A DNA stretch of 64,000 bases from Beroe forskalii (Eukaryota > Ctenophora > Nuda > Beroida > Beroidae): positions 124,001 through 188,000 of the forward strand of contig WFMF01000147.1 in assembly GCA_011033025.1 (NCBI GenBank). Direction: 5' to 3'. Position 1 is the first letter of the stretch; every line of letters starts with the position of its first letter. Made by a program: the position numbers and the translations under genes. Of this stretch, positions 1-64,000 are shown piece by piece. The notes below the pieces were generated by a model. It made no database searches. It worked only from the letters and a program-made list of their open reading frames with translations, and was not told where the DNA came from.

Positions 1-5
1 ACTTA

Positions 6-1000
6 TTGTTTAACTTTACAGGAGTCAAACGCATGTGGATTACTAATAACTTTATTGATATTATAAACTCTATAGAAGATATTAACGCTAAAAACTCAGC
101 ACATGATACTGAATCTTACGACTTCTCCACTCTATACACAAATCTTAACCACGACTCCTTGATCTCTAATATTAACTGGTGTTTAGGTAAGGCTTTCAAT
201 AACCATAACAGGAAGTATGTTTCTTTTAGAGCCTTATCTTCAAAATCCCCTTTTTCACTAACAAACCCACGAATAATTTTTATAACTTTGACCTAAGTAA
301 CAGTACCATTTTACACACATGGCTAGTACACAATACATATTTCAAATGTGGAAATATTACTTTAATTCAAAATATTGGCATTCCAATGGGTGACAATCAA
401 GCACCATATCAGGCAAACCTAGTTCTTTATAAAGATGAATTCATCTTCATTGAAAATTTATGTAGAAATAAAAAACTACTTATAGCCAAATGTTTTAATA
501 ACACACATAGGTTCCTTGATGATATTAACCCTAAAAATAACTTTGGCCATTTTGACTTTTTTAAAAACAGTATTTATTCACCAGGTTTAATTATAAATAA
601 GGAGAACTTAGATAATAATCGAACCTCAATGCTTGAAATTGATATGTTTATTAACCCTAATAATAATAAATTCACAACCTTCCTTTACGATAAAAGAGAA
701 AATTTTGGTTTTCCAATCGTTAAATACCCTTCAATTAAAAGTAATATTCACAGCACTACCATTTATAATGTTTTCATAACACAAATGATTCGCTATTCAC
801 GAGTATGTAATGACCTGAAATACTTTCTGATAGCCCTTAAATCACTATTTAAAAATATGGAATCTAAAGGTTGTAAGAGATACATCCTAATGAAAAAACT
901 CTTCAAGTACCTCACAAAGAAGGATATTTTAAGTAAATACAACATGACCCTTGAATTTAATGATATTTACTTCTTACTTACTTCATACCTTAAAAACTAA
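6..1000 (+). pseudogene. Penelope-like RT fragment (PLE-3), frameshifted
   Basis: This is the reverse-transcriptase part of a Penelope-like retroelement that would copy element RNA at a nick in the host chromosome. Frame one (6-296) has the GVKRMWI and YDFSTLYTNL blocks that precede the RT palm. Frame two (386-1000) starts at MGDNQAPYQANLVLY, the GIPMG-x-N-x-AP block, and reaches HRFLDDIN at residues 41-47, the catalytic DD pair. A YDKR-F block and an RYSRVC block follow, as in other PLE RTs. The missing GIPMG context lies in a third stretch (290-386), so a frameshift near 280 separates the halves. The 5' end is outside the window. No GIY-YIG domain follows. The W repeat lies downstream. PLE assignment is confident; the subfamily is not. 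Confidence 0.85.
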
Positions 1001-1091
1001 ATCAAAGCCTCTCAACCTCACATAATTCTCGCCGTCTCATAATTCTATCTCTAACCACGTATCCGGAATTCTAAAATCACCTACCAACCCA

Positions 1092-1940
1092 CTTCACTTG
1101 TTTTCCCACTGATTTGTAATTAGATAAATCTCATTAATTCTCATCACTGGCACCAACCTGATACCTGGGAGACAGACCGTCTATTTTCTTTTCTTGTGGC
1201 TTACAACAATTATCTTATCTAATCTTTTTTATTCCAGCAGTAATTACTCCTCCTTCTTTACCTTTGTTACCTATGCAATGTTTTATTTTCCATAAAATTC
1301 ACATATTATTCCAATTAGTAGCATCCCATGATCGCTATTTCTACCTTTTCCTTTACCTACACTTACTTCTATTGATTCTTTTTCTTTACTTTTACTAACG
1401 TTCGCTAACTACATTTTTTGGTGAATGAGTGAAAAATGAAGTAAGTTTTGTCAAACATTAAACTGCAAGATTTCTTATTTATATGTTTATCTATCTTATT
1501 TATATGTTTATCTGTTTACATTTATTCCTCTCATCCAACTGAAAGCTTTTTAATAGGTTTGGTTACGGTTCAGGGTACATATGGAATGGTTTCACCTTCT
1601 ATATGTGCGGCCTCCGGGGTGTAGGTTTCTTGGGCTTGGAGGCCGAAAAATCGTGTGTAGTACACTTTGTGCTACACAATCACCCTTGCCCAACTGATGA
1701 CCCATTTAGCCCTTGAGCATTTTTTGTCAACTTTTGGCCTTAAATTATTTTTTAAAATTCATTTATTCTTTCTATGTAAATTTAACTGCACTGATACGTC
1801 ATGGATGCATATGGTCTGACTTAACTCGTCTATGATTGCATGTGTGTTTATTGTGGTTCATAACTTATTTACATTTTGTAACCAAAAGATATGGACTGAT
1901 CGGACTACAGCACTTCTGTACTGTAGTTCATAGATTAAAA
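1092..1940. repeat. Repeat copy W, downstream of PLE-3
   Basis: This block follows the PLE-3 RT and is a diverged copy of the X and Y blocks at 10121-11034 and 11487-12400. The shared landmarks in order are the GACAGACCGTCTATTT block, the AACAATTATCTTAT block, a GC-rich patch (about 1560-1720) and ATGGACTGATCGGACTACAG. The patch has two strong hairpins: CGGCCTCC with GGAGGCCG, and TGTGTAG with CTACACA. Its position after a PLE RT, and the paired X/Y layout, suggest a PLE terminal repeat (pLTR). That is inference. Confidence 0.6.
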
Positions 1941-1942
1941 TA

Positions 1943-2418
1943 CCTTAGTACCAGAAATATAGGCGACTAATAATTAAGGCGCAAGATATTAAGGCGACAA
2001 GATATTAAGGCGATTTTGTCCTGGAGATTAAATTGAACTTTTTTAGAAAATAAAAGATTTTCCATTTAAAATGGCTATGAAATAAATATAAAATGGAACG
2101 AAAATGCAAAAATACAGTACATCAGATCCTGAGCTTTTCAAACGGGTCATTGAACATTCTAGAGTCAATACCGGCATCTTTACATCGTGCCACAGCGTCA
2201 GTGATATCAGAATTGGCACTCATAATTGGCTATAAAGTTATTTATTATGTTGCTAAATTGAAAAGTCGATTGGGGAGGAAAAATGACTGAAAATTAAGTC
2301 TTTTTAAAAATTAAGACGACTAGATATTTAGGCGACCAGATATTAAAGCGACAAGAAATTAAGGCGATTTTTCCAAAATCGCCTTAATTTCTTGTCGCCT
2401 ATATTTCTGGTACTAAGG
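1943..2418 (+). mobile_element. CCTTA-ended TA element, copy 1
   Basis: The element starts CCTTAGTACCAGAAATATAG and ends with its inverse, flanked by TA on both sides (1941-1942 and 2419-2420). TA duplication is characteristic of Tc1/mariner/pogo-type transposition. The word AATTAAGGCGACAAG is repeated inside both ends in inverted orientation. The middle has a short coding relic (see 2093-2290). It is non-autonomous. A second copy in the opposite orientation starts 48 bp further on. Confidence 0.75.
2093..2290 (+). pseudogene. Short coding relic inside CCTTA element
   Basis: A 65-codon frame encloses the peptide KRVIEHSRVNTG, though the relic reads best in the frame through 2107-2200. The opposite-strand second copy gives KPVNQHSRVNTG (about 3120-3175), and the unlinked CCTTA element at 60231-61282 gives KRVNEHPRVNTM. 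Three elements sharing a protein motif but differing in DNA suggest decay from one transposase or accessory ORF. I do not recognise the family. No DDE triad is visible. Confidence 0.45.
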
Positions 2419-2465
2419 TATAATGGAAATTGTTATTTTTAGCATAAATAAGTAAATAAGTAAAG

Positions 2466-3413
2466 TACCAGAAATAAAGGCGACAAGAAATTAAGGCGAT
2501 TTTGGAAAAATCGCCTTAATTTCTTGTCGCCTTAATATCTGGTCGTCTTAATTTTTTAAAGACTTTATTTTCAGTTATTTTTTCTCCTCAATCAACTTTT
2601 CCCAATATAGGAACACAATAAATCACTTGATAGCCAGTTATCAGTGCAATTAGCAGCAAAAACAAATTGAAATACCTATTCAAGTATAAGGCGACTGCAT
2701 AGACTTAGGTTGATCGAAAATCAGGTTTAATGTAAAAACACACACAAATGACAAATGTTGCTTTGAATATTTTTGTCTTCGTAATTCTTTATGCATCAGT
2801 TAGAAAACTAAATTCCTCAGAAACAATTGGAGCTGGATTTTTGATTTTGACCTCCAAAATTTTTTAAGCCCATTTTACGCATATTTTGCCAAATTTTTGG
2901 CCCAAATGGGCTAAAAAAGTTTTGGGGGCGTAAACCAAACATCTGCATCCATTTGTTTCTGAAGAATTTCGTTTTCTAACTGATGCAAAACAATTGATGA
3001 CAAAATATTATTTGTATCGACATTTGTGTGCGTTTTTACATTAAACCTGATTTTCGATCAACCTAAGTCTATGCAGTCGCCTTATTTTATTGGAAATCTC
3101 TTTATCATTCTAATCTTCATCTGATGTAAAGATGCCGGTATTGACTCTAGAATGTTGATTGACCGGTTTAAAAATCTCAGGATCTGATGTAGGTACTGTA
3201 TTTTGAGAGTTTGAGGGCTCACTCAACAAGAAATTTTCTGTATTTTTGTTCAATTTTATAGTCATTTCATAGCCATTTCAATTGAAGAAAAATCGTTAAT
3301 TTTCGAAAAAAAACTTCTATTTGAACTCCAGGAAAAAAATCGCCTTAATATCTTGTCGCCTTAGTGTCTTGCGCCTTAATTATTAGTCGCCTATATTTCT
3401 GGTACTAACAAGG
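2466..3413 (-). mobile_element. CCTTA-ended TA element, copy 2 (inverted, interrupted)
   Basis: This is the inverted partner of the element at 1943-2418. Its right end (about 3330-3413) matches the outer end of copy 1 for about 85 bp, and its left end (2466-2573) matches copy 1's inner end. The terminal CCTTA is eroded on the left. It is interrupted by a hairpin insertion at 2686-3085. TA follows the right end at 3414-3415. Confidence 0.65.
2686..3085. mobile_element. Hairpin MITE inside CCTTA copy 2
   Basis: A 400-bp inverted repeat has ends ATAAGGCGACTGCAT and ATGCAGTCGCCTTAT, with arms of roughly 150 bp. The loop region carries CTAAATTCCTCAGAAACAA and GGATTTTTGATTT followed by a CCTCCAAAATTTTT block. 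The same words sit at the centre of the much larger palindrome at 35116-36434, so the two are probably related foldback elements that share a core. Confidence 0.65.
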
Positions 3414-6400
3414 TACTCAAGGCACTAGCTTTTGCACCTGATCACAATATATAATTTGTAATAATTTTCTGACTCGAATATTAACTAGGAAGTCGTATGA
3501 AAACCCGACGATTGAGTCGCGTTATATAATACGTTGAATTTGTTTTACGCGGCCACAGGATTTTGTTTCCGTATTTGATGTTTCGCAAGCACCATGAACT
3601 CTTTCTCTTTCTCTGTGTTGCTTTGTTATGAGGTGACATGAACTTCAATGAGTTGCCGGTTTTCTTTCTGTTGTGGATGAAGTAATTTCTTGATAACATT
3701 TGACAGGAATTAACTTATTTTTTACTTTAGTCTGTACTTCAGTAACCATGAATTCAATTGATATTAATTTACTGTCAAAAGTTCAAAACATTTCCTTGTG
3801 GACGCTGGAACCGTGTACAGAGTGTGAACTGTGCTTGCAGTAACTTTTTATGCAAAGTGAAGTGGTTGCAGTGACTTTGTGTGGAAAGTTAAGTGACGAC
3901 AGCAGTCCTTATTTTCACAGGCTTCCACCCCGAGAAACAAAAGTGTCAAACTCGGGCTGCCCTGCCATCTTTTTACATGTATCAAGTTCACTTCTAGAGC
4001 AACGTCATCACAATAGATAGGCGGTTAAGATGACGTCATTATCATAGCACAATGTATTAAGTTGATGACGTTCAACCGCATACTTCTTCATGCACGGACA
4101 AGCTCTGTTGAAGAGTAAAATCTGCAATGAATCACTCGGACTTGAGCCGTATATATATTCATCACACTTACGTCATCCTTTCCAAGAGAGTCCGTAGAAT
4201 ATTCTGCATGTTCGTGTTCAGACAAGGTTCTGAAAGAAGGAAAACCACCGCGGATCTGTTGAATTGGGCGTTTCTCTTTATGTTCTTCGGACTTCTGACT
4301 TGAGCATGTAACTAGAATACTATAGGTTTTCGCTAGTCTGAAAACAGTTTTTATATCGGTTTAATACTTCTGACTGTTACTCATGTTTGACTTCTGACTT
4401 GAGCATGTTACTGCAATATCCTGTGTTAGATAAAGCTGTTTTCGCTGGTCTGAACTCTGAACGGTTTGAAGCTGTTCTCAACTTCTTACTTTAGTTTTTC
4501 ACTGGGCAATGTAGGTTTTCACTAGTCTAACTTCAGTTTCTGCCTGTTTTATACAAGTTTCGTTGGTCTACGCGAGATTGATACACGCCCTTAATCACAG
4601 CGGTCATTGATCAATTGGTTCCTATTTCTTAATTTCTGACAGCTGACAACAGTAATCACTGTGCGGTTCCAAGAGTGGTCAGTGAACCCTGACAACAGCT
4701 GCCAACCCTGACAACGCTGACAAGTTCAATAAGGGCACGCCTCACTTCCTTGCGATATTCCGCTCTTCTGGTTTCTATTTCCGTTAGTTTCTACTTAGTA
4801 CTTCTGTCGTTAACTACCTAACTTTCACTAAATTCCCGAATATATTAAGGAACTATCAGCTTGCCAAGTTGACAGGTAGCTACCTCACTTTCCAACTTTC
4901 ACCATTTAAGATAAGTTGATAGTTAGCTGGTACCGTTTATAATACTTTCGCTATGGTTACGCGATGCACTTTCTCTGATAAATATAAATAGACTGTTCGG
5001 CAAGTCCTGCAGATTGCTTTATAGTCCGCCAAAATGCCATTAAATTTAAATTGCCCTGAATTGATATGTACCAACAGATTTATAAGCAGTTACTCAGTTA
5101 ACAGTATCGCATGGATATCACCTCCATGCAAACTAGATAGTTGATTGTGATATGACGTCATTATCATAGCTTCAGATGGTACGTTACTGACGTTAATACC
5201 GCCTATTATTTTGCCCGGAATTATCGTATTAATGTTAGTAAGTTTTAAACAAAAAATGCAGGTAACACTCTCGGCAACTTACTTTGTTTGTGTGTGCCTT
5301 ACTCCTAGCTGTAGTGTGCTTAAATAGTAATTTCCATAAGTTTTAAAATAAATAGTACTTTGCTACTGATAGGTACTAGGAATAGAGTTATTGCATTAAG
5401 TTTTAACAAAAATATTCATATTATTGATAAAATGCGAGTTTTACTACCAACAACTGCGCTTGACAAAAACAAGAACTTTACGTTTAATACTGTAGTTGCA
5501 GTGAAAGCATAGTACTGCAGTTAGTCACTACTGCATTACTGCAATGCAGTGAGGCACTGAGCTTACTGCTTGGAACCGAGGATACTCCTTGGAACTTGGC
5601 ACAGTAATTGGTAGCTCTGAGTCTTAATTGGAGGCAGCCAGTCAGACGCGTGTTTTTGAGTTCTTTCATTTAAGTTCATCGCGCGTGCGTTTTTGATTTT
5701 GTAGTCAAGTTGTCGTGTGTTTAGGATTTATAGTTTACTGGTATTTCCTGGGTTTTTAAAACAATTTAAACTTCTGCAGAGAATTTATTGGTATGCACTA
5801 GGTTTATTTGAACTTCTAAACTTGGCACTTGTTTGGAGAAACGCCCTGCAGTTTAATTTGCTTCTACAGGAATGTTGCTCTAAAACTCAATTTAATAAGT
5901 TCAGGCAGACTTCGAATTCTTGCCATCAGCTAATTTTTGTGTACCTAAAAAAAACTAAAAGATTTTTCGGTCATATTGTGTGCGATTACTTCATTCGGAT
6001 AGACTTGTATTTTACATTCTCTGCTGATCTGTAAATTGCTAGTTGCAAGTGTTGACAAACTGTATCAGAAGCTTTTCAAATGATTGTAGTATTATAGTCC
6101 TAGAGTTTCTACCTTCCAGCATTTTGGACGAATTGTTGTAAAGATTCAAGTACATATTAGTTTATACCCTCAGCCAATTAACTTACAACCAATCAGCATG
6201 CTGCATTTTTATGATACTTCATACTGATTGGTTAAGCCCTGGGGTGCCATGGGTAAGCTATTATATGCCGTCACCTCTACGTACACATTATGCAAGATCC
6301 CATTATATGCCCATTTAAATCCTGCCTCTCTGACTTTTTCACAAGTCTGGTGTATGATTGTTGCTTGCTATTCTTGTGTATTTCACACCGGCTATAAACT

Positions 6401-6484
6401 CAGTATCTCTCTGATTGTCTGACAATGATATGATCTGATAACGACGTCTCTTCAATGATAACGAGTAACTTCTTGTCTTTACAG

Positions 6485-6719
6485 ATATCGACGTCTCTTT
6501 AAACCTCCTATTAAATCGTGTTGAACCGAGTCTGTCTCCAGTTATGAAACCTATAATCGCCATCAAATGTACTCCTGGTTCCATTGTACCTACAGTTAAT
6601 TCTCCGTGTTCTGCAGGAATTCATATTATTATTATTCCTTGCAGAATTACCTTCATATCTCAGTTTGCTGGCGATATAATAATTGCCCGTGAAATTATTA
6701 TCCTCCGTTCTATGCAATG
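6485..6719 (+). other. Candidate terminal exon (unrecognised)
   Basis: The frame begins right after TTCTTGTCTTTACAG, a good 3' splice-site sequence with a pyrimidine tract. It stays open for about 78 codons to a TGA at 6719. The predicted peptide is hydrophobic in its second half (runs of I, V, F) and has no family that I recognise. No partner exon was identified upstream. It may be chance. Confidence 0.2.
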
Positions 6720-7036
6720 ATTATTATATCTTGTCATCATTGAATAAACCTGACAGGTATAGCCGAGAATATATCGGAAATCAAAATATATCGTGTGTCA
6801 ATATTATATCTACTTGTTTACAGAGCTTATGACGTCATTATCAGGGGTTAAAAGGTGAGTTCATGACACCAAACCGCCTGTCTTTCCTCCGTGCGCGCGC
6901 AACCTCTATATTTTGTCACCTTGCCTATATATACCTTCCACTGTACGGTACATATTAAAGTACACGTCAAGTCAACCACGTGGTATGACATCATGTCAGT
7001 GGGTAATATAACGGCAGCGTGTATTATTACTGCCCG

Positions 7037-7137
7037 TAGGATCCCCAAATCGTCATTATATTGACCAATCAACGCGCGAGTTTACTGTAAACTCGCGCGC
7101 TGATTGGTTGTTTTCACATGACGACTTCAGGATCCTA
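7037..7137. repeat. 100-bp palindrome with GCGCGCGAGTTTAC core
   Basis: The ends are TAGGATCC and GGATCCTA. The centre is a near-perfect hairpin (7065-7107) built of CCAATCA, CGCGCGAGTTTAC and its inverse. The paired sequence runs almost to the ends with a few mismatches, as in a small MITE. A partial echo (CAGCGCGCGAGTTGACC and ATTGGTTT) is at about 17450-17480. Confidence 0.7.
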
Positions 7138-9018
7138 GGGGTATACCTTGGTACCTTTCTGCATGGTATTTATTTACTCACGTCAAGTCACCTACTACAT
7201 TTCGATTTTCAAGTCACCAGCTACGTGCCATGACATCATACGTCAGCGTTTAGCCTTGTCTTCAGGTCTAGAGGTGAAACAACACATTGACTTCGCTTAG
7301 CTAATGCTGGTATTTTGTGATTTAACGGTGTAAAATACTTGTTTTCGTGCTTAGTAACTCCGTTTTATGCGAAGAATAGATTGATTTTATGTCGGTTAAT
7401 ATTTATGACTTATGAGCATTTGTCGTTTTTTCATAGTTCTATGTTTTTGGTCAGTTATTTAAAGAACACGGTATATTTATTGTGAATATTATGTGCAAAA
7501 GTCATTTAAAATTCAGTATTTTAATAATACTAATTTCTACGTTCTCATTAACTGCATGCAGTATACACTGCCTACACATTGTATTCCTGGATATGCTATT
7601 TAATACATTGCCGAAATACATAATCGATAAGTGAATGTGCATATCTTTGTTTAATCTTTATCCAAAAATCGCATATTACCGTTGTCTTTTGTCTTGAGTT
7701 GTTCCTGATAATCACCAAATATTTATAGAATGGAATACTTAGAATGGAATCTGTTGGAGTGTTGACTCAGAAAAATAGAATTAAAATACTAAAATAGTGT
7801 GGCAATATTTTCATCCGTTTTCACTCACGCATCAAAACGATCACCATACTTATGAAACGATCACCATACTTATGAAATGAAAAGTGAAAACCGATATTGT
7901 TCTCTCTGTTTAATGAAAGTTAAAATTTTACTCAGTTTAAACTTGAATTCCCATGTCATAGTTTTGTTCTTGTTCAATGTCAGAATGTTCACACAACATT
8001 CCTTTTCATATGAATTTTGAACCTGGTAGTTACCTGAAAACGACGTCATTACCAAGGTCTAAGGTAATGAGCAGATGACATCACTAGGCCTATATATATT
8101 AAACCTTGCTCACATGAATGAGTGTAAAACTAATTTTACCCACCACTTGGCTTCCTACTTGGCTTGCTTACCATCTTCATATTATGTAAAGCGCTACGAT
8201 ATATTCCCTATTGTGGAAGCTTATTACAGCATGATTTTACCCTAATTTAGCGCTATATAATTTACCATATTCCCCATTGATGGGGCCCATGATTTTACCC
8301 TAATTTTATCCCCGCGTGATTCTATTTACTACTACATCTAAAGTGTTACGATATATATTCGGTAATTTGATAAATTTTGTTATGCAATGAACGGAAACAC
8401 TCACGCAATAATATCTCTCTAACCTTGTAGCCCTTTCCTTGTCGCCTTACCCTCCTACGTATAATACATTTTGTTTGCTTTCCACCAAGTAATGAGAGCC
8501 TGTTTGCCGTCACCCAGTGACTATATCTTATCCCCTGATAATGACGTCATCAGTTCGCCATTTTAACTCCTAATAATGACGTCACTCTCCAAAGAATATA
8601 CATAAGATGGCGGTCTTTGTAGTTTCAAGTCTGGATCCCCTCCTACGTGCATTTTAAGATTTTAATCGATGTAATGTTTGTTACTTGGCAGACTTCCCTA
8701 AGAGGCTTTGAGATTTTCTTGTTTCGGTTCTGTTATGTGTGCTTGGATCATGACTTAAGAGATATCTTTGTGATTTATCAAATGGATCCAAATCGATAAT
8801 GTCTGGATTGCTCGAATTTTATTCGGTGCATCAAAAAGGACAAAAGGTCTCCTGTCAAGCGGTCTTTTATTGCACGGATCTATCTTTCAAAACCTGTCGA
8901 AAAATTATTGTTGAAGCAGTCAAAAATTTGTCACTCTTAAGTCTCAACTTTCAGAATCTGGAAGCGGAATCCGTTTTCTCTGGTGGTCTTCAACGGATTT
9001 TCGATTAATTTAACCTTA

Positions 9019-9830
9019 CACTCAGTTTTTTTTATAAGAAACTTATTGAAATCCTAGGCTACAAGTTTCTTATTTTTTCACGATTTTGAGCCTAAAAGTT
9101 TCTTAATCGGTTTCTTAATTCTACATACCGACATACCGTACAGCAAAATGTCTAAGAAATTTCCAAGAACCTACTGTGTAGACTGTAGTTGAGGATTAGA
9201 ATCGAACCTTCTGATATTTTCAGTTAAATTATACACTTTTAAGCATGTACCTATCTTAAAAGATTTGTGCAGCTGTATACAATAATGTTCAGGGATCTTC
9301 ATCAAATGTTCTTCCAAAAAGTTTGAAATTTTGAAATCATATCTAAATCCTATAATGCTTAATGCTTGGAACTATTGGAAATAGATATGGAACTGTAATA
9401 CTAATAGTGTCCTGTCGCAACAACAATTTCTAAATTTCTGTTTTGTGCTTTAGTATCTGGCATGTTACTTTAAACCGACAAATCATGAGAGATTCATTTT
9501 CTAAATTTCTATTCTATATTGTCAATTATCACATAGTATCCAGTGTAATACTGTAATAGGAGTCCAATAGTTTCGGAATGTTCACAATCAAAAAGTGGGG
9601 GTCTGGGGGCGCAGCCCCCAGAAGCCAGACGTATCATGTTAAAAGAATTTCAGTTGCAATAGGATTTTATAGACAAATTTCAAAATTCTAGGCTAGAAGT
9701 TTCTTAATTTCTTAATTGTAAATCAGTGAAGTTTCTTAATTTTTGCGAAATTCTAGGCTAAGTTTCTTAAATTTTCGGAAATCCTAGGCTAAGTTTCTTA
9801 TAGACAGTTTCTTATAAAAAAAACTGAGTG
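9019..9830. mobile_element. TA-flanked MITE with CACTCAG ends
   Basis: The terminal inverted repeats are CACTCAGTTTTTTTTATAAG and its inverse, with TA on each side (9017-9018 and 9831-9832). Both subterminal regions repeat CCTAGGCTA and AAGTTTCTTA several times, so the internal word is inverted about the centre. No coding capacity. A GC-rich hairpin (GGGGGTCTGGGGGCGCAG and its inverse) lies near 9598. The layout of TIR plus repeated subterminal word matches the CCTTA elements, but the words differ. Confidence 0.8.
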
Positions 9831-9832
9831 TA

Positions 9833-10120
9833 TGCAGGTGTACAAGCGGCAGCGTTCTTTCAAAATCACTCAAAGGCGGTTTATCCTCAGAATTAGATAA
9901 TTGCGAATTGAGACCGAGTCCAATTAGCACTTCCCCCATGCAAAGGTATACTCGTTTTACACAAAGTTCCATGGACTCATGAAATAAAGGATTCTTGTCT
10001 GTTGTACGTCATCGGCGCCCCACTTTGAGCTATGATAATGACGTCATCTTGACTTTCTATATTTAGCGTTCCTGCGTATTGAACTACCGTGTAATTACGG
10101 GTAATTTGGAGTTAAAATTA
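9833..10120. other. Unassigned spacer
   Basis: No feature was recognised apart from one more TGACGTCA at 10039-10046, in the extended form TGATAATGACGTCA. Confidence 0.4.
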
Positions 10121-11034
10121 CTTCACTTGTTTTCCCATGAATTTTAATTAGTTGAATTTCATTAGTTCGTTGTACTGGCATCAGCTTTGTGCTTGGGAGA
10201 CAGACCGTCTATTTATACTTTTGTGGCTTACAACAATTATCTTATTCAATTTCCCTCTTACTCCAGCATTAATTACATTACCTTTATTAATAATTTATGC
10301 TATGATTTGCTTTCCATGAAGAATGCCTTTTATTACATTTAGCTGCGTCCCATGATTGTTTTTCTACTTCCCCCTATTTCCCTTCGCTTACACTTACTTC
10401 AAGTTTGCTTCTATTCTATTACATTTACGTACTTAATACGTTCTTTATTTACTGTCTTGGTGAATGAGTACAAATTAAAGTAAGTTTTTAACACATTAAA
10501 TGGGATGTTTACTTAATTATATGTTTATCTATAATTCTTTGTTTTCCATTAACTCTTTTCATTGAACTGGGAGCTTTTTTATTAGTTTGGTTACGGTTCG
10601 GGGTACATATGGGGTGGTTTCACCTTCTATATGTGCGGCCTCCGGGGTGTAGGTTTCTTGGGCTTGGAGGCCGAAAAATCGTGTGTGGTACACTTTGTGC
10701 TGCACAATCACCCTTGCCCAACTGATGACCCATGTTAGCCCTAGAGCACTAACGTTCACTTTCAGGCCTTAAATTATTATTAAAAATCATAGAATCCTTT
10801 TAAGCATGAATTACTGGAATGATATTACATAAATACATATGATTTAACCTTGCATGGTTACACGTATAATCGTTCATTTTATATTGCTTTTTGTAACCCT
10901 GAGATATGGACTGATCGGACTACAGCACTTCTGTACTGTAGTTCATAGATTAAAATATGTCTGGGCAGTGAGTGTGCTCGTGGAGGCTTGATAGGCTCCC
11001 TTGACACGATACCTGTCGACAGTAATACGTCATG
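10121..11034. repeat. Repeat copy X (direct pair with Y)
   Basis: This is almost identical to Y, with only a few substitutions over about 914 bp. It is a diverged relative of W. It has the same hairpins; the second is TGTGTGG with CTGCACA, which keeps pairing as RNA through G-U pairs relative to W. X and Y are direct copies 1366 bp apart. The 450 bp between them (11035-11486) ends in sequence resembling what follows the PLE-3 ORF (around 985-1090). The layout fits two PLE terminal repeats around a gutted body, or a recent tandem duplication. Confidence 0.6.
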
Positions 11035-11486
11035 GGTGAGAGTCAGGTCATCTCCTAGCTTTAATTAGGTTAATTAGGAAATTGATATATTTTTACCGCA
11101 TAATTCAGCTAGCACCATAGCTGTCCTGGCTACCACCTGCGGCGACAGAAATGCTTGTGCGTGATCACCATATCTCGAACCCTTTCTATGATTCAGGCTA
11201 GTTGGCGACTACTTGCTTACACTTCAGCTCTAGGTATATTGACGGCTACTTGTTTACCCATCTTCTCTGGTATAGGTTGGTTAAATGTCTCACCTTATTT
11301 TTACTACGAGCACGTTACGGTTTTTATATAATTTTCTTCATTTTCTATTTGTGGACTCACAAGTTACATTTAGTTCATTTATTGTTTATTTTATACTCTC
11401 TTTCTACTTAAAAAACTGATTCAAAGGCTTTTCATAATTCTTCCTCTAACCACATATCCGGAATTCTAATTTCACCTACATACCTT

Positions 11487-12400
11487 CTTCACTTGTTTTC
11501 CCATGAATTTTAATTAGTTGAATTTCATTAGTTCGTTGTACTGGCATCAGCTTTGTGCTTGGGAGACAGACCGTCTATTTATACTTTTGTGGCTTACAAC
11601 AATTATCTTATTCAATTTCCCTCTTACTCCAGCATTAATTACATTACCTTTATTAATAATTTATGCTATGATTTGCTTTCCATGAAGAATGCCTTTTATT
11701 ACATTTAGCTGCGTCCCATGATTGTTTTTCTACTTCCCCCTATTTCCCTTCGCTTACACTTACTTCAAGTTTGCTTCTATTCTATTACATTTACGTACTT
11801 AATACGTTCTTTATTTACTGTCTTGGTGAATGAGTACAAATTAAAGTAAGTTTTTAACACATTAAATGGGATGTTTACTTAATTATATGTTTATCTATAA
11901 TTCTTTGTTTTCCATTAACTCTTTTCATTGAACTGGGAGCTTTTTTATTAGTTTGGTTACGGTTCGGGGTACATATGGGGTGGTTTCACCTTCTATATGT
12001 GCGGCCTCCGGGGTGTAGGTTTCTTGGGCTTGGAGGCCGAAAAATCGTGTGTGGTACACTTTGTGCTGCACAATCGCCCTTGCCCAACTGATGACCCATG
12101 TTAGCCCTAGAGCACTAACGTTCACATTCAGGCCTTAAATTATTATTAAAAATCATAGAATCCTTTTAAGCATGAATTACTGGAATGATATTACATAAAT
12201 ACATATGATTTAACCTTGCATGGTTACACGTATAATCGTTCATTTTATATTGCTTTTTGTAACCCTGAGATATGGACTGATCGGACTACAGCACTTCTGT
12301 ACTGTAGTTCATAGATTAAAATATGTCTGGGCAGTGAGTGTGCTCGTGGAGGCTTGATAGGCTCCCTTGACACGATACCTGTCGACAGTAATACGTCATG
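11487..12400. repeat. Repeat copy Y
   Basis: This is the second direct copy of the X repeat. Its 3' edge is cut at CGTCATG by the G run of the GGTACC dimer at 12401, whereas X continues past that point into GTGAGAGTCAGG. The 66-codon minus frame shared by X and Y is broken in W by an indel and a stop, so I do not annotate it as a gene. Confidence 0.6.
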
Positions 12401-14655
12401 GGGGGGGGGCAACCCCCTCAATTTTGGTGGATATAGAAAATCGCCAATAGGGGGTTTAATTTTGGGGGGGTTTTGGGGGCTTAATTCTTAGTGCAAAAAA
12501 GTATTTTTTCTCAAATGGTACCTTTTTTGTTCCTGATTTTGCACCATCTCAAAATGGTACCATTTTTTGGTCGTGATTTTTGGCGATTTTTATAAATGGT
12601 ACCATTTTTGTTTCCGGTTTTTGGTACCATTTTGTTTATAATTTTTGGAACTTTTATGAAATGGTACCATTTTTTGGTTCTGATTTTCAGCATCTCTTTC
12701 AAATGGTACCGTTTTGTTTCTGATTTTTACATCCTTTCAAAATGGTACCATTTTTGTTCCTCATTTTTGCACCATTTCAAAATGGTACCATTTTTGTTCG
12801 TGATTCTTGGCGATTTTTAGAAATGGTACTATTTTTGTTTCCGGTTTTTGGTACCATTTTTGTTTATAATTTTTGGAACTTTTATGAAATGGTACCATTT
12901 TGTTTCTGATTTTCAGCATCTTTTTCAAATGGTACCATTTTTTTCTGATTTTTAACACCCTTTCAAAATGGTACCATTTTTGTTCCTGATTTTTTGCACC
13001 ATTTCAAAATGGTACCATTTTTTTGGTCGTGATTTTTGGCGATTTTTATAAATGGTACCATTTTTTGTTTCCGGTTTTTGGTACCATTTTGTTTATAATT
13101 TTTGGAACTTTTATGAAATGGTACCATTTTTGGTTCTGATTTTCAGCATATTTTTCAAATGGTACCATTTTGTTACTGATTTTTTGGCATCATTTTCAAT
13201 TGGTACCTTTTTCGTTTCTGATTTTTCAGAAGTACCCTTCTAAATTGGTACCAATTTTTGTCCGATTTTTTGCGCCTTTTCGAAATGGTACCTTTTTATT
13301 CGTGTTTTTTGGCAACTTTTTCAAATGGTACTTTTTGTTTCTTCATTTTGGTGCTTTTTTGAATCATAGGTACTAGAATAATTTCTGCTGTCGATAGGGG
13401 GTTTAATTTTGGGGGGTTTAATTTTTGCTGTCGATAGGGGTTTAATTTTGGGGGGGTTTAAATTTAGCCCCCTGGTGATATAACAAATTTCCAATAGGGG
13501 CTTAATTTTGGGGTTTTGGGGGGTTGGCCGGGGCCAACCCCCTCAATTTTGGTGGATATAGAAAATCGCCAATAGGGGGTTTAATTTTGGGGGTTTTGGG
13601 GGCTTAATTCTTAGTGCAAAAAGGGCATTTTTTCTCAAATGGTACCTTTTGTTCCTGATTTTGCACCATCTCAAAATGGTACCATTTTTGGTCGTGATTT
13701 TTGGCGATTTTTATAAATGGTACCATTTTTGTTTCCGGTTTTTGGTACCATTTTGTTTATAATTTTTGGAACTTTTATGAAATGGTACCATTTTTGGTTC
13801 TGATTTTCAGCATCTCTCTTTCAAATGGTACCGTTTTGTTTCTGATTTTTTACATCCTTTCAAAATGGTACCATTTTTTGTTCCTCATTTTTGCACCATT
13901 TCAAAATGGTACCATTTTTGTTCGTGATTTTGGCGATTTTTAGAAATGGTACCATTTTTGTTTCCGGTTTTTGGTACCATTTTTGTTTATAATTTTTGGA
14001 ACTTTTATGAAATGGTATCATTTTTGTTTCTGATTTTCAGCATCTTTTTCAAATGGTACCATTTTTTTCTGATTTTTAACACCCTTTCAAAATGGTACCA
14101 TTTTTGTTTCTGATTTTTTGCACCATTTCAAAATGGTACCATTTTTGTTCGTGATTTTTGGCGATTTTTAGAAATGGTACCATTTTTGTTTCCGGTTTTT
14201 GGTACCATTTTTGTTTATAATTTTTGGAACTTTTATGAAATGGTACCATTTTTGTTTCTGATTTTCAGCATATTTTTCAAATGGTACCATTTTGTTTCTG
14301 ATTTTTGGCATCATTTTCAATTGGTACCTTTTTCGTTTCTGATTTTTCAGAAGTACCCTTCTAAATTGGTACCAATTTTTGTCCGATTTTTTGCGCCTTT
14401 TCGAAATGGTACCTTTTTATTCGTGTTTTTTGGCAACTTTTTCAAATGGTACTTTTTGTTTCTTCATTTTGGTGCTTTTTGAATCATACTACTAGAATAA
14501 TTTCTGCTGTCGATAGGGGGTTTAATTTTGGGGGTTTAATTTTTGCTGTCGATAGGGGTTTAATTTTGGGGTTAAATTTAACCCCCTGGTGGATATAACA
14601 AATTTCCAATAGGGGGCTTAATTTTGGGGGGTTTTGGGGGGTTGGCCCCCCCCCC
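12401..14655. mobile_element. Head-to-tail dimer of GGTACC-minisatellite element
   Basis: Each unit has ends built from GGGGCCAACCCCC and a GGTGGATATAGAAAATC block with its inverse, enclosing an array whose unit has the palindrome AAATGGTACCATTT. The junction between units is at about 13533, where GGGGGTTGGCC meets GGGGCCAACCCCC. The units are closely similar in order and spacing. No matching duplication is seen in the flanks (CGTCATG left, ACTGTAAT right), unlike the copies at 30563 and 44839. Long frames in this stretch are translations of the repeat, not genes. Confidence 0.8.
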
Positions 14656-16084
14656 ACTGTAATTAAACTTTCAAATTTCATAAAGAGGTTCATATATGGC
14701 CAAACATGGAAAATAAGTAGGTACCTCTTTGGCAAGAATTTTGGTTTTTGGTCAGTTTACAGCCTTTTTAAAAATGTCCCACTTTACCCGCGCTCACCTA
14801 AAAACTTAGTAAATTTGTTGTATGGGAACCATTTATCGATTTTTCTCCATTCCAACGGTTCAGTTGCCATCTGAGTGAAGCCCAAAATGACGAAATTTAA
14901 TGAGAAAATGTAATTACCTATAATTAACACGTTGTGGGGGATCACGATTTTCCACATTGGTTGTAGTATGCTTTATTTTTCTTGAAAATAGCACTAAATG
15001 ATATTATGGTTACCTACATAATAATTTTTGGGGGAAAGTGGGACAGTTGCGCAAAAATTGTCAAAAATTCAATAAAAATCAATAATTTTAATTCGTGATG
15101 CTGTATTAAAAGTTTTAATAGGCATTACTGATATTCTCACATACATAAGTCACAAAAACAGGGCGATTTTCGATTAGTTCCATACTTTTTATCAATTGTC
15201 CCACATTACCCCACCAATCCAATAATCAAGATTAAATTCCTGTTCCACTTTCCCCACTCACCTATAAAGTCTTGTAGGCAATAGAATTCCATCTAAATTA
15301 TAACAAATTAATGTCTAGATCATTAAAAAATCAATTTTTATTGCTGTTCCACTTTACCCCACAATGGGTAAAATATACAAAATATGACTGTCCCACTTTA
15401 CCCAGTGGCTTTTATTGCATGAAATACTGTTGGGGTGTTGCTCTGGAAAATTTTCGAAAATTTGTCCCACTTTACCCACATATCGGTCTTATGCATCATT
15501 TTGACAGTGTTCCTCTTTACCCAAAGTGTAGTCTTCACCATAGCTTTGCATAGGTGAAGGTTTTTTGAAATTTCGTTAAGTGTCCCACTTTCCCCCCAGG
15601 TGTCCCATTTCACCCCAATTTGTCCCTCTTTACCTCCTGTCCCACTCCACCCCGTTTTACCCTACTCTATTTCTTCTTTGTTGTTCCAGAATCTGATCAT
15701 GTAAAACCAAAAACAACCCAAACATATCTTAACTTTGGTGAGTTGAATAATAAAGCTTCAGTGTTCATAAGTTGGATTATTTATTTATTAGAGGAAGTTT
15801 ATGACTTTTTGGCATTGGGACCACTATCTATTGACTTGTCCCACTTATTCTGATCATACGGAGGTATGGACAGTTCTTGATGGGACATAAGTCATAAGCA
15901 AGAATTTGTGTTGAATTAGATTGAAAAATTGAAATCTGGCACACTGCAAGTCTAGACTCCATATCTTGAACAGGAAAATGGGCGTTTTGTCCTTTAAAAT
16001 ACCAAAGTAAGTGTCTTACTTTGTAACAAACAATAGACATGAAAAGCGTTGTACAGTACTTAAAATCAGAATTTCAGTTTTACT
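14656..16084. repeat. Degenerate GTCCCACTTTACCCC-word repeat region
   Basis: Between about 14767 and 15660 the word TGTCCCACTTTACCC recurs irregularly, mostly on the plus strand, with a few inverted copies (GTGGGACAG near 15040). Spacing is uneven, so this is not a clean tandem array. It may be an old element whose internal word was GTCCCACTTTACCCC. A 48-base exon-like stretch (15690-15737) lies in it, bounded by TTGTTGTTCCAG and GTGAGT. No gene could be built from it. Confidence 0.45.
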
Positions 16085-16658
16085 GGGGGGGGGTGTCACT
16101 GTCCCAATTGTCCCAAACTCAAGAACAAGTGAATTGGGACAGGGACAATTGGGACAAATGGGACATTTGGGACAATTGGGACAAATGGGACAGAGAAAAT
16201 GGAACAAATGGGACACAAAAAACTGAATTCGGACTGGTACAATTGGGGCATTTAGGACAAATGGGACAATTGGGACAAATGGGACAGAGAAAATAGAACA
16301 AATGGGACTCAAAAAAGTGGATACGGACTGGGACAAATGGGACATTTGGGACAATTGGGACAAAACTGACAGAGACAACTGGGGCTCAAATGATTGTGGG
16401 TTTTGGGATAGGGAAGTCAGAACACTTAAACACTGCAAACAAACACAACCAAAACTTGTGTTTAGTATAGTAGTATGAATATAACTTTCATTTCAATGAT
16501 AGAAAAACTTAATTCAATGTAAAAATGATAAATGACTGATTTTTTCAACTTTTTGTTTGTCCCAAATGTCCCAGTTGTCCCAATTGTCCCAAAAACCAGT
16601 CCCAAACTCAAAAAAAGTAAATTGGGACAGGGACAATTGGGACAGTGACACTCCCCCC
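16085..16658. mobile_element. G-run element with GGGACA word and TTTACT duplication
   Basis: The ends are a G run followed by GTGTCACTGTCCCAATTG and the inverse. TTTACT is duplicated exactly outside both ends (16079-16084 and 16659-16664). The interior is arrays of TTGGGACAAATGGGACA, and the inverted word is on the other side. It is 574 bp and non-coding. Open frames here, on both strands, are repeat translations. Confidence 0.85.
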
Positions 16659-16664
16659 TTTACT

Positions 16665-18219
16665 TAACTGCGAACTATTTCAGATTGTGTACCTATATTG
16701 AAGCTTTTAATGTCTGTTCAAAATCCTCATCACTTCTCTCCTCTCTGGTTATTCAATAATTCTAAGGTATGTCCATGATATGTGCTGCAAATTAACCCTT
16801 GAAGTTCGTGCCAAATTAATTGATTGATAATGGACCTGTTTGGACCTACATGATATATTATGGAGATTAAGATAAAATGAAACAATTCCCTTGTTACGTA
16901 CGCTTTGACATGATGTAAGAGCATAATTTAGTAACATAAGTATTCATGGAGTCCTTCGTATCAGGTTCCGTTTTTGGGTTACTTTTGAATGGTGTTTAAG
17001 CATCGTCCAGCATGGCCGTCAATCGTCATACATTCAGGCTGTTTATTTGTTATTAGTCCTGGAGATTGATAAATTGGTGTATTGTAATTCGACCTTGAAA
17101 TGCACGTTTGCAAGCAGCATATATTGGGTTTCTCTGCGAATGGATTAACATAGTGGCTGAGTCTTGAGGGTGGAAGACCCTTCGTAGTTTGTATTCGTAA
17201 TTTGAATTGCGGTTTGATGCAACAATGATCTGTAATATGGTTCATGGACATATACCTCTGATTTAATGGATTAATGGCTGTGTGTTTAAATCAGCGAATT
17301 CAGAATTGCTCACCCTAGTTTTCTTATTATTTGACATCACTGTTTCTTTCAGCAACTCACTGGTCAGAAAACTAGCAAATGGTGTTTTGCTTCTCTCAAC
17401 GGAGGTTAGTTTCATATTTTTTTTTCTATTTTCCACATCACTCTGGCTAATCAGCGCGCGAGTTGACCGCTCATTGGTTTATTATTTCAATACGATTTTT
17501 GGATTCCGTGGGTAAGCCTGTCTCGGATGGCGTAAAATCCCCCCTCGCCCGTTTATAGTGGCTTGCAGAAAAGGATGACTAACACGTAATTTCAGCACTC
17601 AGCGACTACTGCTAGACGAATTTGTTGATTTTTATAACCGTTCAGTTATTAAGCGATAATATTATTAAGTTGCAACAATTAATCAATGTTTTTCAAACAT
17701 TAATTACGAGACGAAATGATATGTTCACTCAAACCACTTCGCTGCATAAATCAGTGAAAATTATATCTCATCTTATGATTTATTTCTTTTTATTTTGATA
17801 TTTTCCCTCCCCATTGGCCTTTTTGTGTATATACAAAAAGGCAATGAGGAGGGTTAGTAATGGACAAATTCTGAAAATGCCCGGAAAATTTGAACATACT
17901 ACCTATACTGAGGTAACCATGCTAACAACCAATCAGAGGGCAGTATTTTGGTTGCACGTGCGCGCGCGCGCATGATAGTTGCGTTGTCCGTCCATCCATG
18001 CCTTTTTACCAAAATCCATAATGAACAGGCTCTCAGGACTTCAGGATGGCAGTTATTCGAGCAAGCATGGTTAACTGACTTATGGCAAGAGCAATCAGCC
18101 GCCTTAAGAGCAATTATTAGAACATCAGTCATACACTCCTGTGGCTAAGGCCGAGAAATCAGGAGTGATTTACTTACATTTATTCATTCCTAACTTTATT
18201 ACTGGCAACAACAAAAGTA
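16665..18219. other. Unassigned DNA
   Basis: No gene recognised. Visible are a hairpin at 17805-17853 (CCTTTTTGT with ACAAAAAGG), an alternating CG tract near 17958, and a short stretch (17354-17404) bounded by TTTCTTTCAG and GTTAGT that looks like a small exon. It does not join in frame with the candidate at 15690-15737. Confidence 0.4.
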
Positions 18220-18425
18220 GGCAACAACTATTTCAAGAGATAGTAAGGCAGTATACTGCCTTAGGCTCTAGGACGGTAGCAAGAAGGACTGCCGCGCGAG
18301 GGACGGTAGCACGAGGGGTGGCTAGGTCTCTAGCCCGGAGGACTGTGGCAAGATCGACGGTAGAGCGAAGGTCTCTAGAACGAAGGGCTCTGGCGCGAAG
18401 GTCGCCTGGGCGAAGGATATACATT
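18220..18425. repeat. Degenerate GC-rich minisatellite (GACGGTAGCACGA-like)
   Basis: About ten imperfect units of roughly 15-24 bp (GGACGGTAGCACGA, GGTCTCTAGAACGA) run head to tail. Frames through it read arginine-rich (RTVAR, RSLER) on one strand, but this follows from the repeat. The GC content contrasts sharply with the surroundings. Confidence 0.6.
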
Positions 18426-18577
18426 GCTAATTAAACCTTGTACCTATATATATTATTTACATTAATTTCTGACAATTAAAGCATCGAAACCATACCTCAT
18501 ACTAGACTTCTAGACAGCGTTCATGTTATATTCAGATAACAATTATTTGGAGGGAAACGGAGTAAGCATAGAAATTT

Positions 18578-18844
18578 CAGAACAAATAACCACGACATGT
18601 TAGTTGCAGCGAATTTTCACCATAGCATATGACATCATCATGCTGAAATTGTATTGTCATTTATATCATTGCACACACGCAAAACATAATATAAATACCT
18701 ATTGATAACCAACAGGTAAGAACTGCTCAATATTAGAAACGTGGCAAAACATGTTGATTTAAAATTCTCAAATCACAAACTGAATAAAATATATGAAATT
18801 CACAAACTGAAATAAATATGAAATAACGCAATCATCGCATATTA
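18578..18844 (-). repeat. PLE-1 terminal repeat, 3' copy
   Basis: This is the reverse complement of 45880-46136, with small indels. It lies downstream of the GIY-YIG ORF in coding orientation. Its hammerhead-like core (18607-18645) reads on the PLE sense strand. The inner edge is at TAATATGCGATG. Confidence 0.85.
18607..18645 (-). ncRNA. Mutated hammerhead-ribozyme-like core in 3' pLTR
   Basis: This has the same 39-nt layout as the copy at 46069-46107, but the core reads AUGAUGA instead of CUGAUGA, so the essential C3 is lost. Stem II (GUCAUA with UAUGGU) still pairs through G-U, and GAAA and the UUC/GCUG end are kept. Probably inactive. Confidence 0.6.
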
Positions 18845-18944
18845 CCTATTATACAAACTGAAAAGATAAATCCAATAAAACTGATAAATTATGATACAGC
18901 AACACCCTAAAAGATGCGCAATGGGATGGAATATTCCTGTGTAT

Positions 18945-19380
18945 TTACTTATTTAGCGTTTGTTTCTTGCCTAGTTTGAGCATAACACTTTCCATATAGC
19001 GGAGCCGAAGATCGTTTGAGCAGTTTCCAAGGATTTGAATGTCCTTGAAAACAAACTCGCACTCGGGGTCACCCGTTTCGGATATGTGCCCAATGGAGAG
19101 CGCTATTCTCTGTCCTAGGATTAAGATGCCCATTTGAACTGTAAAATCTCTCATAAACCGTGTTTTTGGTTTTACCCAAATAAGCCGCACTCGGCCCACA
19201 CTTTTTACATTTAATGTAATAAATTACCCCCGATTTACATTCCAATGGCAAAATGTCCTTAAATCGAAACATATCCTTGATAGAAAATCCTCTCTTAACC
19301 CATTTGTGCCCAGTGGCCACATATGTAGCCATCTCAATTGCGAGCCCATAAAAGGGCACCAAGACAACTTTTTTCAACAA
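18945..19380 (-). pseudogene. PLE-1 GIY-YIG endonuclease domain, frameshifted
   Basis: This is the nicking domain of a PLE, which cuts target DNA for primed reverse transcription. Reading minus, the pre-domain block FRFKDILP is followed by GVIYYIKCKKCG (the GIY strand with its Cys pair), AYLGKT (the YIG strand), ERF (the catalytic Arg helix) and SALHWAH. A frameshift near 19080 then moves to the second frame, with RYMES giving the metal-binding Glu. So all key residues are present across the break. The upstream part (codons from GCCACATATGTAGCC) looks like foldback-element DNA, so the true PLE edge is about 19320. The terminal repeat follows at 18844. Confidence 0.8.
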
Positions 19381-20060
19381 AAGCGTTTGAATCAGATAGG
19401 GGGATGATTATTCAAGGCATTCTGATTAATATTTCAAGCGCTTTGGATGCTTGAATGATAGAAAATTTATTTTGAAAATGACAAAAAACGGCATTTTTCC
19501 ACAAGAAATTTCAAGGTCTCATTCAGAAGAACCTGATCAATAATAGCAGCTGAAACTTTCGGAATTTAGAGAAGAATCATCGCATTTTTCGATGAAATGA
19601 TCATTATGACGAAATACAGTTACATACTTTAGCCATCATTGTTTCTTTTCCATGTGACGTCACGTTTGTGGCCACTGGGGGCGGCCACGAACGTGGTTTT
19701 TAGAAATGCTACAAATGTGGCCAATTCATTGTCCACATATGTAACCTGCCACAAGTGGAGCCACTATATTGGCTACGTTTGTGGACATGTCACATATGTG
19801 GCCATTATATTGGTAAAATTGTGAATTTATTGGCTACATTTGTGACTCGTTCACATATATGTTGCCATTGTTGGAACATATTTTGCCATTATAATGGCCA
19901 CGTTCGTGGCCATGCCACACACCATGTAAAAATGTTGAAGGGAGATCGAACATTGTTTCATATCTTACTCTGATCACTTTCAATTTCTAGAAGAATGTCA
20001 TGACAGTTGTAAGCCATAGCTCTTGTAAAGTTGTAATGTCTCGTGAGTCGGTCCAAAACA

Positions 20061-21099
20061 GGCATCTAAAATTAATGCTGAGGAAATACTGAACTTAGGT
20101 GCAAATTTTTTATTGTTTTGCTGGTGGATTTGGATGAATATTAGGATTAGCGTCGATTACCTATACTATGCAAATCAATACCTGATTCGTCGGGAATTCT
20201 TGACTATGTCACTCGCATCAAGTAAAATAAAAACCGATCGCCATAATATTATGAGTATAATATGCCCATATTACTGTATGTGATTTCGTCATATTTTTGC
20301 TACGTTTCTGACCAAAAACTAATGTATGATCATATTATTGGCTTTTATTTCTTATTATATGTTGCCTGGCAACACAAAAAATAATTACTAACCAAGCTAT
20401 GATCAAAGCTTCAAAAATGGTTTATTGAACGTGTGGAAAAGCGCTGCTCAACACTGGTATTTCTAACCTCAGCAAAGTTCACTCCTTGTATCTTGTTATG
20501 TTTTGGTCAAGTAATTTATAACTTACTTACAGTAAGTGCTTAGGTGATGTAACTTGTTAGCAATATTTGAGTCTTCCATCACCAATCACCATTCACCAAA
20601 AAAGCAAAAAAAAGAAAGAATTATTTATTGCTGTCGTGATCGACCACACTGAGCAGCAAGCCGGCCTGGGTGTCGAATTGTTTTTGTAAGCCGAATTTCA
20701 CCATGACGTGTATTTTTAATTGCTGTTTCTACCCATTCAATGATTTGTTCTTCACCGTATGACGTTCAACGACTGCTCATGAAGAAAATGTGCAAATGAG
20801 CAAAATCTGGGGAGAATAATTTTCCAATGGAAACCCCCTGTACTGTGGCCTGTGGTGTGTCCAAACTTATCTGGGCGAGTTGGGCGATCTGATTCAAACA
20901 TAACAGCAGTCTGTTGCAATAAAAAGGGAAAAGCTCCTTGAAGATCGTTCATAATCATAAGATCTCGATCATAGGTACACGATTTCAGTTCATCACCTAG
21001 TTCAAGGTACTTGTTAATGATGAGTAGGTATGATTATATGTTGAAATCTAAATAAAATGCTATTAAATAATGTTGCTGATACAATCCTATAGAGGGGCT
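20061..21099. other. Central region of GCCAC foldback, unassigned
   Basis: This is the spacer between the arms. A 68-codon minus frame (20752-20958) has no family that I recognise. No RNA gene or other repeat was noticed. Confidence 0.4.
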
Positions 21100-22199
21100 G
21101 CAGCTTGCGACAAGGACTTTCCCGACTCACGGGGCATCACAAGAATGATAGTCAATGACTGTGATGTTGTTCGAATAGAAATTGCAATTGATCAGAGTAA
21201 GATATGACACAATGTTTGATCTCCCTTCAAAATTTTTACATGGTGTGTGACATGGCCACGAACGTGGCCATTATAATGGCAAAATATGTTCCAACAACGG
21301 CAACATATGTGGACGAGTCACAAATGTAGCCAATAAATTCACAATTTTACCAATATAATGAGCCCCCTGCCAGATTAGAACAACGCCACACAAGGTATTG
21401 AATTCGCCACACTATATAAATAATCGCATTGTTAAGATTATATTCGCCACAGGCCACACCCTATGCGTTAACTTTCTAAGAATGCGTGTAAAGTGATGGG
21501 TAATATTCGCCACACTAGCATTATATTCGCCAAAGTGGTCGCAAGTTTATGAATACACGCAATGCTAAGGAAATATTCGCCTGTTTTATAAACAATATTC
21601 GTAGACTATTTTTCGCTGTGCTATGAAAATATTCGCCTACTAGGTAACACATTTATTATTACAGAATGTTTCGCCGTGTTAGGAAAATATTCGCCTATTG
21701 GGTAACACATTCATTCTTAGAGAATATTTCGCCGTGTTTGGAAAATATTCGCCAGTTGGGTATCAAATTTCTTCTTGGAAAACATTTCGCCGTCTTAATA
21801 AAATATTCGCCGTATGTTATGATAACATGTACACTCTAAGTTACACACATTAACCCCACCCTGACCTTGATTCACATCTGTACAAAATGTTTTCTAACTT
21901 GACTCCTGAAATTTTTCTATTTCATATTATGATCAGAATATGATGTATTGTTGTACACAAAGTTGCACTTAGCAATACAGACCAACTGTGTATGATGTAA
22001 ATTCAAGCATTTATACTTTTCGGATTAAACACATCATAATTTCATATTGGTTCGTTGTAGCCTAACGGAGAGCCTAACGGAGAGCACGTTTTCATATTAT
22101 CATGGGGGCATAACATAGCGAGGTTAAGAACATAGGAACCAGATTGACTACGAGGGGGGAGCGACTAAGAAGCAGTATTGGGATTGGGAGAGCTCAGCT

Positions 22200-23590
22200 T
22201 AGTTTGGCGTGAAAGAGCCCAACTTAGTATTGGGGATCCTAACTTAGTGTGGGGGAGCCCGATTTTTATAGCCAATGGTGAATGGGGGAGCCCGAATTCG
22301 TATGACCAATGGGGGAGCCCGACTTAGTATCATATGGATCCCGACCTACCATCATGGGCAGCCCGAGTCAGTATGTGGAGCCAGACTTGCCGACAGAATT
22401 AAAGTGACATATGTGGAGCCCGCCTCATCTATTATGGGGAGCCCAACCCAGTATCAGAGGGAACCGCAACTTACTTATACTTATTCAGTCTCCCATACTA
22501 ATTCAGGCTCCTCATACTATTACTAAGTTGGGCTCCCTCATACTATGTCGGGCTCCCCCTACTATGTCGGGCTCCCCCGTACTAAGTTGGGCTCCCTCGT
22601 ACTAAGTCAGGCTGCCCGTATTAATTCAGGCTCCCTATACTAAGTTGGGCTCCCTCGTACTAAGTCGGGCTCCCCCTACTATGTCGGGCTCCCTCGTACT
22701 AAGTTGGGCTCCCCCATTCCAAGTCGGCCCCCCGTATTAATTCAGGCTCCCTATAATAAGTTGGGCTCCCTTGTACTAAGTCGGGCTCCCCTACTATGTC
22801 GGGCTCCCCCGTACTAAGTTGGGCTCCCCCATACTAAGTCGCCCCCCCCCCTATTAATTCAGGCTCCCTATAATAAGTTGGGCTCCCTCGTACTAAGTTG
22901 GGCTCCCCCTACTATGTTGGGCTCCCCCGTACTAAGTTGGGCTCCCCCATACTAAGTCAGGCTGCCCGTATTAATTCAGGCTCCCTATACTAAGTTGGGT
23001 TCCCACGTACTAAGTCGGGCTGCCCATACTAATTCAGGCTCCCTATAATAAGTCTGGCTCCCCCTACTATGTCGGGCTACCCCGTACTAAGTTGGGCTCC
23101 CCCATACTAAGTTGAACTGCCCGTACTAATTCAGGCTCCCTATACTAAGTTGGGATCCCTCATACTAAGTCTGGCTCCCCTACTATGTTGGGCTCCCCCG
23201 TACTAAGTCGGGCTCCCCCATGCTAAGTCGGGCTTCCCGTATTAATTCAGGCTCCCTATACTTAAGTACTAAGTTGGGCTCCCTCGAACTAAGTCGGGCT
23301 CCCCCTATTATGTCGGGCTACCCCGTACTAAGTTGGGATCCCCATACAGAGTCGGGCTCCCCATACTATGTCGGGCTCCCACATACTAAGTCAGGCTACC
23401 CATTCTAAGTTGGGCTACCCATACTAAGTTGGGCTACCCCATACTACAACTCGAGCTCCTTCGTACTGTACTAAGTAAGGCTTCCACATACTAAGTTGGT
23501 TCCCCTATGTTGAATACTAAGCCGGGTTCCCCCATTCTCATTCGCTATCCCCGATACTAAGTCGGGCTTCCTAACGCCACGTCAGGCTCC
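22200..23590. repeat. Left GGGCTCCC-ACTAAGT array
   Basis: Tandem units of about 20 bp (TACTAAGTTGGGCTCCCCC) number several dozen. The first 250 bp is in the opposite orientation (AGCCCGACTTAGTAT), so the array changes strand near 22480. It is the mirror of 24840-26180. Confidence 0.85.
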
Positions 23591-23598
23591 CCGTACTA

Positions 23599-24075
23599 CC
23601 TTATCGGACATAATGATCATGGACTTTAGTTTCACGGACCTAAAACTTCACAGACATTAATATTCACGCCCGATCCAGCCACTTCAAATTTCAAGAAAAC
23701 TTCGAAATTATCGGCTCGATTTTTCCCATTTTCTTCCACGATTTGAATACTTGAACAAAAGATTTTTTCAATGTTTATCGTTAATTGATATGATAAATTT
23801 CCATATAATTGCAGGTACTAAGCATAAAAAAGAAGCTTCATTTCCTTAAAAATTTTATTATTGGTGCATTTAAAGAGTTAAAGAGATGGAGTCAAAATTT
23901 GGCGTCTCTACTCTAGAAAATTAGAAATTTTAGGAGGAAATACCGGACTTAATTTTCGCGGACCTGAAAATCACGGACATAGTGTCACGGACAAAATTTT
24001 CACGGACATTAATATATATATACGCTGAGGTGCTCAGCGTGAATGTAATGTCCGCGATAATTATGTCTGATAAGG
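23599..24075. mobile_element. CCTTA-ended MITE with CACGGAC word
   Basis: The ends are CCTTATCGGACATAAT and, inverted, ATTATGTCTGATAAGG. TA precedes the left end; TT follows the right. The word TTCACGGAC with CCTAAAA or ATTAA recurs near both ends in inverted orientation. It sits between the two arrays of the 6.25-kb foldback and shares the CCTTA terminus of the elements at 1943, 60231 and 62116. Confidence 0.7.
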
Positions 24076-24839
24076 TTTATTGGGCTCCCCCAAGAATTAT
24101 GATACTAAGCCAGGGTCTCTAAGTCGGGCTCCCAACTTAATGGTTACTAAGTCGGGCTCCCCAATAAAGAGTCGGGCTACCAAATGCAAAGTCGGGTTCC
24201 CCCATGGCCCAAACTATAGTACTATGTCAGGCTTCTCATACTACGTCATTGTAAGATTAACAAACGAATGGGAGTGTTATATCGAAAATTATCACACGAG
24301 GCGTCAGCCGAGTTTGACAATTTTCGATATCACACGATCCATGAGTTTGTTAATTGTATTATTACCCGACAAAACTGTGCTCCCTACCACTCGGGTCTGA
24401 CGACCCTCGTCTGAATTCAACGTTTTTATAGATTTTCGAGTGCTCCTTCATAAAATCAACAATTTATTTAACGATATTCTGCTCTATTATTCCGCCAGTG
24501 TAAAGTAGATGTATAAAGGAGTGATATATCGATAATTATCACACTGGAGTTTGAGCCACGGGAGGGTAATAATAAGTTTTATTAAGCTTATATAACTACC
24601 AAGTTATGAGGGTTTTCTCCAAAATTTGTAGGAGAAGATAGATTCTAAAGATGATTTACGGCAAATTGCATTAGAAGTTCGCACGTACTGTAATTGCAAA
24701 CGAACTTGCGATTTGAAAAATTTATAACTTTGGCTAGGAAAAATATTTTTTCATGGGGTAAAAACCTACTGGTAGTATAGGTGGCGTTCCCCTCTATCAG
24801 AAACAACAAGAACCGGAAATCGGCCTCAGACCCCCCGGC
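24076..24839. repeat. Central spacer of the 6.25-kb foldback
   Basis: After a short tail of GGGCTCCC units, the word ATATCGAAAATTATCACAC and its variant ATATCGATAATTATCACAC occur near 24275 and 24525, with an inverted form near 24320. This suggests a small eroded hairpin element. The rest (24560-24839) is unassigned. Confidence 0.45.
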
Positions 24840-26180
24840 CTCGACTTAGTACGGAGAGCCCGACTTAGTATGGGGGAGCCCGAATTTGTATGGGAGAGCC
24901 CGAATTAATGACTTAGTATGGGAACCCTGACTTAGTTTGGGCCATGGGGGAACTCGACTTAGTATTTGGGAGCCCAACTCTGTATGGGGGAGACCGACTT
25001 AGTAACCAGTAAGTTGGGAGCCCGACTTAGTGCGGGAGAGCCTGGCTTAGTATCATAATTCGTGGGGGAGCCCAATATAGAACGGGGAGCCCGACGTGGC
25101 GTTAGGAAGCCCGACTTAGTATCGGGGATACCGAATAAAATGGGGAGCCCGGCTTAGTATTCAACATAGGGGAACCAACTTAGTATGTGGAAGCCTAACT
25201 TAGTACTGTACGAAGGAGCCCGAGTTGTAGTATGGGGTAGCCCAACTTAGTATGGGTAGCCTAACTTAGAATGGGTGGCCCAACTTAGAATGGGTAGCCC
25301 AACTTTGTGTGGGCAGTCTGACTTAGTATGGGCAACCTGGCTTAGTATGTGAGAGCCCGACTTAGTGTGGGGGAGCCCAACTCTTTATGGGGATCCCAAC
25401 GTAGTATGGGGACTTTTTATAAGTATGGGGTACCTGACTTAGTATAGGGACAGTGGAGCACGACATATGAGAGAGCTCGACTTAGAGACTTAGTACGGGG
25501 GAGCCCAACTTAGTACGGGGGAGCCCGGCATAGTAGGGGGAGACCGACATAGTAGGGGGAGCCCGACATAGTAGGGGAGCCCGACTTAGTACGAGGGAGC
25601 CCAACTTAGTATAGGGAGCCTGAATTAATACGGGCAGCCCGACTTAGTACGAGGGAGCCCTACTTAGTATACTGGGAGCCCTAATTTGTATGAGAGGGCC
25701 GAGAGCCCACCTTAGTATGGGGGAGCCCGACCTAATGTCTTAACTTATGGGGAGCCTGGCTTAATAATATGGGCCATGGGGACACCGGACTTAGTATGTG
25801 GGAGCCAAACATAGTACCGGGTGCCCGACTTAGTATGAGGGAGCCCAACTTAGTAATAGACTAGTATGAGGAGCCTGAATTAGTATGGGAGACTGAATTA
25901 GTAAATAATTAAGTTGCGGTTCCCCATGATACTGGGTTGGGCTCCCCATAATAGATGAGGCGGGCTCCACATATGTCACTTTGGTTCTGTCGGCAAGTCT
26001 GGCTCCGCATACTGACTCGGGCTGCCCATGATGGTAGGTCGGGATCCATATGATTCTAAGTCGGGCTCTCCCATTGGCCATAAAAATTCTGGCTCCCCCA
26101 CACTAAGTTAGGATCCCCAATACTAAGATGGGCTCTTTCACGCCAAACTAAGCCGAGCTCTCCCAATCCCAATACTGCTT
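24840..26180. repeat. Right AGCCCGACTTAGTA array
   Basis: This is the inverted counterpart of the left array, with 18-20 bp units of GGGGGAGCCCGACTTAGTA. Orientation flips back at about 25900, as it does on the left side. Confidence 0.85.
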
Positions 26181-27245
26181 CTAAGTCGCTCTCCCCTCGT
26201 AGTCAATCTGGTTCCTATGTTCTAAACCTCGCTATGTTATGCCCCCATGATAATATGAAAACGGGCTCTCCGTTAGGCTATAACGAACCAATATGACATT
26301 ATGATGTGTTTAATCCGAAAAGTATAAATGCTTCAATTTACATCATACACAGTTGGTCTGTATTGCTAAGTGCAACTTTGTGAACAACAATACATCATCT
26401 GCTCATAATATGAAATAGAAAAATTTCAGGAGTCAAGTTAGAAAACATTTTGTACAGATGTGAATCAAGGTCAGTGTGGGGTTGATGTGTGTAATTTAGA
26501 GTGTACATGTTATCATAACATACGGCGAATATTTTATTAAGACGGCGAAATGTTTTCCAAGAAGAAATTCGATACCCAACTGGCGAATATTTTCCAAACA
26601 CGGCGAAATATTCTCTAAGAATGAATGTGTTACCCACATACTGACTCGAGCTGCCCATGATGGTAGGTCGGGATCCATATGATACTAAGTCGGGCTCCCC
26701 CATTGGCCATAAAAATTCTGGCTCCCCCACACTAAGTTAGGATCCCCAATACTAAGTTGGGCTCTTTCACGCCAAACTAAGCCGAGCTCTCCCAATCCCA
26801 ATACTGCTTCTAAGTCGCTCCCCCCTCGTAGTCAATCTGGTTCCTATGTTCTAAACCTCGCTATGTTATGCCCCCATGATAATATGAAAACGGGCTCTCC
26901 GTTAGGCTACAACGAACCAATATGACATTATGATGTGTTTAATCCGAAAAGTATAAATGCTTGAATTTACATTATACACAGTTGGTCGGTATTGCTAAGT
27001 GCAACTTTGTGTACAACAATACATGATCATCTGATCATAATATGAAATAGAAAAATTTCAGGAGTCAAGTTAGAAAACATTTTGTACAGATGTGAATCAA
27101 GGTCAGGGTGGGGTTAATGTGTGTAACTTAGAGTGTACATGTTATCATAACATACGGCGAATATTTTATTAAGACGGCGAAATGTTTTCCAAGAAGAAAT
27201 TTGATAGCCAACTGGCGAATATTTTCCAAACACGGCGAAATATTC
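26000..27245. repeat. Tandem duplication of about 635 bp in the right arm
   Basis: The block from CATACTGACTCGGGCTGCCC (about 26000) to TGTTACCCA (26636) is repeated from 26637 with few changes. The first copy breaks off inside the ATTCGCC zone; the second continues to the true end. This makes the right arm longer than the left. Confidence 0.8.
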
Positions 27246-27694
27246 TCTAAGAATGTATGTGTTACCCAATAGGCGAATATTTTCCTAACACGGCGAAACA
27301 TTCTGTAATAATAAATGTGTTACCTAGTAGGCGAATATTTTCATAGCACAGCGAAAAATAGTCTACGAATATTGTTTATACTTTTATAAAACAGGCGAAT
27401 ATTTCCTTAGCATTGCGTGTATTCATAAACTTGCGACCACTTTGGCGAATATAATGCTAGTGTGGCGAATATTACCCATCACTTTACACGCATTCTTAGA
27501 AAGTTAACGCATAGGGTGTGGCCTGTGGCGAATATAATCTTAACAATGCGATTATTTATATAGTGTGGCGAATTCAATACCTAGTGTGGCGTTGTTCTAA
27601 TCTGGCAGGGGGCTATAATGGCCACATATGTGACATGTCCACAAACGTAGCCAATATAGTGGCTCCACTTGTGGCAGGTTACATATGTGGACAA

Positions 27695-27915
27695 GACCTC
27701 TGAAGAACTCAAGGTTGTGTTTGGAGTTCCTCAGGGTAGTTGCCTTGGCCCACTCTTGTTCCTGGTCTATATAAATGATCTCCCTAACATAAATAATAAT
27801 ACTGAATTTGTTCTTTTTGCTGATGATACTAATATATTTATAAAGGCTCAAAATCAAAAACTTGTATATGAAAATGCTAACAAAATTCTTGAGCACTTGA
27901 GCCTCTCTGCCTCTA
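27695..27915 (+). pseudogene. LINE-A RT palm segment
   Basis: The peptide has GVPQGSCLGPLLFLVYINDL and VLFADDTNIF, the two signature blocks of non-LTR RT (palm and catalytic DD). It ends at KILEHLSL, where foreign DNA starts. The natural continuation, YMLVNKLHINMSKC, is found at 30237. So the 27916-30236 insertion splits one ORF. Confidence 0.85.
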
Positions 27916-30236
27916 TATTGTAAACATAAATGATTTTATGTTTTAGTTGTTGTCAAAAGTCAGTACACGCTTGTAAAGAAAGTAAAGTAGGGATATATTG
28001 AAAATACACACAATTATTAACATTCACTAACAAATCTGTTATCTCCCTTATTCCTGCCTCGTCATGCAGGTCCCCTTTGCAGTTGACTCCCCCATTGTGC
28101 TGTGTACGGGGTGCTCCTCTCATATTCTTTAACCTCTGTACTTCTGTAGTTCTCCCCTGACATGTTTCGTCTTGTAGTTGTCCCTTAGGTCCTTTAGTCC
28201 AGCTGAATCTTCTCCCCTTGTCACACTGCTAACTCGTTCCATCTTGTGGATCCTCCTAGTCTCTAGTCATGGCGTTATTCCCGACAAACATCAGCAACAC
28301 AATCTAAACCGAGAGGACAGCACAAACTTGCTGTGTGAACACAGTCAATATAACCAAAGCTCACGGCTATTGGAACGTGCTTCACTTTGATTGGTCCACA
28401 GGTCCAGTTACCTTGTTCCCGTTCTCTGATTGATCCCTACAACTGCACTAACAGCGTGTCTCCCTGTGATTGGTCCCCTTCTTTGAAACGCTAAACTATT
28501 GTTATAATATTCCATAACTTCTAACACTGGTCAAACAATTTAAACTTATAGTTGTACTCAATTGTTCCTGTGGAAGACCTGTCGCTTCCCTTCATGCACG
28601 TGTTACCTAAATTCCACAAACCACAGTTGGACTTTAGGTACATTGCAGCAGGGACCCGATGTTCTACCAAGAAATTATCGAAAATTTTGAGTGGTATATT
28701 AAAGTTGTGTGTCGTGTGATAAGACATTAAAGTATGACGATGAATTCAAGTTTAAATTTAAGAATACTACAGGTTACTGGGTCACTAAAAGTAAGGAATC
28801 TACTATTTATAATCTTAACTATCTGAATAATGCGAGTTCTGCTAAATCAGTGGACTCTTTTGATTTCAAGAAACTGTATACTAATATTCCCCATGATAAG
28901 GTTATTGATAAGATTTCGGATCTTATCAAACGTTGTTATATGATTAAGAAAGTTGACTATATCAAAATTGATGACAAAATTGATGATGTGCTTACTGGAC
29001 AGGAGTTAAGAAAACTCAGTGGACATACACCTGCCAGGAGGTACTGGAAATGTTTTCCTTTTTGATAAACAATATCTATGTGAAGTTTAGGGGTGTGATT
29101 TACAGGCAGATTGTTGGGATACCTATGGGTTGTGACTGTGCTCCGCAAGTAGCAGATCTGTTTCTTTACTGGTATGAGCACAGTTACATACTCAAGGCTA
29201 TTGCTGACAAGAACCCTGTTACCCACACTCTTAAATATGCCCGAAGGTATATTGATGACTTGAATGTCCCCAATGCTAGTAGGAAACTTTGTGACATCAT
29301 TACCAAAGAGATATATCCAGAGGAGCTAAGTATCGTAGCAACTAATGATAGCAAATTCAACACCTATTGCTTAGATTTGGATATTCGAGTAGAGAATAAC
29401 AGATTTTTATGCAAACTGTATGATAAGCGAAGAGATTTTCCTTTTAAAGTAGTTACTTTTCCCAATCTGAAATCTAATGTCCCCAATAGAAACTCTTATG
29501 GTACTTTTGTTGGTGAGCTCTACCGAATCTGTAAATCATCATCAGACCATCGCGATTTTATTGTGGACGTTAGGCTACTAGTTACTAAGTTATTAAACCA
29601 GAACTTTGAACAGAACAGACTGTACGGCACACTCAATAATTTCCTGAAAAGCCGTCCAGGATGCTTGTCAAAGTACTGGCATAACTTCAATGTATCAGAA
29701 TTCATGTAGGAAATATTGTACTTAATTAGTGTCTGGTATCTAGTTTCTTGGTATTTGGTGTACATGATACACTTTCTGTATACGTATTCGTTAGCATGTA
29801 GGTTGTCGAGAGCAAACATTGTTTGTTTAGTGATTGTGTGTTTGATATCTTCTCTGTCGTGTCACGTCTTATTGGATACAGAGTTTTAGTTATAATTTTT
29901 TCACATTAGTTTATTTAAGTGTAATTTTGGCAGCTTGTAATATTCTGTTATTAACGATTTGTATTATTCAGAGGACATGTAACAGAGTCAATATATCTAA
30001 TGTTGTACAGAGGGTGACAAACCCCTCGGATGTTCTCACCTAGCGTTTCACTTCTTTAATAGGTTCAAAGGTTCTAAAAGGTCTTGAATAGTCAACAGAG
30101 CATAGCAAAACTGGCGTACAAATAGTAATTATAAGCTTCACCATAATATTTTAATATTTACAGTAAACGCAAAACTCCAAAATAATATGCTTAATTTAAG
30201 AGTCCAATCATGGCATCTGCATCCCCAACAATATGA
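27916..30236 (+). mobile_element. PLE-2 insertion in LINE-A
   Basis: The insert carries a PLE RT (28566-29709). 27916-28565 and 29710-30236 have no other recognisable content. Only a short TATAT-like match is seen at the two junctions, so the duplication is uncertain. No GIY-YIG domain and no copy of the PLE-1 terminal repeat were found. Confidence 0.6.
28566..29709 (+). pseudogene. PLE-2 reverse transcriptase, two breaks
   Basis: The RT blocks appear in order across three frames. 28590-28710 gives LPKFHKP and FRYIAAGTRCSTKKLS. 28709-29065 gives FDFKKLYTNIPH. 29050-29709 gives VGIPMGCDCAPQVADLFLYW and ARRYIDDLNV (the catalytic DD is near residue 69 of the last frame). There is a stop at about 28710 and a frameshift near 29055. 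The CSTK-LS and YID-D context resembles PLE-3 more than PLE-1, whose blocks are SLFTNVPL and GVAMGSSLGP. So two distinct PLE lineages are in this window. Confidence 0.85.
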
Positions 30237-30562
30237 GTATATGCTAGTGAATAAACTTCACATCAACATGTCAAAATGCTGCTTCATCGACTTCAAACTT
30301 CCAAAATCAAAGAACATTATTGATGAAAACTATGTATTAGAAATAAATGGCACAAAAATCAAACAAGTTAGTGAAGCCAAATTTCTCGGAGTGACTATTG
30401 ATGAGAACCTCAATTGGAACTCTCACCTTAAAAAGCTAGGCAAGAAACTCTCCTGCAGTGCAGGAATCATTAATAACTTAATCAAAGACAACATTCCAAG
30501 TGAGTTATTTAAAAACATATATTACACACTATTTGAGAGTCATCTCTCATATGGTATCACAG
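30237..30562 (+). pseudogene. LINE-A RT thumb segment
   Basis: This continues LINE-A after the PLE-2 insert. NKLHINMSKC is the helix after the palm and KFLGVTIDENLNWNSH is the conserved thumb block. The frame is cut at SYGIT by the G run of the GGTACC element and resumes at 37330 as ITVWGGVSNN, the shared IT codons being the duplicated target. Confidence 0.85.
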
Positions 30563-30699
30563 GGGGGGGGCAACCTCGAAAAACCCCGGGTGGATATAAA
30601 AATTGGCAAATGGGGGTTTAATTTTTCGGGGTTTATGAGGGTTTAAGGAGGCTAAACTGATAAAAATAGGTAGCCGTTTTTCGGTCGGAAAATTCGATT

Positions 30700-31636
30700 T
30701 TTTCTCAAAATGGTACTACTTTAGTTGTGGATTTTCGGCTCTTCTCTCAAATGGTACCATATTTGTTGAGGATTTTTGGCACTTTTCTGAAATGGTACCT
30801 TTTTTGTTGAGGATATTCGACCCTTTTCTGAAATGGTACCATTTTTGTTGACGATTTTCGACTCTCATCTGAAATGGTACCATATTTGTTGACGATTTTC
30901 AACCCTTTTCTGAAATGGTACCAATTTTGCTGAAGATTTTTGGCACTTTTCTGAAATGGTACCTACCTACCATTTTTTGTTGACAATTTTCGACCCTTTT
31001 CTGAAATGGTACCATTTTTGTTGACGATTTTCGACCCTAATCTGAAATGGTACCATTTTTGTTGAGGATTTTCAACCCTTTTCTGAAATGGTACCATTTT
31101 TGCTGGAAATTTTTTCTGGGCACTTTTCTGAAATGGTACCATTTTTCTTGAGGATTTTCGACCCTTTTCTAAAATGGTACCATTTTTGTTGACGATTTTT
31201 GACCCTCATCTGAAATGGTACCATTTTTGTTTAGGATTGTCAACCCTTTTCTAAAATGGTACCATTTTTGCTGAGGAATTTTGGCCCTTTTCTGAAATGG
31301 TACCATTTTTGTTGAGGATTTTGGGCCCTAATCTGAAATGGTACCATTTTTGTTAATAGGATTTTCAACCCTTTTCTGAAATGGTACCATTTTTGCTGGA
31401 AATTTTTTCTGGGCACTTTTCTGAAATGGTACCATCTTTGTTTAGGATTTTCAACCCTTTTCTAAAATGGTATCATTTTTGTTGAGGAATTTTGGCCCTT
31501 TTCTGAAATGGTACCATTTTTGTTGAGGATTTTCGACCCTAATCTGAAATGGTACCATTTTTGTTTAGGATTTTCAACCCTTTTCTGAAATGGTACCATT
31601 TTTGCTGGAATTTTTTTCTGGGCACTTTTCTGAAAT
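30700..31636. repeat. 41-bp GGTACC minisatellite
   Basis: About twenty units each have one AAATGGTACCATTT palindrome followed by a T-rich stretch and a CCCTTTTCT tail. A variant unit with CTGGAAATTTTTTCTGGGC recurs about every four units, showing a higher-order period. The array resumes at 33623-33868. Confidence 0.85.
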
Positions 31637-32178
31637 TCAAGGTCAAGGTCAATGAAGCCTCATCTCAAGAAGCATTTCTTGAAATAGGAGTCCCACAAGG
31701 ATCTATTTTGGGTCCACTTCTATTCATCTTGTACACAAAAGATTTGGAGGAAATAATATCTAAATATATGGGTTCTCAGTGCATTTGTATGCAGATGACA
31801 CTCAAATATACTTCTCCTTTGATGTTCATTGTCCAACTCCTGATCTCTCTGCCATTAAGAAATGCTTTAGTGAAATCAAGATATGGATGACATGTAATTT
31901 CCTGAAACTGAATGAAGATAAGACAGAATTTGTGGATATAGGTCATTACATTAGTCCCATTGAAAGTTTAGATCTTGGTGGCGCTGCAACTGAAATATCT
32001 GTCAGCCCAGTATTGGCCACAAAGAACTTGGGCTTTTACTTTGATCATCGACTCAGTATGGAGGACCAAATCAAACACATCACCCAAGTCTGTTATTTGA
32101 ACCTGAGGAATCTGAAAAGAATTGGCTCTAGACTGACTCATGAGCTCAAAGTTCAATTAGTACATTCAAACATACTGT
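31637..32178 (+). pseudogene. LINE-B RT, frameshifted
   Basis: The first frame has IGVPQGSILGPLLFILY. A frameshift near 31775 leads to HLYADDTQIYF (catalytic DD), FLKLNEDKTEF and the thumb block ATKNLGFYFDHRLSM. The ORF stops at NIL where the 36-bp-repeat dimer enters, and resumes as ILSVIDYCNSSY at 32927. Confidence 0.85.
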
Positions 32179-32926
32179 GGTAATATGTTGCGATATACAT
32201 GCCTCTTGTTGTAATATACACCGAGCCTAGTGTTTGTTTAATAAGAGACTTCTCTGGCATTCACAAAGCTCGAGAGACTGTGGGATATGCTGAAGGGATA
32301 GGAAGTAGTTCTGCGTCATTAGATCAGTAATGAGCTAATGGTCGTAATGACCTTCCAAAGCACAAGGAAATATTTCCTGTGTGCTGGCAGTATATATGCG
32401 GCTTATGTCCATGGAGGTGTGGGGAGAAGCTACGTGCCTTGCCTGGCTTAATACGGTGGAAGTCCTTGCTGTACGGCTTGTTAAACAAGGAACTAAAACC
32501 GTAGGGCTCCGTACAGGCTTCGCTCTGCACCTTCTGGTAATGTGTTGCGATATACATGCCTCTTGTTGTAATATACACCGAGCCTAGTGTTTGTTTAAGA
32601 GACTTCTCTGGCATTCACAAAGCTCGAGAGACTGTGGGATATGCTGAAGGGATAGGAAGTAGTTCTGCGTCATTAGATCAGTAATGAGCTAATGGTCGTA
32701 ATGACCTTCAAAGCACAAGGAAATATTTCCTGTGTGCTGGCAGTATATATGCAACTTATGTCCATGTAGGTGTGGGGAGAAGCTACGTGCCTTGCCTGGC
32801 TTAATACGGTGGAAGTCCTTGCTGTACGGCTTGTTAAACAAGGAACTAAAACCGTAGGGCTCCGTACAGGCTTCGCTCTGCACCTTCTGGTAATATGTTG
32901 CGATATACATGCCTCTTGTTGTAATA
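32179..32926. mobile_element. Dimeric insertion with three 36-bp repeats
   Basis: A 36-bp word beginning GGTAATATGTTGCGATATAC occurs at about 32179, 32536 and 32889, enclosing two near-identical 320-bp bodies. So the structure is R-body-R-body-R. ATACTGT of the LINE is present at both edges. Bodies contain ACCGTAGGGCTCCGTACAGG, echoed near 48105. It looks like a short element with terminal direct repeats (a solo-unit or TRIM-like form) that dimerised by recombination between repeats. No coding. Confidence 0.65.
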
Positions 32927-33415
32927 CTGTCGGTGATTGACTATTGCAATTCTTCATATGCTTCAGTAACTGAGAAGAACCTTCAAAAGCTACAGAAGAT
33001 TGAAAATAATGCTGTTCGATTCATTTTCAAGCTATATGGGAAAAAGAAGTGGTGTTCTATAAGTCCTTATCTGAAGAAGCTACATTTTCTACCTGTGAAT
33101 TTTAGAATACAGTTCAAGATTGCCCTTCTTGTTTTCAAGTGTATCAATAACATGGCACCAAAATACCTCAAAGATCTTATCTCCCTCAGAGACACTAAAC
33201 GAATAAGTTTACGTCTTGATGACGATTTCTTTATCCTGAAAACTCCAAGCCCACCTAATATCCCAAAAACACAAACTGCTTTCAATCATTATGGACCGAG
33301 ATTGTGGAATAATTTACCTTATGATTTAAGATGTATGTCTAATATTGATGAATTTAAAAGGGCATTAAAAACATATTATTTTGAGAAAGCATTTGAAGGG
33401 GTTCCCAATTGTTAA
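32927..33415 (+). pseudogene. LINE-B ORF2 C-terminal part
   Basis: An open frame of about 160 codons gives VIDYCNSSYASV, KLQKIENNAVRFIF, LHFLPVNFRIQFKI and HYGPRLWNNLPYDLR, the usual order in the C-terminal region of CR1/L2/Jockey-group LINE ORF2 proteins. The stop at 33415 is the natural ORF end, followed by about 200 bp of 3' UTR. Confidence 0.85.
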
Positions 33416-33872
33416 GTAATTGTTCCCATTCTTTGGTACACTTTTGTTATTAAGTGCTAAGATTTCTAGTGCCACTTATTTGTTATCCAAGTTTTTAGCT
33501 CTCCTAGATTGTTAGCATCTTTTTTGGTCACGCTTGAATGGCTAGGATATTTCCCTCACAGATATTTGTCCAACAATGTCTAAGCGTGGAATAAATGTTT
33601 TAATTTATTTATTTATTTTATTATGGTACCATTTTTGTTGAGGATTTTCGACCCTTTTCTTAAATGGTACCATGTTTGTTGACGATTTTCGACCCTTATC
33701 TGAAATGGTACCATTTTTGTTGACGATTTTCGACCCTTATCTGAAATGGTACCATTTTTGTTGACGATTTTCGACCCTTTTCTGAAATGGTACCTACCAT
33801 TTTTGTTGAGGATTTTCTACCCTTTTCTGAAATGGTACCATTTTTGTTGAGGATTTTCGAACCTTTTCTTAA

Positions 33873-36800
33873 TGATAGCTGTCTGTGTAATTTGTACCCT
33901 AGAGGCCCCTTTTTACCAAACATCATTGAATGAGTATTATCTCCTTCAACTGAGGAGCTAAGATTACACAGTTTCAATTTTTTGACAGACAAGGCCCATT
34001 TCAAATAAGAAATGTTGACTTTTCCTGGTCAACATTGATTACTCAGATATGCTTTGACCTCAAAAATCGTATTTTTTTGAAAAAATGAAAAAATATTTAC
34101 TTTTCATAAATTATATTTGGAGTTTTCGGACATAGGGTGAATCGAGAGCCCCCAAAAATTTGCTCTGCTTGACTCATTACCCTTTTTCTATCATAACAAA
34201 TGATTTTCTTGGCGCTCAGATCACTGAAATGTGGATTATAGCAAAATGAAAAGGTGTCCAAAATGTCCCTTCAAGGGTACATTTTATGCTTCAAAGCATA
34301 TAATGACCCTTTTAATGTGGTATATTACGCTCGGTTTTTATGAAAAAGTTTCAAATATATTTTTTGAGTATTATACGCCACAAACATGACACAATTTGAA
34401 AGGTAATTCTGAAAATTTCATTCTGTACAGGCCTTTTTGTAACATAAATTTTTCAAATATTGTATTTCAATGCTTCCATGGACTCCAATTCATACATTTG
34501 GAAATGGTTTTCATGGTTTTTTGATGAGCCAAGACACTAACAATCTATCATCAACCACTTTTTGACTCAAGGAACTAACTTTAATAAAAATCAACCCAAT
34601 GAAAGCAAATTTTTGCCATTTCAAAATGGGTCCTAGAAGGACATTTTATTATTTTTCCATAGTGAAAAGTCAGAAGCAGTGAAAACTAACATGTATCTTT
34701 TACAGTGATCTTCAGTTAACCATGTTCAATGAAAATTGAAGGCTTAATAATATTTTATTTGCCATTTTAGAGCAATTTAGATAGCAGTGCTGAATATTCA
34801 ACATCAATTTTCAAAATTGTGATCCATTTCTTCCAGTGAAAGGTATCAGTACATGTTATTTGTCATCACTAGGCATCTAACACGATCCTGTAACACAGAA
34901 ACAACTTCAGAATCAAGGCAGGGACGGAATATCAGGCATTTTCTATCATCATCGAAATGTACCTTCTAGGGGACATTTTTCAAATTCTTCAATCTAAAAT
35001 TTTTCGCTTCCTTTTAAAAAATGGCCAGATGCACCGATGTTTCTTAAAAATAAGAAGCTTTATATGTAACATAAAGTAATTATGCTTAACCAGTGAGCTG
35101 ATTTAAACATGTTAAGGGGGGGGGTTCAAGCCAAATTTTTGGGAAAACACGTTTCTGAGATAACGGTTGACCCAAAAGGTATACCCCGTGGGCCAACTTT
35201 TTGGCCAGGTTTGGTACCCCCAGACCCACTGGCGCCACCGTGGCGCCATGCCCAAATATGGGCACAAAATGGGCATATTTTTTCAAAAGCAACTTGGGCG
35301 GGATTTGAGGTGTGCAATCGATAGATAATGGTCCCCTGAGTTACCATAAAATTTGAAGTCGATATCTCAAAAATGGCTGAGTTATGGCCGAAAAACGTAT
35401 GCCCATATAGGCATTTATCTGTCAGTTAATTCTGGCCCATAACTTGGCCAAATATCTATATTTTTTGAATGAAACCAACTTAATTCGATAAATAGCGTTG
35501 AATTACGTACTCTACAAGTTTGGGCTTGATTGCTGCTAAAATGGCGATTTGAGGTCCAAAAAACCTCTAAAAACCACAAAATCGCCATTTTCTCAGTTCG
35601 CGTTTTTCAAAGTGCTTTACTCAAACGCTAATAACAAGCTACGATTGATATTTTTTGCATAATTCTTTTTTACGTGAAACTAGACTAAATTCCTCAGAAA
35701 CAAATAGAGCCGGATTTTTGATTTAGGCCTCCAAAATTTTTGGTGCCACGCGCCAAATTTTTGCCAAAAATTTGGCGCACGTGGCGCCAAAATTTTTGGA
35801 GGCCTAAATCAAAAATCCGGCTCTATTTGTTTCTGAGGAATTTAGTCTAGTTTCACGTAAAAAAAGAATTATGCAAAAATATCAATCGTAGCCGAAGTTA
35901 TAAGCGTTTGAGTAAAGTGCACTTTGGAAAAAACGCGAACTGAGAAAATGGCGATTTTGTGGTTTTTTTAGAGGTTTTTTGGACCTCAAATCGCCATTTT
36001 AGCAGCAATCAAGCCCAAACTTGCAGAGAATACATAATTCAACGCTATTTATCGAATTAAGTTGGTTTCATTCAAAAATATTGATGTTTGGCCAAGTTAT
36101 GGGCCAGAATTGGCTTGCGCGACGCGCGTATGCCCATATATGGGCATACGTTTTTCGGCCATAACTCAGCCATTTTTTGAGATATCGACTTCGAGTTTTT
36201 TATGGTAACTCAGGGGACCATTATCTATCGATTGCACACCTCAAATCCCGCCCAAGTTGCTTTTGAAAAAATATGCCCATTTTGTGCCCATATTTGGGCA
36301 TGGCACCACGGTGGCGCCAGTGGGTCTGGGGGTACCAAACCTGGCCAAAAAGTTGGCCCACGGGGTATACCTTTTGGGTCAACCGTTATCTCAGAAACGT
36401 GTTTTCCCAAAAATTTGGCTTGAACCCCCCCCCCTTAAAGTGTGAAGCAAAACTACTATAAAATGTCCCTTAGCAGGAACATTTCTCTTGAACATGTCCT
36501 CTTGTGCCCAGAATTTTAAGATTATATATGATATAGAAAAACAGTTGTTTTTGACATCATTCTTTTTACTGTCATATTTCATGAAAACTTTAGGCTGCCC
36601 ATATCTGTAAAGGGTGCAGTAAGTAACAGCAAATACGAAATTGGTCATTTTTGGGGCAGTACTTATTAAAATGGGCAAGATATAACATGAAGTGATGAAT
36701 TTGCATAGAATTTTTTCATCAAATACTGTTCTATTAGTGTCTCCCTTGAAATAAAATAAGCCCAGACATCACAGGATTTTAGCAGAAGGTTAAAATAATG

Positions 36801-37052
36801 AAGGAATTATGAAGCCGGTTTTTATGGTTTTGAAAATGACTCCAAATCAACATCAATTGCAGAAAAATTGGGGCCAGTGCAACAAGAGGAATTGTTCCAG
36901 GTTTTGCCTACACCATTGACAGAGAGTGTGAGGCAAAATTGAAACCATAAAAACTTGTTCCAAACATAGATAACTCATGTTTTGTAAAAAGTACCATGGA
37001 AGGTACATTTTCTTGAAAATGTACCCTAGAAGGGACATTTAGACAGTTATCA
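33873..37052. mobile_element. TTAA element with TGATAGCTGTCT ends
   Basis: The inverted ends are TGATAGCTGTCT and AGACAGTTATCA, with TTAA duplicated (33869-33872 and 37053-37056). A neighbouring GGTACC unit shows the empty site CTTTTCTTAAATGGTACC. The near-palindromic word AAATGTCCCTTCTAGGGTAC recurs about five times inside (near 33885, 34270, 34625, 34965, 37015). TTAA duplication is typical of piggyBac and Kolobok superfamilies. No ORF; non-autonomous. Confidence 0.8.
35116..36434. mobile_element. 1.3-kb near-perfect palindrome, TTAA-flanked
   Basis: The sequence from the G run and GGTTCAAGCC to the centre (about 35775) is repeated in inverse almost without change to 36434. TTAA lies outside both ends. 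Arms are about 650 bp with a few substitutions and small indels, and there is virtually no loop. The centre is GGCGCCA-rich, and the flanking CTAAATTCCTCAGAAACAA block is shared with the small hairpin at 2686-3085. Mirror frames on the two strands are products of the symmetry. Confidence 0.9.
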
Positions 37053-37329
37053 TTAAATGGTACCATTTTTTGTTGAGAAATTTTAAAATTTATTCAGAAA
37101 CAGTACCATTTTAAAGAAAATTTTCTGAATTTTTTTCAAATGGTACCACTTTTGATGATGATTTTCGACCCTTTTCTGAAATGGTACCATTTTAGTTGTG
37201 GATTTTTGGCCCTATTTTGAAATGGTACCCATTTAAACCCCCAAAAACCCCAAAGTGGATATAAAAAATGCCAAATAGGGGTTTAATTTTTCGGGGTTTA
37301 TGGGGGTTTTTCGAGGTTGCCCCCCCCCC

Positions 37330-37890
37330 TATCACAGTCTGGGGAGGAGTATCTAATAACAAAATTGAGCCTCTGTTCAAACTCCAGAAAAAATGCATAA
37401 GAATTTTGTTTGGAGACAAGGAAGCTTATATCAATAAATTCAAATCTTGTGCCAGGGTAAGGGAATTCGACAACCAAACGCTAGGCCAAGAATTCTACAG
37501 AAGAGAACACACTAAACCTCTCTTTAATAAGTTAATAATCATGGAATAATGAATATCCGAAACGTTTATGTTTATCACTGTGCTAACGAAATTTTTAAAA
37601 TACTCAAATTCAGGACCCCTATGTGCATGTTTGAGAAATTTGTACTCTCAGGTAGAAATGGAAGAGACACAAGACTACTGACTCCCACACCCTCCAAAAA
37701 TTTCTTTTATGTCGGTAGTATCATTTGGAATGTTGTCCGAGACCTCTTACAAATTTATGATTTCTCATTAAAAATAGGTCCCATCAAATCTAATATTAAT
37801 AAGGAAACAATTCTCCAAACCCAAATGCAAGGTGACCTCGATGAATGGGAACATGGAACCTGGAACGCCTTACAGTATCACCAGTACTAA
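37330..37890 (+). pseudogene. LINE-A ORF2 C-terminal part
   Basis: This resumes LINE-A after the GGTACC element: ITVWGGVSNNKIEPLFKLQK, CIRILFG, then after a frameshift near 37549 FFYVGSIIWN, the C-terminal signature before the stop at 37890. The frame match to 30562 across the 6.8-kb insert is exact through the duplicated TATCACAG. Confidence 0.85.
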
Positions 37891-38678
37891 GAATCCCTAC
37901 CTTGGCGATATTTCTAAACCTGGCAGCAGTCGCATGCCCACATATACCTAATTATATAATACAAATTCTTAAAATCATCTATCCCCTTTTGTTGCGTTGG
38001 AGGGTACTTTGGTATGAACTTTGCCTAATATTACCAGTGGCAATATACTTAAGCCAATTCATTCAATTTGAATCATGATATGTATGTACTGTAAATGAAA
38101 GTAAATAAAAGTATGTTGAAAAAGTTTGAAACTCATCCATCTTATGAAAACAGACTCAGCTCACACTATACAAACATTATAAACTATTTTTAAAATCATT
38201 ATATATACTAGAAATAAAGACTTTCCTAGCTTCAAGTGCTGGTACACTTAAAGGAAGCAATAAGCCTCCAGCCTTGTGACCTTGCGTTTCGCCAGCACTT
38301 GTAAGCCTACCCATACTGGGTAGTAGGTCATCTGTCGGCGTGAGCTGAGTCAATATGCCACTATTTTCTGTCATGTCCTGATCCACCCGTTGAAAGTTAG
38401 AATGTTCAAATGCTTTAATGTTAAATTATTCCCCTATTCCCTGGAATCAGAACCCCATCGTTTATGTTAGTACAGCTCTCCCTTATTTCCCTGAAATCAG
38501 AATCCCACCTTTATTTTTTTAGAATATTCTAATCCTATATCATAAATCCCATATCACCCTGAAATCAGAATCCTAATACAGTAATGGAAAATTTTTATTG
38601 ATTTATTTTGATATATTTATAGTGTTCAATGAAATGCGAAATAAATTTTAGTTTTCTTCTGAATTTTAGTTTTCTTCT
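37891..38678. other. LINE-A 3' region, non-coding
   Basis: This holds AT-rich sequence, an inverted pair AAGTGCTGG/CCAGCACTT (about 38235-38300), and three spaced CCCTGAAATCAGAATCCC units (38430-38580). No gene seen. Confidence 0.45.
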
Positions 38679-38824
38679 GAAATTGGCCACATTTGTAGCA
38701 TTTTCTAAAAACCACGTTCGTGGCCGCCCCTAGTGGCCACAAACGTGCCAGGCCATTATCTTAAAAACCGTCAATTTTAGAGTTATGAGACCTATCAGAA
38801 AAGATTCAGCGTAAAATTTTACCC

Positions 38825-39181
38825 CTATGACCAATTTTTCACAAAAATTGTAGGTGCCGATCTATGGGCGGGCATGAGTGGGTTAAAAACAACCTTATTA
38901 AGATCAGCACCCGGATAGAATTTTGCAATCAACTGTCTTAATCTCTTAGCTAGAAGGTAAGAGGGCTGGCCTAAAAACGGCAAAACAAACGTTATAGATT
39001 TCTTGCTAACAGTGTGAACTTGGTCATCAGGTACCTCATATAACTTAGCCAGAAATTCGTTAATTAGTTTAGTAGGAAAACCATTACCTATAAATTTCTT
39101 TCTAAGAATTGATAAATCTTGATGAAACCACGAATACGTTGTTGCTATGGAGTAAATTCTAAAAATAAGACACCTTATCAA
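38825..39181 (-). pseudogene. PLE-1 RT-to-nuclease connector
   Basis: The minus frame reads LIRCLIFRIYSIATTYSWFH, then FIGNGFPTKL, LPFLGQPSYLLAKRLRQLI and FYPGADLNKVVF. This is the block between the RT thumb and the GIY-YIG domain in PLE proteins. The next expected block (FRFKDILP) is found 19.5 kb away at about 19270. Residues after KVVFNP are probably not PLE. Confidence 0.8.
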
Positions 39182-39202
39182 ACTAAACTTTTCGTAGAAC
39201 TT

Positions 39203-42200
39203 CTACTGGGTCATCACATGTGTCCGCGACTGCCCTAGCAGATTCGCCTCTGCTTTGTTCATGCACCAATCTAACAGCGAATTATTATTCACTGTTGTGT
39301 AGTCTCCCGTTGGCGGGTTGTCTGGGAATGTAAGCAAAAATTTTGTTAATTTTTGCTTAAACTGCTCCAGGTCTGCTATTTGTGGCAAGCTGCTAGGGAG
39401 GCAGTTCCATAATTTTGGGCCGATCACAGCGAATGAAGAATCATACAGAGACTGATTATGCTGACTGCTGTGCCTCGAAAGACTAGGAATCTTAGCCTTG
39501 ATGCCATTACGGGATGGTGCTGAGAACTGAACATTAACATCATTTTGACAGAGGCCATGGAGTATTTTCCACATTTGGATTATGATGTATCGCTCACGTC
39601 TGCGTTGAAGTGACATGAGTCCAAGACATTTAAGCCGCTGCCAGTAATTGAGATGTTGAACACCATTGATCTTAGAGGTGAATGATCGCTGTACCCCTTC
39701 AATGAGCTTTATGTCTTGGATTGCTGACGGATGCCAAAGTGGACAGCAGTATTCTAAGTGGCAGCGGACAAGAGACTTGTAGAGCGTTACCATTGTTGTT
39801 GAATCCCTTGATCTGAAAGCACTAAGGACCCAAGATGCAACAGAACGAGCTCGCTGGACAATACTACTCAGGTGAGGGCGCCAAGAGAGAGATGCTGAAA
39901 CAATAACCCCTAGGTCTTTGAGTTGTTCAACTGGGGTGATGGTTTCCCCAGTGGAGACATTGTATGACATGACTTCTGGCATGAATGGTAACTCATAGAT
40001 AGCTGATTTAGGCTTATTTTTATGGATTATGAGTTCAAATTTGTCTTCATGGAGCATCATATTGTTGGATTTCGACCAGTCAATGACATAGTCTAGATCC
40101 TCTTGAAGCAGATGGACATCCAGTTCAGAAGATATCTGCTTGGATACACGAGTGTCATCAGCAAAGAAACTGATTTTGGAGTGTATGATGCCATTTTCCA
40201 TATCATTTATGAAAATGATGAAAAGGATAGGGCCTAAGACGGTTCCCTGGGGAACACCACTTATGATGATGGCTAAGAACGAATGGACTCCATTTAGAAC
40301 TACACTCTGAGGCCGGTTGGAGAGGAATGACTTGATCCATTCAATGAATTGCTGGCTGAAACCATACCGTTTCAGCTTTTCAAGTAGCAGCCGGTGATCC
40401 ACTTTGTCAAATGCTTTTGCATAGTCCAAGTAGATTGCATCAGTGTCCTTACCAAGGGTAAGGCCTTCAATGATCTCATCAAAGTGGCTTAACATCTGCG
40501 TGAGACAGCTTTTACCAGACCGGAACCCATGCTGCTTGCTACTTAGGATGTTATTTTCTTCAAGGTAATCCACAACTACTTTGCGTAGGATACGCTCAAA
40601 TATCTTCACAACATGTGAAGTGAGAGTCACTGGCCTGTAGTTGACGACTCTGGCTCTGTCACCCTTCTTGTACAAGGGTGTCACATGGCTACATTTGTAG
40701 TACTCAGGGACAATGCCTAGCCTATAGGACTCAGACCAAATATTTGTGATGGGCTCAGAAAGTTCAGCAGCACAATTTTTGAGCACAATCACAGGCACTC
40801 CATCTGGTCCTGCTGCAGCATCTGCTTTAATGGAATGAATTGCTGCGATGACATCATCTTTGGAGAAGGAAATATCATAGTCTTTGAATGGAATGTGCTT
40901 TTCTGGACAGTTGAAACTTGGCATTTTAAGTTCTGGATTGTTTGGATCACTAAAAACAGATACAAACTGCTTTTGGAGTAGATCAGCAACTCCTTTCTCG
41001 TTTGTGACAACTTCATTGTTTTCATTGAAGAGCATACTGATGTTTTTCCTTGTTTGAGACCTAGACTTAGCAAAACTGAAGAAATATTTAGGGTTTTGCT
41101 TGATGTTCTGGACTGCTCTTAGCTCTCTTTTATCCTCCTGCTCCATGAAAGCTTCTTTCATGTCGTAACAGACCAGAGCCAGCTTATTTTGTACACTCCC
41201 AATGTGCTCTGGTGGTACATTTTTTGATTTAATGGACTCTAATCGTGCTTTAAGCCTCGCCTTCTTGCGCCGCAAAGCATTGAGTGCCCTGGGCTTTCCC
41301 GATGAAGCTTTCTTCACTGGGGTATACATTTGACATATTTGTAGGAGTTTAAGGGTGAATAGAACAGGGAATTCCTCAAAAGTAGTCATTTCCCTCATCT
41401 CCTGCCAATTCACTTCAGAAAGATTGCGGTTGATTTCTTCAAAATCTGCTCTATGGAAGTTCAGTGCCTGGAATGAATTAGGCTCAAAATCAACTTTTTG
41501 TTTCTTGAGTTGGCTCATGTTTAGAGGATTGAAGGACAGCATGATATCGACAATATTATGGTCTGACAGTTCTGTTGGAGTAGAGGAAATGTTAGAGACA
41601 AGTCTATCATTACCAGTTAAGAACAAGTCAAGTATATTGTTCTTTCTGGTTGGGACTAGAACATGCTGGTTGAGGAGATGGTCTGACATGAAGTTCAAGA
41701 GAAGATTAGCAGATCTTTGGTCATCCAAGGTACCCCCAGCAAGTACAGTATTCGAGTTCCAGTCTATACCAGGCAAGTTGAAGTCTCCAGAAATACAGAT
41801 TTCGTAGGAGTCATTGTTCATCAGCTGGATCTGGTGTTCAAGGAACTTGATGACTGAGGAAAAACTTGAACTGGATGCATTTGGTGGCCTGTAGGCAGTG
41901 ACCATGCAATGTTTAATGTTATCAAAGCGGCAGAAAAGTGCTTGGCATATGCCATCATCAAACTTTGCTTCATGACTTATAGGAAGGGATGAATGTGAGT
42001 AGAGTAGGACCCCTCCACCTATTCTCTTGTCCCGGTCACAACGAGATATTTCATATCCCGGTATGTGCAATTGTGCATCTGAAATATAGGATTTTAGCCA
42101 GGTTTCTGTCAACATCATGAAAGGGATTGAGTGACGTTTCTGGATTTCAGTGGCGAGAAGCTCTTTGAGGTAAGGTACTTTCCATTTAGAATTTCCAGAT

Positions 42201-42232
42201 GCACTAGGGACCATGGACTGAATGTTTAACAT
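39203..42232 (-). CDS. LINE-C ORF2: endonuclease-reverse transcriptase
   Basis: The 1009-residue protein nicks target DNA and reverse-transcribes element RNA at the nick. The N-terminal endonuclease/exonuclease/phosphatase domain (1-230) has LTETWL (catalytic Glu near 43), GDFNLPGIDW (149-158) and the SDHNI block with its His (223-227). The RT domain has LYKKGDR and NYRPVTL (520-537), YLDYAKAFDKVDH (601-613), SGVPQGTVLGPILF (658-671) and FFADD (689-693). The thumb has KDLGVIVSASLSW. The C-terminal part has YWQRLKCLGL and LWNCLPSSLP. The start is the LNIQS strand typical of this fold. The ATG overlaps the ORF1 stop as ATGTTAA, suggesting coupled translation. The TAG stop lies in flanking DNA. 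It appears intact; FADD in place of YADD is normal for some LINEs. Confidence 0.95.
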   Translation of the reverse strand: MLNIQSMVPSASGNSKWKVPYLKELLATEIQKRHSIPFMMLTETWLKSYISDAQLHIPGYEISRCDRDKRIGGGVLLYSHSSLPISHEAKFDDGICQALFCRFDNIKHCMVTAYRPPNASSSSFSSVIKFLEHQIQLMNNDSYEICISGDFNLPGIDWNSNTVLAGGTLDDQRSANLLLNFMSDHLLNQHVLVPTRKNNILDLFLTGNDRLVSNISSTPTELSDHNIVDIMLSFNPLNMSQLKKQKVDFEPNSFQALNFHRADFEEINRNLSEVNWQEMREMTTFEEFPVLFTLKLLQICQMYTPVKKASSGKPRALNALRRKKARLKARLESIKSKNVPPEHIGSVQNKLALVCYDMKEAFMEQEDKRELRAVQNIKQNPKYFFSFAKSRSQTRKNISMLFNENNEVVTNEKGVADLLQKQFVSVFSDPNNPELKMPSFNCPEKHIPFKDYDISFSKDDVIAAIHSIKADAAAGPDGVPVIVLKNCAAELSEPITNIWSESYRLGIVPEYYKCSHVTPLYKKGDRARVVNYRPVTLTSHVVKIFERILRKVVVDYLEENNILSSKQHGFRSGKSCLTQMLSHFDEIIEGLTLGKDTDAIYLDYAKAFDKVDHRLLLEKLKRYGFSQQFIEWIKSFLSNRPQSVVLNGVHSFLAIIISGVPQGTVLGPILFIIFINDMENGIIHSKISFFADDTRVSKQISSELDVHLLQEDLDYVIDWSKSNNMMLHEDKFELIIHKNKPKSAIYELPFMPEVMSYNVSTGETITPVEQLKDLGVIVSASLSWRPHLSSIVQRARSVASWVLSAFRSRDSTTMVTLYKSLVRCHLEYCCPLWHPSAIQDIKLIEGVQRSFTSKINGVQHLNYWQRLKCLGLMSLQRRRERYIIIQMWKILHGLCQNDVNVQFSAPSRNGIKAKIPSLSRHSSQHNQSLYDSSFAVIGPKLWNCLPSSLPQIADLEQFKQKLTKFLLTFPDNPPTGDYTTVNNNSLLDWCMNKAEANLLGQSRTHVMTQ

Positions 42233-43947
42233 GATGATGGATGAATATAAGTCATTGTTGGAGGGACTGCTTGATTCTGAATTGTTGAATTTTGAACTGT
42301 TGGGTTCTGGAATGTTGACAGTTGCTGAACTTGATGCATTCCATGATGTGCTTTGAACTGAGGTTGCAGCTGATACTGCATTAAATGCATGTAGTTGGAC
42401 TTGAGGAATGCTAAGTCCTGTTGTTGCTGTTTCATGTTGTTGTTCATGAGCAGAACAATGTTCTTCAGCTCTAAAAAATGGTCCGAGTTGGGGATGACTT
42501 CGTGTTCTTGGTCACCTGTGGCATTATCTACCCTAGTACTAGGGTTCCTGACTGATGGCCTGCGCTGTCTTTCCTGTTGGAAGGTGTTCCTGTTCTGTTC
42601 TGGGCCTTGAGCTGGAACTTGGGCCTGTTGTTCCTTCCTTTTAGTACCCTTTAAGTGCACATAGGTACATGATTGATTAGTACAGAGGCGCTTTTGGACT
42701 GAGTATCTGCAGATTATTGGGTGGAAAAATTCACAACTTTCTCCCAACTGGCAGCCATATCTCCCTTGTTTGCCATAACTGCAGAACTTGAAGCAACGTT
42801 TGGGGTGGCTTTTAGGACATGTTCTCCCCTCGATAGTTTTGTTGCCTCTCAGTCCATGCGGACATTTACCATGCTTGTACTTGTCACACACGGATCTACT
42901 GTTCTCACCATGAGTATTGGTGACAGAATTGCTTGTTTCACCATCCAAAATGAGATCCTCAGATGGACCTGGAGTTTCAGTCCGGATTGCCTGCTCAGAA
43001 TTCCGATCTGGAGATGGGGCTCGTGAGTTGCTGGCTGAGTTGGAAATACTATCATGGCGTGACTTGGATTTACGGGGAACCACGGGGTTGGATTTGGTGT
43101 GACAGTCTTGGCATAGCCACACATAGCCCGAAGGTAGCCCCAGATTTTGTTCTTTAAGCATATCAGCCTTTGCCTGGATTGACTGACAATCATGAGAACC
43201 CTGGAAACACATGAAGCAGTGGAACGCTGGCGATCGCTCTGGTTCCAGGGGGTACCTGTAGTGCTGTGCACATTCGAGACATGTTGCTGGAAGCAGGGAC
43301 TTGATGGCCAAGATGATTCGGGACTGGAGTGACTCCTTGGTGAAAATCTTATTGCCTTCGCTATCAGCTAAATCAATGTTCAAGAAGGTTGCACATGCCT
43401 CAAGAAAGTCCAGCTTAAATGATGCTAATGACTTCAACTGCATGGTTCTACTGGCTGTGATGTCAAATTTGGTTAAAACTCGTTTGACTAATTCATTGGA
43501 TTCAGCCTGTAGTAGCAGTTCACCAATAGCACACCTGGTACCGGATTCAATATTTTCGACTAATTTAGCCATTCTGTTGGTTGTTTACAGAACTTTCAGG
43601 AGAATTGAATTGAATTTTCACAGTAACACTGAACACTGATATAATTCTTCAATTTCAATGTGTTTGAATATTCTTCAATAACACTGAACAATGAACATAT
43701 AGCACTCAGAACATTGAACACGCAGTATAAATTCTTCAAACTGCAATGAAGGTAACACTGAATATTCTGAATATCACACCCAGAAGATGCTCAATCAACA
43801 GATATTACCGTACTTTGAGCTGTTTGAAGAGTCTTTATCTCCTGAGGGCCTTTGCGTAGCTCAGCTAGAGGGTTGGATTCGGGGCTACTTTCTTCTACAT
43901 TCCGAATCCTCAAATTTGATTGTATAAAGTAGTGTTGTAAAGTTTAA
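39206..43947 (-). mobile_element. LINE-C: two-ORF non-LTR retrotransposon
   Basis: This is an insertion in PLE-1 with AACTTCTA at both edges (39198-39205 and 43948-43955), a candidate 8-bp duplication. It contains a 5' UTR (43573-43947), ORF1 and ORF2, both open. There is no 3' UTR or A/simple-repeat tail: the ORF2 stop codon coincides with the right duplication. The CCCH-type ORF1 and EEP-RT ORF2 place it in the CR1/Jockey assemblage; clade not resolved. Confidence 0.8.
42226..43572 (-). CDS. LINE-C ORF1: zinc-finger nucleic-acid-binding protein
   Basis: The 448-residue protein probably coats element RNA in the RNP. Residues 98-157 hold a Cys/His-rich module (CLEC, CFMC, CQDC) like a RING/PHD-type zinc site. 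A Ser-rich linker (about 166-228) follows. Residues 229-306 form three CCCH-type fingers (CDKYKHGKCPHG, CFKFCSYGKQGRYGC, then CRYSVQKRLC with CTYVH), a type that usually binds RNA. 360-400 is a Gln-rich, probably coiled-coil stretch. Its stop overlaps the ORF2 ATG by 7 bp (ATGTTAA). This is not the esterase or RRM type of ORF1. Confidence 0.9.
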   Translation of the reverse strand: MAKLVENIESGTRCAIGELLLQAESNELVKRVLTKFDITASRTMQLKSLASFKLDFLEACATFLNIDLADSEGNKIFTKESLQSRIILAIKSLLPATCLECAQHYRYPLEPERSPAFHCFMCFQGSHDCQSIQAKADMLKEQNLGLPSGYVWLCQDCHTKSNPVVPRKSKSRHDSISNSASNSRAPSPDRNSEQAIRTETPGPSEDLILDGETSNSVTNTHGENSRSVCDKYKHGKCPHGLRGNKTIEGRTCPKSHPKRCFKFCSYGKQGRYGCQLGESCEFFHPIICRYSVQKRLCTNQSCTYVHLKGTKRKEQQAQVPAQGPEQNRNTFQQERQRRPSVRNPSTRVDNATGDQEHEVIPNSDHFLELKNIVLLMNNNMKQQQQDLAFLKSNYMHLMQYQLQPQFKAHHGMHQVQQLSTFQNPTVQNSTIQNQAVPPTMTYIHPSSC

Positions 43948-44785
43948 AACTTCTATAAAATTCAGGATACATATCAGAGTGTACAAAATGTTCCTCTTCT
44001 AGGTAGCACATCCAGATGTCTGCTAGAATGGGACCTAAGCTGCTGCCCATAGCAACCCCATCATGCTGTTCGTAGACAGTACCATCAAAACCAAACGTAC
44101 TGTTTATCACACAAAAACCAATTAGTTTGCGAAGTACTTGTTCTGGGAGTGGTGGAGGAGTGAGGTGGGAGCGGTACAGTCTGTCCATGCAAATATCCAC
44201 AGTCCGAGTCAGGGGAACATTGGTGAACAGGGACTGCACGTCATAGCTGACCATGAACTTGTCAGATAAATCCCACTGAGAGACTTGCGTAACGAAGTCG
44301 AAAGTGTTCCGCAAGTCAGTGCCATGACTGTTGACTGAGGCAGGTTTTATGATGCGTGAAACAAACTTCCCAAGGTCATAGGTCGACGTACCGATAGCCG
44401 AACATATCGGGCGCATTGGACATCCTGTTTTATGGACCTTGGGCAAACCATACATGACACCAATGTGACTTCCATTAGGATACAATCTCTTGTACTCGGA
44501 TTCAGAAATGTACCCTGGCTTACAGTACACATGATCCCTCAAATAATTACGAACACGTTTTTCAATAGTCCTTGATATGCGGTAAATATCCTGATTTTTA
44601 GCCAATCGGAATTTTGATTCATCCAACAAAATATCACGCATTTTATTAACATAGTCAATTCTGTCCAAAATAACCACTCCTGACCCTTTGTCAGGCTGGG
44701 CAACAATAATATCCTTATTTTTAGAGAGTTTAATTAGTGCCTCGTATTCCTCCTTAGGGATATTCATCATTTTGGAGCGAGACAT
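43910..44785 (-). pseudogene. PLE-1 reverse transcriptase core, truncated
   Basis: The minus frame carries the PLE blocks VAQPDKGSGVVILDRIDYV (29-47), YGLPKVHKTGCPMRPI (112-127), SYDVQSLFTNVPL (180-192) and GVAMGSSLGPILAD (243-256). It reaches YPEFYRS (273-279), where the next residues should lead into the catalytic YVDD. LINE-C starts there. Beyond LINE-C the frame resumes only at the connector, so roughly 130 residues including both catalytic Asp are missing. The loss is not explained by LINE-C alone, because the two frames do not join. The last 12 codons are LINE-C 5' DNA. Confidence 0.9.
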
Positions 44786-44838
44786 ATTGAACCGATTGAA
44801 CTGATATAATGATGAATATTGAATATAATGCTAGTTCG

Positions 44839-45452
44839 GGGGGGGGGCCAACCCCCATAAACCCCCGGTGGATATCGAAAAATGGCAAATGGGGGTTTAA
44901 TTTTTGGGGGTTTATGGGGGTTTATGGGGGCTTAATTTAGTTAAATTTTGCTGTTTTATGACTGATTTTGTTCACGATTTTTGGCATTTTAAGGAATGGT
45001 ACCATTTTTTGTTGACGATTTTTGGCCTTTTTTGAAATGGTACCATTTTTTGTTGATGAATTTCGGCCCTTTTCTGAAATGGTACCATTTTTTCAGCGAT
45101 TTTCAAGCCTTTTTTGAAATGGTACCATTTTCTGTTGCGCATTTTCGAACTTTTCCTAAAATGGTACCATTTTCGGCCATTTTTGAAATGGTACCATTTT
45201 TGTTGACAATCTTAGACCCTTTTTGAAATGGTACCATTTTTTGTTGGCGATTTTCAAGCCCTTTCTGAAATGGTACCATTTTTTGTTGACGATTTTAGGC
45301 CCTATTTTGAAATGGTACCAATTTTCATTGAAGATTTTCGACCTTTTTCTGGAAAATTAAACCCCCATAAACCCCCAAGTGGATATCGAAAAAGGCAAAT
45401 GGGGGTTAAATTTTTGGGGGTTTATGGGGGTTTATGGGGGTTGGCTCCCCCC
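44839..45452. mobile_element. Small GGTACC element in PLE-1, TAGTTCG duplication
   Basis: This 614-bp copy has clean inverted ends (G run, CCAACCCCCATAAACCCCC, GTGGATATCGAAAAA) and about eight GGTACC units. TAGTTCG lies on both sides (44832-44838 and 45453-45459). Removing it joins the PLE-1 N-terminal segment to the RT region. It is the simplest full member and best defines the family. Confidence 0.9.
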
Positions 45453-45483
45453 TAGTTCGCCAATTTTCTGTTTTAAATAGTAC

Positions 45484-45750
45484 TTATCCTCTAACCTCTT
45501 CAGGACCTTGAAACGATAACTTATCCAAGTCACTAAATAGGACCTCAAAGCGAGAGAAATAATCACCCTTCTCTAACTTGCGAGGAGGCAGGGCAAATTT
45601 GAGACCCTTTGAAAGCGCTGATTTCTCGATATCAGACAAAACATACGAGGACTTGTTAACAATTACTGATTCAGGATCTAGTAGTCCTTGTGTGGAACGA
45701 GAGTGTGCCCTTAAATTGGTGATCTTTTTATCGTGTTTACTACAAGACAA
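45484..45750 (-). pseudogene. PLE-1 N-terminal segment
   Basis: The minus frame includes SDIEKSALSKGLKFALPPRK, the N-terminal PLE block (LS-x-E-x-LL-x-KGLKF) that precedes the RT. Beyond VRG the frame stops, then continues in another frame as LKQKIGELA up to the inserted small GGTACC element. This shows decay before or after that insertion. Confidence 0.75.
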
Positions 45751-45879
45751 AGAGTGTTCATGTTGTAGTGTCTTATCAACTATAGCTTCGTAACAAACAT
45801 AGTCAAAGTGTCGAACCAGCGACTTGAACTTCGATTTAGCACTTAAAACCTGATCAGATAGATACTGAATTTTACGTAA

Positions 45880-46136
45880 TAATATGCGATGATTGCGTTA
45901 TTTCATATTTATTTCAGTTTGTGAATTTCATATTTATTCAGTTTGTGAATTTGAGAATTTTAAATTGACATGTTTTGCCACGTTTCTAATATTGAGCAGT
46001 TCTTACCTATTGGTATCAATATTTATATGTTTTGCGTGTGTGCAATGATATAAATGACAATACAATTTCAGCCTGATGATGTCATATGCTATGATGAAAA
46101 TTCGCTGCAACTAACATGTCGTGGTTACTTGTTTTG
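45880..46136 (+). repeat. PLE-1 terminal repeat, 5' copy (inverted)
   Basis: This repeat lies upstream of the PLE-1 ORF and is inverted relative to the 3' copy. It begins TAATATGCGATGATTGCG at the inner edge and ends GTGGTTACTTGTTTTG against the AGATAACAATTA duplication. Inverted as well as tandem terminal repeats are known for Penelope. It contains an intact hammerhead-like core at 46069-46107. Confidence 0.85.
46069..46107 (+). ncRNA. Small hammerhead ribozyme candidate
   Basis: The order is that of a type I hammerhead: CAGC (stem I), CUGAUGA core, stem II GUCAUA-UGC-UAUGAU, GAAA, then AU, UC (cleavage after C46103) and GCUG closing stem I. Helix III is reduced to the single A-U pair of the core with a 2-nt loop. 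Small hammerheads with nearly no helix III are known next to PLEs and were reported to cleave as dimers. One unpaired U precedes stem II. It is on the strand opposite to the PLE ORF in this repeat. Confidence 0.65.
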
Positions 46137-47346
46137 AGATAACAATTAGATGCGCAACTAAGTTCAATTGAAATTTACTGATTAGAATTAGAAATATTCA
46201 TGACTATGTCCAATTGTCATGCAATCACGAATAATCGGTCTTGTAACTTGTTTCGGAAATTCTTTTTACTAATCTGATCCATCGTTATGTGTTATATGAT
46301 CACTGACAGGTCTCAACTAACAGCCGGTGTCTCATTAATTAGTTATTAACTGGTCATGCAATCGGGGGGGCTCAAGCACTTAATGGTTGGAACACATGCC
46401 CACTAAGTGGGATTTCTGAGATTTTTCAAGGGACCTACCCACCCTATCCCACTTAGTGTCCTGCAGTAAGTGATTTTGCCACCGAAAAATATGGTACCCA
46501 CCCCAGACATTCACATTCTATTTTTACTAAGCTTTCTTGAGTTTTGGATATAACCATCAAACAGCATCAAATTAAATTGTGGTTCTATTTGTTAACTTCA
46601 TACTGTCTTTTGTAAGTTGCACCCAACAATAATCATTGATAGATATAATGCCATTGGTTTGCTATGCACCGTTCGTACTAATAATTTGAAGATCATCTGA
46701 CATGTACAGGGTCAACCAAAATCTGAAAATGGCATGACAATGTGAAATACTGTTTATATGATATAAAAGCTACATCCAGTTACATACTGGGAAATATTCA
46801 ATTGAATAATTATGCTATACTGTACAGTGTACAGTTAAAACTTCAAATTGCAATTACAGTGGAAACTCATAGGAATAATAAAAAAAGCTTTCAAGGAATT
46901 GCCTATTGAGATCTTGATGCACGACGTACATTGCACGTCCCTGTGTAGTGAGCAGGTAGATTGTATTTCCACTCTGATAATCTGACATACTGACATAGAG
47001 AGAAAATATTCGGCTACAACATACTATACCAAAAGAGTGTGAATTGTGAATTCAGTGCCAGTGGTGCCTTCATAGTTCATTCACCTAGATTATCAAATCT
47101 GTTCGTTTTCAGTCACTGGGGTTGGTCCAGAGTTCCAGACCCAGATATAAACAAACTGTTTATAAACAACTGATAAACAAACTGTATTCTAAGATTCTAT
47201 ATTACCGTATAATGCCATCGCTATCCCATCGCTATGCCATCGTTTAGTTAGATCGGTAATCTCATAAATGATCTGGTAACTTGAAATGATGTAGATTTTA
47301 CTAAAAACTGGTCATTATATACACCCCCCATTTCTAGGGGGACGGC

Positions 47347-47815
47347 GACATTTTCAGTTTGTCATTTTTCTTGCATGTTCTGACACATTCTCGGCGCTTT
47401 TTGTCACTTTTTGTCGCGTTTCGACACTTTTTGTATTTGACACCATTCTGACATAGTCTGGCACAATTTGTCGCATTTTTGGACAGTTTTTGACGCGCTT
47501 TGTCGCGTTTTGACGCAATTTTGGGTACTCTTTTGACGTGTTTTGTCGCGTTTTGACCCTTTTTGTCGCATTTTGACGGTTTTTTGTCGCATTTTGACGC
47601 TTTTTTGGCGCATTTTGCCACTTTTTGGCACATTTTATCGCATATTTTGACACTTTTGGTCGCCATTTGTCGCGTTTTTACGCATTTTTGAACTCATTTC
47701 TGCCGCTTTTGACACTTTTGTCGCGTTTTTACGCATTTTTGAACTCATTTCTGCCGCTTTTGACACTTTTGTCGCGTTTTGACGCTTTTTTACGCTTTTT
47801 GACCCTTTTAAATGG
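47347..47815. repeat. TTTTTGTCGCGTTTTGACGC array, left
   Basis: The array has units of 10-12 bp (TTTTTGTCGC, GTTTTGACGC, ACTTTTTG), about 40 in number, T-rich on the plus strand. A 66-bp block (TTACGCATTTTTGAACTC to GACACTTTTGTCGC) is duplicated near 47675-47780. Frames through it are repeat translations. Confidence 0.8.
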
Positions 47816-48198
47816 CTTTTTTGTGCGAGGTTGATTCAATTTTAAATCCTTCATTATCCAATAGAGCTAATAAAAAGCCTAATTAGCTAATTGATGTTTG
47901 CATGAGCCAGGCCATCACTTTTTTAAGGTTTTTACTTCTATTCCAACAGCTGTACAGCCAATAACAGGAATCAAAGGAAACAAGCCAGTGACGGTAAAGG
48001 AAGCATGTAATCCATACTTTATTTGCCCAAGACTTCGATGCAATGGGCAGCTCCTTATTTACCCCTCCCACACAGTTTCCTGTACTCCTGTACGCTCGGC
48101 TGAGTGAACCGTAGGGCTGCATAGGCTCAAAATAAATCTCTCACCCTTAGCTCAGTGGTGCTGGCCGGGATTTTAACCCATGATCTTTAGATCCTGTG
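47816..48198 (-). repeat. SINE-like sequence with tRNA-like head, left piece
   Basis: The plus strand reads CTTAGCTCAGTGGTGCTGG then CGGGATTTTAACCCATGATC. On the minus strand this gives GGGTTAAAATCCC, close to a tRNA T-arm (B box). Its 5' partner with TTTAGTGGTGTAG (A-box-like) lies at 51257-51305. The two join at TCCTGTG once the 48199-51256 element is removed. The remaining part (47830-48090) would be the SINE body. Amino-acid identity is not assignable. Confidence 0.5.
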
Positions 48199-48479
48199 GG
48201 GGGATTGTAGCCCAAAAAAAACCAAGCCCTACCCTATTTTTCGATTCTTGGGCTAGGTTTTTTTTTGGTTTTTTTTGGTTTTTTTTGGGTTTTTTTTGGG
48301 TTACATTTTGGTCATTTCTGGGGCTTTTTCCAATGAATTTTGAAATAAAAATCTGTTGTTTTTGAGCATAATTTTCACAGTCAGTGGCTTTTAAAGTTTA
48401 TTTGGTGAATAGAAACGGCTATTTTCACATTTTCAGAGCTTGAAGGGCTTAGGTATCACCTAACAGTAAAATGCACAAT

Positions 48480-50230
48480 ATTGCCTGACTAACTGGTGTC
48501 TCTTGCTGACTTACTGGTGACTCTTGCCTCAGTGACTGGTGACCCATGCCAGACCCAGCTTGTAACTTGCCTAACTCACTGGTGACTATGACCTGATCCA
48601 ATGGGACCTCAAACCTGAGCGGCTGTGACTCCTGGCTGACAAGCTGAGTGCTGTCCAGCTTTGCAACTCTTGCCTAATTCACTGTTGACTCCGACCTGAC
48701 CAACTAGGGCCTCTTTCTCTCTAGCCTGACTAAATTATGACTTTTGCCTGACCTATTGGCTTTTTGGTGACCTTTACCCGTTCCAGATGGCGATTCTTGC
48801 ATGACCAAATTGTGACCAAGTTAGGCCTTTTGCTGGTGACTCCCCATTACCTGATATCCTGGCGCCTCCTACTTGACCTACTAGCGTCTCTCATCTGGCC
48901 TACTGACAACCTTAGCTGACCTAATAAGGAACCTTATCTGGCCTACTGGCGACTCTTACCTGGCCTGGTGACGCTTCTTATCTGACCTACTGACTTATCT
49001 TCTCTGACCTACTTGCGAATCTTACCTGACCTACTTTAATACTTTCGACCATTTCCTGACCATAGGTGATAGCAGACACTTACCTGTGACCCAGCTGGTA
49101 CTTCTTGCCTGATCCACTAGTAAAACTTAAATTAAAAGCTCAAATAGATATAAATGTTTTAGCCATTGGCGTCTCTTGATCCTACCTGACCTACTAACGT
49201 CTTCTGATCCTACCTGACCTACTAGCTTCTTCTGATCCTACCTGACCTACTGGCGTCTCCTGATCCTACCTGACTAACTGGCATATTCTGGACTGATCCT
49301 ACCTGACCTACTGGTGTCTCCTTATCCAGCCTGACGTACTGGCATCTCCTGATACTACCTTACCTATTGGCATGTCCTGATCCTACCTTACCTACTGGCG
49401 TCTCCAGTTCCTACCTGACCTATGACTGGCGTCTCCTGATCCTACCTGACCTACATCTGGCGTCTCCTGATCCTACCTGAGCATCGTGATCCTACCTGAC
49501 CTAATGGCATCTTCTGAACCTACCTTACCTAGTACCTACTGGTGTCTGCTATCCTACTTGATCTACTGGCGTCTTCGGTTCCTACCTGACCTATAACTGG
49601 CGTCTCCTGATCCTACCTGACCTATAGCTCGTGTGTCTCCTGATCCTACCTGACTTACTGTGCACTGATGTCTCCTGATCCTACCAGACCTACTGGCGTC
49701 TTCTGATCCTACCTGACCTACTGGTGTCTCCTGATCCTACCTGACCTACTGGCATCTGGACTGATCCTATCTGACCCATTGGAGACTGGCGTCTCCTGAT
49801 CCTACCTGACCTATAGCTCGTGTCTCCTGATCCTACCTGACTTACTGTGCACTGATGTCTCCTGATCCTACCAGACCTACTGGCGTCTTCTGATCCTACC
49901 TGACCTACTGGTGTCTCCTGATCCTACCTGACCTACTGGCATCTGGACTGATCCTATCTGACCCATTGGAGACTGGCGTCTCCTGATCCTACCTGAGCCT
50001 CCTAATCCTACCTGACGTACTGGCATCTCCTGATCCCACCTTACCTATCAGCGTCTCCTGATCCTACCTGACCTATGACTGGCGTCTCATGATCCTACTG
50101 CTATCCTACTTGATCTACTGGCGTATCCGGTTCCTACCTGACCTATAACTGGCGTATCCTGATCCTACCTTATGACCCAGCTGGTACATCTGGTATGACC
50201 CACTACTGACTCTTAGCTGATCAAGAAACC
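48480..50230. repeat. CCTGATCCTACCTGACCTAC minisatellite
   Basis: Units of about 27-30 bp (TACTGGCGTCTCCTGATCCT plus ACCTGACC) are degenerate at 48480-49130 and more regular after 49180. A higher-order block of about 185 bp (from GACCTATAGCTCGTG to ATTGGAGACTGGCGTC) is duplicated at about 49620-49800 and 49805-49985. Confidence 0.85.
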
Positions 50231-51100
50231 CACTGGTGATTCTGACGTGATATTCTGGCCGGATACCCTCTTACATGAACCAGAGGCTGACTAGACCCTT
50301 GGCGGCATCCTTTTCAGACTCACTTCTCCCAGTGTTAATTGCTCAATTATGACTTCACAGAACAGTAGGACACGTTTCATCAACAAGTTGACTCTCGCAA
50401 GAAGCTGCTGGCACTTGCCTGTCCCTTTGCCACACAGATGATTTTTTGACAGCTCGTGAAAGATATGCTGAGCATCAATAATCAAGCCTTGCTGACTGAT
50501 GAAGCCTTTATCATTGCTTGGTGACTGGTGATCATTGTGGCTGACCTTTGTCAATCATAATTTAAGCAAGAATGCTAAATTGCTCTCAACTGGCCGACCT
50601 TCATCTGGCGACCTTCACCTGGTGCCTTGTTGGTCCTTCCTTGCCCCCTTGTGACTCCCAGCTGACTCCCCTTGTGACTCCCAGCTGACACTATTCTGAC
50701 CTCCTTATGAAGCCTTATCTCGCCCTGAGATGCGATGTAACACTTGGTGAATCCTTGGCCCTTCGTCATCCGGCCCTGGTGAACCAAGGACGACCTTTTG
50801 AAGGACCCTCGGGTCTTGAATAACCCCTACGTGGTAATGAGTGGCCAGAGCGCTCTTGTTTAGACTAAGTATGGCCTGATTCGACACCTTTTGATCCTTT
50901 ACTGTTCCTCTCTAATCACTGTTGGACCAAGGTCCCGTGCTATCTCATGATTTTCCGTTGTACCTTATCAAAAAAGCACTGAGGGCTCTTAAAATGCTTC
51001 TCAAATGCTAATAAAGTCCTTAAAATAGTGATTTAAGCCATCTGTAATTATTGAAAACCATTGAGTATCAATAAGAATAATATAAATAACACAAATAACA
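50231..51100. other. Non-repetitive part of the 3-kb element
   Basis: Degenerate traces of the CTGACC word continue, but no clear array, RNA or gene is seen. Minus frames at 50291-50554 and 50575-50787 have no recognisable family. Confidence 0.35.
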
Positions 51101-51659
51101 CATTGGTGTGAAATGTCCAAAAAGTTCAAAAAATCCAACCCAAAAAAACCAAAAAACCGAAAAAAACCAAAAAAAACCAAGCCCTACCCCAAATTTGGGA
51201 TCTTGGGCTTGGTTTTTTTTGGTTTTTTTTGGTTTTTTTTGGGCTACAATCCCCCCTCCTGTGCCCAAATCGATATCACTACACCACTAAACCACTGACC
51301 CACAAATCAAATCACAGGTAAAATAGGTCGGATCTGGAAACATGCATGGAGTAAAGAGGATCATTTAAGGGACAGGACTGATAAGACAGGAGATGAGGAA
51401 TATATTATTGATTATTACATTAGAAAACGGCTACTTATAAAGCCTGTGCGCATTGTTTTATGCTCAAAAGTCAACGGCTATTTTGATGGGTGGGGATGAT
51501 GCCCAAACAAACAAAGAAAACAAAACCTAGGCCAAGAATCGGAAAAGTAGGGCGGGCCTTATTTTTTATTCATTATTGTTTTTGGGCTACAGCAAGGGTT
51601 TTTTAAATTTTTGAACTTTTTTTGACAAAAATGGACAAACCCCTTGATCCCACAATAAA

Positions 51660-52490
51660 CTTCTTTAGTTCTTCATCCAAGGACACACTTAGATCCTAGG
51701 ACTTATCCCTTGATCCTGGGGCGCACCCCTTGATCCTGGGGCACACCCATTGATACTGGGAAGCTGGGACAAACCCCTTGATCCTGGTACGATCTCCTTG
51801 ATCCTCTCCTTGATTGTGGCAATCTGGCAAATTTTCCTTAATCCGGAGGCACTCAGCTTGATTCTTGGACAAACTCCTTGATTTTGGGACAAACTTCTTT
51901 ATTCTGTGATTAACTCCTTGATCTTGGGCACTCCCCTTGACCTTGGGGCAAACCCCTTGATCTTGGGGCACTCTCCTTCAACTTGGGACAAACCTCTTGA
52001 TCTTAGGGCACTCTCCTGAATCCTGCAACAGTGCAACACTCTCCTTGATCGTGGAACAAACCCCTTGGTCCTGGGACAAAATCCTTGATCCTGGAGCATA
52101 CCCCTTGATCTTGGGCACTCTCTTTGATCCTGGGACAGCTCCCTTGATCTTGGGACACTCTCCTGACTCCTGCAACACTCTCCCTCATCCTGAGACAAAC
52201 TCCTGATCTGCTGAATCCTGCGACACTTTCATTGGTCAAGGTACACCCTTCTTGATGCTGGGACAAATTCCTAGACCCTGGGGCCCTCTCCTTGATCCTA
52301 GGACAAACCCCTTCATCTTGGGACGCTCTCCTTGATCATTGGATAAATTCCTTGATCCTGGGACATTTTTCTCGATCCTGAGACACTCCCTGATTCTGGG
52401 ACAAACTCCTTAGTTTTGGGACAAACTCCTTGATCCAGGTATCTAGGGACACTTCCATGATCCTGGGACAAATCCTTGATCAATGATAAT
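51660..52490. repeat. CTTGATCCTGGGACAAACTC minisatellite
   Basis: About 35 units of roughly 19-25 bp carry the core CCTTGATCCTGGGACA; alternates read GGGCACTCT. Overlapping frames on both strands that read CPRIKGF-like are repeat translations. The unit shares CCTTGA with the next array, suggesting one grew from the other. Confidence 0.85.
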
Positions 52491-52619
52491 TTGGACCTTC
52501 TCCTGTGTTAATGTTATCAGTCAAAAGTTATACTTAGGTCCTATTCCCCTCCTATTTACTACATAAAACCTAAGTGCCTTTGCAACAAGAGTGTAGGTCA
52601 CAGTAAGCAGGTTGAGTGA

Positions 52620-55040
52620 CGTTGCCTTATTGACACCACTCTATAATTCTTGACACCACTCTTTATCCTTGACAGCAAACCTTAGGTATCCCTGACACCA
52701 CTCCAAAATCCTTGACACCACTCCAACCTCCTTGACATGACTCTTTATCCTTGACATCAATCCTTATCCTTGGCATCACTCTTTATCCTTGACACCACTC
52801 CACAATCCTTGACATCACTCTACAATCCTTGACACCACTCCAAATCCTTGACATCACTCTTTATCCTTGACATCACTCCTTATCCTTGACTCTTTATCCT
52901 TGACACCATTCCATGATCCTTGACACCACTTCTTATCCTTGACATCACTCCTTATCCTTGACATTACTCTTCATCCTTGACATCACTCCACAATCCATGA
53001 CATCACTCTACAATTCTTGACACCACTCCAAATCCTTGACATCACTCTAAAATCCTTGACACCACTCCAAATCCTTGACATCACTCTTTATCCTTGACAT
53101 CACTCCTTATCCTTGACACCACTTCTTATCCTTGACATCACTCCTTATCCTTGACATTACTCTTCACACCAATCCACAATCCTTGACGTCACTCTACAAT
53201 CCTTGACACCACTCCAAACTCCTTCACATCACTCTACAATCCTTGACACCACTCTTTATCCTTGAAATCACTCTTTATCCTTGACATCACTTAAAAATCC
53301 TTGACACCACTACAAACACCTTGACATCACTCTTTATCCTTGACATCACTCCTTATCCTTGACATCAATCCTTATCCTTGGCATCACTCTTTATCCTTGA
53401 CACCACTCCACAATCCTTGACATCACTCTACAATCCTTGACACCACTCCAAATCCTTGACATCACTCTTTATCCTTGACATCACTCCTTATCCTTGACTC
53501 TTTATCCTTGACACCACTCCAGAATCCTTGTCACCACTCCTTATCCTTGACACCACTGCACAATCCTTGACACCACTCCAAAATCCTTGAAATCACTCGT
53601 TATCCTTGACATCACACCTCATTGTTGACATCATTCTTTATCCTTGACACCATTCCACGATCCTTGACACCACTTCTTATCCTTGACATCACTCTTATCC
53701 TTGACATCAATCCTTATCCTTGGCATCACTCTTTATCCTTGACACCACTCCACAATCCTTGACATCACTCTACAATCCTTGACACCACTCCAAATCCTTG
53801 ACATCACTTTTTATCCTTGACATCACTCCTTATCCTTGACTCTTTATCCTTGACACCATTCCATGATCCTTGTCACCACTCCTTATCCTTGACACCACTG
53901 CACAATCCTTGACACCACTCCAAAATCCTTGAAATCACTCGTTATCCTTGACATCACACCTTATTGTTGACATCATTCTTTATCCTTGACACCATTCCAC
54001 GACCCTTGACACCACTCCAACCTCCTTGACATGACTCTTTATCCTTGACATCAATCCTTATCCTTGAAATCACTCTTTATCCTTGACACCACTCCACAAT
54101 CCTTGACATCACTCTTCAATCCTTGACACCACTCCAAATCCTTGACATCACTCTTTATCCTTGACATCACTCCTTATCCTTGACTCTTTATCCTTGACAC
54201 CATTCCATGATCCTTGACACCACTTCTTATCCTTGACATCACTCCTTATCCTTGACATTACTCTTCATCCTTGACACCACTCCACAATCCTTGACATCAC
54301 TCTACAATCCTTGACACCACTCCAAATCCTTGACATCACTCTAAAATCCTTGACACCACTCCAAATCCTTGACATCACTCTTTATCCTTGACATCACTCC
54401 TTATCCTTGACACCACTTCTTATCCTTGACATCACTCCTTATCCTTGACATTACTCTTCATCCTTCACACCAATCCACAATCCTTGACGTCACTCTACAA
54501 TCCTTGACACCACTCCAAACTCCTTCACATCACTCTACAATCCTTGACACCACTCTTTATCCTTGAAATCACTCTTTATCCTTGACATCACTCCTTATCC
54601 TTGACATCAATCCTTATCCTTGGCATCACTCTTTATCCTTGACACCACTCCACAATCCTTGACATCACTCTACAATCCTTGACACCACTCCAACCTCCTT
54701 GACATCACTCTTTATCCTTGACATCACTCCTTATCCTTGACTTCATTCTTTATCCTTGACACCACTCCACAATCCTTGACATCATTCTACAATCCTTTAC
54801 ACCACTCATTATCCTTGACACCACTCCTTATTCTTGACACCACTCCACAGTCCTTGACATCACTGACACCATCTCTCACAATTTTTGAAATCACTTTTTA
54901 TCCTTGACATCACTCCTTATCCTTGACATTAATCTTCATCCTTGACGTCACTCTCCAATCCTTGACACCACTCCAAACCTTGACATCACTCTTTATCCTT
55001 GACATAACTCCTTATCCTTGACACCACAAATCCGAATTCC
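52620..55040. repeat. 19-bp CCTTGACACCACTCCTTAT satellite with higher-order repeats
   Basis: More than a hundred units of 18-19 bp (TTGACATCACTCCTTATCC, TTGACACCACTCCACAATCC). A multi-unit block starting TTGACATCAATCCTTATCC and containing the odd TTGGCATCACTC recurs near 52755, 53365, 53705 and 54600, so the array evolved by block duplication. Confidence 0.9.
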
Positions 55041-55442
55041 GATCACGAATTTTTGAAATCCTCCTTCTTTTGATTCATGAAATTTTGTAAAGGTGTTGAC
55101 ATCAAATCCATTATCCTTGACACTTTTTATCCAATTTGAAAATGATTTTGCGAGGATATTCGTTATACAGTGACATTCATTCCCTCAATTGGTGTTAAAA
55201 TCATTAAGATTTGACCACCACAACTTGAGTTAGGATCGTTCCACGATAATGCACCGAAATCATTTTTTGCTGTGACGCAAAGTGTTGACGTATTCGGTTT
55301 TCAAAAAATACAAGTATCAGCTTTTCATTCTATGTAAAATTAAGATGAATGACTGTTTTTAACGTAAAATCGTCCGAAAATTATCTCTCAACCATTTATT
55401 TTGAGTTCACTATTGCGGTTTTTGCTATAGGCTCTAATACAA
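55041..55442. other. Unassigned spacer
   Basis: AT-rich DNA between the satellite and the LINE fragment. No feature recognised. Confidence 0.4.
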
Positions 55443-56475
55443 GTGCAAATCATTTTGATACACCCTAAATATTTAAACTGTGAGTCGGCTGTGTATTTCA
55501 AGTCCCTTGTAAGAAGTAGACTGGAGTACTGTTGCTCTGTCTGGGATCCTCATTTGATCAAGGACATTCAAGCCGTGGAATCAATCCAGCGATACTTAAC
55601 CGAACGCATTGCTGGGACCAAGGATCTTGACTACTGGGACCGTCTGAAGAAGTTTAAGGTGGTGTCTCTCCAACCAACGATGTAGGAAGATGTCTAAAGG
55701 CATTACTTTCGATGCTGGTCACGTGACATGACGTCACGTGATCATCTTAAAGTATCTACTTTGATGAGCAAATATGTATGATGGTTTGCCCAGATCCCTT
55801 TAACTGGGGAAAGGTAATTAGACTTCGAAAACATGTGAATAGGTAACTTGAAAGGTTTCAAAAAATCAAGAAGCTTTGCCATCAGACATGACATAATTCG
55901 CCTTGCAATAGCCCAAGATCATGAGTTGAATAAACACCGCAGTGTATAGGCTCACACAAACCGATTCACAGCCATGGAAATCAATCCAGGTGAGATAAAA
56001 GCATGTGAACTGCACTGTTGTAACAGGGAAACAGGATATTATATGAATCTACCTACATCGCTGTCTCCAACGCAGAAGAGAACGGTACACTATAATCCAT
56101 GCATGGAAGATTCTGCAGGAAGAGGCCCCGAACAGCACAAGTTTGGAATTCTACATCAATGAACGTCTTGGAGTCCGAGCAAAAATCCTGCCATTCAATT
56201 ACAAGGCACAGCGCTCGGTTTCCACTGCTTACGACAATTCATTTGGGGTTAAATCTGCTCGTCTTTGGAACTTGCTCCTTAAGCAAGTCAACTCAGTTAT
56301 GGAGCTAGAGGCATTCAAAATAGCTCTGCTCTGGGAGAATTCCTTGCACATTACCCAGATAAGCCACCGGTTCCGGGTTACACACCTCCAATCAGCAACT
56401 CCTTGCACAACTGGAGCTGTGAACGAGGAGATGGAGTGCGTGGACATCACTGATCCCAACTGCAATCCCTGCTAA
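55443..56475 (+). pseudogene. LINE-D ORF2 3' fragment split by a MITE
   Basis: The frame 55443-55674 gives YFKSLVRSRLEYCCSVWDPH, IQAVESIQRYLTERI and YWDRLKKFKVVSLQ, close to the LINE-C block LVRCHLEYCCPLWHP. After the insert the frame continues at about 56064 with SLQRRRERYTIIHAWKIL, FNYKAQRSVSTAYDNSFGVK and ARLWNLL, ending at 56475. The 3' tail at 56480-56515 has ATCAAAATGT and ATGT repeats. It is a 5'-truncated copy of a LINE-C relative. Confidence 0.85.
55675..56063. mobile_element. hAT-like MITE in LINE-D
   Basis: The ends are CAACGATGTAGG and CCTACATCGCTG, flanked by an exact 8-bp duplication TCTCCAAC (55667-55674 and 56064-56071). The 8-bp duplication and CARCG-type ends fit the hAT superfamily. 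389 bp, no ORF. Removing it and one duplication restores LINE-D through SLQRRRER. Confidence 0.85.
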
Positions 56476-57004
56476 ACCCTTCAAAATGTATCAAAATGTA
56501 TGTATGTAGGTGATTCGACGCATCTTAAGGAAGGGACAAGTCGGTGAATCGGTAAGAAATTACCGATTTAACTGATTTTTCAATATTTCTAAAAATTTTC
56601 GTTATTAATTGATATGGAGTTGTCTGACTCGGTATCCAATATTTTTTAAGGAGTCAACCGTGGATATTGCAAAAATTAATGCCAAGTTAATAAGTAGCTC
56701 ACGATGCTGATGATTGGTGTTACAACCATGAAACTAAAGTGTTGTATAACTCGCTCCTTATTCCATTAGTAGAGCACTTTCAAGTGGATTGTATATTTTA
56801 TAACATTACATAAAGTGAATTTCACAAACCAATAAGTAGAAGTTCATGTTTTTATCCTGCCCAAATTTCTTCTCTCTCGAATTTCTCTCCCGAATTTCTC
56901 TCCAAAACAAATTCTTTGTTGCATCTAAAACCCAATGTGTAAAATAACGTACACTGACTTACACACAAAACGCTTTTCTACACTCTAAGACAACATTTCA
57001 GCAC
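56476..57004. other. Unassigned spacer
   Basis: AT-rich; a CGAATTTCTCTC word is repeated near 56880. Otherwise nothing recognised. Confidence 0.4.
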
Positions 57005-57290
57005 TTTTTTCGCATTTTTGACTCCCTTTGTGGTGTTTTTGACACTTTTTGGCGCGTTTTAGACGCTTTTTTGACGCTTTTTGGCGCGTTTTTTAGCATT
57101 TTTTGACACGATTTGTCGCATTTTTGGACGCTTTTTGTCGCGTTTTGACACTTTTTGCACTATTTGTCGCTTTTTTGGACGCTTTTTGTCGCGTTTTGAC
57201 ACTTTTTGGCGCTTTTTGTCGCGTTTTTGGACGCTTTGTGACACTTTCTGGACATTTTTCGTGCACACTTCAACCGAAATTGACGTTTTT
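57005..57290. repeat. TTTTTGTCGCGTTTTGACAC array, right
   Basis: This uses the same word as 47347-47815 and is T-rich on the same strand, so the arrays are direct although the element ends are inverted. It includes a duplicated block TTTGTCGCGTTTTGACAC with GGACGC. Confidence 0.8.
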
Positions 57291-57662
57291 GTCGCCGTCC
57301 CCCTAGAAATGGGGGGTATAATCACAATATAATATTACAACCAATTTTCACCATAATATTTTCAAACAAAATTTTAAAAAGTCTGAAAGAAGTTTGAAAA
57401 TTGAGTTAAATTACTAAAATCAGTCATTTTTCATCAATTTTTTTGAAATCATGACCAGTTACTGCAAAAAATTCCCAGTCACTGCTAATTTTTGTGAAAA
57501 GACCCACCCACTTAGTGCAGGTGCACTAAGTGGTCCCCATGGGGTCCAAGCCACCCACCCACCAGCATGTGTTCCAACCACTTACTGCTGAGCCCCCCCC
57601 GATGCAATGCCGTTAATGAGCAAATTACTTCTGATTGAGATGAAGTTAGTGCTAGTATATAT

Positions 57663-58160
57663 ATGCCACCAATATTATTGAAGCTTATCAAACATTGTCA
57701 TAACTCGTTTCATGGCTACCACCCCACTTCAACGCAGTTTCTTACATCTTCTGCAAGACCCTACTCTCACTCTCTCAGCGCAGCCCCTCAGCCCCAGCTC
57801 TCAGTGGTACAGTCTTCACCGTCCATCCAGCAGCTGACTGTAGCGACTCCCCAGCCCTCGCCATGTCCTGCTAACTCACCATCTCTCCAGCCCTCGCCAT
57901 CAACCCCTACCGCTCAAGATTCCTCCCTGACATCTGCCGACGGTGGAAGAACAGATGACACCTTCCAGATCGTGAGAGGCAGAACGAAGACCTCTCAGAA
58001 TGCCCTTTACCGTGGTTATCGCTACGGTAAGGATGGTAAACCCTCCAACGTCACAGGGAAGCAATCCTGGCGCTGCATCCTCAAATCCTGTCGAGGTCGT
58101 CTCCACTCTCTGGACGGGAATCTAGTTGGGGTGACATGCAGCCACAACCACGAGCCCATA
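57663..58160 (+). CDS. FLYWCH-type zinc-finger segment (partial)
   Basis: An open frame encodes a Pro/Ser/Gln-rich low-complexity stretch (about 20-95) and then one FLYWCH domain (about 101-164): IVRGRTKTSQNALYRGYRYG, SWRCILKSCRGRLHS and CSHNHEP, giving W136, C138, C143, H161 and H163 as the zinc-site residues. FLYWCH domains bind DNA; they occur in insect chromatin proteins and often beside MULE-type transposases. After the domain the frame runs into a GCCCTGC repeat (PCFALLFALLF), so the real 3' end is lost or spliced. The first ATG is used but not secure; no promoter or splice sites are clear. It could be a host exon or a captured transposon gene. Confidence 0.65.
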
Positions 58161-58264
58161 GCTGCCAATTTGCCCTTCTTTCGCAGGGTGCCCTGCTTTG
58201 CCCTGCTTTTTGCCCTGCTTTTTGCCCTGCTTTGCAAACCGAGCCCTGCTTTAGCAGGGCAAAT
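58158..58264. repeat. GCCCTGC-word mini-element
   Basis: It is bounded by AATTTGCCCT and AGGGCAAAT. Inside, GCCCTGCTTTTT recurs five times with one inverted GCAGGG near the left end and AGCAGGGC at the right. It interrupts the FLYWCH frame. Confidence 0.55.
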
Positions 58265-58660
58265 CAGTCCGAAAGGTACCTATAATTTCCTGTATCATGG
58301 GAATAAGATATAATTCAAATCCGTGAGTTGGAAAAATAAATACACACTTGATTATTATACCTGTAACCTGATTCAGTGATTCGTCAATCATCATGGGGAT
58401 TACAAGCATCTTCATTGATGGCTTTATATTGAATTTATGCAAAGTTAAGCATTTTTTGAAGAAGTTGGTATCGGCACTATCAGGTAGGTTTACAAAGGTA
58501 CCCATAGAGTATAGTGATATGCGCATTACTGGAGTTTCAAAAAGGTACCCATAAATGATTGGTGTAACTGGTGGTTTAGAAAGTTACGGTCCATAATTGG
58601 TTGGTGTAACTGGTGGTTCAGAAAGGTACCCATAATTGGTTAGTGTAACCATAGCTTCCG
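58265..58660. repeat. Spacer with 43-bp tandem repeat
   Basis: Between 58538 and 58650 there are three units with GGTACCCATAA, TTGGTTGGTGTAAC and TGGTGGTTCAGAAA. 58265-58537 has no recognisable feature; the minus frame there has no family. Confidence 0.5.
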
Positions 58661-58792
58661 AATTGCCCTCTTTTTGAGAGGGCGCCCTCTCATGCCCTCT
58701 TTTTGCCCTCCTTTTTGGGTCTTGCCCTCCGAGCCCTCCTTTTTGCCCTCTTTTAGGCCCAATTTGCCCTCCTTTTTGACCCTTCCCAAAAT
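58661..58792. repeat. GCCCTCC-word mini-element
   Basis: It has the same plan as 58158-58264 (AATTGCCCTC, then an inverted GAGGGC, then repeated GCCCTCTTTTT and CGAGCCCTCC), but the word is GCCCTC rather than GCCCTGC throughout. Confidence 0.55.
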
Positions 58793-58869
58793 ACACCTAA
58801 TAGATACGGCCTTAAATAGGTCTTTCTGGGCGGTTTCCAAAAAAAAAAAAAAAAGGTCGACCATATATT

Positions 58870-59245
58870 TCGGAAATACACCTAACAAGCACTGGCTCCG
58901 ATTGATTTTGGAAATCTACTTTTAGTAAATTTGTTCCTAAAATACACCCATGACTTTGAAAATACACCCAATAAGCACCATCTCGGATTGATTTCGTGAA
59001 TACACTTTACTGAAGTCACCTAAAATACACCTTAAGTTCCTGAAATACACCCATGATTGTGAAAATACACCTAATAAGCACTACCTCGGATTGATTTTGT
59101 AAATACACTTTTACTGAATTCACCTAAAATAAACCTTAAGTTCCTGAAATACACCCATGATTGTGAAAATACACCTAATAAGCACTATCTCGGATTGATT
59201 TTGTAAATACACTTTTACTGAATTGACATAAAATACACCTTAAAG
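58870..59245. repeat. 104-bp tandem repeat (AATACACC units)
   Basis: Between three and four copies contain AATAAGCACTATCTCGGATTG, TTTTGTAAATACACTTTTAC and GAAATACACCCATGATTG. The first copy is diverged and shorter (86 bp offset), the later ones 103-104 bp apart. Confidence 0.8.
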
Positions 59246-59249
59246 CCCC

Positions 59250-61780
59250 CACCCAGAATGCGACATCGCCATGTAGAGCCATGATATCGCCTCAGTGGAA
59301 TCAGTTATCGCCTCCTTCTGAAAATTGTCGCCAGCATTTACATCATTTGCGACAATTTTCTAAGTAGGCGACCATTGAGTTTTATTTTTGTCGCCTACAA
59401 TATATTTTTTGTCGCCTAAGTAGTACCCGATTATCATAATTTGTCGCATGTAACAGAAAATAATCGCCTTCAGGATAAGTTGGACTATGTCCAAGTCTTG
59501 GGCAAATTTGTCGCCTCATGTAAGAAATTGTCGCTTACTCTGGTGATGCAATAAATCCGTCGCCTATAAGTATAGATATTCCACTGTAAACGAGGGCCGT
59601 TAGGCCCGAGTTTACAGTGGAATATCGTACATATCTCCCTGCATAATTAATAGAAAATTATCTGACGGTTTGAACCCTGTAAATTATGTGAACCAATTCC
59701 AAGTGGTTTTTGAGAAAATCGCATCTAAAGTTTGATTGGCTCTTACACTGCAACGTGACTCATAAATACGCAGTAACATTGGCTTTCGCATAACACAGGG
59801 GTATCAGGTGTCACTCTATATGACCAAGTCACGTTGCCACATGGTTGGTACAAGTATCAACTACTAGCCTTTACACCCGCTCATATTTAATTTATCCGGC
59901 GAAATGACGTCATTAACATGGTAACATGCTGCCAAACTGTCGAATCTAGCCGCCTATTATTCACAGCAGGTGTATATATTAGCACCAGTTGGTAGAGGAA
60001 AGCTCAGTGATACTTTTGCTTGACGTGCAATTTGTTTCAAAGTCCTTACTTTCGTAGTACTGTTATATACCGGTTAAATTGGATGCAGCCATAAAAACAA
60101 TTTAGTTTCATCATATAAACATAGATTATTAAACTTATACCTACAGCACTCTATAGTTTTAATAAAGTAATAACGCAGGATCATATCACTTTTTTACACT
60201 TCATATCACTTTTTTACACTTTCCGAAATACCTTAGTGGTAGAAATTAAGAAGTGTACTATTTAAGGTAGTAAGCAATTTTACTGTCTTAAATACAGTAG
60301 TACACTCCTTAAATTCTACAAATCTTAATTTCTACACACCGTAATTTGTACAACACCAAAATTTTAGAAAATTTTGTTAAAGTAAAGATTTGTACATCTA
60401 TACCTATCTTTTCTTTCACTTCAATATTAAGGCATTCTATTTTTTCTCAATACAGGTTCAGAATTTTTCAGCGAATGCATCAGTGCAGAAAAAATCAAAT
60501 TTGATATGATAAAAAATTATCAATGGATAAAACTTATAGTCATTTCTTCGGCTTTTACGTCTTCCTGCACATCTTCCATATCTTCCACCTCAAGCCCAAT
60601 AAAACCATCTTCGATATCTTCGATGTTTTCGTCAGGAAACAAGGCCTTCAAAATTTCAGCAGAATCATCGGCCAATCTTTCATCAAACGGAAGCAGTGAA
60701 ACATTGCAAAGAACATGGTGTTGACTCTAGGATGCTCATTGACCCGTTTGTTAATCTGTTTCTCGATTGATTGTAAACCCACTAGGGGCACCACAAAGGG
60801 CTTCTAAAGTTAAATGAAATATCAATAAGAATACATACAGGTCCCTTCACAGGACACAGCACACCAATAAAGATATCAAAAGTGGCTGAAAACTGGTCTT
60901 CAATCAGTGTTTAGAATCTTAATGATCGTGAGGACAACAAGTCCTGTTTACTCACACAGAGAAACTAAAATGCACGCCAAAAACTCAACAAACCACATCT
61001 AAAATCAATACATAGACGCGGGCGGGTTCCCTTTAAATATCACGTAGTATATGCAGCTTTACTTCTGTCTATATTTCATAGATCCCAAATAAATTGAATT
61101 CATTGGAGAAATTTGCCCTCTTCTTGTTTTCACATCGGCATTTTTGGTTAAAAATTGGTGAAACGACGTGAAATTTAGTCCTAGATTTGCCTGATTTTTG
61201 TAGAAATTTTACTGCCTTAATTAGTACACTTCTTTATAAGTACGTCCTTAATAAATACACATCTTAATTTCTACCACTAAGGTATTTCTAAAATTTGGTG
61301 TGCACTCTAAATATGTATTTTACCACATTAAAATTATTGTATAATTAGATTAATGTATCTAATAAGCAGTTTGTAAACTTTGGTTTACGATATAATTATA
61401 GCTCTCTCGATACACTCGTACAGTTAAGTGAGTAGGAACTCCATACTCAACTGGCTCGATGCCAAGCGGGCAGTATTTTCAGATATTTCCCTCATTCAGG
61501 AAAATATAGGAAATGCGCTCCTTGCTATGACTCTCAAGATAATCTAATTACACGATATGAAGCAGAGGCACGTGGTATAATTACAAAGCTCTGATTCATG
61601 GTCACCATGACACGTGACCTGTCACGTTCAAGGGTCACGTGTATGGTGTCGCAATCAGCTTCCTATGCAGGGAGATATGAAAATATAATCGCATAATATG
61701 ATATTTTCGTAGAATATCCGAATTATAGATTAAAATCGTCGCATATCTAGGTTGATTGTCGCTTCAGGAATCTTTTGGAA
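59250..61780. mobile_element. Probable foldback element with TTGTCGCC word
   Basis: The left zone (59270-59570) repeats TTGTCGCCTA and its inverse. A perfect hairpin (59577-59625, ATATTCCACTGTAAAC) follows, then ATATCTCCCTGCATA. On the right TATGCAGGGAGATAT (about 61663) and ATCGTCGCATATCTAGG with TTGTCGCTTC (to about 61770) mirror it loosely. Ends and duplication are not fixed. It encloses the CCTTA element at 60231-61282. Confidence 0.45.
60231..61282. mobile_element. CCTTA-ended TA element (1.05 kb)
   Basis: The ends CCTTAGTGGTAGAAATTAAG and the inverse are flanked by TA (60229-60230 and 61283-61284). Subterminal words AGTACACT and AATTAAG are repeated in inverted orientation. A minus coding relic lies at 60520-60760: KRVNEHPRVNTM in one frame, then a strongly acidic C-terminal stretch (PDENIEDIEDGFIGLEVEDM) in another, to TGA at 60520. 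It is related to the elements at 1943-3413 by ends and peptide. Confidence 0.8.
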
Positions 61781-62115
61781 TTTAATTAGAATATATAAAT
61801 AATGTTGAAACAACGTGTGGGTTACATTTTACACGTCTTGGCAGAGAGAGAGAGCTTGAATTGAAACATCTTTCACAGTTTTACGAAAATTACGATAGAG
61901 TGGATTGCAGATTAGCAAAGAAATGAAATTGCGTTAAAAGTTAATCATTAATGATACACACAATGAAACTGTTTCATGTTTTCATGGTGCGTGGTTTAAA
62001 ACTAAAAGTAGGCAGATACGTTGACGTTATAATCATTGGCGCTATCATCAACTTTGAACTTTGATATAGACATGCCACATACCTTTTCCCTCCCTGCCCT
62101 CCCTTTATGCAAATA
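61283..62115. other. Unassigned DNA
   Basis: Apart from the right zone of the TTGTCGCC foldback, the stretch shows ACACGTGACC and GTCACGTG palindromes near 61610-61640. No gene recognised. Confidence 0.4.
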
Positions 62116-62765
62116 CCTTATTGTAGGAAATTAAGCACTCAGAAAATTAAGCACCAATGCCTCGAAAAGGGCTTAATTTCATGGTGCTTAGTGACATGCT
62201 GGCTTAATTTTTGTATACCTTTATTTTCAAATTATTTTGAGATTTTTCAACGTTAAAAAATGTTCGATATTTTGCTATATATTATGTACAGTAGTAATTA
62301 ATGTAGAACAACCGAAGTCTAGAATCTAAATAATAATTTAATGATGAATTGAAAATAATGGAATAATCAAACATCCTTGTCGTAAGCCTCCTTCTCCACG
62401 TCTTCACCTTCCACAAATTTTTGGTTCTACATCCTTCAAGTCATCGTTATCAACTTGATTCCTGTCCACAGAATATCAAAAACTTAGCCTTTTCTTCAAC
62501 TGATCGGTCAAGTTTGACCTGACTCTTGATCTACAGCCCTCTTTGTGTGATTGGTGACCGGATCTGTTCTTCAGTCAGAACTTAAATCTTTTTTAGATAA
62601 CAGATGCACATTTAAAATTGCATGTCATTTGAATAAATTTTGAAAAATTTAAACTAAGCCTGCATGTTTGTAATTTGGCAAACATGTAATCAAGCCTACA
62701 TCTAATTAAGCACCAGATGTCTCAAAAGGGCCTAATTTCATGTGGCTTAATTTCCTACAATAAGG
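62116..62765. mobile_element. CCTTA-ended TA element (650 bp)
   Basis: The ends CCTTATTGTAGGAAATTAAG and the inverse are flanked by TA (62114-62115 and 62766-62767). The subterminal word AATTAAGCAC with CTCGAAAAGGGC is repeated and inverted. A minus acid-rich relic at 62385-62560 (DNDDLKDVEP) recalls the acidic tail in the 60231 element. Confidence 0.8.
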
Positions 62766-63239
62766 TATGCGATCGAATTAAGTGCGGCAGCTCTCTTCCG
62801 CATCCAGTTCTGATTTAATGAAGCCATAATTGCGTGTTTGTTTAATAGCTCGTAATGAGGTTAGAAGAAGGTCTAATTTCATACTTGCCCCTGTCTCTCA
62901 ATTCTTGTGTGTAACTGTAAGTGTTACTGTTATGTCATCTTCACGAGTAATGTAGCACATCATGATACACGCACACAATACACATTCACTGCAATACTGA
63001 GTGATTTTATTGTCGTGAAGTTGTAAAGTTCATCGCAGAATAATATCAAAACCATTGTTAAAATTTGTTTAACATTAAGTATACTTAAAAGAAAATGTCA
63101 AACAATAATAATTCATATACGGTAAAATCCATATACGGTAAAATAAATTTTATTTCATGAGTGAAAAATATAAAACTTGTAAATAAGAAAATATAGGGAG
63201 GCTTATTCAAAAAAGCTGATATTATCATTATTAATCCCA
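62766..63239. other. Unassigned DNA
   Basis: AT-rich, with a short duplication of CATATACGGTAAAA near 63115-63140. Nothing else recognised. Confidence 0.4.
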
Positions 63240-64000
63240 TTAATCGGAATCCGATGAGTCGAGTCGATTCGATTCGTCGAGTCGAGTCAATTCAAGACGT
63301 CGATTCGAAATGTCGATTTGATTCGTCGATTCTATTCGCCGATTCGATTCGTCGATTCGATTCGTCGATTCGATTCGCCGATTCGATTCGTCGATTCGAT
63401 TCGTCGATTCGATTCGTCGATTCGATTCGTCGATTCGATTCGTCGATTCGACTCGTCGATTCGATTCATCGATTCGATTCGTCGATTCGACTCGTCGATT
63501 CGATTCGTCGATTCGATTCGTCGATTCGATTCGTCGATTCGATTCGTCGATTCGATTCGTCGATTCGATTCGTCGATTCGATTCGTCGATTCGATTCGTC
63601 GATTCGACGATTCGATTCGTCGATTCGATTCGTCGATTCGATTCGTCGATTCGACTCGTCGATTCGATTCGTCGATTCGATTCGTCGATTCGACGATTCG
63701 ATTCGTAGATTCGATTCGTCGATTCGATTCGTCGATTCGATTCGTCGATTCGATTCGAATCGGTTCGATTCACGATTCGATTCGTCGATTCGATTCGTCG
63801 ATTCGATTCGTCGATTCGATTCGTCGATTCACGATTCGTCGATTCGATTCGTCGATTCGATTCGTCGATTCGATTCGTCGATTCGATTCGTCGATTCGAT
63901 TCGTCGATACGATTCGTCGATTCGACTCGTCGATTCGATTCGTCGATTCGATTCGTCGATTCGATTCGTCGATTCTTTCGATTCGTCGATTCGATTCGTC
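63240..64000. repeat. 13-bp satellite CGTCGATTCGATT, continuing off window
   Basis: The array is regular with occasional substitutions (GACTCGTCG, GCCGATTCG) and small deletions (CGATTCGACGATTCG). Because 13 is not a multiple of three, a 39-bp super-period is translated as a 177-codon minus frame rich in N, R, I, D, E and S. That frame is an artefact of the repeat. CpG-dense relative to the region. Confidence 0.9.

Follow-up and report, generated by a model that had tools for sequence, protein, structure and literature searches.

Penelope-like elements (PLEs) with inverted pseudo-LTRs (pLTRs), for example Pen2a_Av of Adineta vaga, are described as having inverted pLTRs of ~0.2-0.3 kb, a tail of ~30 bp and a reverse transcriptase (RT) placed before a GIY-YIG domain, with target duplications of 8-10 bp. 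The one-sided tail is described in PMC3846280 and PMC11167929, and PAc of Anolis has been reported to have a hammerhead-like core close to where its ORF begins. Where elements insert into elements, as in the nested transposable-element clusters of maize, wheat and barley, insertion inside insertion gives a relative order (PMC11020628). Two other systems bear comparison: Terminons, which are large PLE-related units with secondary insertions (PMC6431247), and metazoan non-LTR retrozymes, which are tandem repeats with type I hammerheads (PMC7229834).

Here, we analyze a 64,000-nucleotide stretch of DNA from the ctenophore Beroe forskalii (contig WFMF01000147.1, positions 124,001 to 188,000; hereafter the window) that contains a nest of mobile elements whose outermost member, PLE-1, resembles the PLEs with inverted pLTRs in its repeats, tail and apparent domain order. 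Its target duplication is 12 bp, as against the published 8-10 bp, and unlike these PLEs it is 5'-truncated, lacks a YxDD motif and carries three direct insertions. Whereas the cereal nests are built of LTR elements, this one consists of LINE, PLE and DNA-type elements, with inverted-repeat arms that provide internal empty sites; it shares with Terminons a large PLE-related unit with secondary insertions, but most of the sequence here belongs to inserts that have their own junctions. Literature searches for permuted PLEs and for nested insertions in invertebrates found nothing, and we do not claim that the nest or its innermost tandem dimer is absent from print.

Results

PLE-1 (18546-46136, minus strand, 5' end at the right), identified from its coding sequence, ends and duplication, spans 27,591 bp between two exact copies of a 12-bp target duplication, AGATAACAATTA, at 18534-18545 and 46137-46148. 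An initial sequence-only reading had proposed this duplication, and it holds up well: the 12-mer has only these two copies on both strands of the window (0.01 copies expected per window), and with the left end fixed, none of 4000 shifted right ends matched over 12 bp. Adjoining the left copy is the PLE tail (18546-18577, minus strand), found at the left (3') end only and 28-32 bp long (about 30, compared with an expected ~30-40 bp), its inner boundary being uncertain by 4 bases. It separates the duplication from the left (3') pLTR (18578-18844, minus strand), which is an inverted match to 45880-46140; the right (5') inverted pLTR itself occupies 45880-46136 on the plus strand. The inverted terminal repeats seen by the same reading at both ends are evident in a gapped alignment of 272 columns, comprising 252 identities, 8 substitutions (8/260) and 12 gap columns and taking in 4 bases of the right duplication, and ungapped they match over 115 bp at 96%. 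Inverted pLTRs, a one-sided tail and a target duplication are thus all present, and it is from such remaining features that PLE ancestry is judged, since the YxDD motif is gone and the copy is dead. PLE-1's own sequence comes to ~2,701 bases if the LINE inserted in it, LINE-C, ends near 43900, and this length of ~2.7 kb suits a 5'-truncated PLE.

The right pLTR contains a hammerhead-like core at 46073 (plus strand), and a second core lies within LINE-C ORF2 at 41824 (minus strand), so that our motif scan, which was designed after the candidate had been seen, returned two cores against 0.08 expected per window (50 shuffles). The pLTR core, whose position near the ORF start recalls PAc, differs from published PLE hammerheads in its irregular stem II and in going unrecognized by Rfam, and the left copy of the repeat has A at the C3 position. 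Rfam searches of 18001-47000 (E up to 1) gave 11 matches, all of them under their gathering scores, and of 45960-46150 (E up to 5) gave 4; no hammerhead was among either set. None of three folds was unusually stable (z -0.04, -0.02 and -0.58). A hammerhead in the terminal repeats of PLE-1 is possible.

The PLE ORF survives as four minus-strand pieces in the correct order (45897-45484, 44830-43910, 39202-38887 and 19293-19072), as had been noted earlier. These correspond to an N-terminal part (45484-45897), whose frame has a stop near the junction with GG1, a GGTACC element; the RT core, as far as GVAMGSSLGPILADIW (43910-44838); an RT C-terminal part (38883-39202); and a GIY-YIG-like end (GVIY...YLGKT) running until a stop (19072-19298), in frame with 38883-39202 when the two are joined at TTAA. 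Excising 19299-38882 together with one TTAA produces a single frame whose 181 open residues connect the RT tail to the GIY-YIG motifs, and GVIY and YLGKT, which start 16 residues apart, fall at the expected position. Had the RT and GIY-YIG halves come from different PLEs, the proposal of one interrupted insertion would have failed; that they join in one frame speaks against this. The related explanation, that two PLE insertions contributed one half each and were joined by rearrangement, draws on the second, distinct PLE-type RT inside the nest (28552-29709) and on the missing RT motif C of PLE-1, but the in-frame TTAA join runs through the RT/endonuclease boundary and the outer duplication and matching terminal repeats stand at both far ends, leaving it the least probable of the alternatives that we weighed, barely worth entertaining.

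Elsewhere the PLE-1 frame is broken, once by a stop or frameshift close to GG1 and once by a stop within the GIY-YIG end, and no [YF]xDD motif occurs in the three minus-strand frames of its 2,701 bases; the YxDD motif has been lost. A deletion at LINE-C may have taken the LINE-C 3' end together with the YxDD part of PLE-1, the latter amounting to perhaps ~90 codons, an estimate made by eye with the PLE-2-like fragment described below as a guide to spacing. On PLE-1 every curated profile stays under its cut-off: Pfam RVT_1 reaches E 0.04 on the RT core (14.0 bits, under the cut-off of 29.6), a single BLASTP comparison with the PLE-2-like RT gives 2e-06 over 55 residues at 25%, and RT motifs were judged by eye against a consensus. 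The RT tail matched no Pfam profile, and the endonuclease piece matched no GIY-YIG family, its sole match being sub-threshold and to another family (PF22415). The PLE-1 RT had no match among PDB sequences at E up to 1 and no relatives in viral or prokaryotic contig collections, where absence says little; a single-sequence structure model of the GIY-YIG piece (74 residues) was unusable, with a mean pLDDT of 39.

Three elements sit directly in PLE-1. GG1 (44839-45451) has G-rich inverted ends, an 8-bp target duplication, CTAGTTCG, and an interior consisting of an array of ~41-bp units. LINE-C (39203-43950, minus strand; right boundary approximate) has an upstream ORF (43584-42226) and an ORF2 (42511-39203) encoding an endonuclease and an RT (Pfam RVT_1 7.5e-30, Exo_endo_phos_2 1.3e-10), and neither a target duplication nor a 3' UTR was seen at its ends. 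The third, E2 (19299-38882, level 2), is the element whose removal restores the PLE frame. The sequence-only reading had placed it at the right level as a GCCAC foldback, and its arms do bear that out (11 substitutions in 337, 14 gap columns), but the element is flanked on both sides by TTAA. A giant composite PLE, akin to a Terminon and moving its 27.6 kb as a unit with passengers, might be considered at this point, given that giant PLE-derived Terminons with secondary insertions exist (PMC6431247) and that the ends and outer duplication of PLE-1 are clean. PLE-1 lacks YxDD, however, and E2 interrupts its ORF, the frame of which is restored once E2 is removed; Terminons are described at chromosome ends in that paper. 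We regard such a composite as very improbable and treat PLE-1 as one insertion interrupted by others.

E2 in turn holds two level-3 insertions. FB3, a 6.25-kb foldback with 19-20-bp repeats (21361-27614), lies in its right arm within a 6-bp target duplication, ATAATG, and the opposite arm of E2 is identical to the empty site. LINE-A (27695-38680, plus strand) is present as three pieces (27695-27908, 30232-30562 and 37330-38680), and the opposite E2 arm runs on across it except for two bases (19727-19728) that are unrepresented at the site. Within LINE-A, at level 4, are the PLE-2-like RT fragment (27909-30231, plus strand, boundaries approximate and set by eye), which has a YIDD motif and no relatives in the viral contig collection, where absence says little, and GG2 (30563-37329), a second GGTACC element with an 8-bp target duplication, TATCACAG, whose removal restores the LINE-A frame.

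The GG2 array carries two level-5 insertions: LINE-B (31638-33622, plus strand), which is 5'-truncated with a TTTA-rich 3' end and boundaries drawn by eye, and TT4 (33873-37052), which is flanked by TTAA, has short inverted ends (TGATARCTGTCT) and on removal restores a 41-bp unit. TT4 itself contains PAL (35116-36434, level 6), a TTAA-flanked near-palindrome. The 8-bp duplications of GG1 and GG2 are as in hAT-like non-autonomous elements, and their ends may be hAT-like as well. Both are putative members of this group; no transposase was seen in either. E2, TT4 and PAL share the TTAA target duplication of piggyBac/Kolobok-type elements, to which they may putatively belong.

At level 6 within LINE-B lies the oddest piece of the nest, a tandem dimer (32178-32923, plus strand) that is retrozyme-like without a hammerhead. 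It comprises units of 357 and 353 bp followed by ~36-39 bp of a third, flanked on both sides by ATACTG, three of whose six bases could be unit sequence, and its removal restores the LINE-B frame. The unit is predicted to fold at -126.4 kcal/mol (z -4.34), none of 100 shuffles being as stable, with the repeat boundary placed between two closed hairpin domains in the predicted fold. Tandem units (150-450 bp, here ~353 bp), a flanking duplication and structured RNA are likewise features of metazoan retrozymes (PMC7229834); these have a type I hammerhead, whereas both strands of the dimer lack a CTGANGA core and Rfam returned nothing at E up to 3. A tRNA-derived SINE was considered and rejected, ARAGORN (bacterial code) finding no tRNA in the window, and one exact pattern of the dimer per collection had no match in the viral and prokaryotic contigs, where absence says little. 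We think it unlikely, if somewhat less so than the alternatives to the nest as a whole, that the dimer is a retrozyme-like mobile RNA, which on this model would be a head-to-tail DNA copy of a circular or rolling-circle RNA that cleaves itself through a motif other than a hammerhead or one in Rfam.

In all, 12 insertions were counted including PLE-1, that is, eleven further ones inside it, so the earlier figure of at least nine was conservative. The deepest path runs PLE-1 > E2 > LINE-A > GG2 > TT4 > PAL, and a second six-deep path branches as LINE-A > GG2 > LINE-B > dimer; frames, empty sites and duplications confirm both paths and the level order as first proposed. Target duplications flank eight of the 12 elements (PLE-1 12 bp, E2 4, FB3 6, GG1 8, GG2 8, TT4 4, PAL 4 and the dimer 6), and for these the view that junctions can be read through duplications or empty sites stands. 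No clear target duplication was seen for the three LINEs or for the PLE-2-like RT fragment, whose junctions rest instead on continuity of the interrupted element. Among 4000 shifted ends per element, chance matches numbered 0 for PLE-1, 26 for E2, 2 for FB3, 1 for GG1, 0 for GG2, 29 for TT4, 30 for PAL and 1 for the dimer. As TTAA is matched by 26-30 of 4000 shifted ends, E2 and TT4 rest on frame or array restoration and PAL on its palindrome ends.

The region is highly repetitive, which raises the question of whether misjoined repeats have made unrelated fragments look nested. Misjoins, however, would not be expected to give in-register target duplications, frames restored at three junctions or the arm or array continuity seen at three more (FB3, TT4 and LINE-A), and the window contains no N bases; an artefact strikes us as scarcely credible, about on a par with a mobile composite. 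A single PLE insertion, repeatedly interrupted, is the best-supported reading. Once the inserts are removed, the interrupted frames of PLE-1, LINE-A and LINE-B become continuous, and the opposite E2 arm supplies the pre-insertion sequence for both FB3 and LINE-A.

The sequence-only reading also saw in the nest a relative clock, and as a nesting order this is sound, but divergence between arms or units lends it no confirmation. Substitutions, with gaps ignored and the FB3 comparison confined to 714 positions in the outer part of its arms, were 8/260 for PLE-1, 11/337 for E2, 9/714 for FB3, 15/638 for PAL and 4/353 for the dimer. Across these five pairs, one of 10 uncorrected pairwise tests fell under 0.05 (E2 vs FB3, p 0.049), and arm divergence, unusable as a clock, neither contradicts nor confirms the nesting order.

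Discussion

We are confident that PLE-1 inserted once and that at least 11 insertions by other elements then accumulated in it, reaching a depth of six levels along each of two branches. Directly observed are the target duplications, the joins at empty sites and the insertion order dictated by the nesting; the mechanism is what we infer. PLE-1 would have arrived in a single insertion that left the 12-bp target duplication, the inverted pLTRs and the tail at its 3' end. Dead on arrival or later, it would then have received other elements, which also inserted into one another. Each insert probably came separately and by its own machinery, through cut-and-paste for the elements with TTAA, 6-bp or 8-bp duplications and, in the case of PLE-1 and the LINEs, through reverse transcription at the target site, and the nest would be neutral, not moving as a single unit.

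The nest is well resolved and made up of known kinds of element, an ordinary sort of genomic debris; it leaves known biology unchanged and is a clean example, not a new kind. Within it, a PLE insertion is visible end to end, with its inverted pLTRs, tail and target duplication, and six successive insertions are ordered on each of two branches in 27.6 kb by means of self-supplied empty sites. Given other copies of these families in a genome, such a nest would rank their periods of activity without a molecular clock.

A single Penelope-like element encloses the nest

The sequence-only reading had placed a single Penelope-like element (PLE) insertion at 18534-46148, and its bracketing stands. Two exact copies of the 12-mer AGATAACAATTA are present in the window, starting at 18534 and 46137 (0.01 copies expected per window in shuffles), and inverted terminal repeats lie directly inside the pair, with 252 identities, 8 substitutions and 12 gap columns across 272 aligned columns, a stretch that includes 4 bases of the right duplication. 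When the left end was held fixed and the right end moved through as many as 2000 bases in each direction, 0 of 4000 shifted ends matched the 12-bp duplication. At the left end of this element, PLE-1, 28-32 additional bases (18546 to about 18577) separate duplication from repeat, with no extra bases at the right end. This layout agrees with that of published PLE copies, which are described as having inverted pseudo-LTRs at their ends, in some cases also a one-sided tail of ~30-40 bp, target duplications (8, 9 and 10 bp in the copies described), and reverse transcriptase (RT) followed by GIY-YIG (PMC3846280; PMC11167929).

The PLE-1 coding sequence lies on the minus strand; the 5' end of the element is at the right, and its ORF is read as 5'-truncated. 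Profile support for PLE-1 is weak: its RT core scored 14.0 bits against RVT_1, below the cut-off of 29.6, and no Pfam cut-off was reached by either the RT tail or the GIY-YIG piece. GVIY and YLGKT motifs were found in the GIY-YIG end; the remaining motifs were judged by eye against a consensus. A stop interrupts the GIY-YIG end, which likely continues in a different frame beyond it, and because no YxDD is left in PLE-1, this copy cannot be active.

Between the RT tail and the endonuclease end sits E2, a GCCAC foldback at 19299-38882 flanked by TTAA on each side. When its flanks are joined with a single TTAA kept, the RT tail reads on into and through the GIY-YIG motifs in one frame, open over 181 residues. 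The alternative that the two halves come from different PLE families was checked against this join, and the in-frame passage across E2 is the strongest evidence arguing that they belong to one element.

Two further elements lie directly in PLE-1. GG1, a GGTACC element at 44839-45451, has CTAGTTCG at both flanks. The frame there is not clean, with no single one open throughout the join. LINE-C extends from 39203 to about 43950; PLE sequence begins immediately beyond its ORF2 stop, and no 3' UTR was seen at that junction. A decayed LINE-C relative at 55497-56432 (+) (three matches at 36-51% identity, interrupted at ~55674-56064) has, by eye, ~55 bases ending in ATGT repeats past the stop of the matching frame. 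Since LINE-C shows none of the 3' sequence that its relative keeps, and the YxDD region is missing from PLE-1, these observations suggest a deletion across the LINE-C 3' end.

The right terminal repeat of PLE-1 holds a possible hammerhead, a core at 46073 (+) whose stem I has 4 bp or more. The scan, designed after the candidate had already been seen, has an expectation of 0.08 per window (shuffles within 1-kb blocks) and gave a second core match at 41824 (-), in LINE-C. Stem II of the candidate is irregular, the left copy has A where C3 is expected, and Rfam recognised no hammerhead in the repeat candidate. In PAc, the hammerhead is described as overlapping the ORF start (PMC11167929); set against PAc, PLE-1 has ATG codons ~25-28 bases ahead of the expected cut, from which the frame meets an early stop (both by eye).

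Nested insertions within E2

Of 337 positions compared between the E2 arms with the two inserts removed, 11 carry substitutions, and the alignment has 14 gap columns; the outermost ends match only loosely. FB3, a foldback at 21361-27614 in the right arm, has ATAATG at both flanks, and its predicted empty site is the exact sequence of the opposite arm over the 61 bases compared. The FB3 right arm also carries a 630-bp tandem duplication (26005-27268; 18 substitutions in 629). Farther along the same E2 arm lies LINE-A (27695-38680), across which the opposite arm is continuous except for two bases (19727-19728) that are not represented; no target duplication was seen, and its pieces align in order to LINE-C ORF2.

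LINE-A in turn holds a PLE-2-like RT fragment (about 27909-30231, boundaries by eye) with a YIDD motif and no target duplication seen; within it, 28552-29709 (+) encodes a PLE-type RT with that motif, and inspection by eye showed no GIY-YIG-like end downstream of it. The second GGTACC element, GG2 (30563-37329), has TATCACAG at both flanks (0/4000 matches under shifted ends); once GG2 is taken out, the LINE-A frame is restored. GG2 contains a GGTACC-bearing array of a 41-bp repeat, into which are inserted LINE-B (about 31638-33622, no clear target duplication) and the TTAA-flanked TT4 (33873-37052), whose removal restores an array unit. Within TT4 lies PAL, a TTAA-flanked near-palindrome at 35116-36434 (15 substitutions in 638, 50 gap columns). 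Sequence 77% alike to the PAL centre (35684-35846) is found at 2807-2972, within an inverted repeat at 2686-3085.

Other repeats in the window include two head-to-tail GGTACC elements at 12405-14647, 96% alike over 1.1 kb and directly abutting, with nothing seen between them. A 916-bp direct repeat (10121-11036 and 11487-12402; 99.8% identity, copies 450 bp apart), whose second copy runs into this pair, has a 76% relative at 1037-1942. A 2.4-kb array of the 19-bp unit TTGACATCACTCTTTATCC, with strong GC skew, occupies 52630-55027.

LINE-B contains a tandem-unit insert at 32178-32923, the dimer, with ATACTG at both flanks; its removal restores the LINE-B frame. It consists of a 357-bp and a 353-bp unit, which differ by 4 substitutions and 4 gap positions, and an incomplete third. 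For the 353-nt unit the predicted folding energy is -126.4 kcal/mol (z -4.34; 0/100 shuffles as stable), with z -3.73 for the opposite strand. When 78 consecutive windows of 353 nt across PLE-1 were ranked by fold stability, those over the dimer came fourth and sixth; the three most stable lie in the palindrome, FB3 and the E2 arm, so within this nest stability by itself does not set the dimer apart. Animal retrozymes consist of tandem units, 150-450 bp long, that carry type I hammerheads (PMC7229834). The dimer resembles them in size, layout and flanking duplication but lacks the hammerhead core: CTGANGA is absent from both strands of the unit and Rfam returned no match at E up to 3, ruling out a retrozyme by its defining feature. 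That the dimer works like one is improbable.

Depth, order and relative timing

Counting PLE-1, the nest comprises 12 elements, where at least nine insertions had been proposed, and forms two branches, each six elements deep. The proposed six-level order, PLE-1 > E2 > LINE-A > GG2 > TT4 > PAL, is borne out by duplications, restored frame or array, and the opposite arm; the second branch, LINE-A > GG2 > LINE-B > dimer, by the restored LINE-B frame and ATACTG flanks. Reading the junctions through duplications or empty sites succeeded in part: 8 of the 12 elements have target duplications and FB3 an empty site, but LINE-A, LINE-B, LINE-C and the PLE-2-like fragment have no clear duplication. Duplications of at least 6 bp gave 0 to 2 matches in 4000 under shifted ends. 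TTAA matched in 26 (E2), 29 (TT4) and 30 (PAL) of 4000, so the case for these three depends on frame, array or palindrome structure. The DNA-type families are presumptive assignments from duplication length and end sequences. The LINE and PLE content suggests that the DNA is from an animal.

As for a relative clock, nesting gives the order, but arm divergence does not confirm it. Substitutions between arms or units were 8/260 for PLE-1, 11/337 for E2, 9/714 for FB3 (outer part of the arms only), 15/638 for PAL and 4/353 for the dimer, and one of 10 pairwise Fisher tests fell below 0.05 (E2 vs FB3, p 0.049, uncorrected). The arms of inverted-repeat elements may already differ at the time of insertion, and arm and unit divergence neither contradicts nor confirms the nesting order. 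The nest is genuine, with somewhat more in it than first described, but it is a well-preserved example of nested insertion of an ordinary kind.
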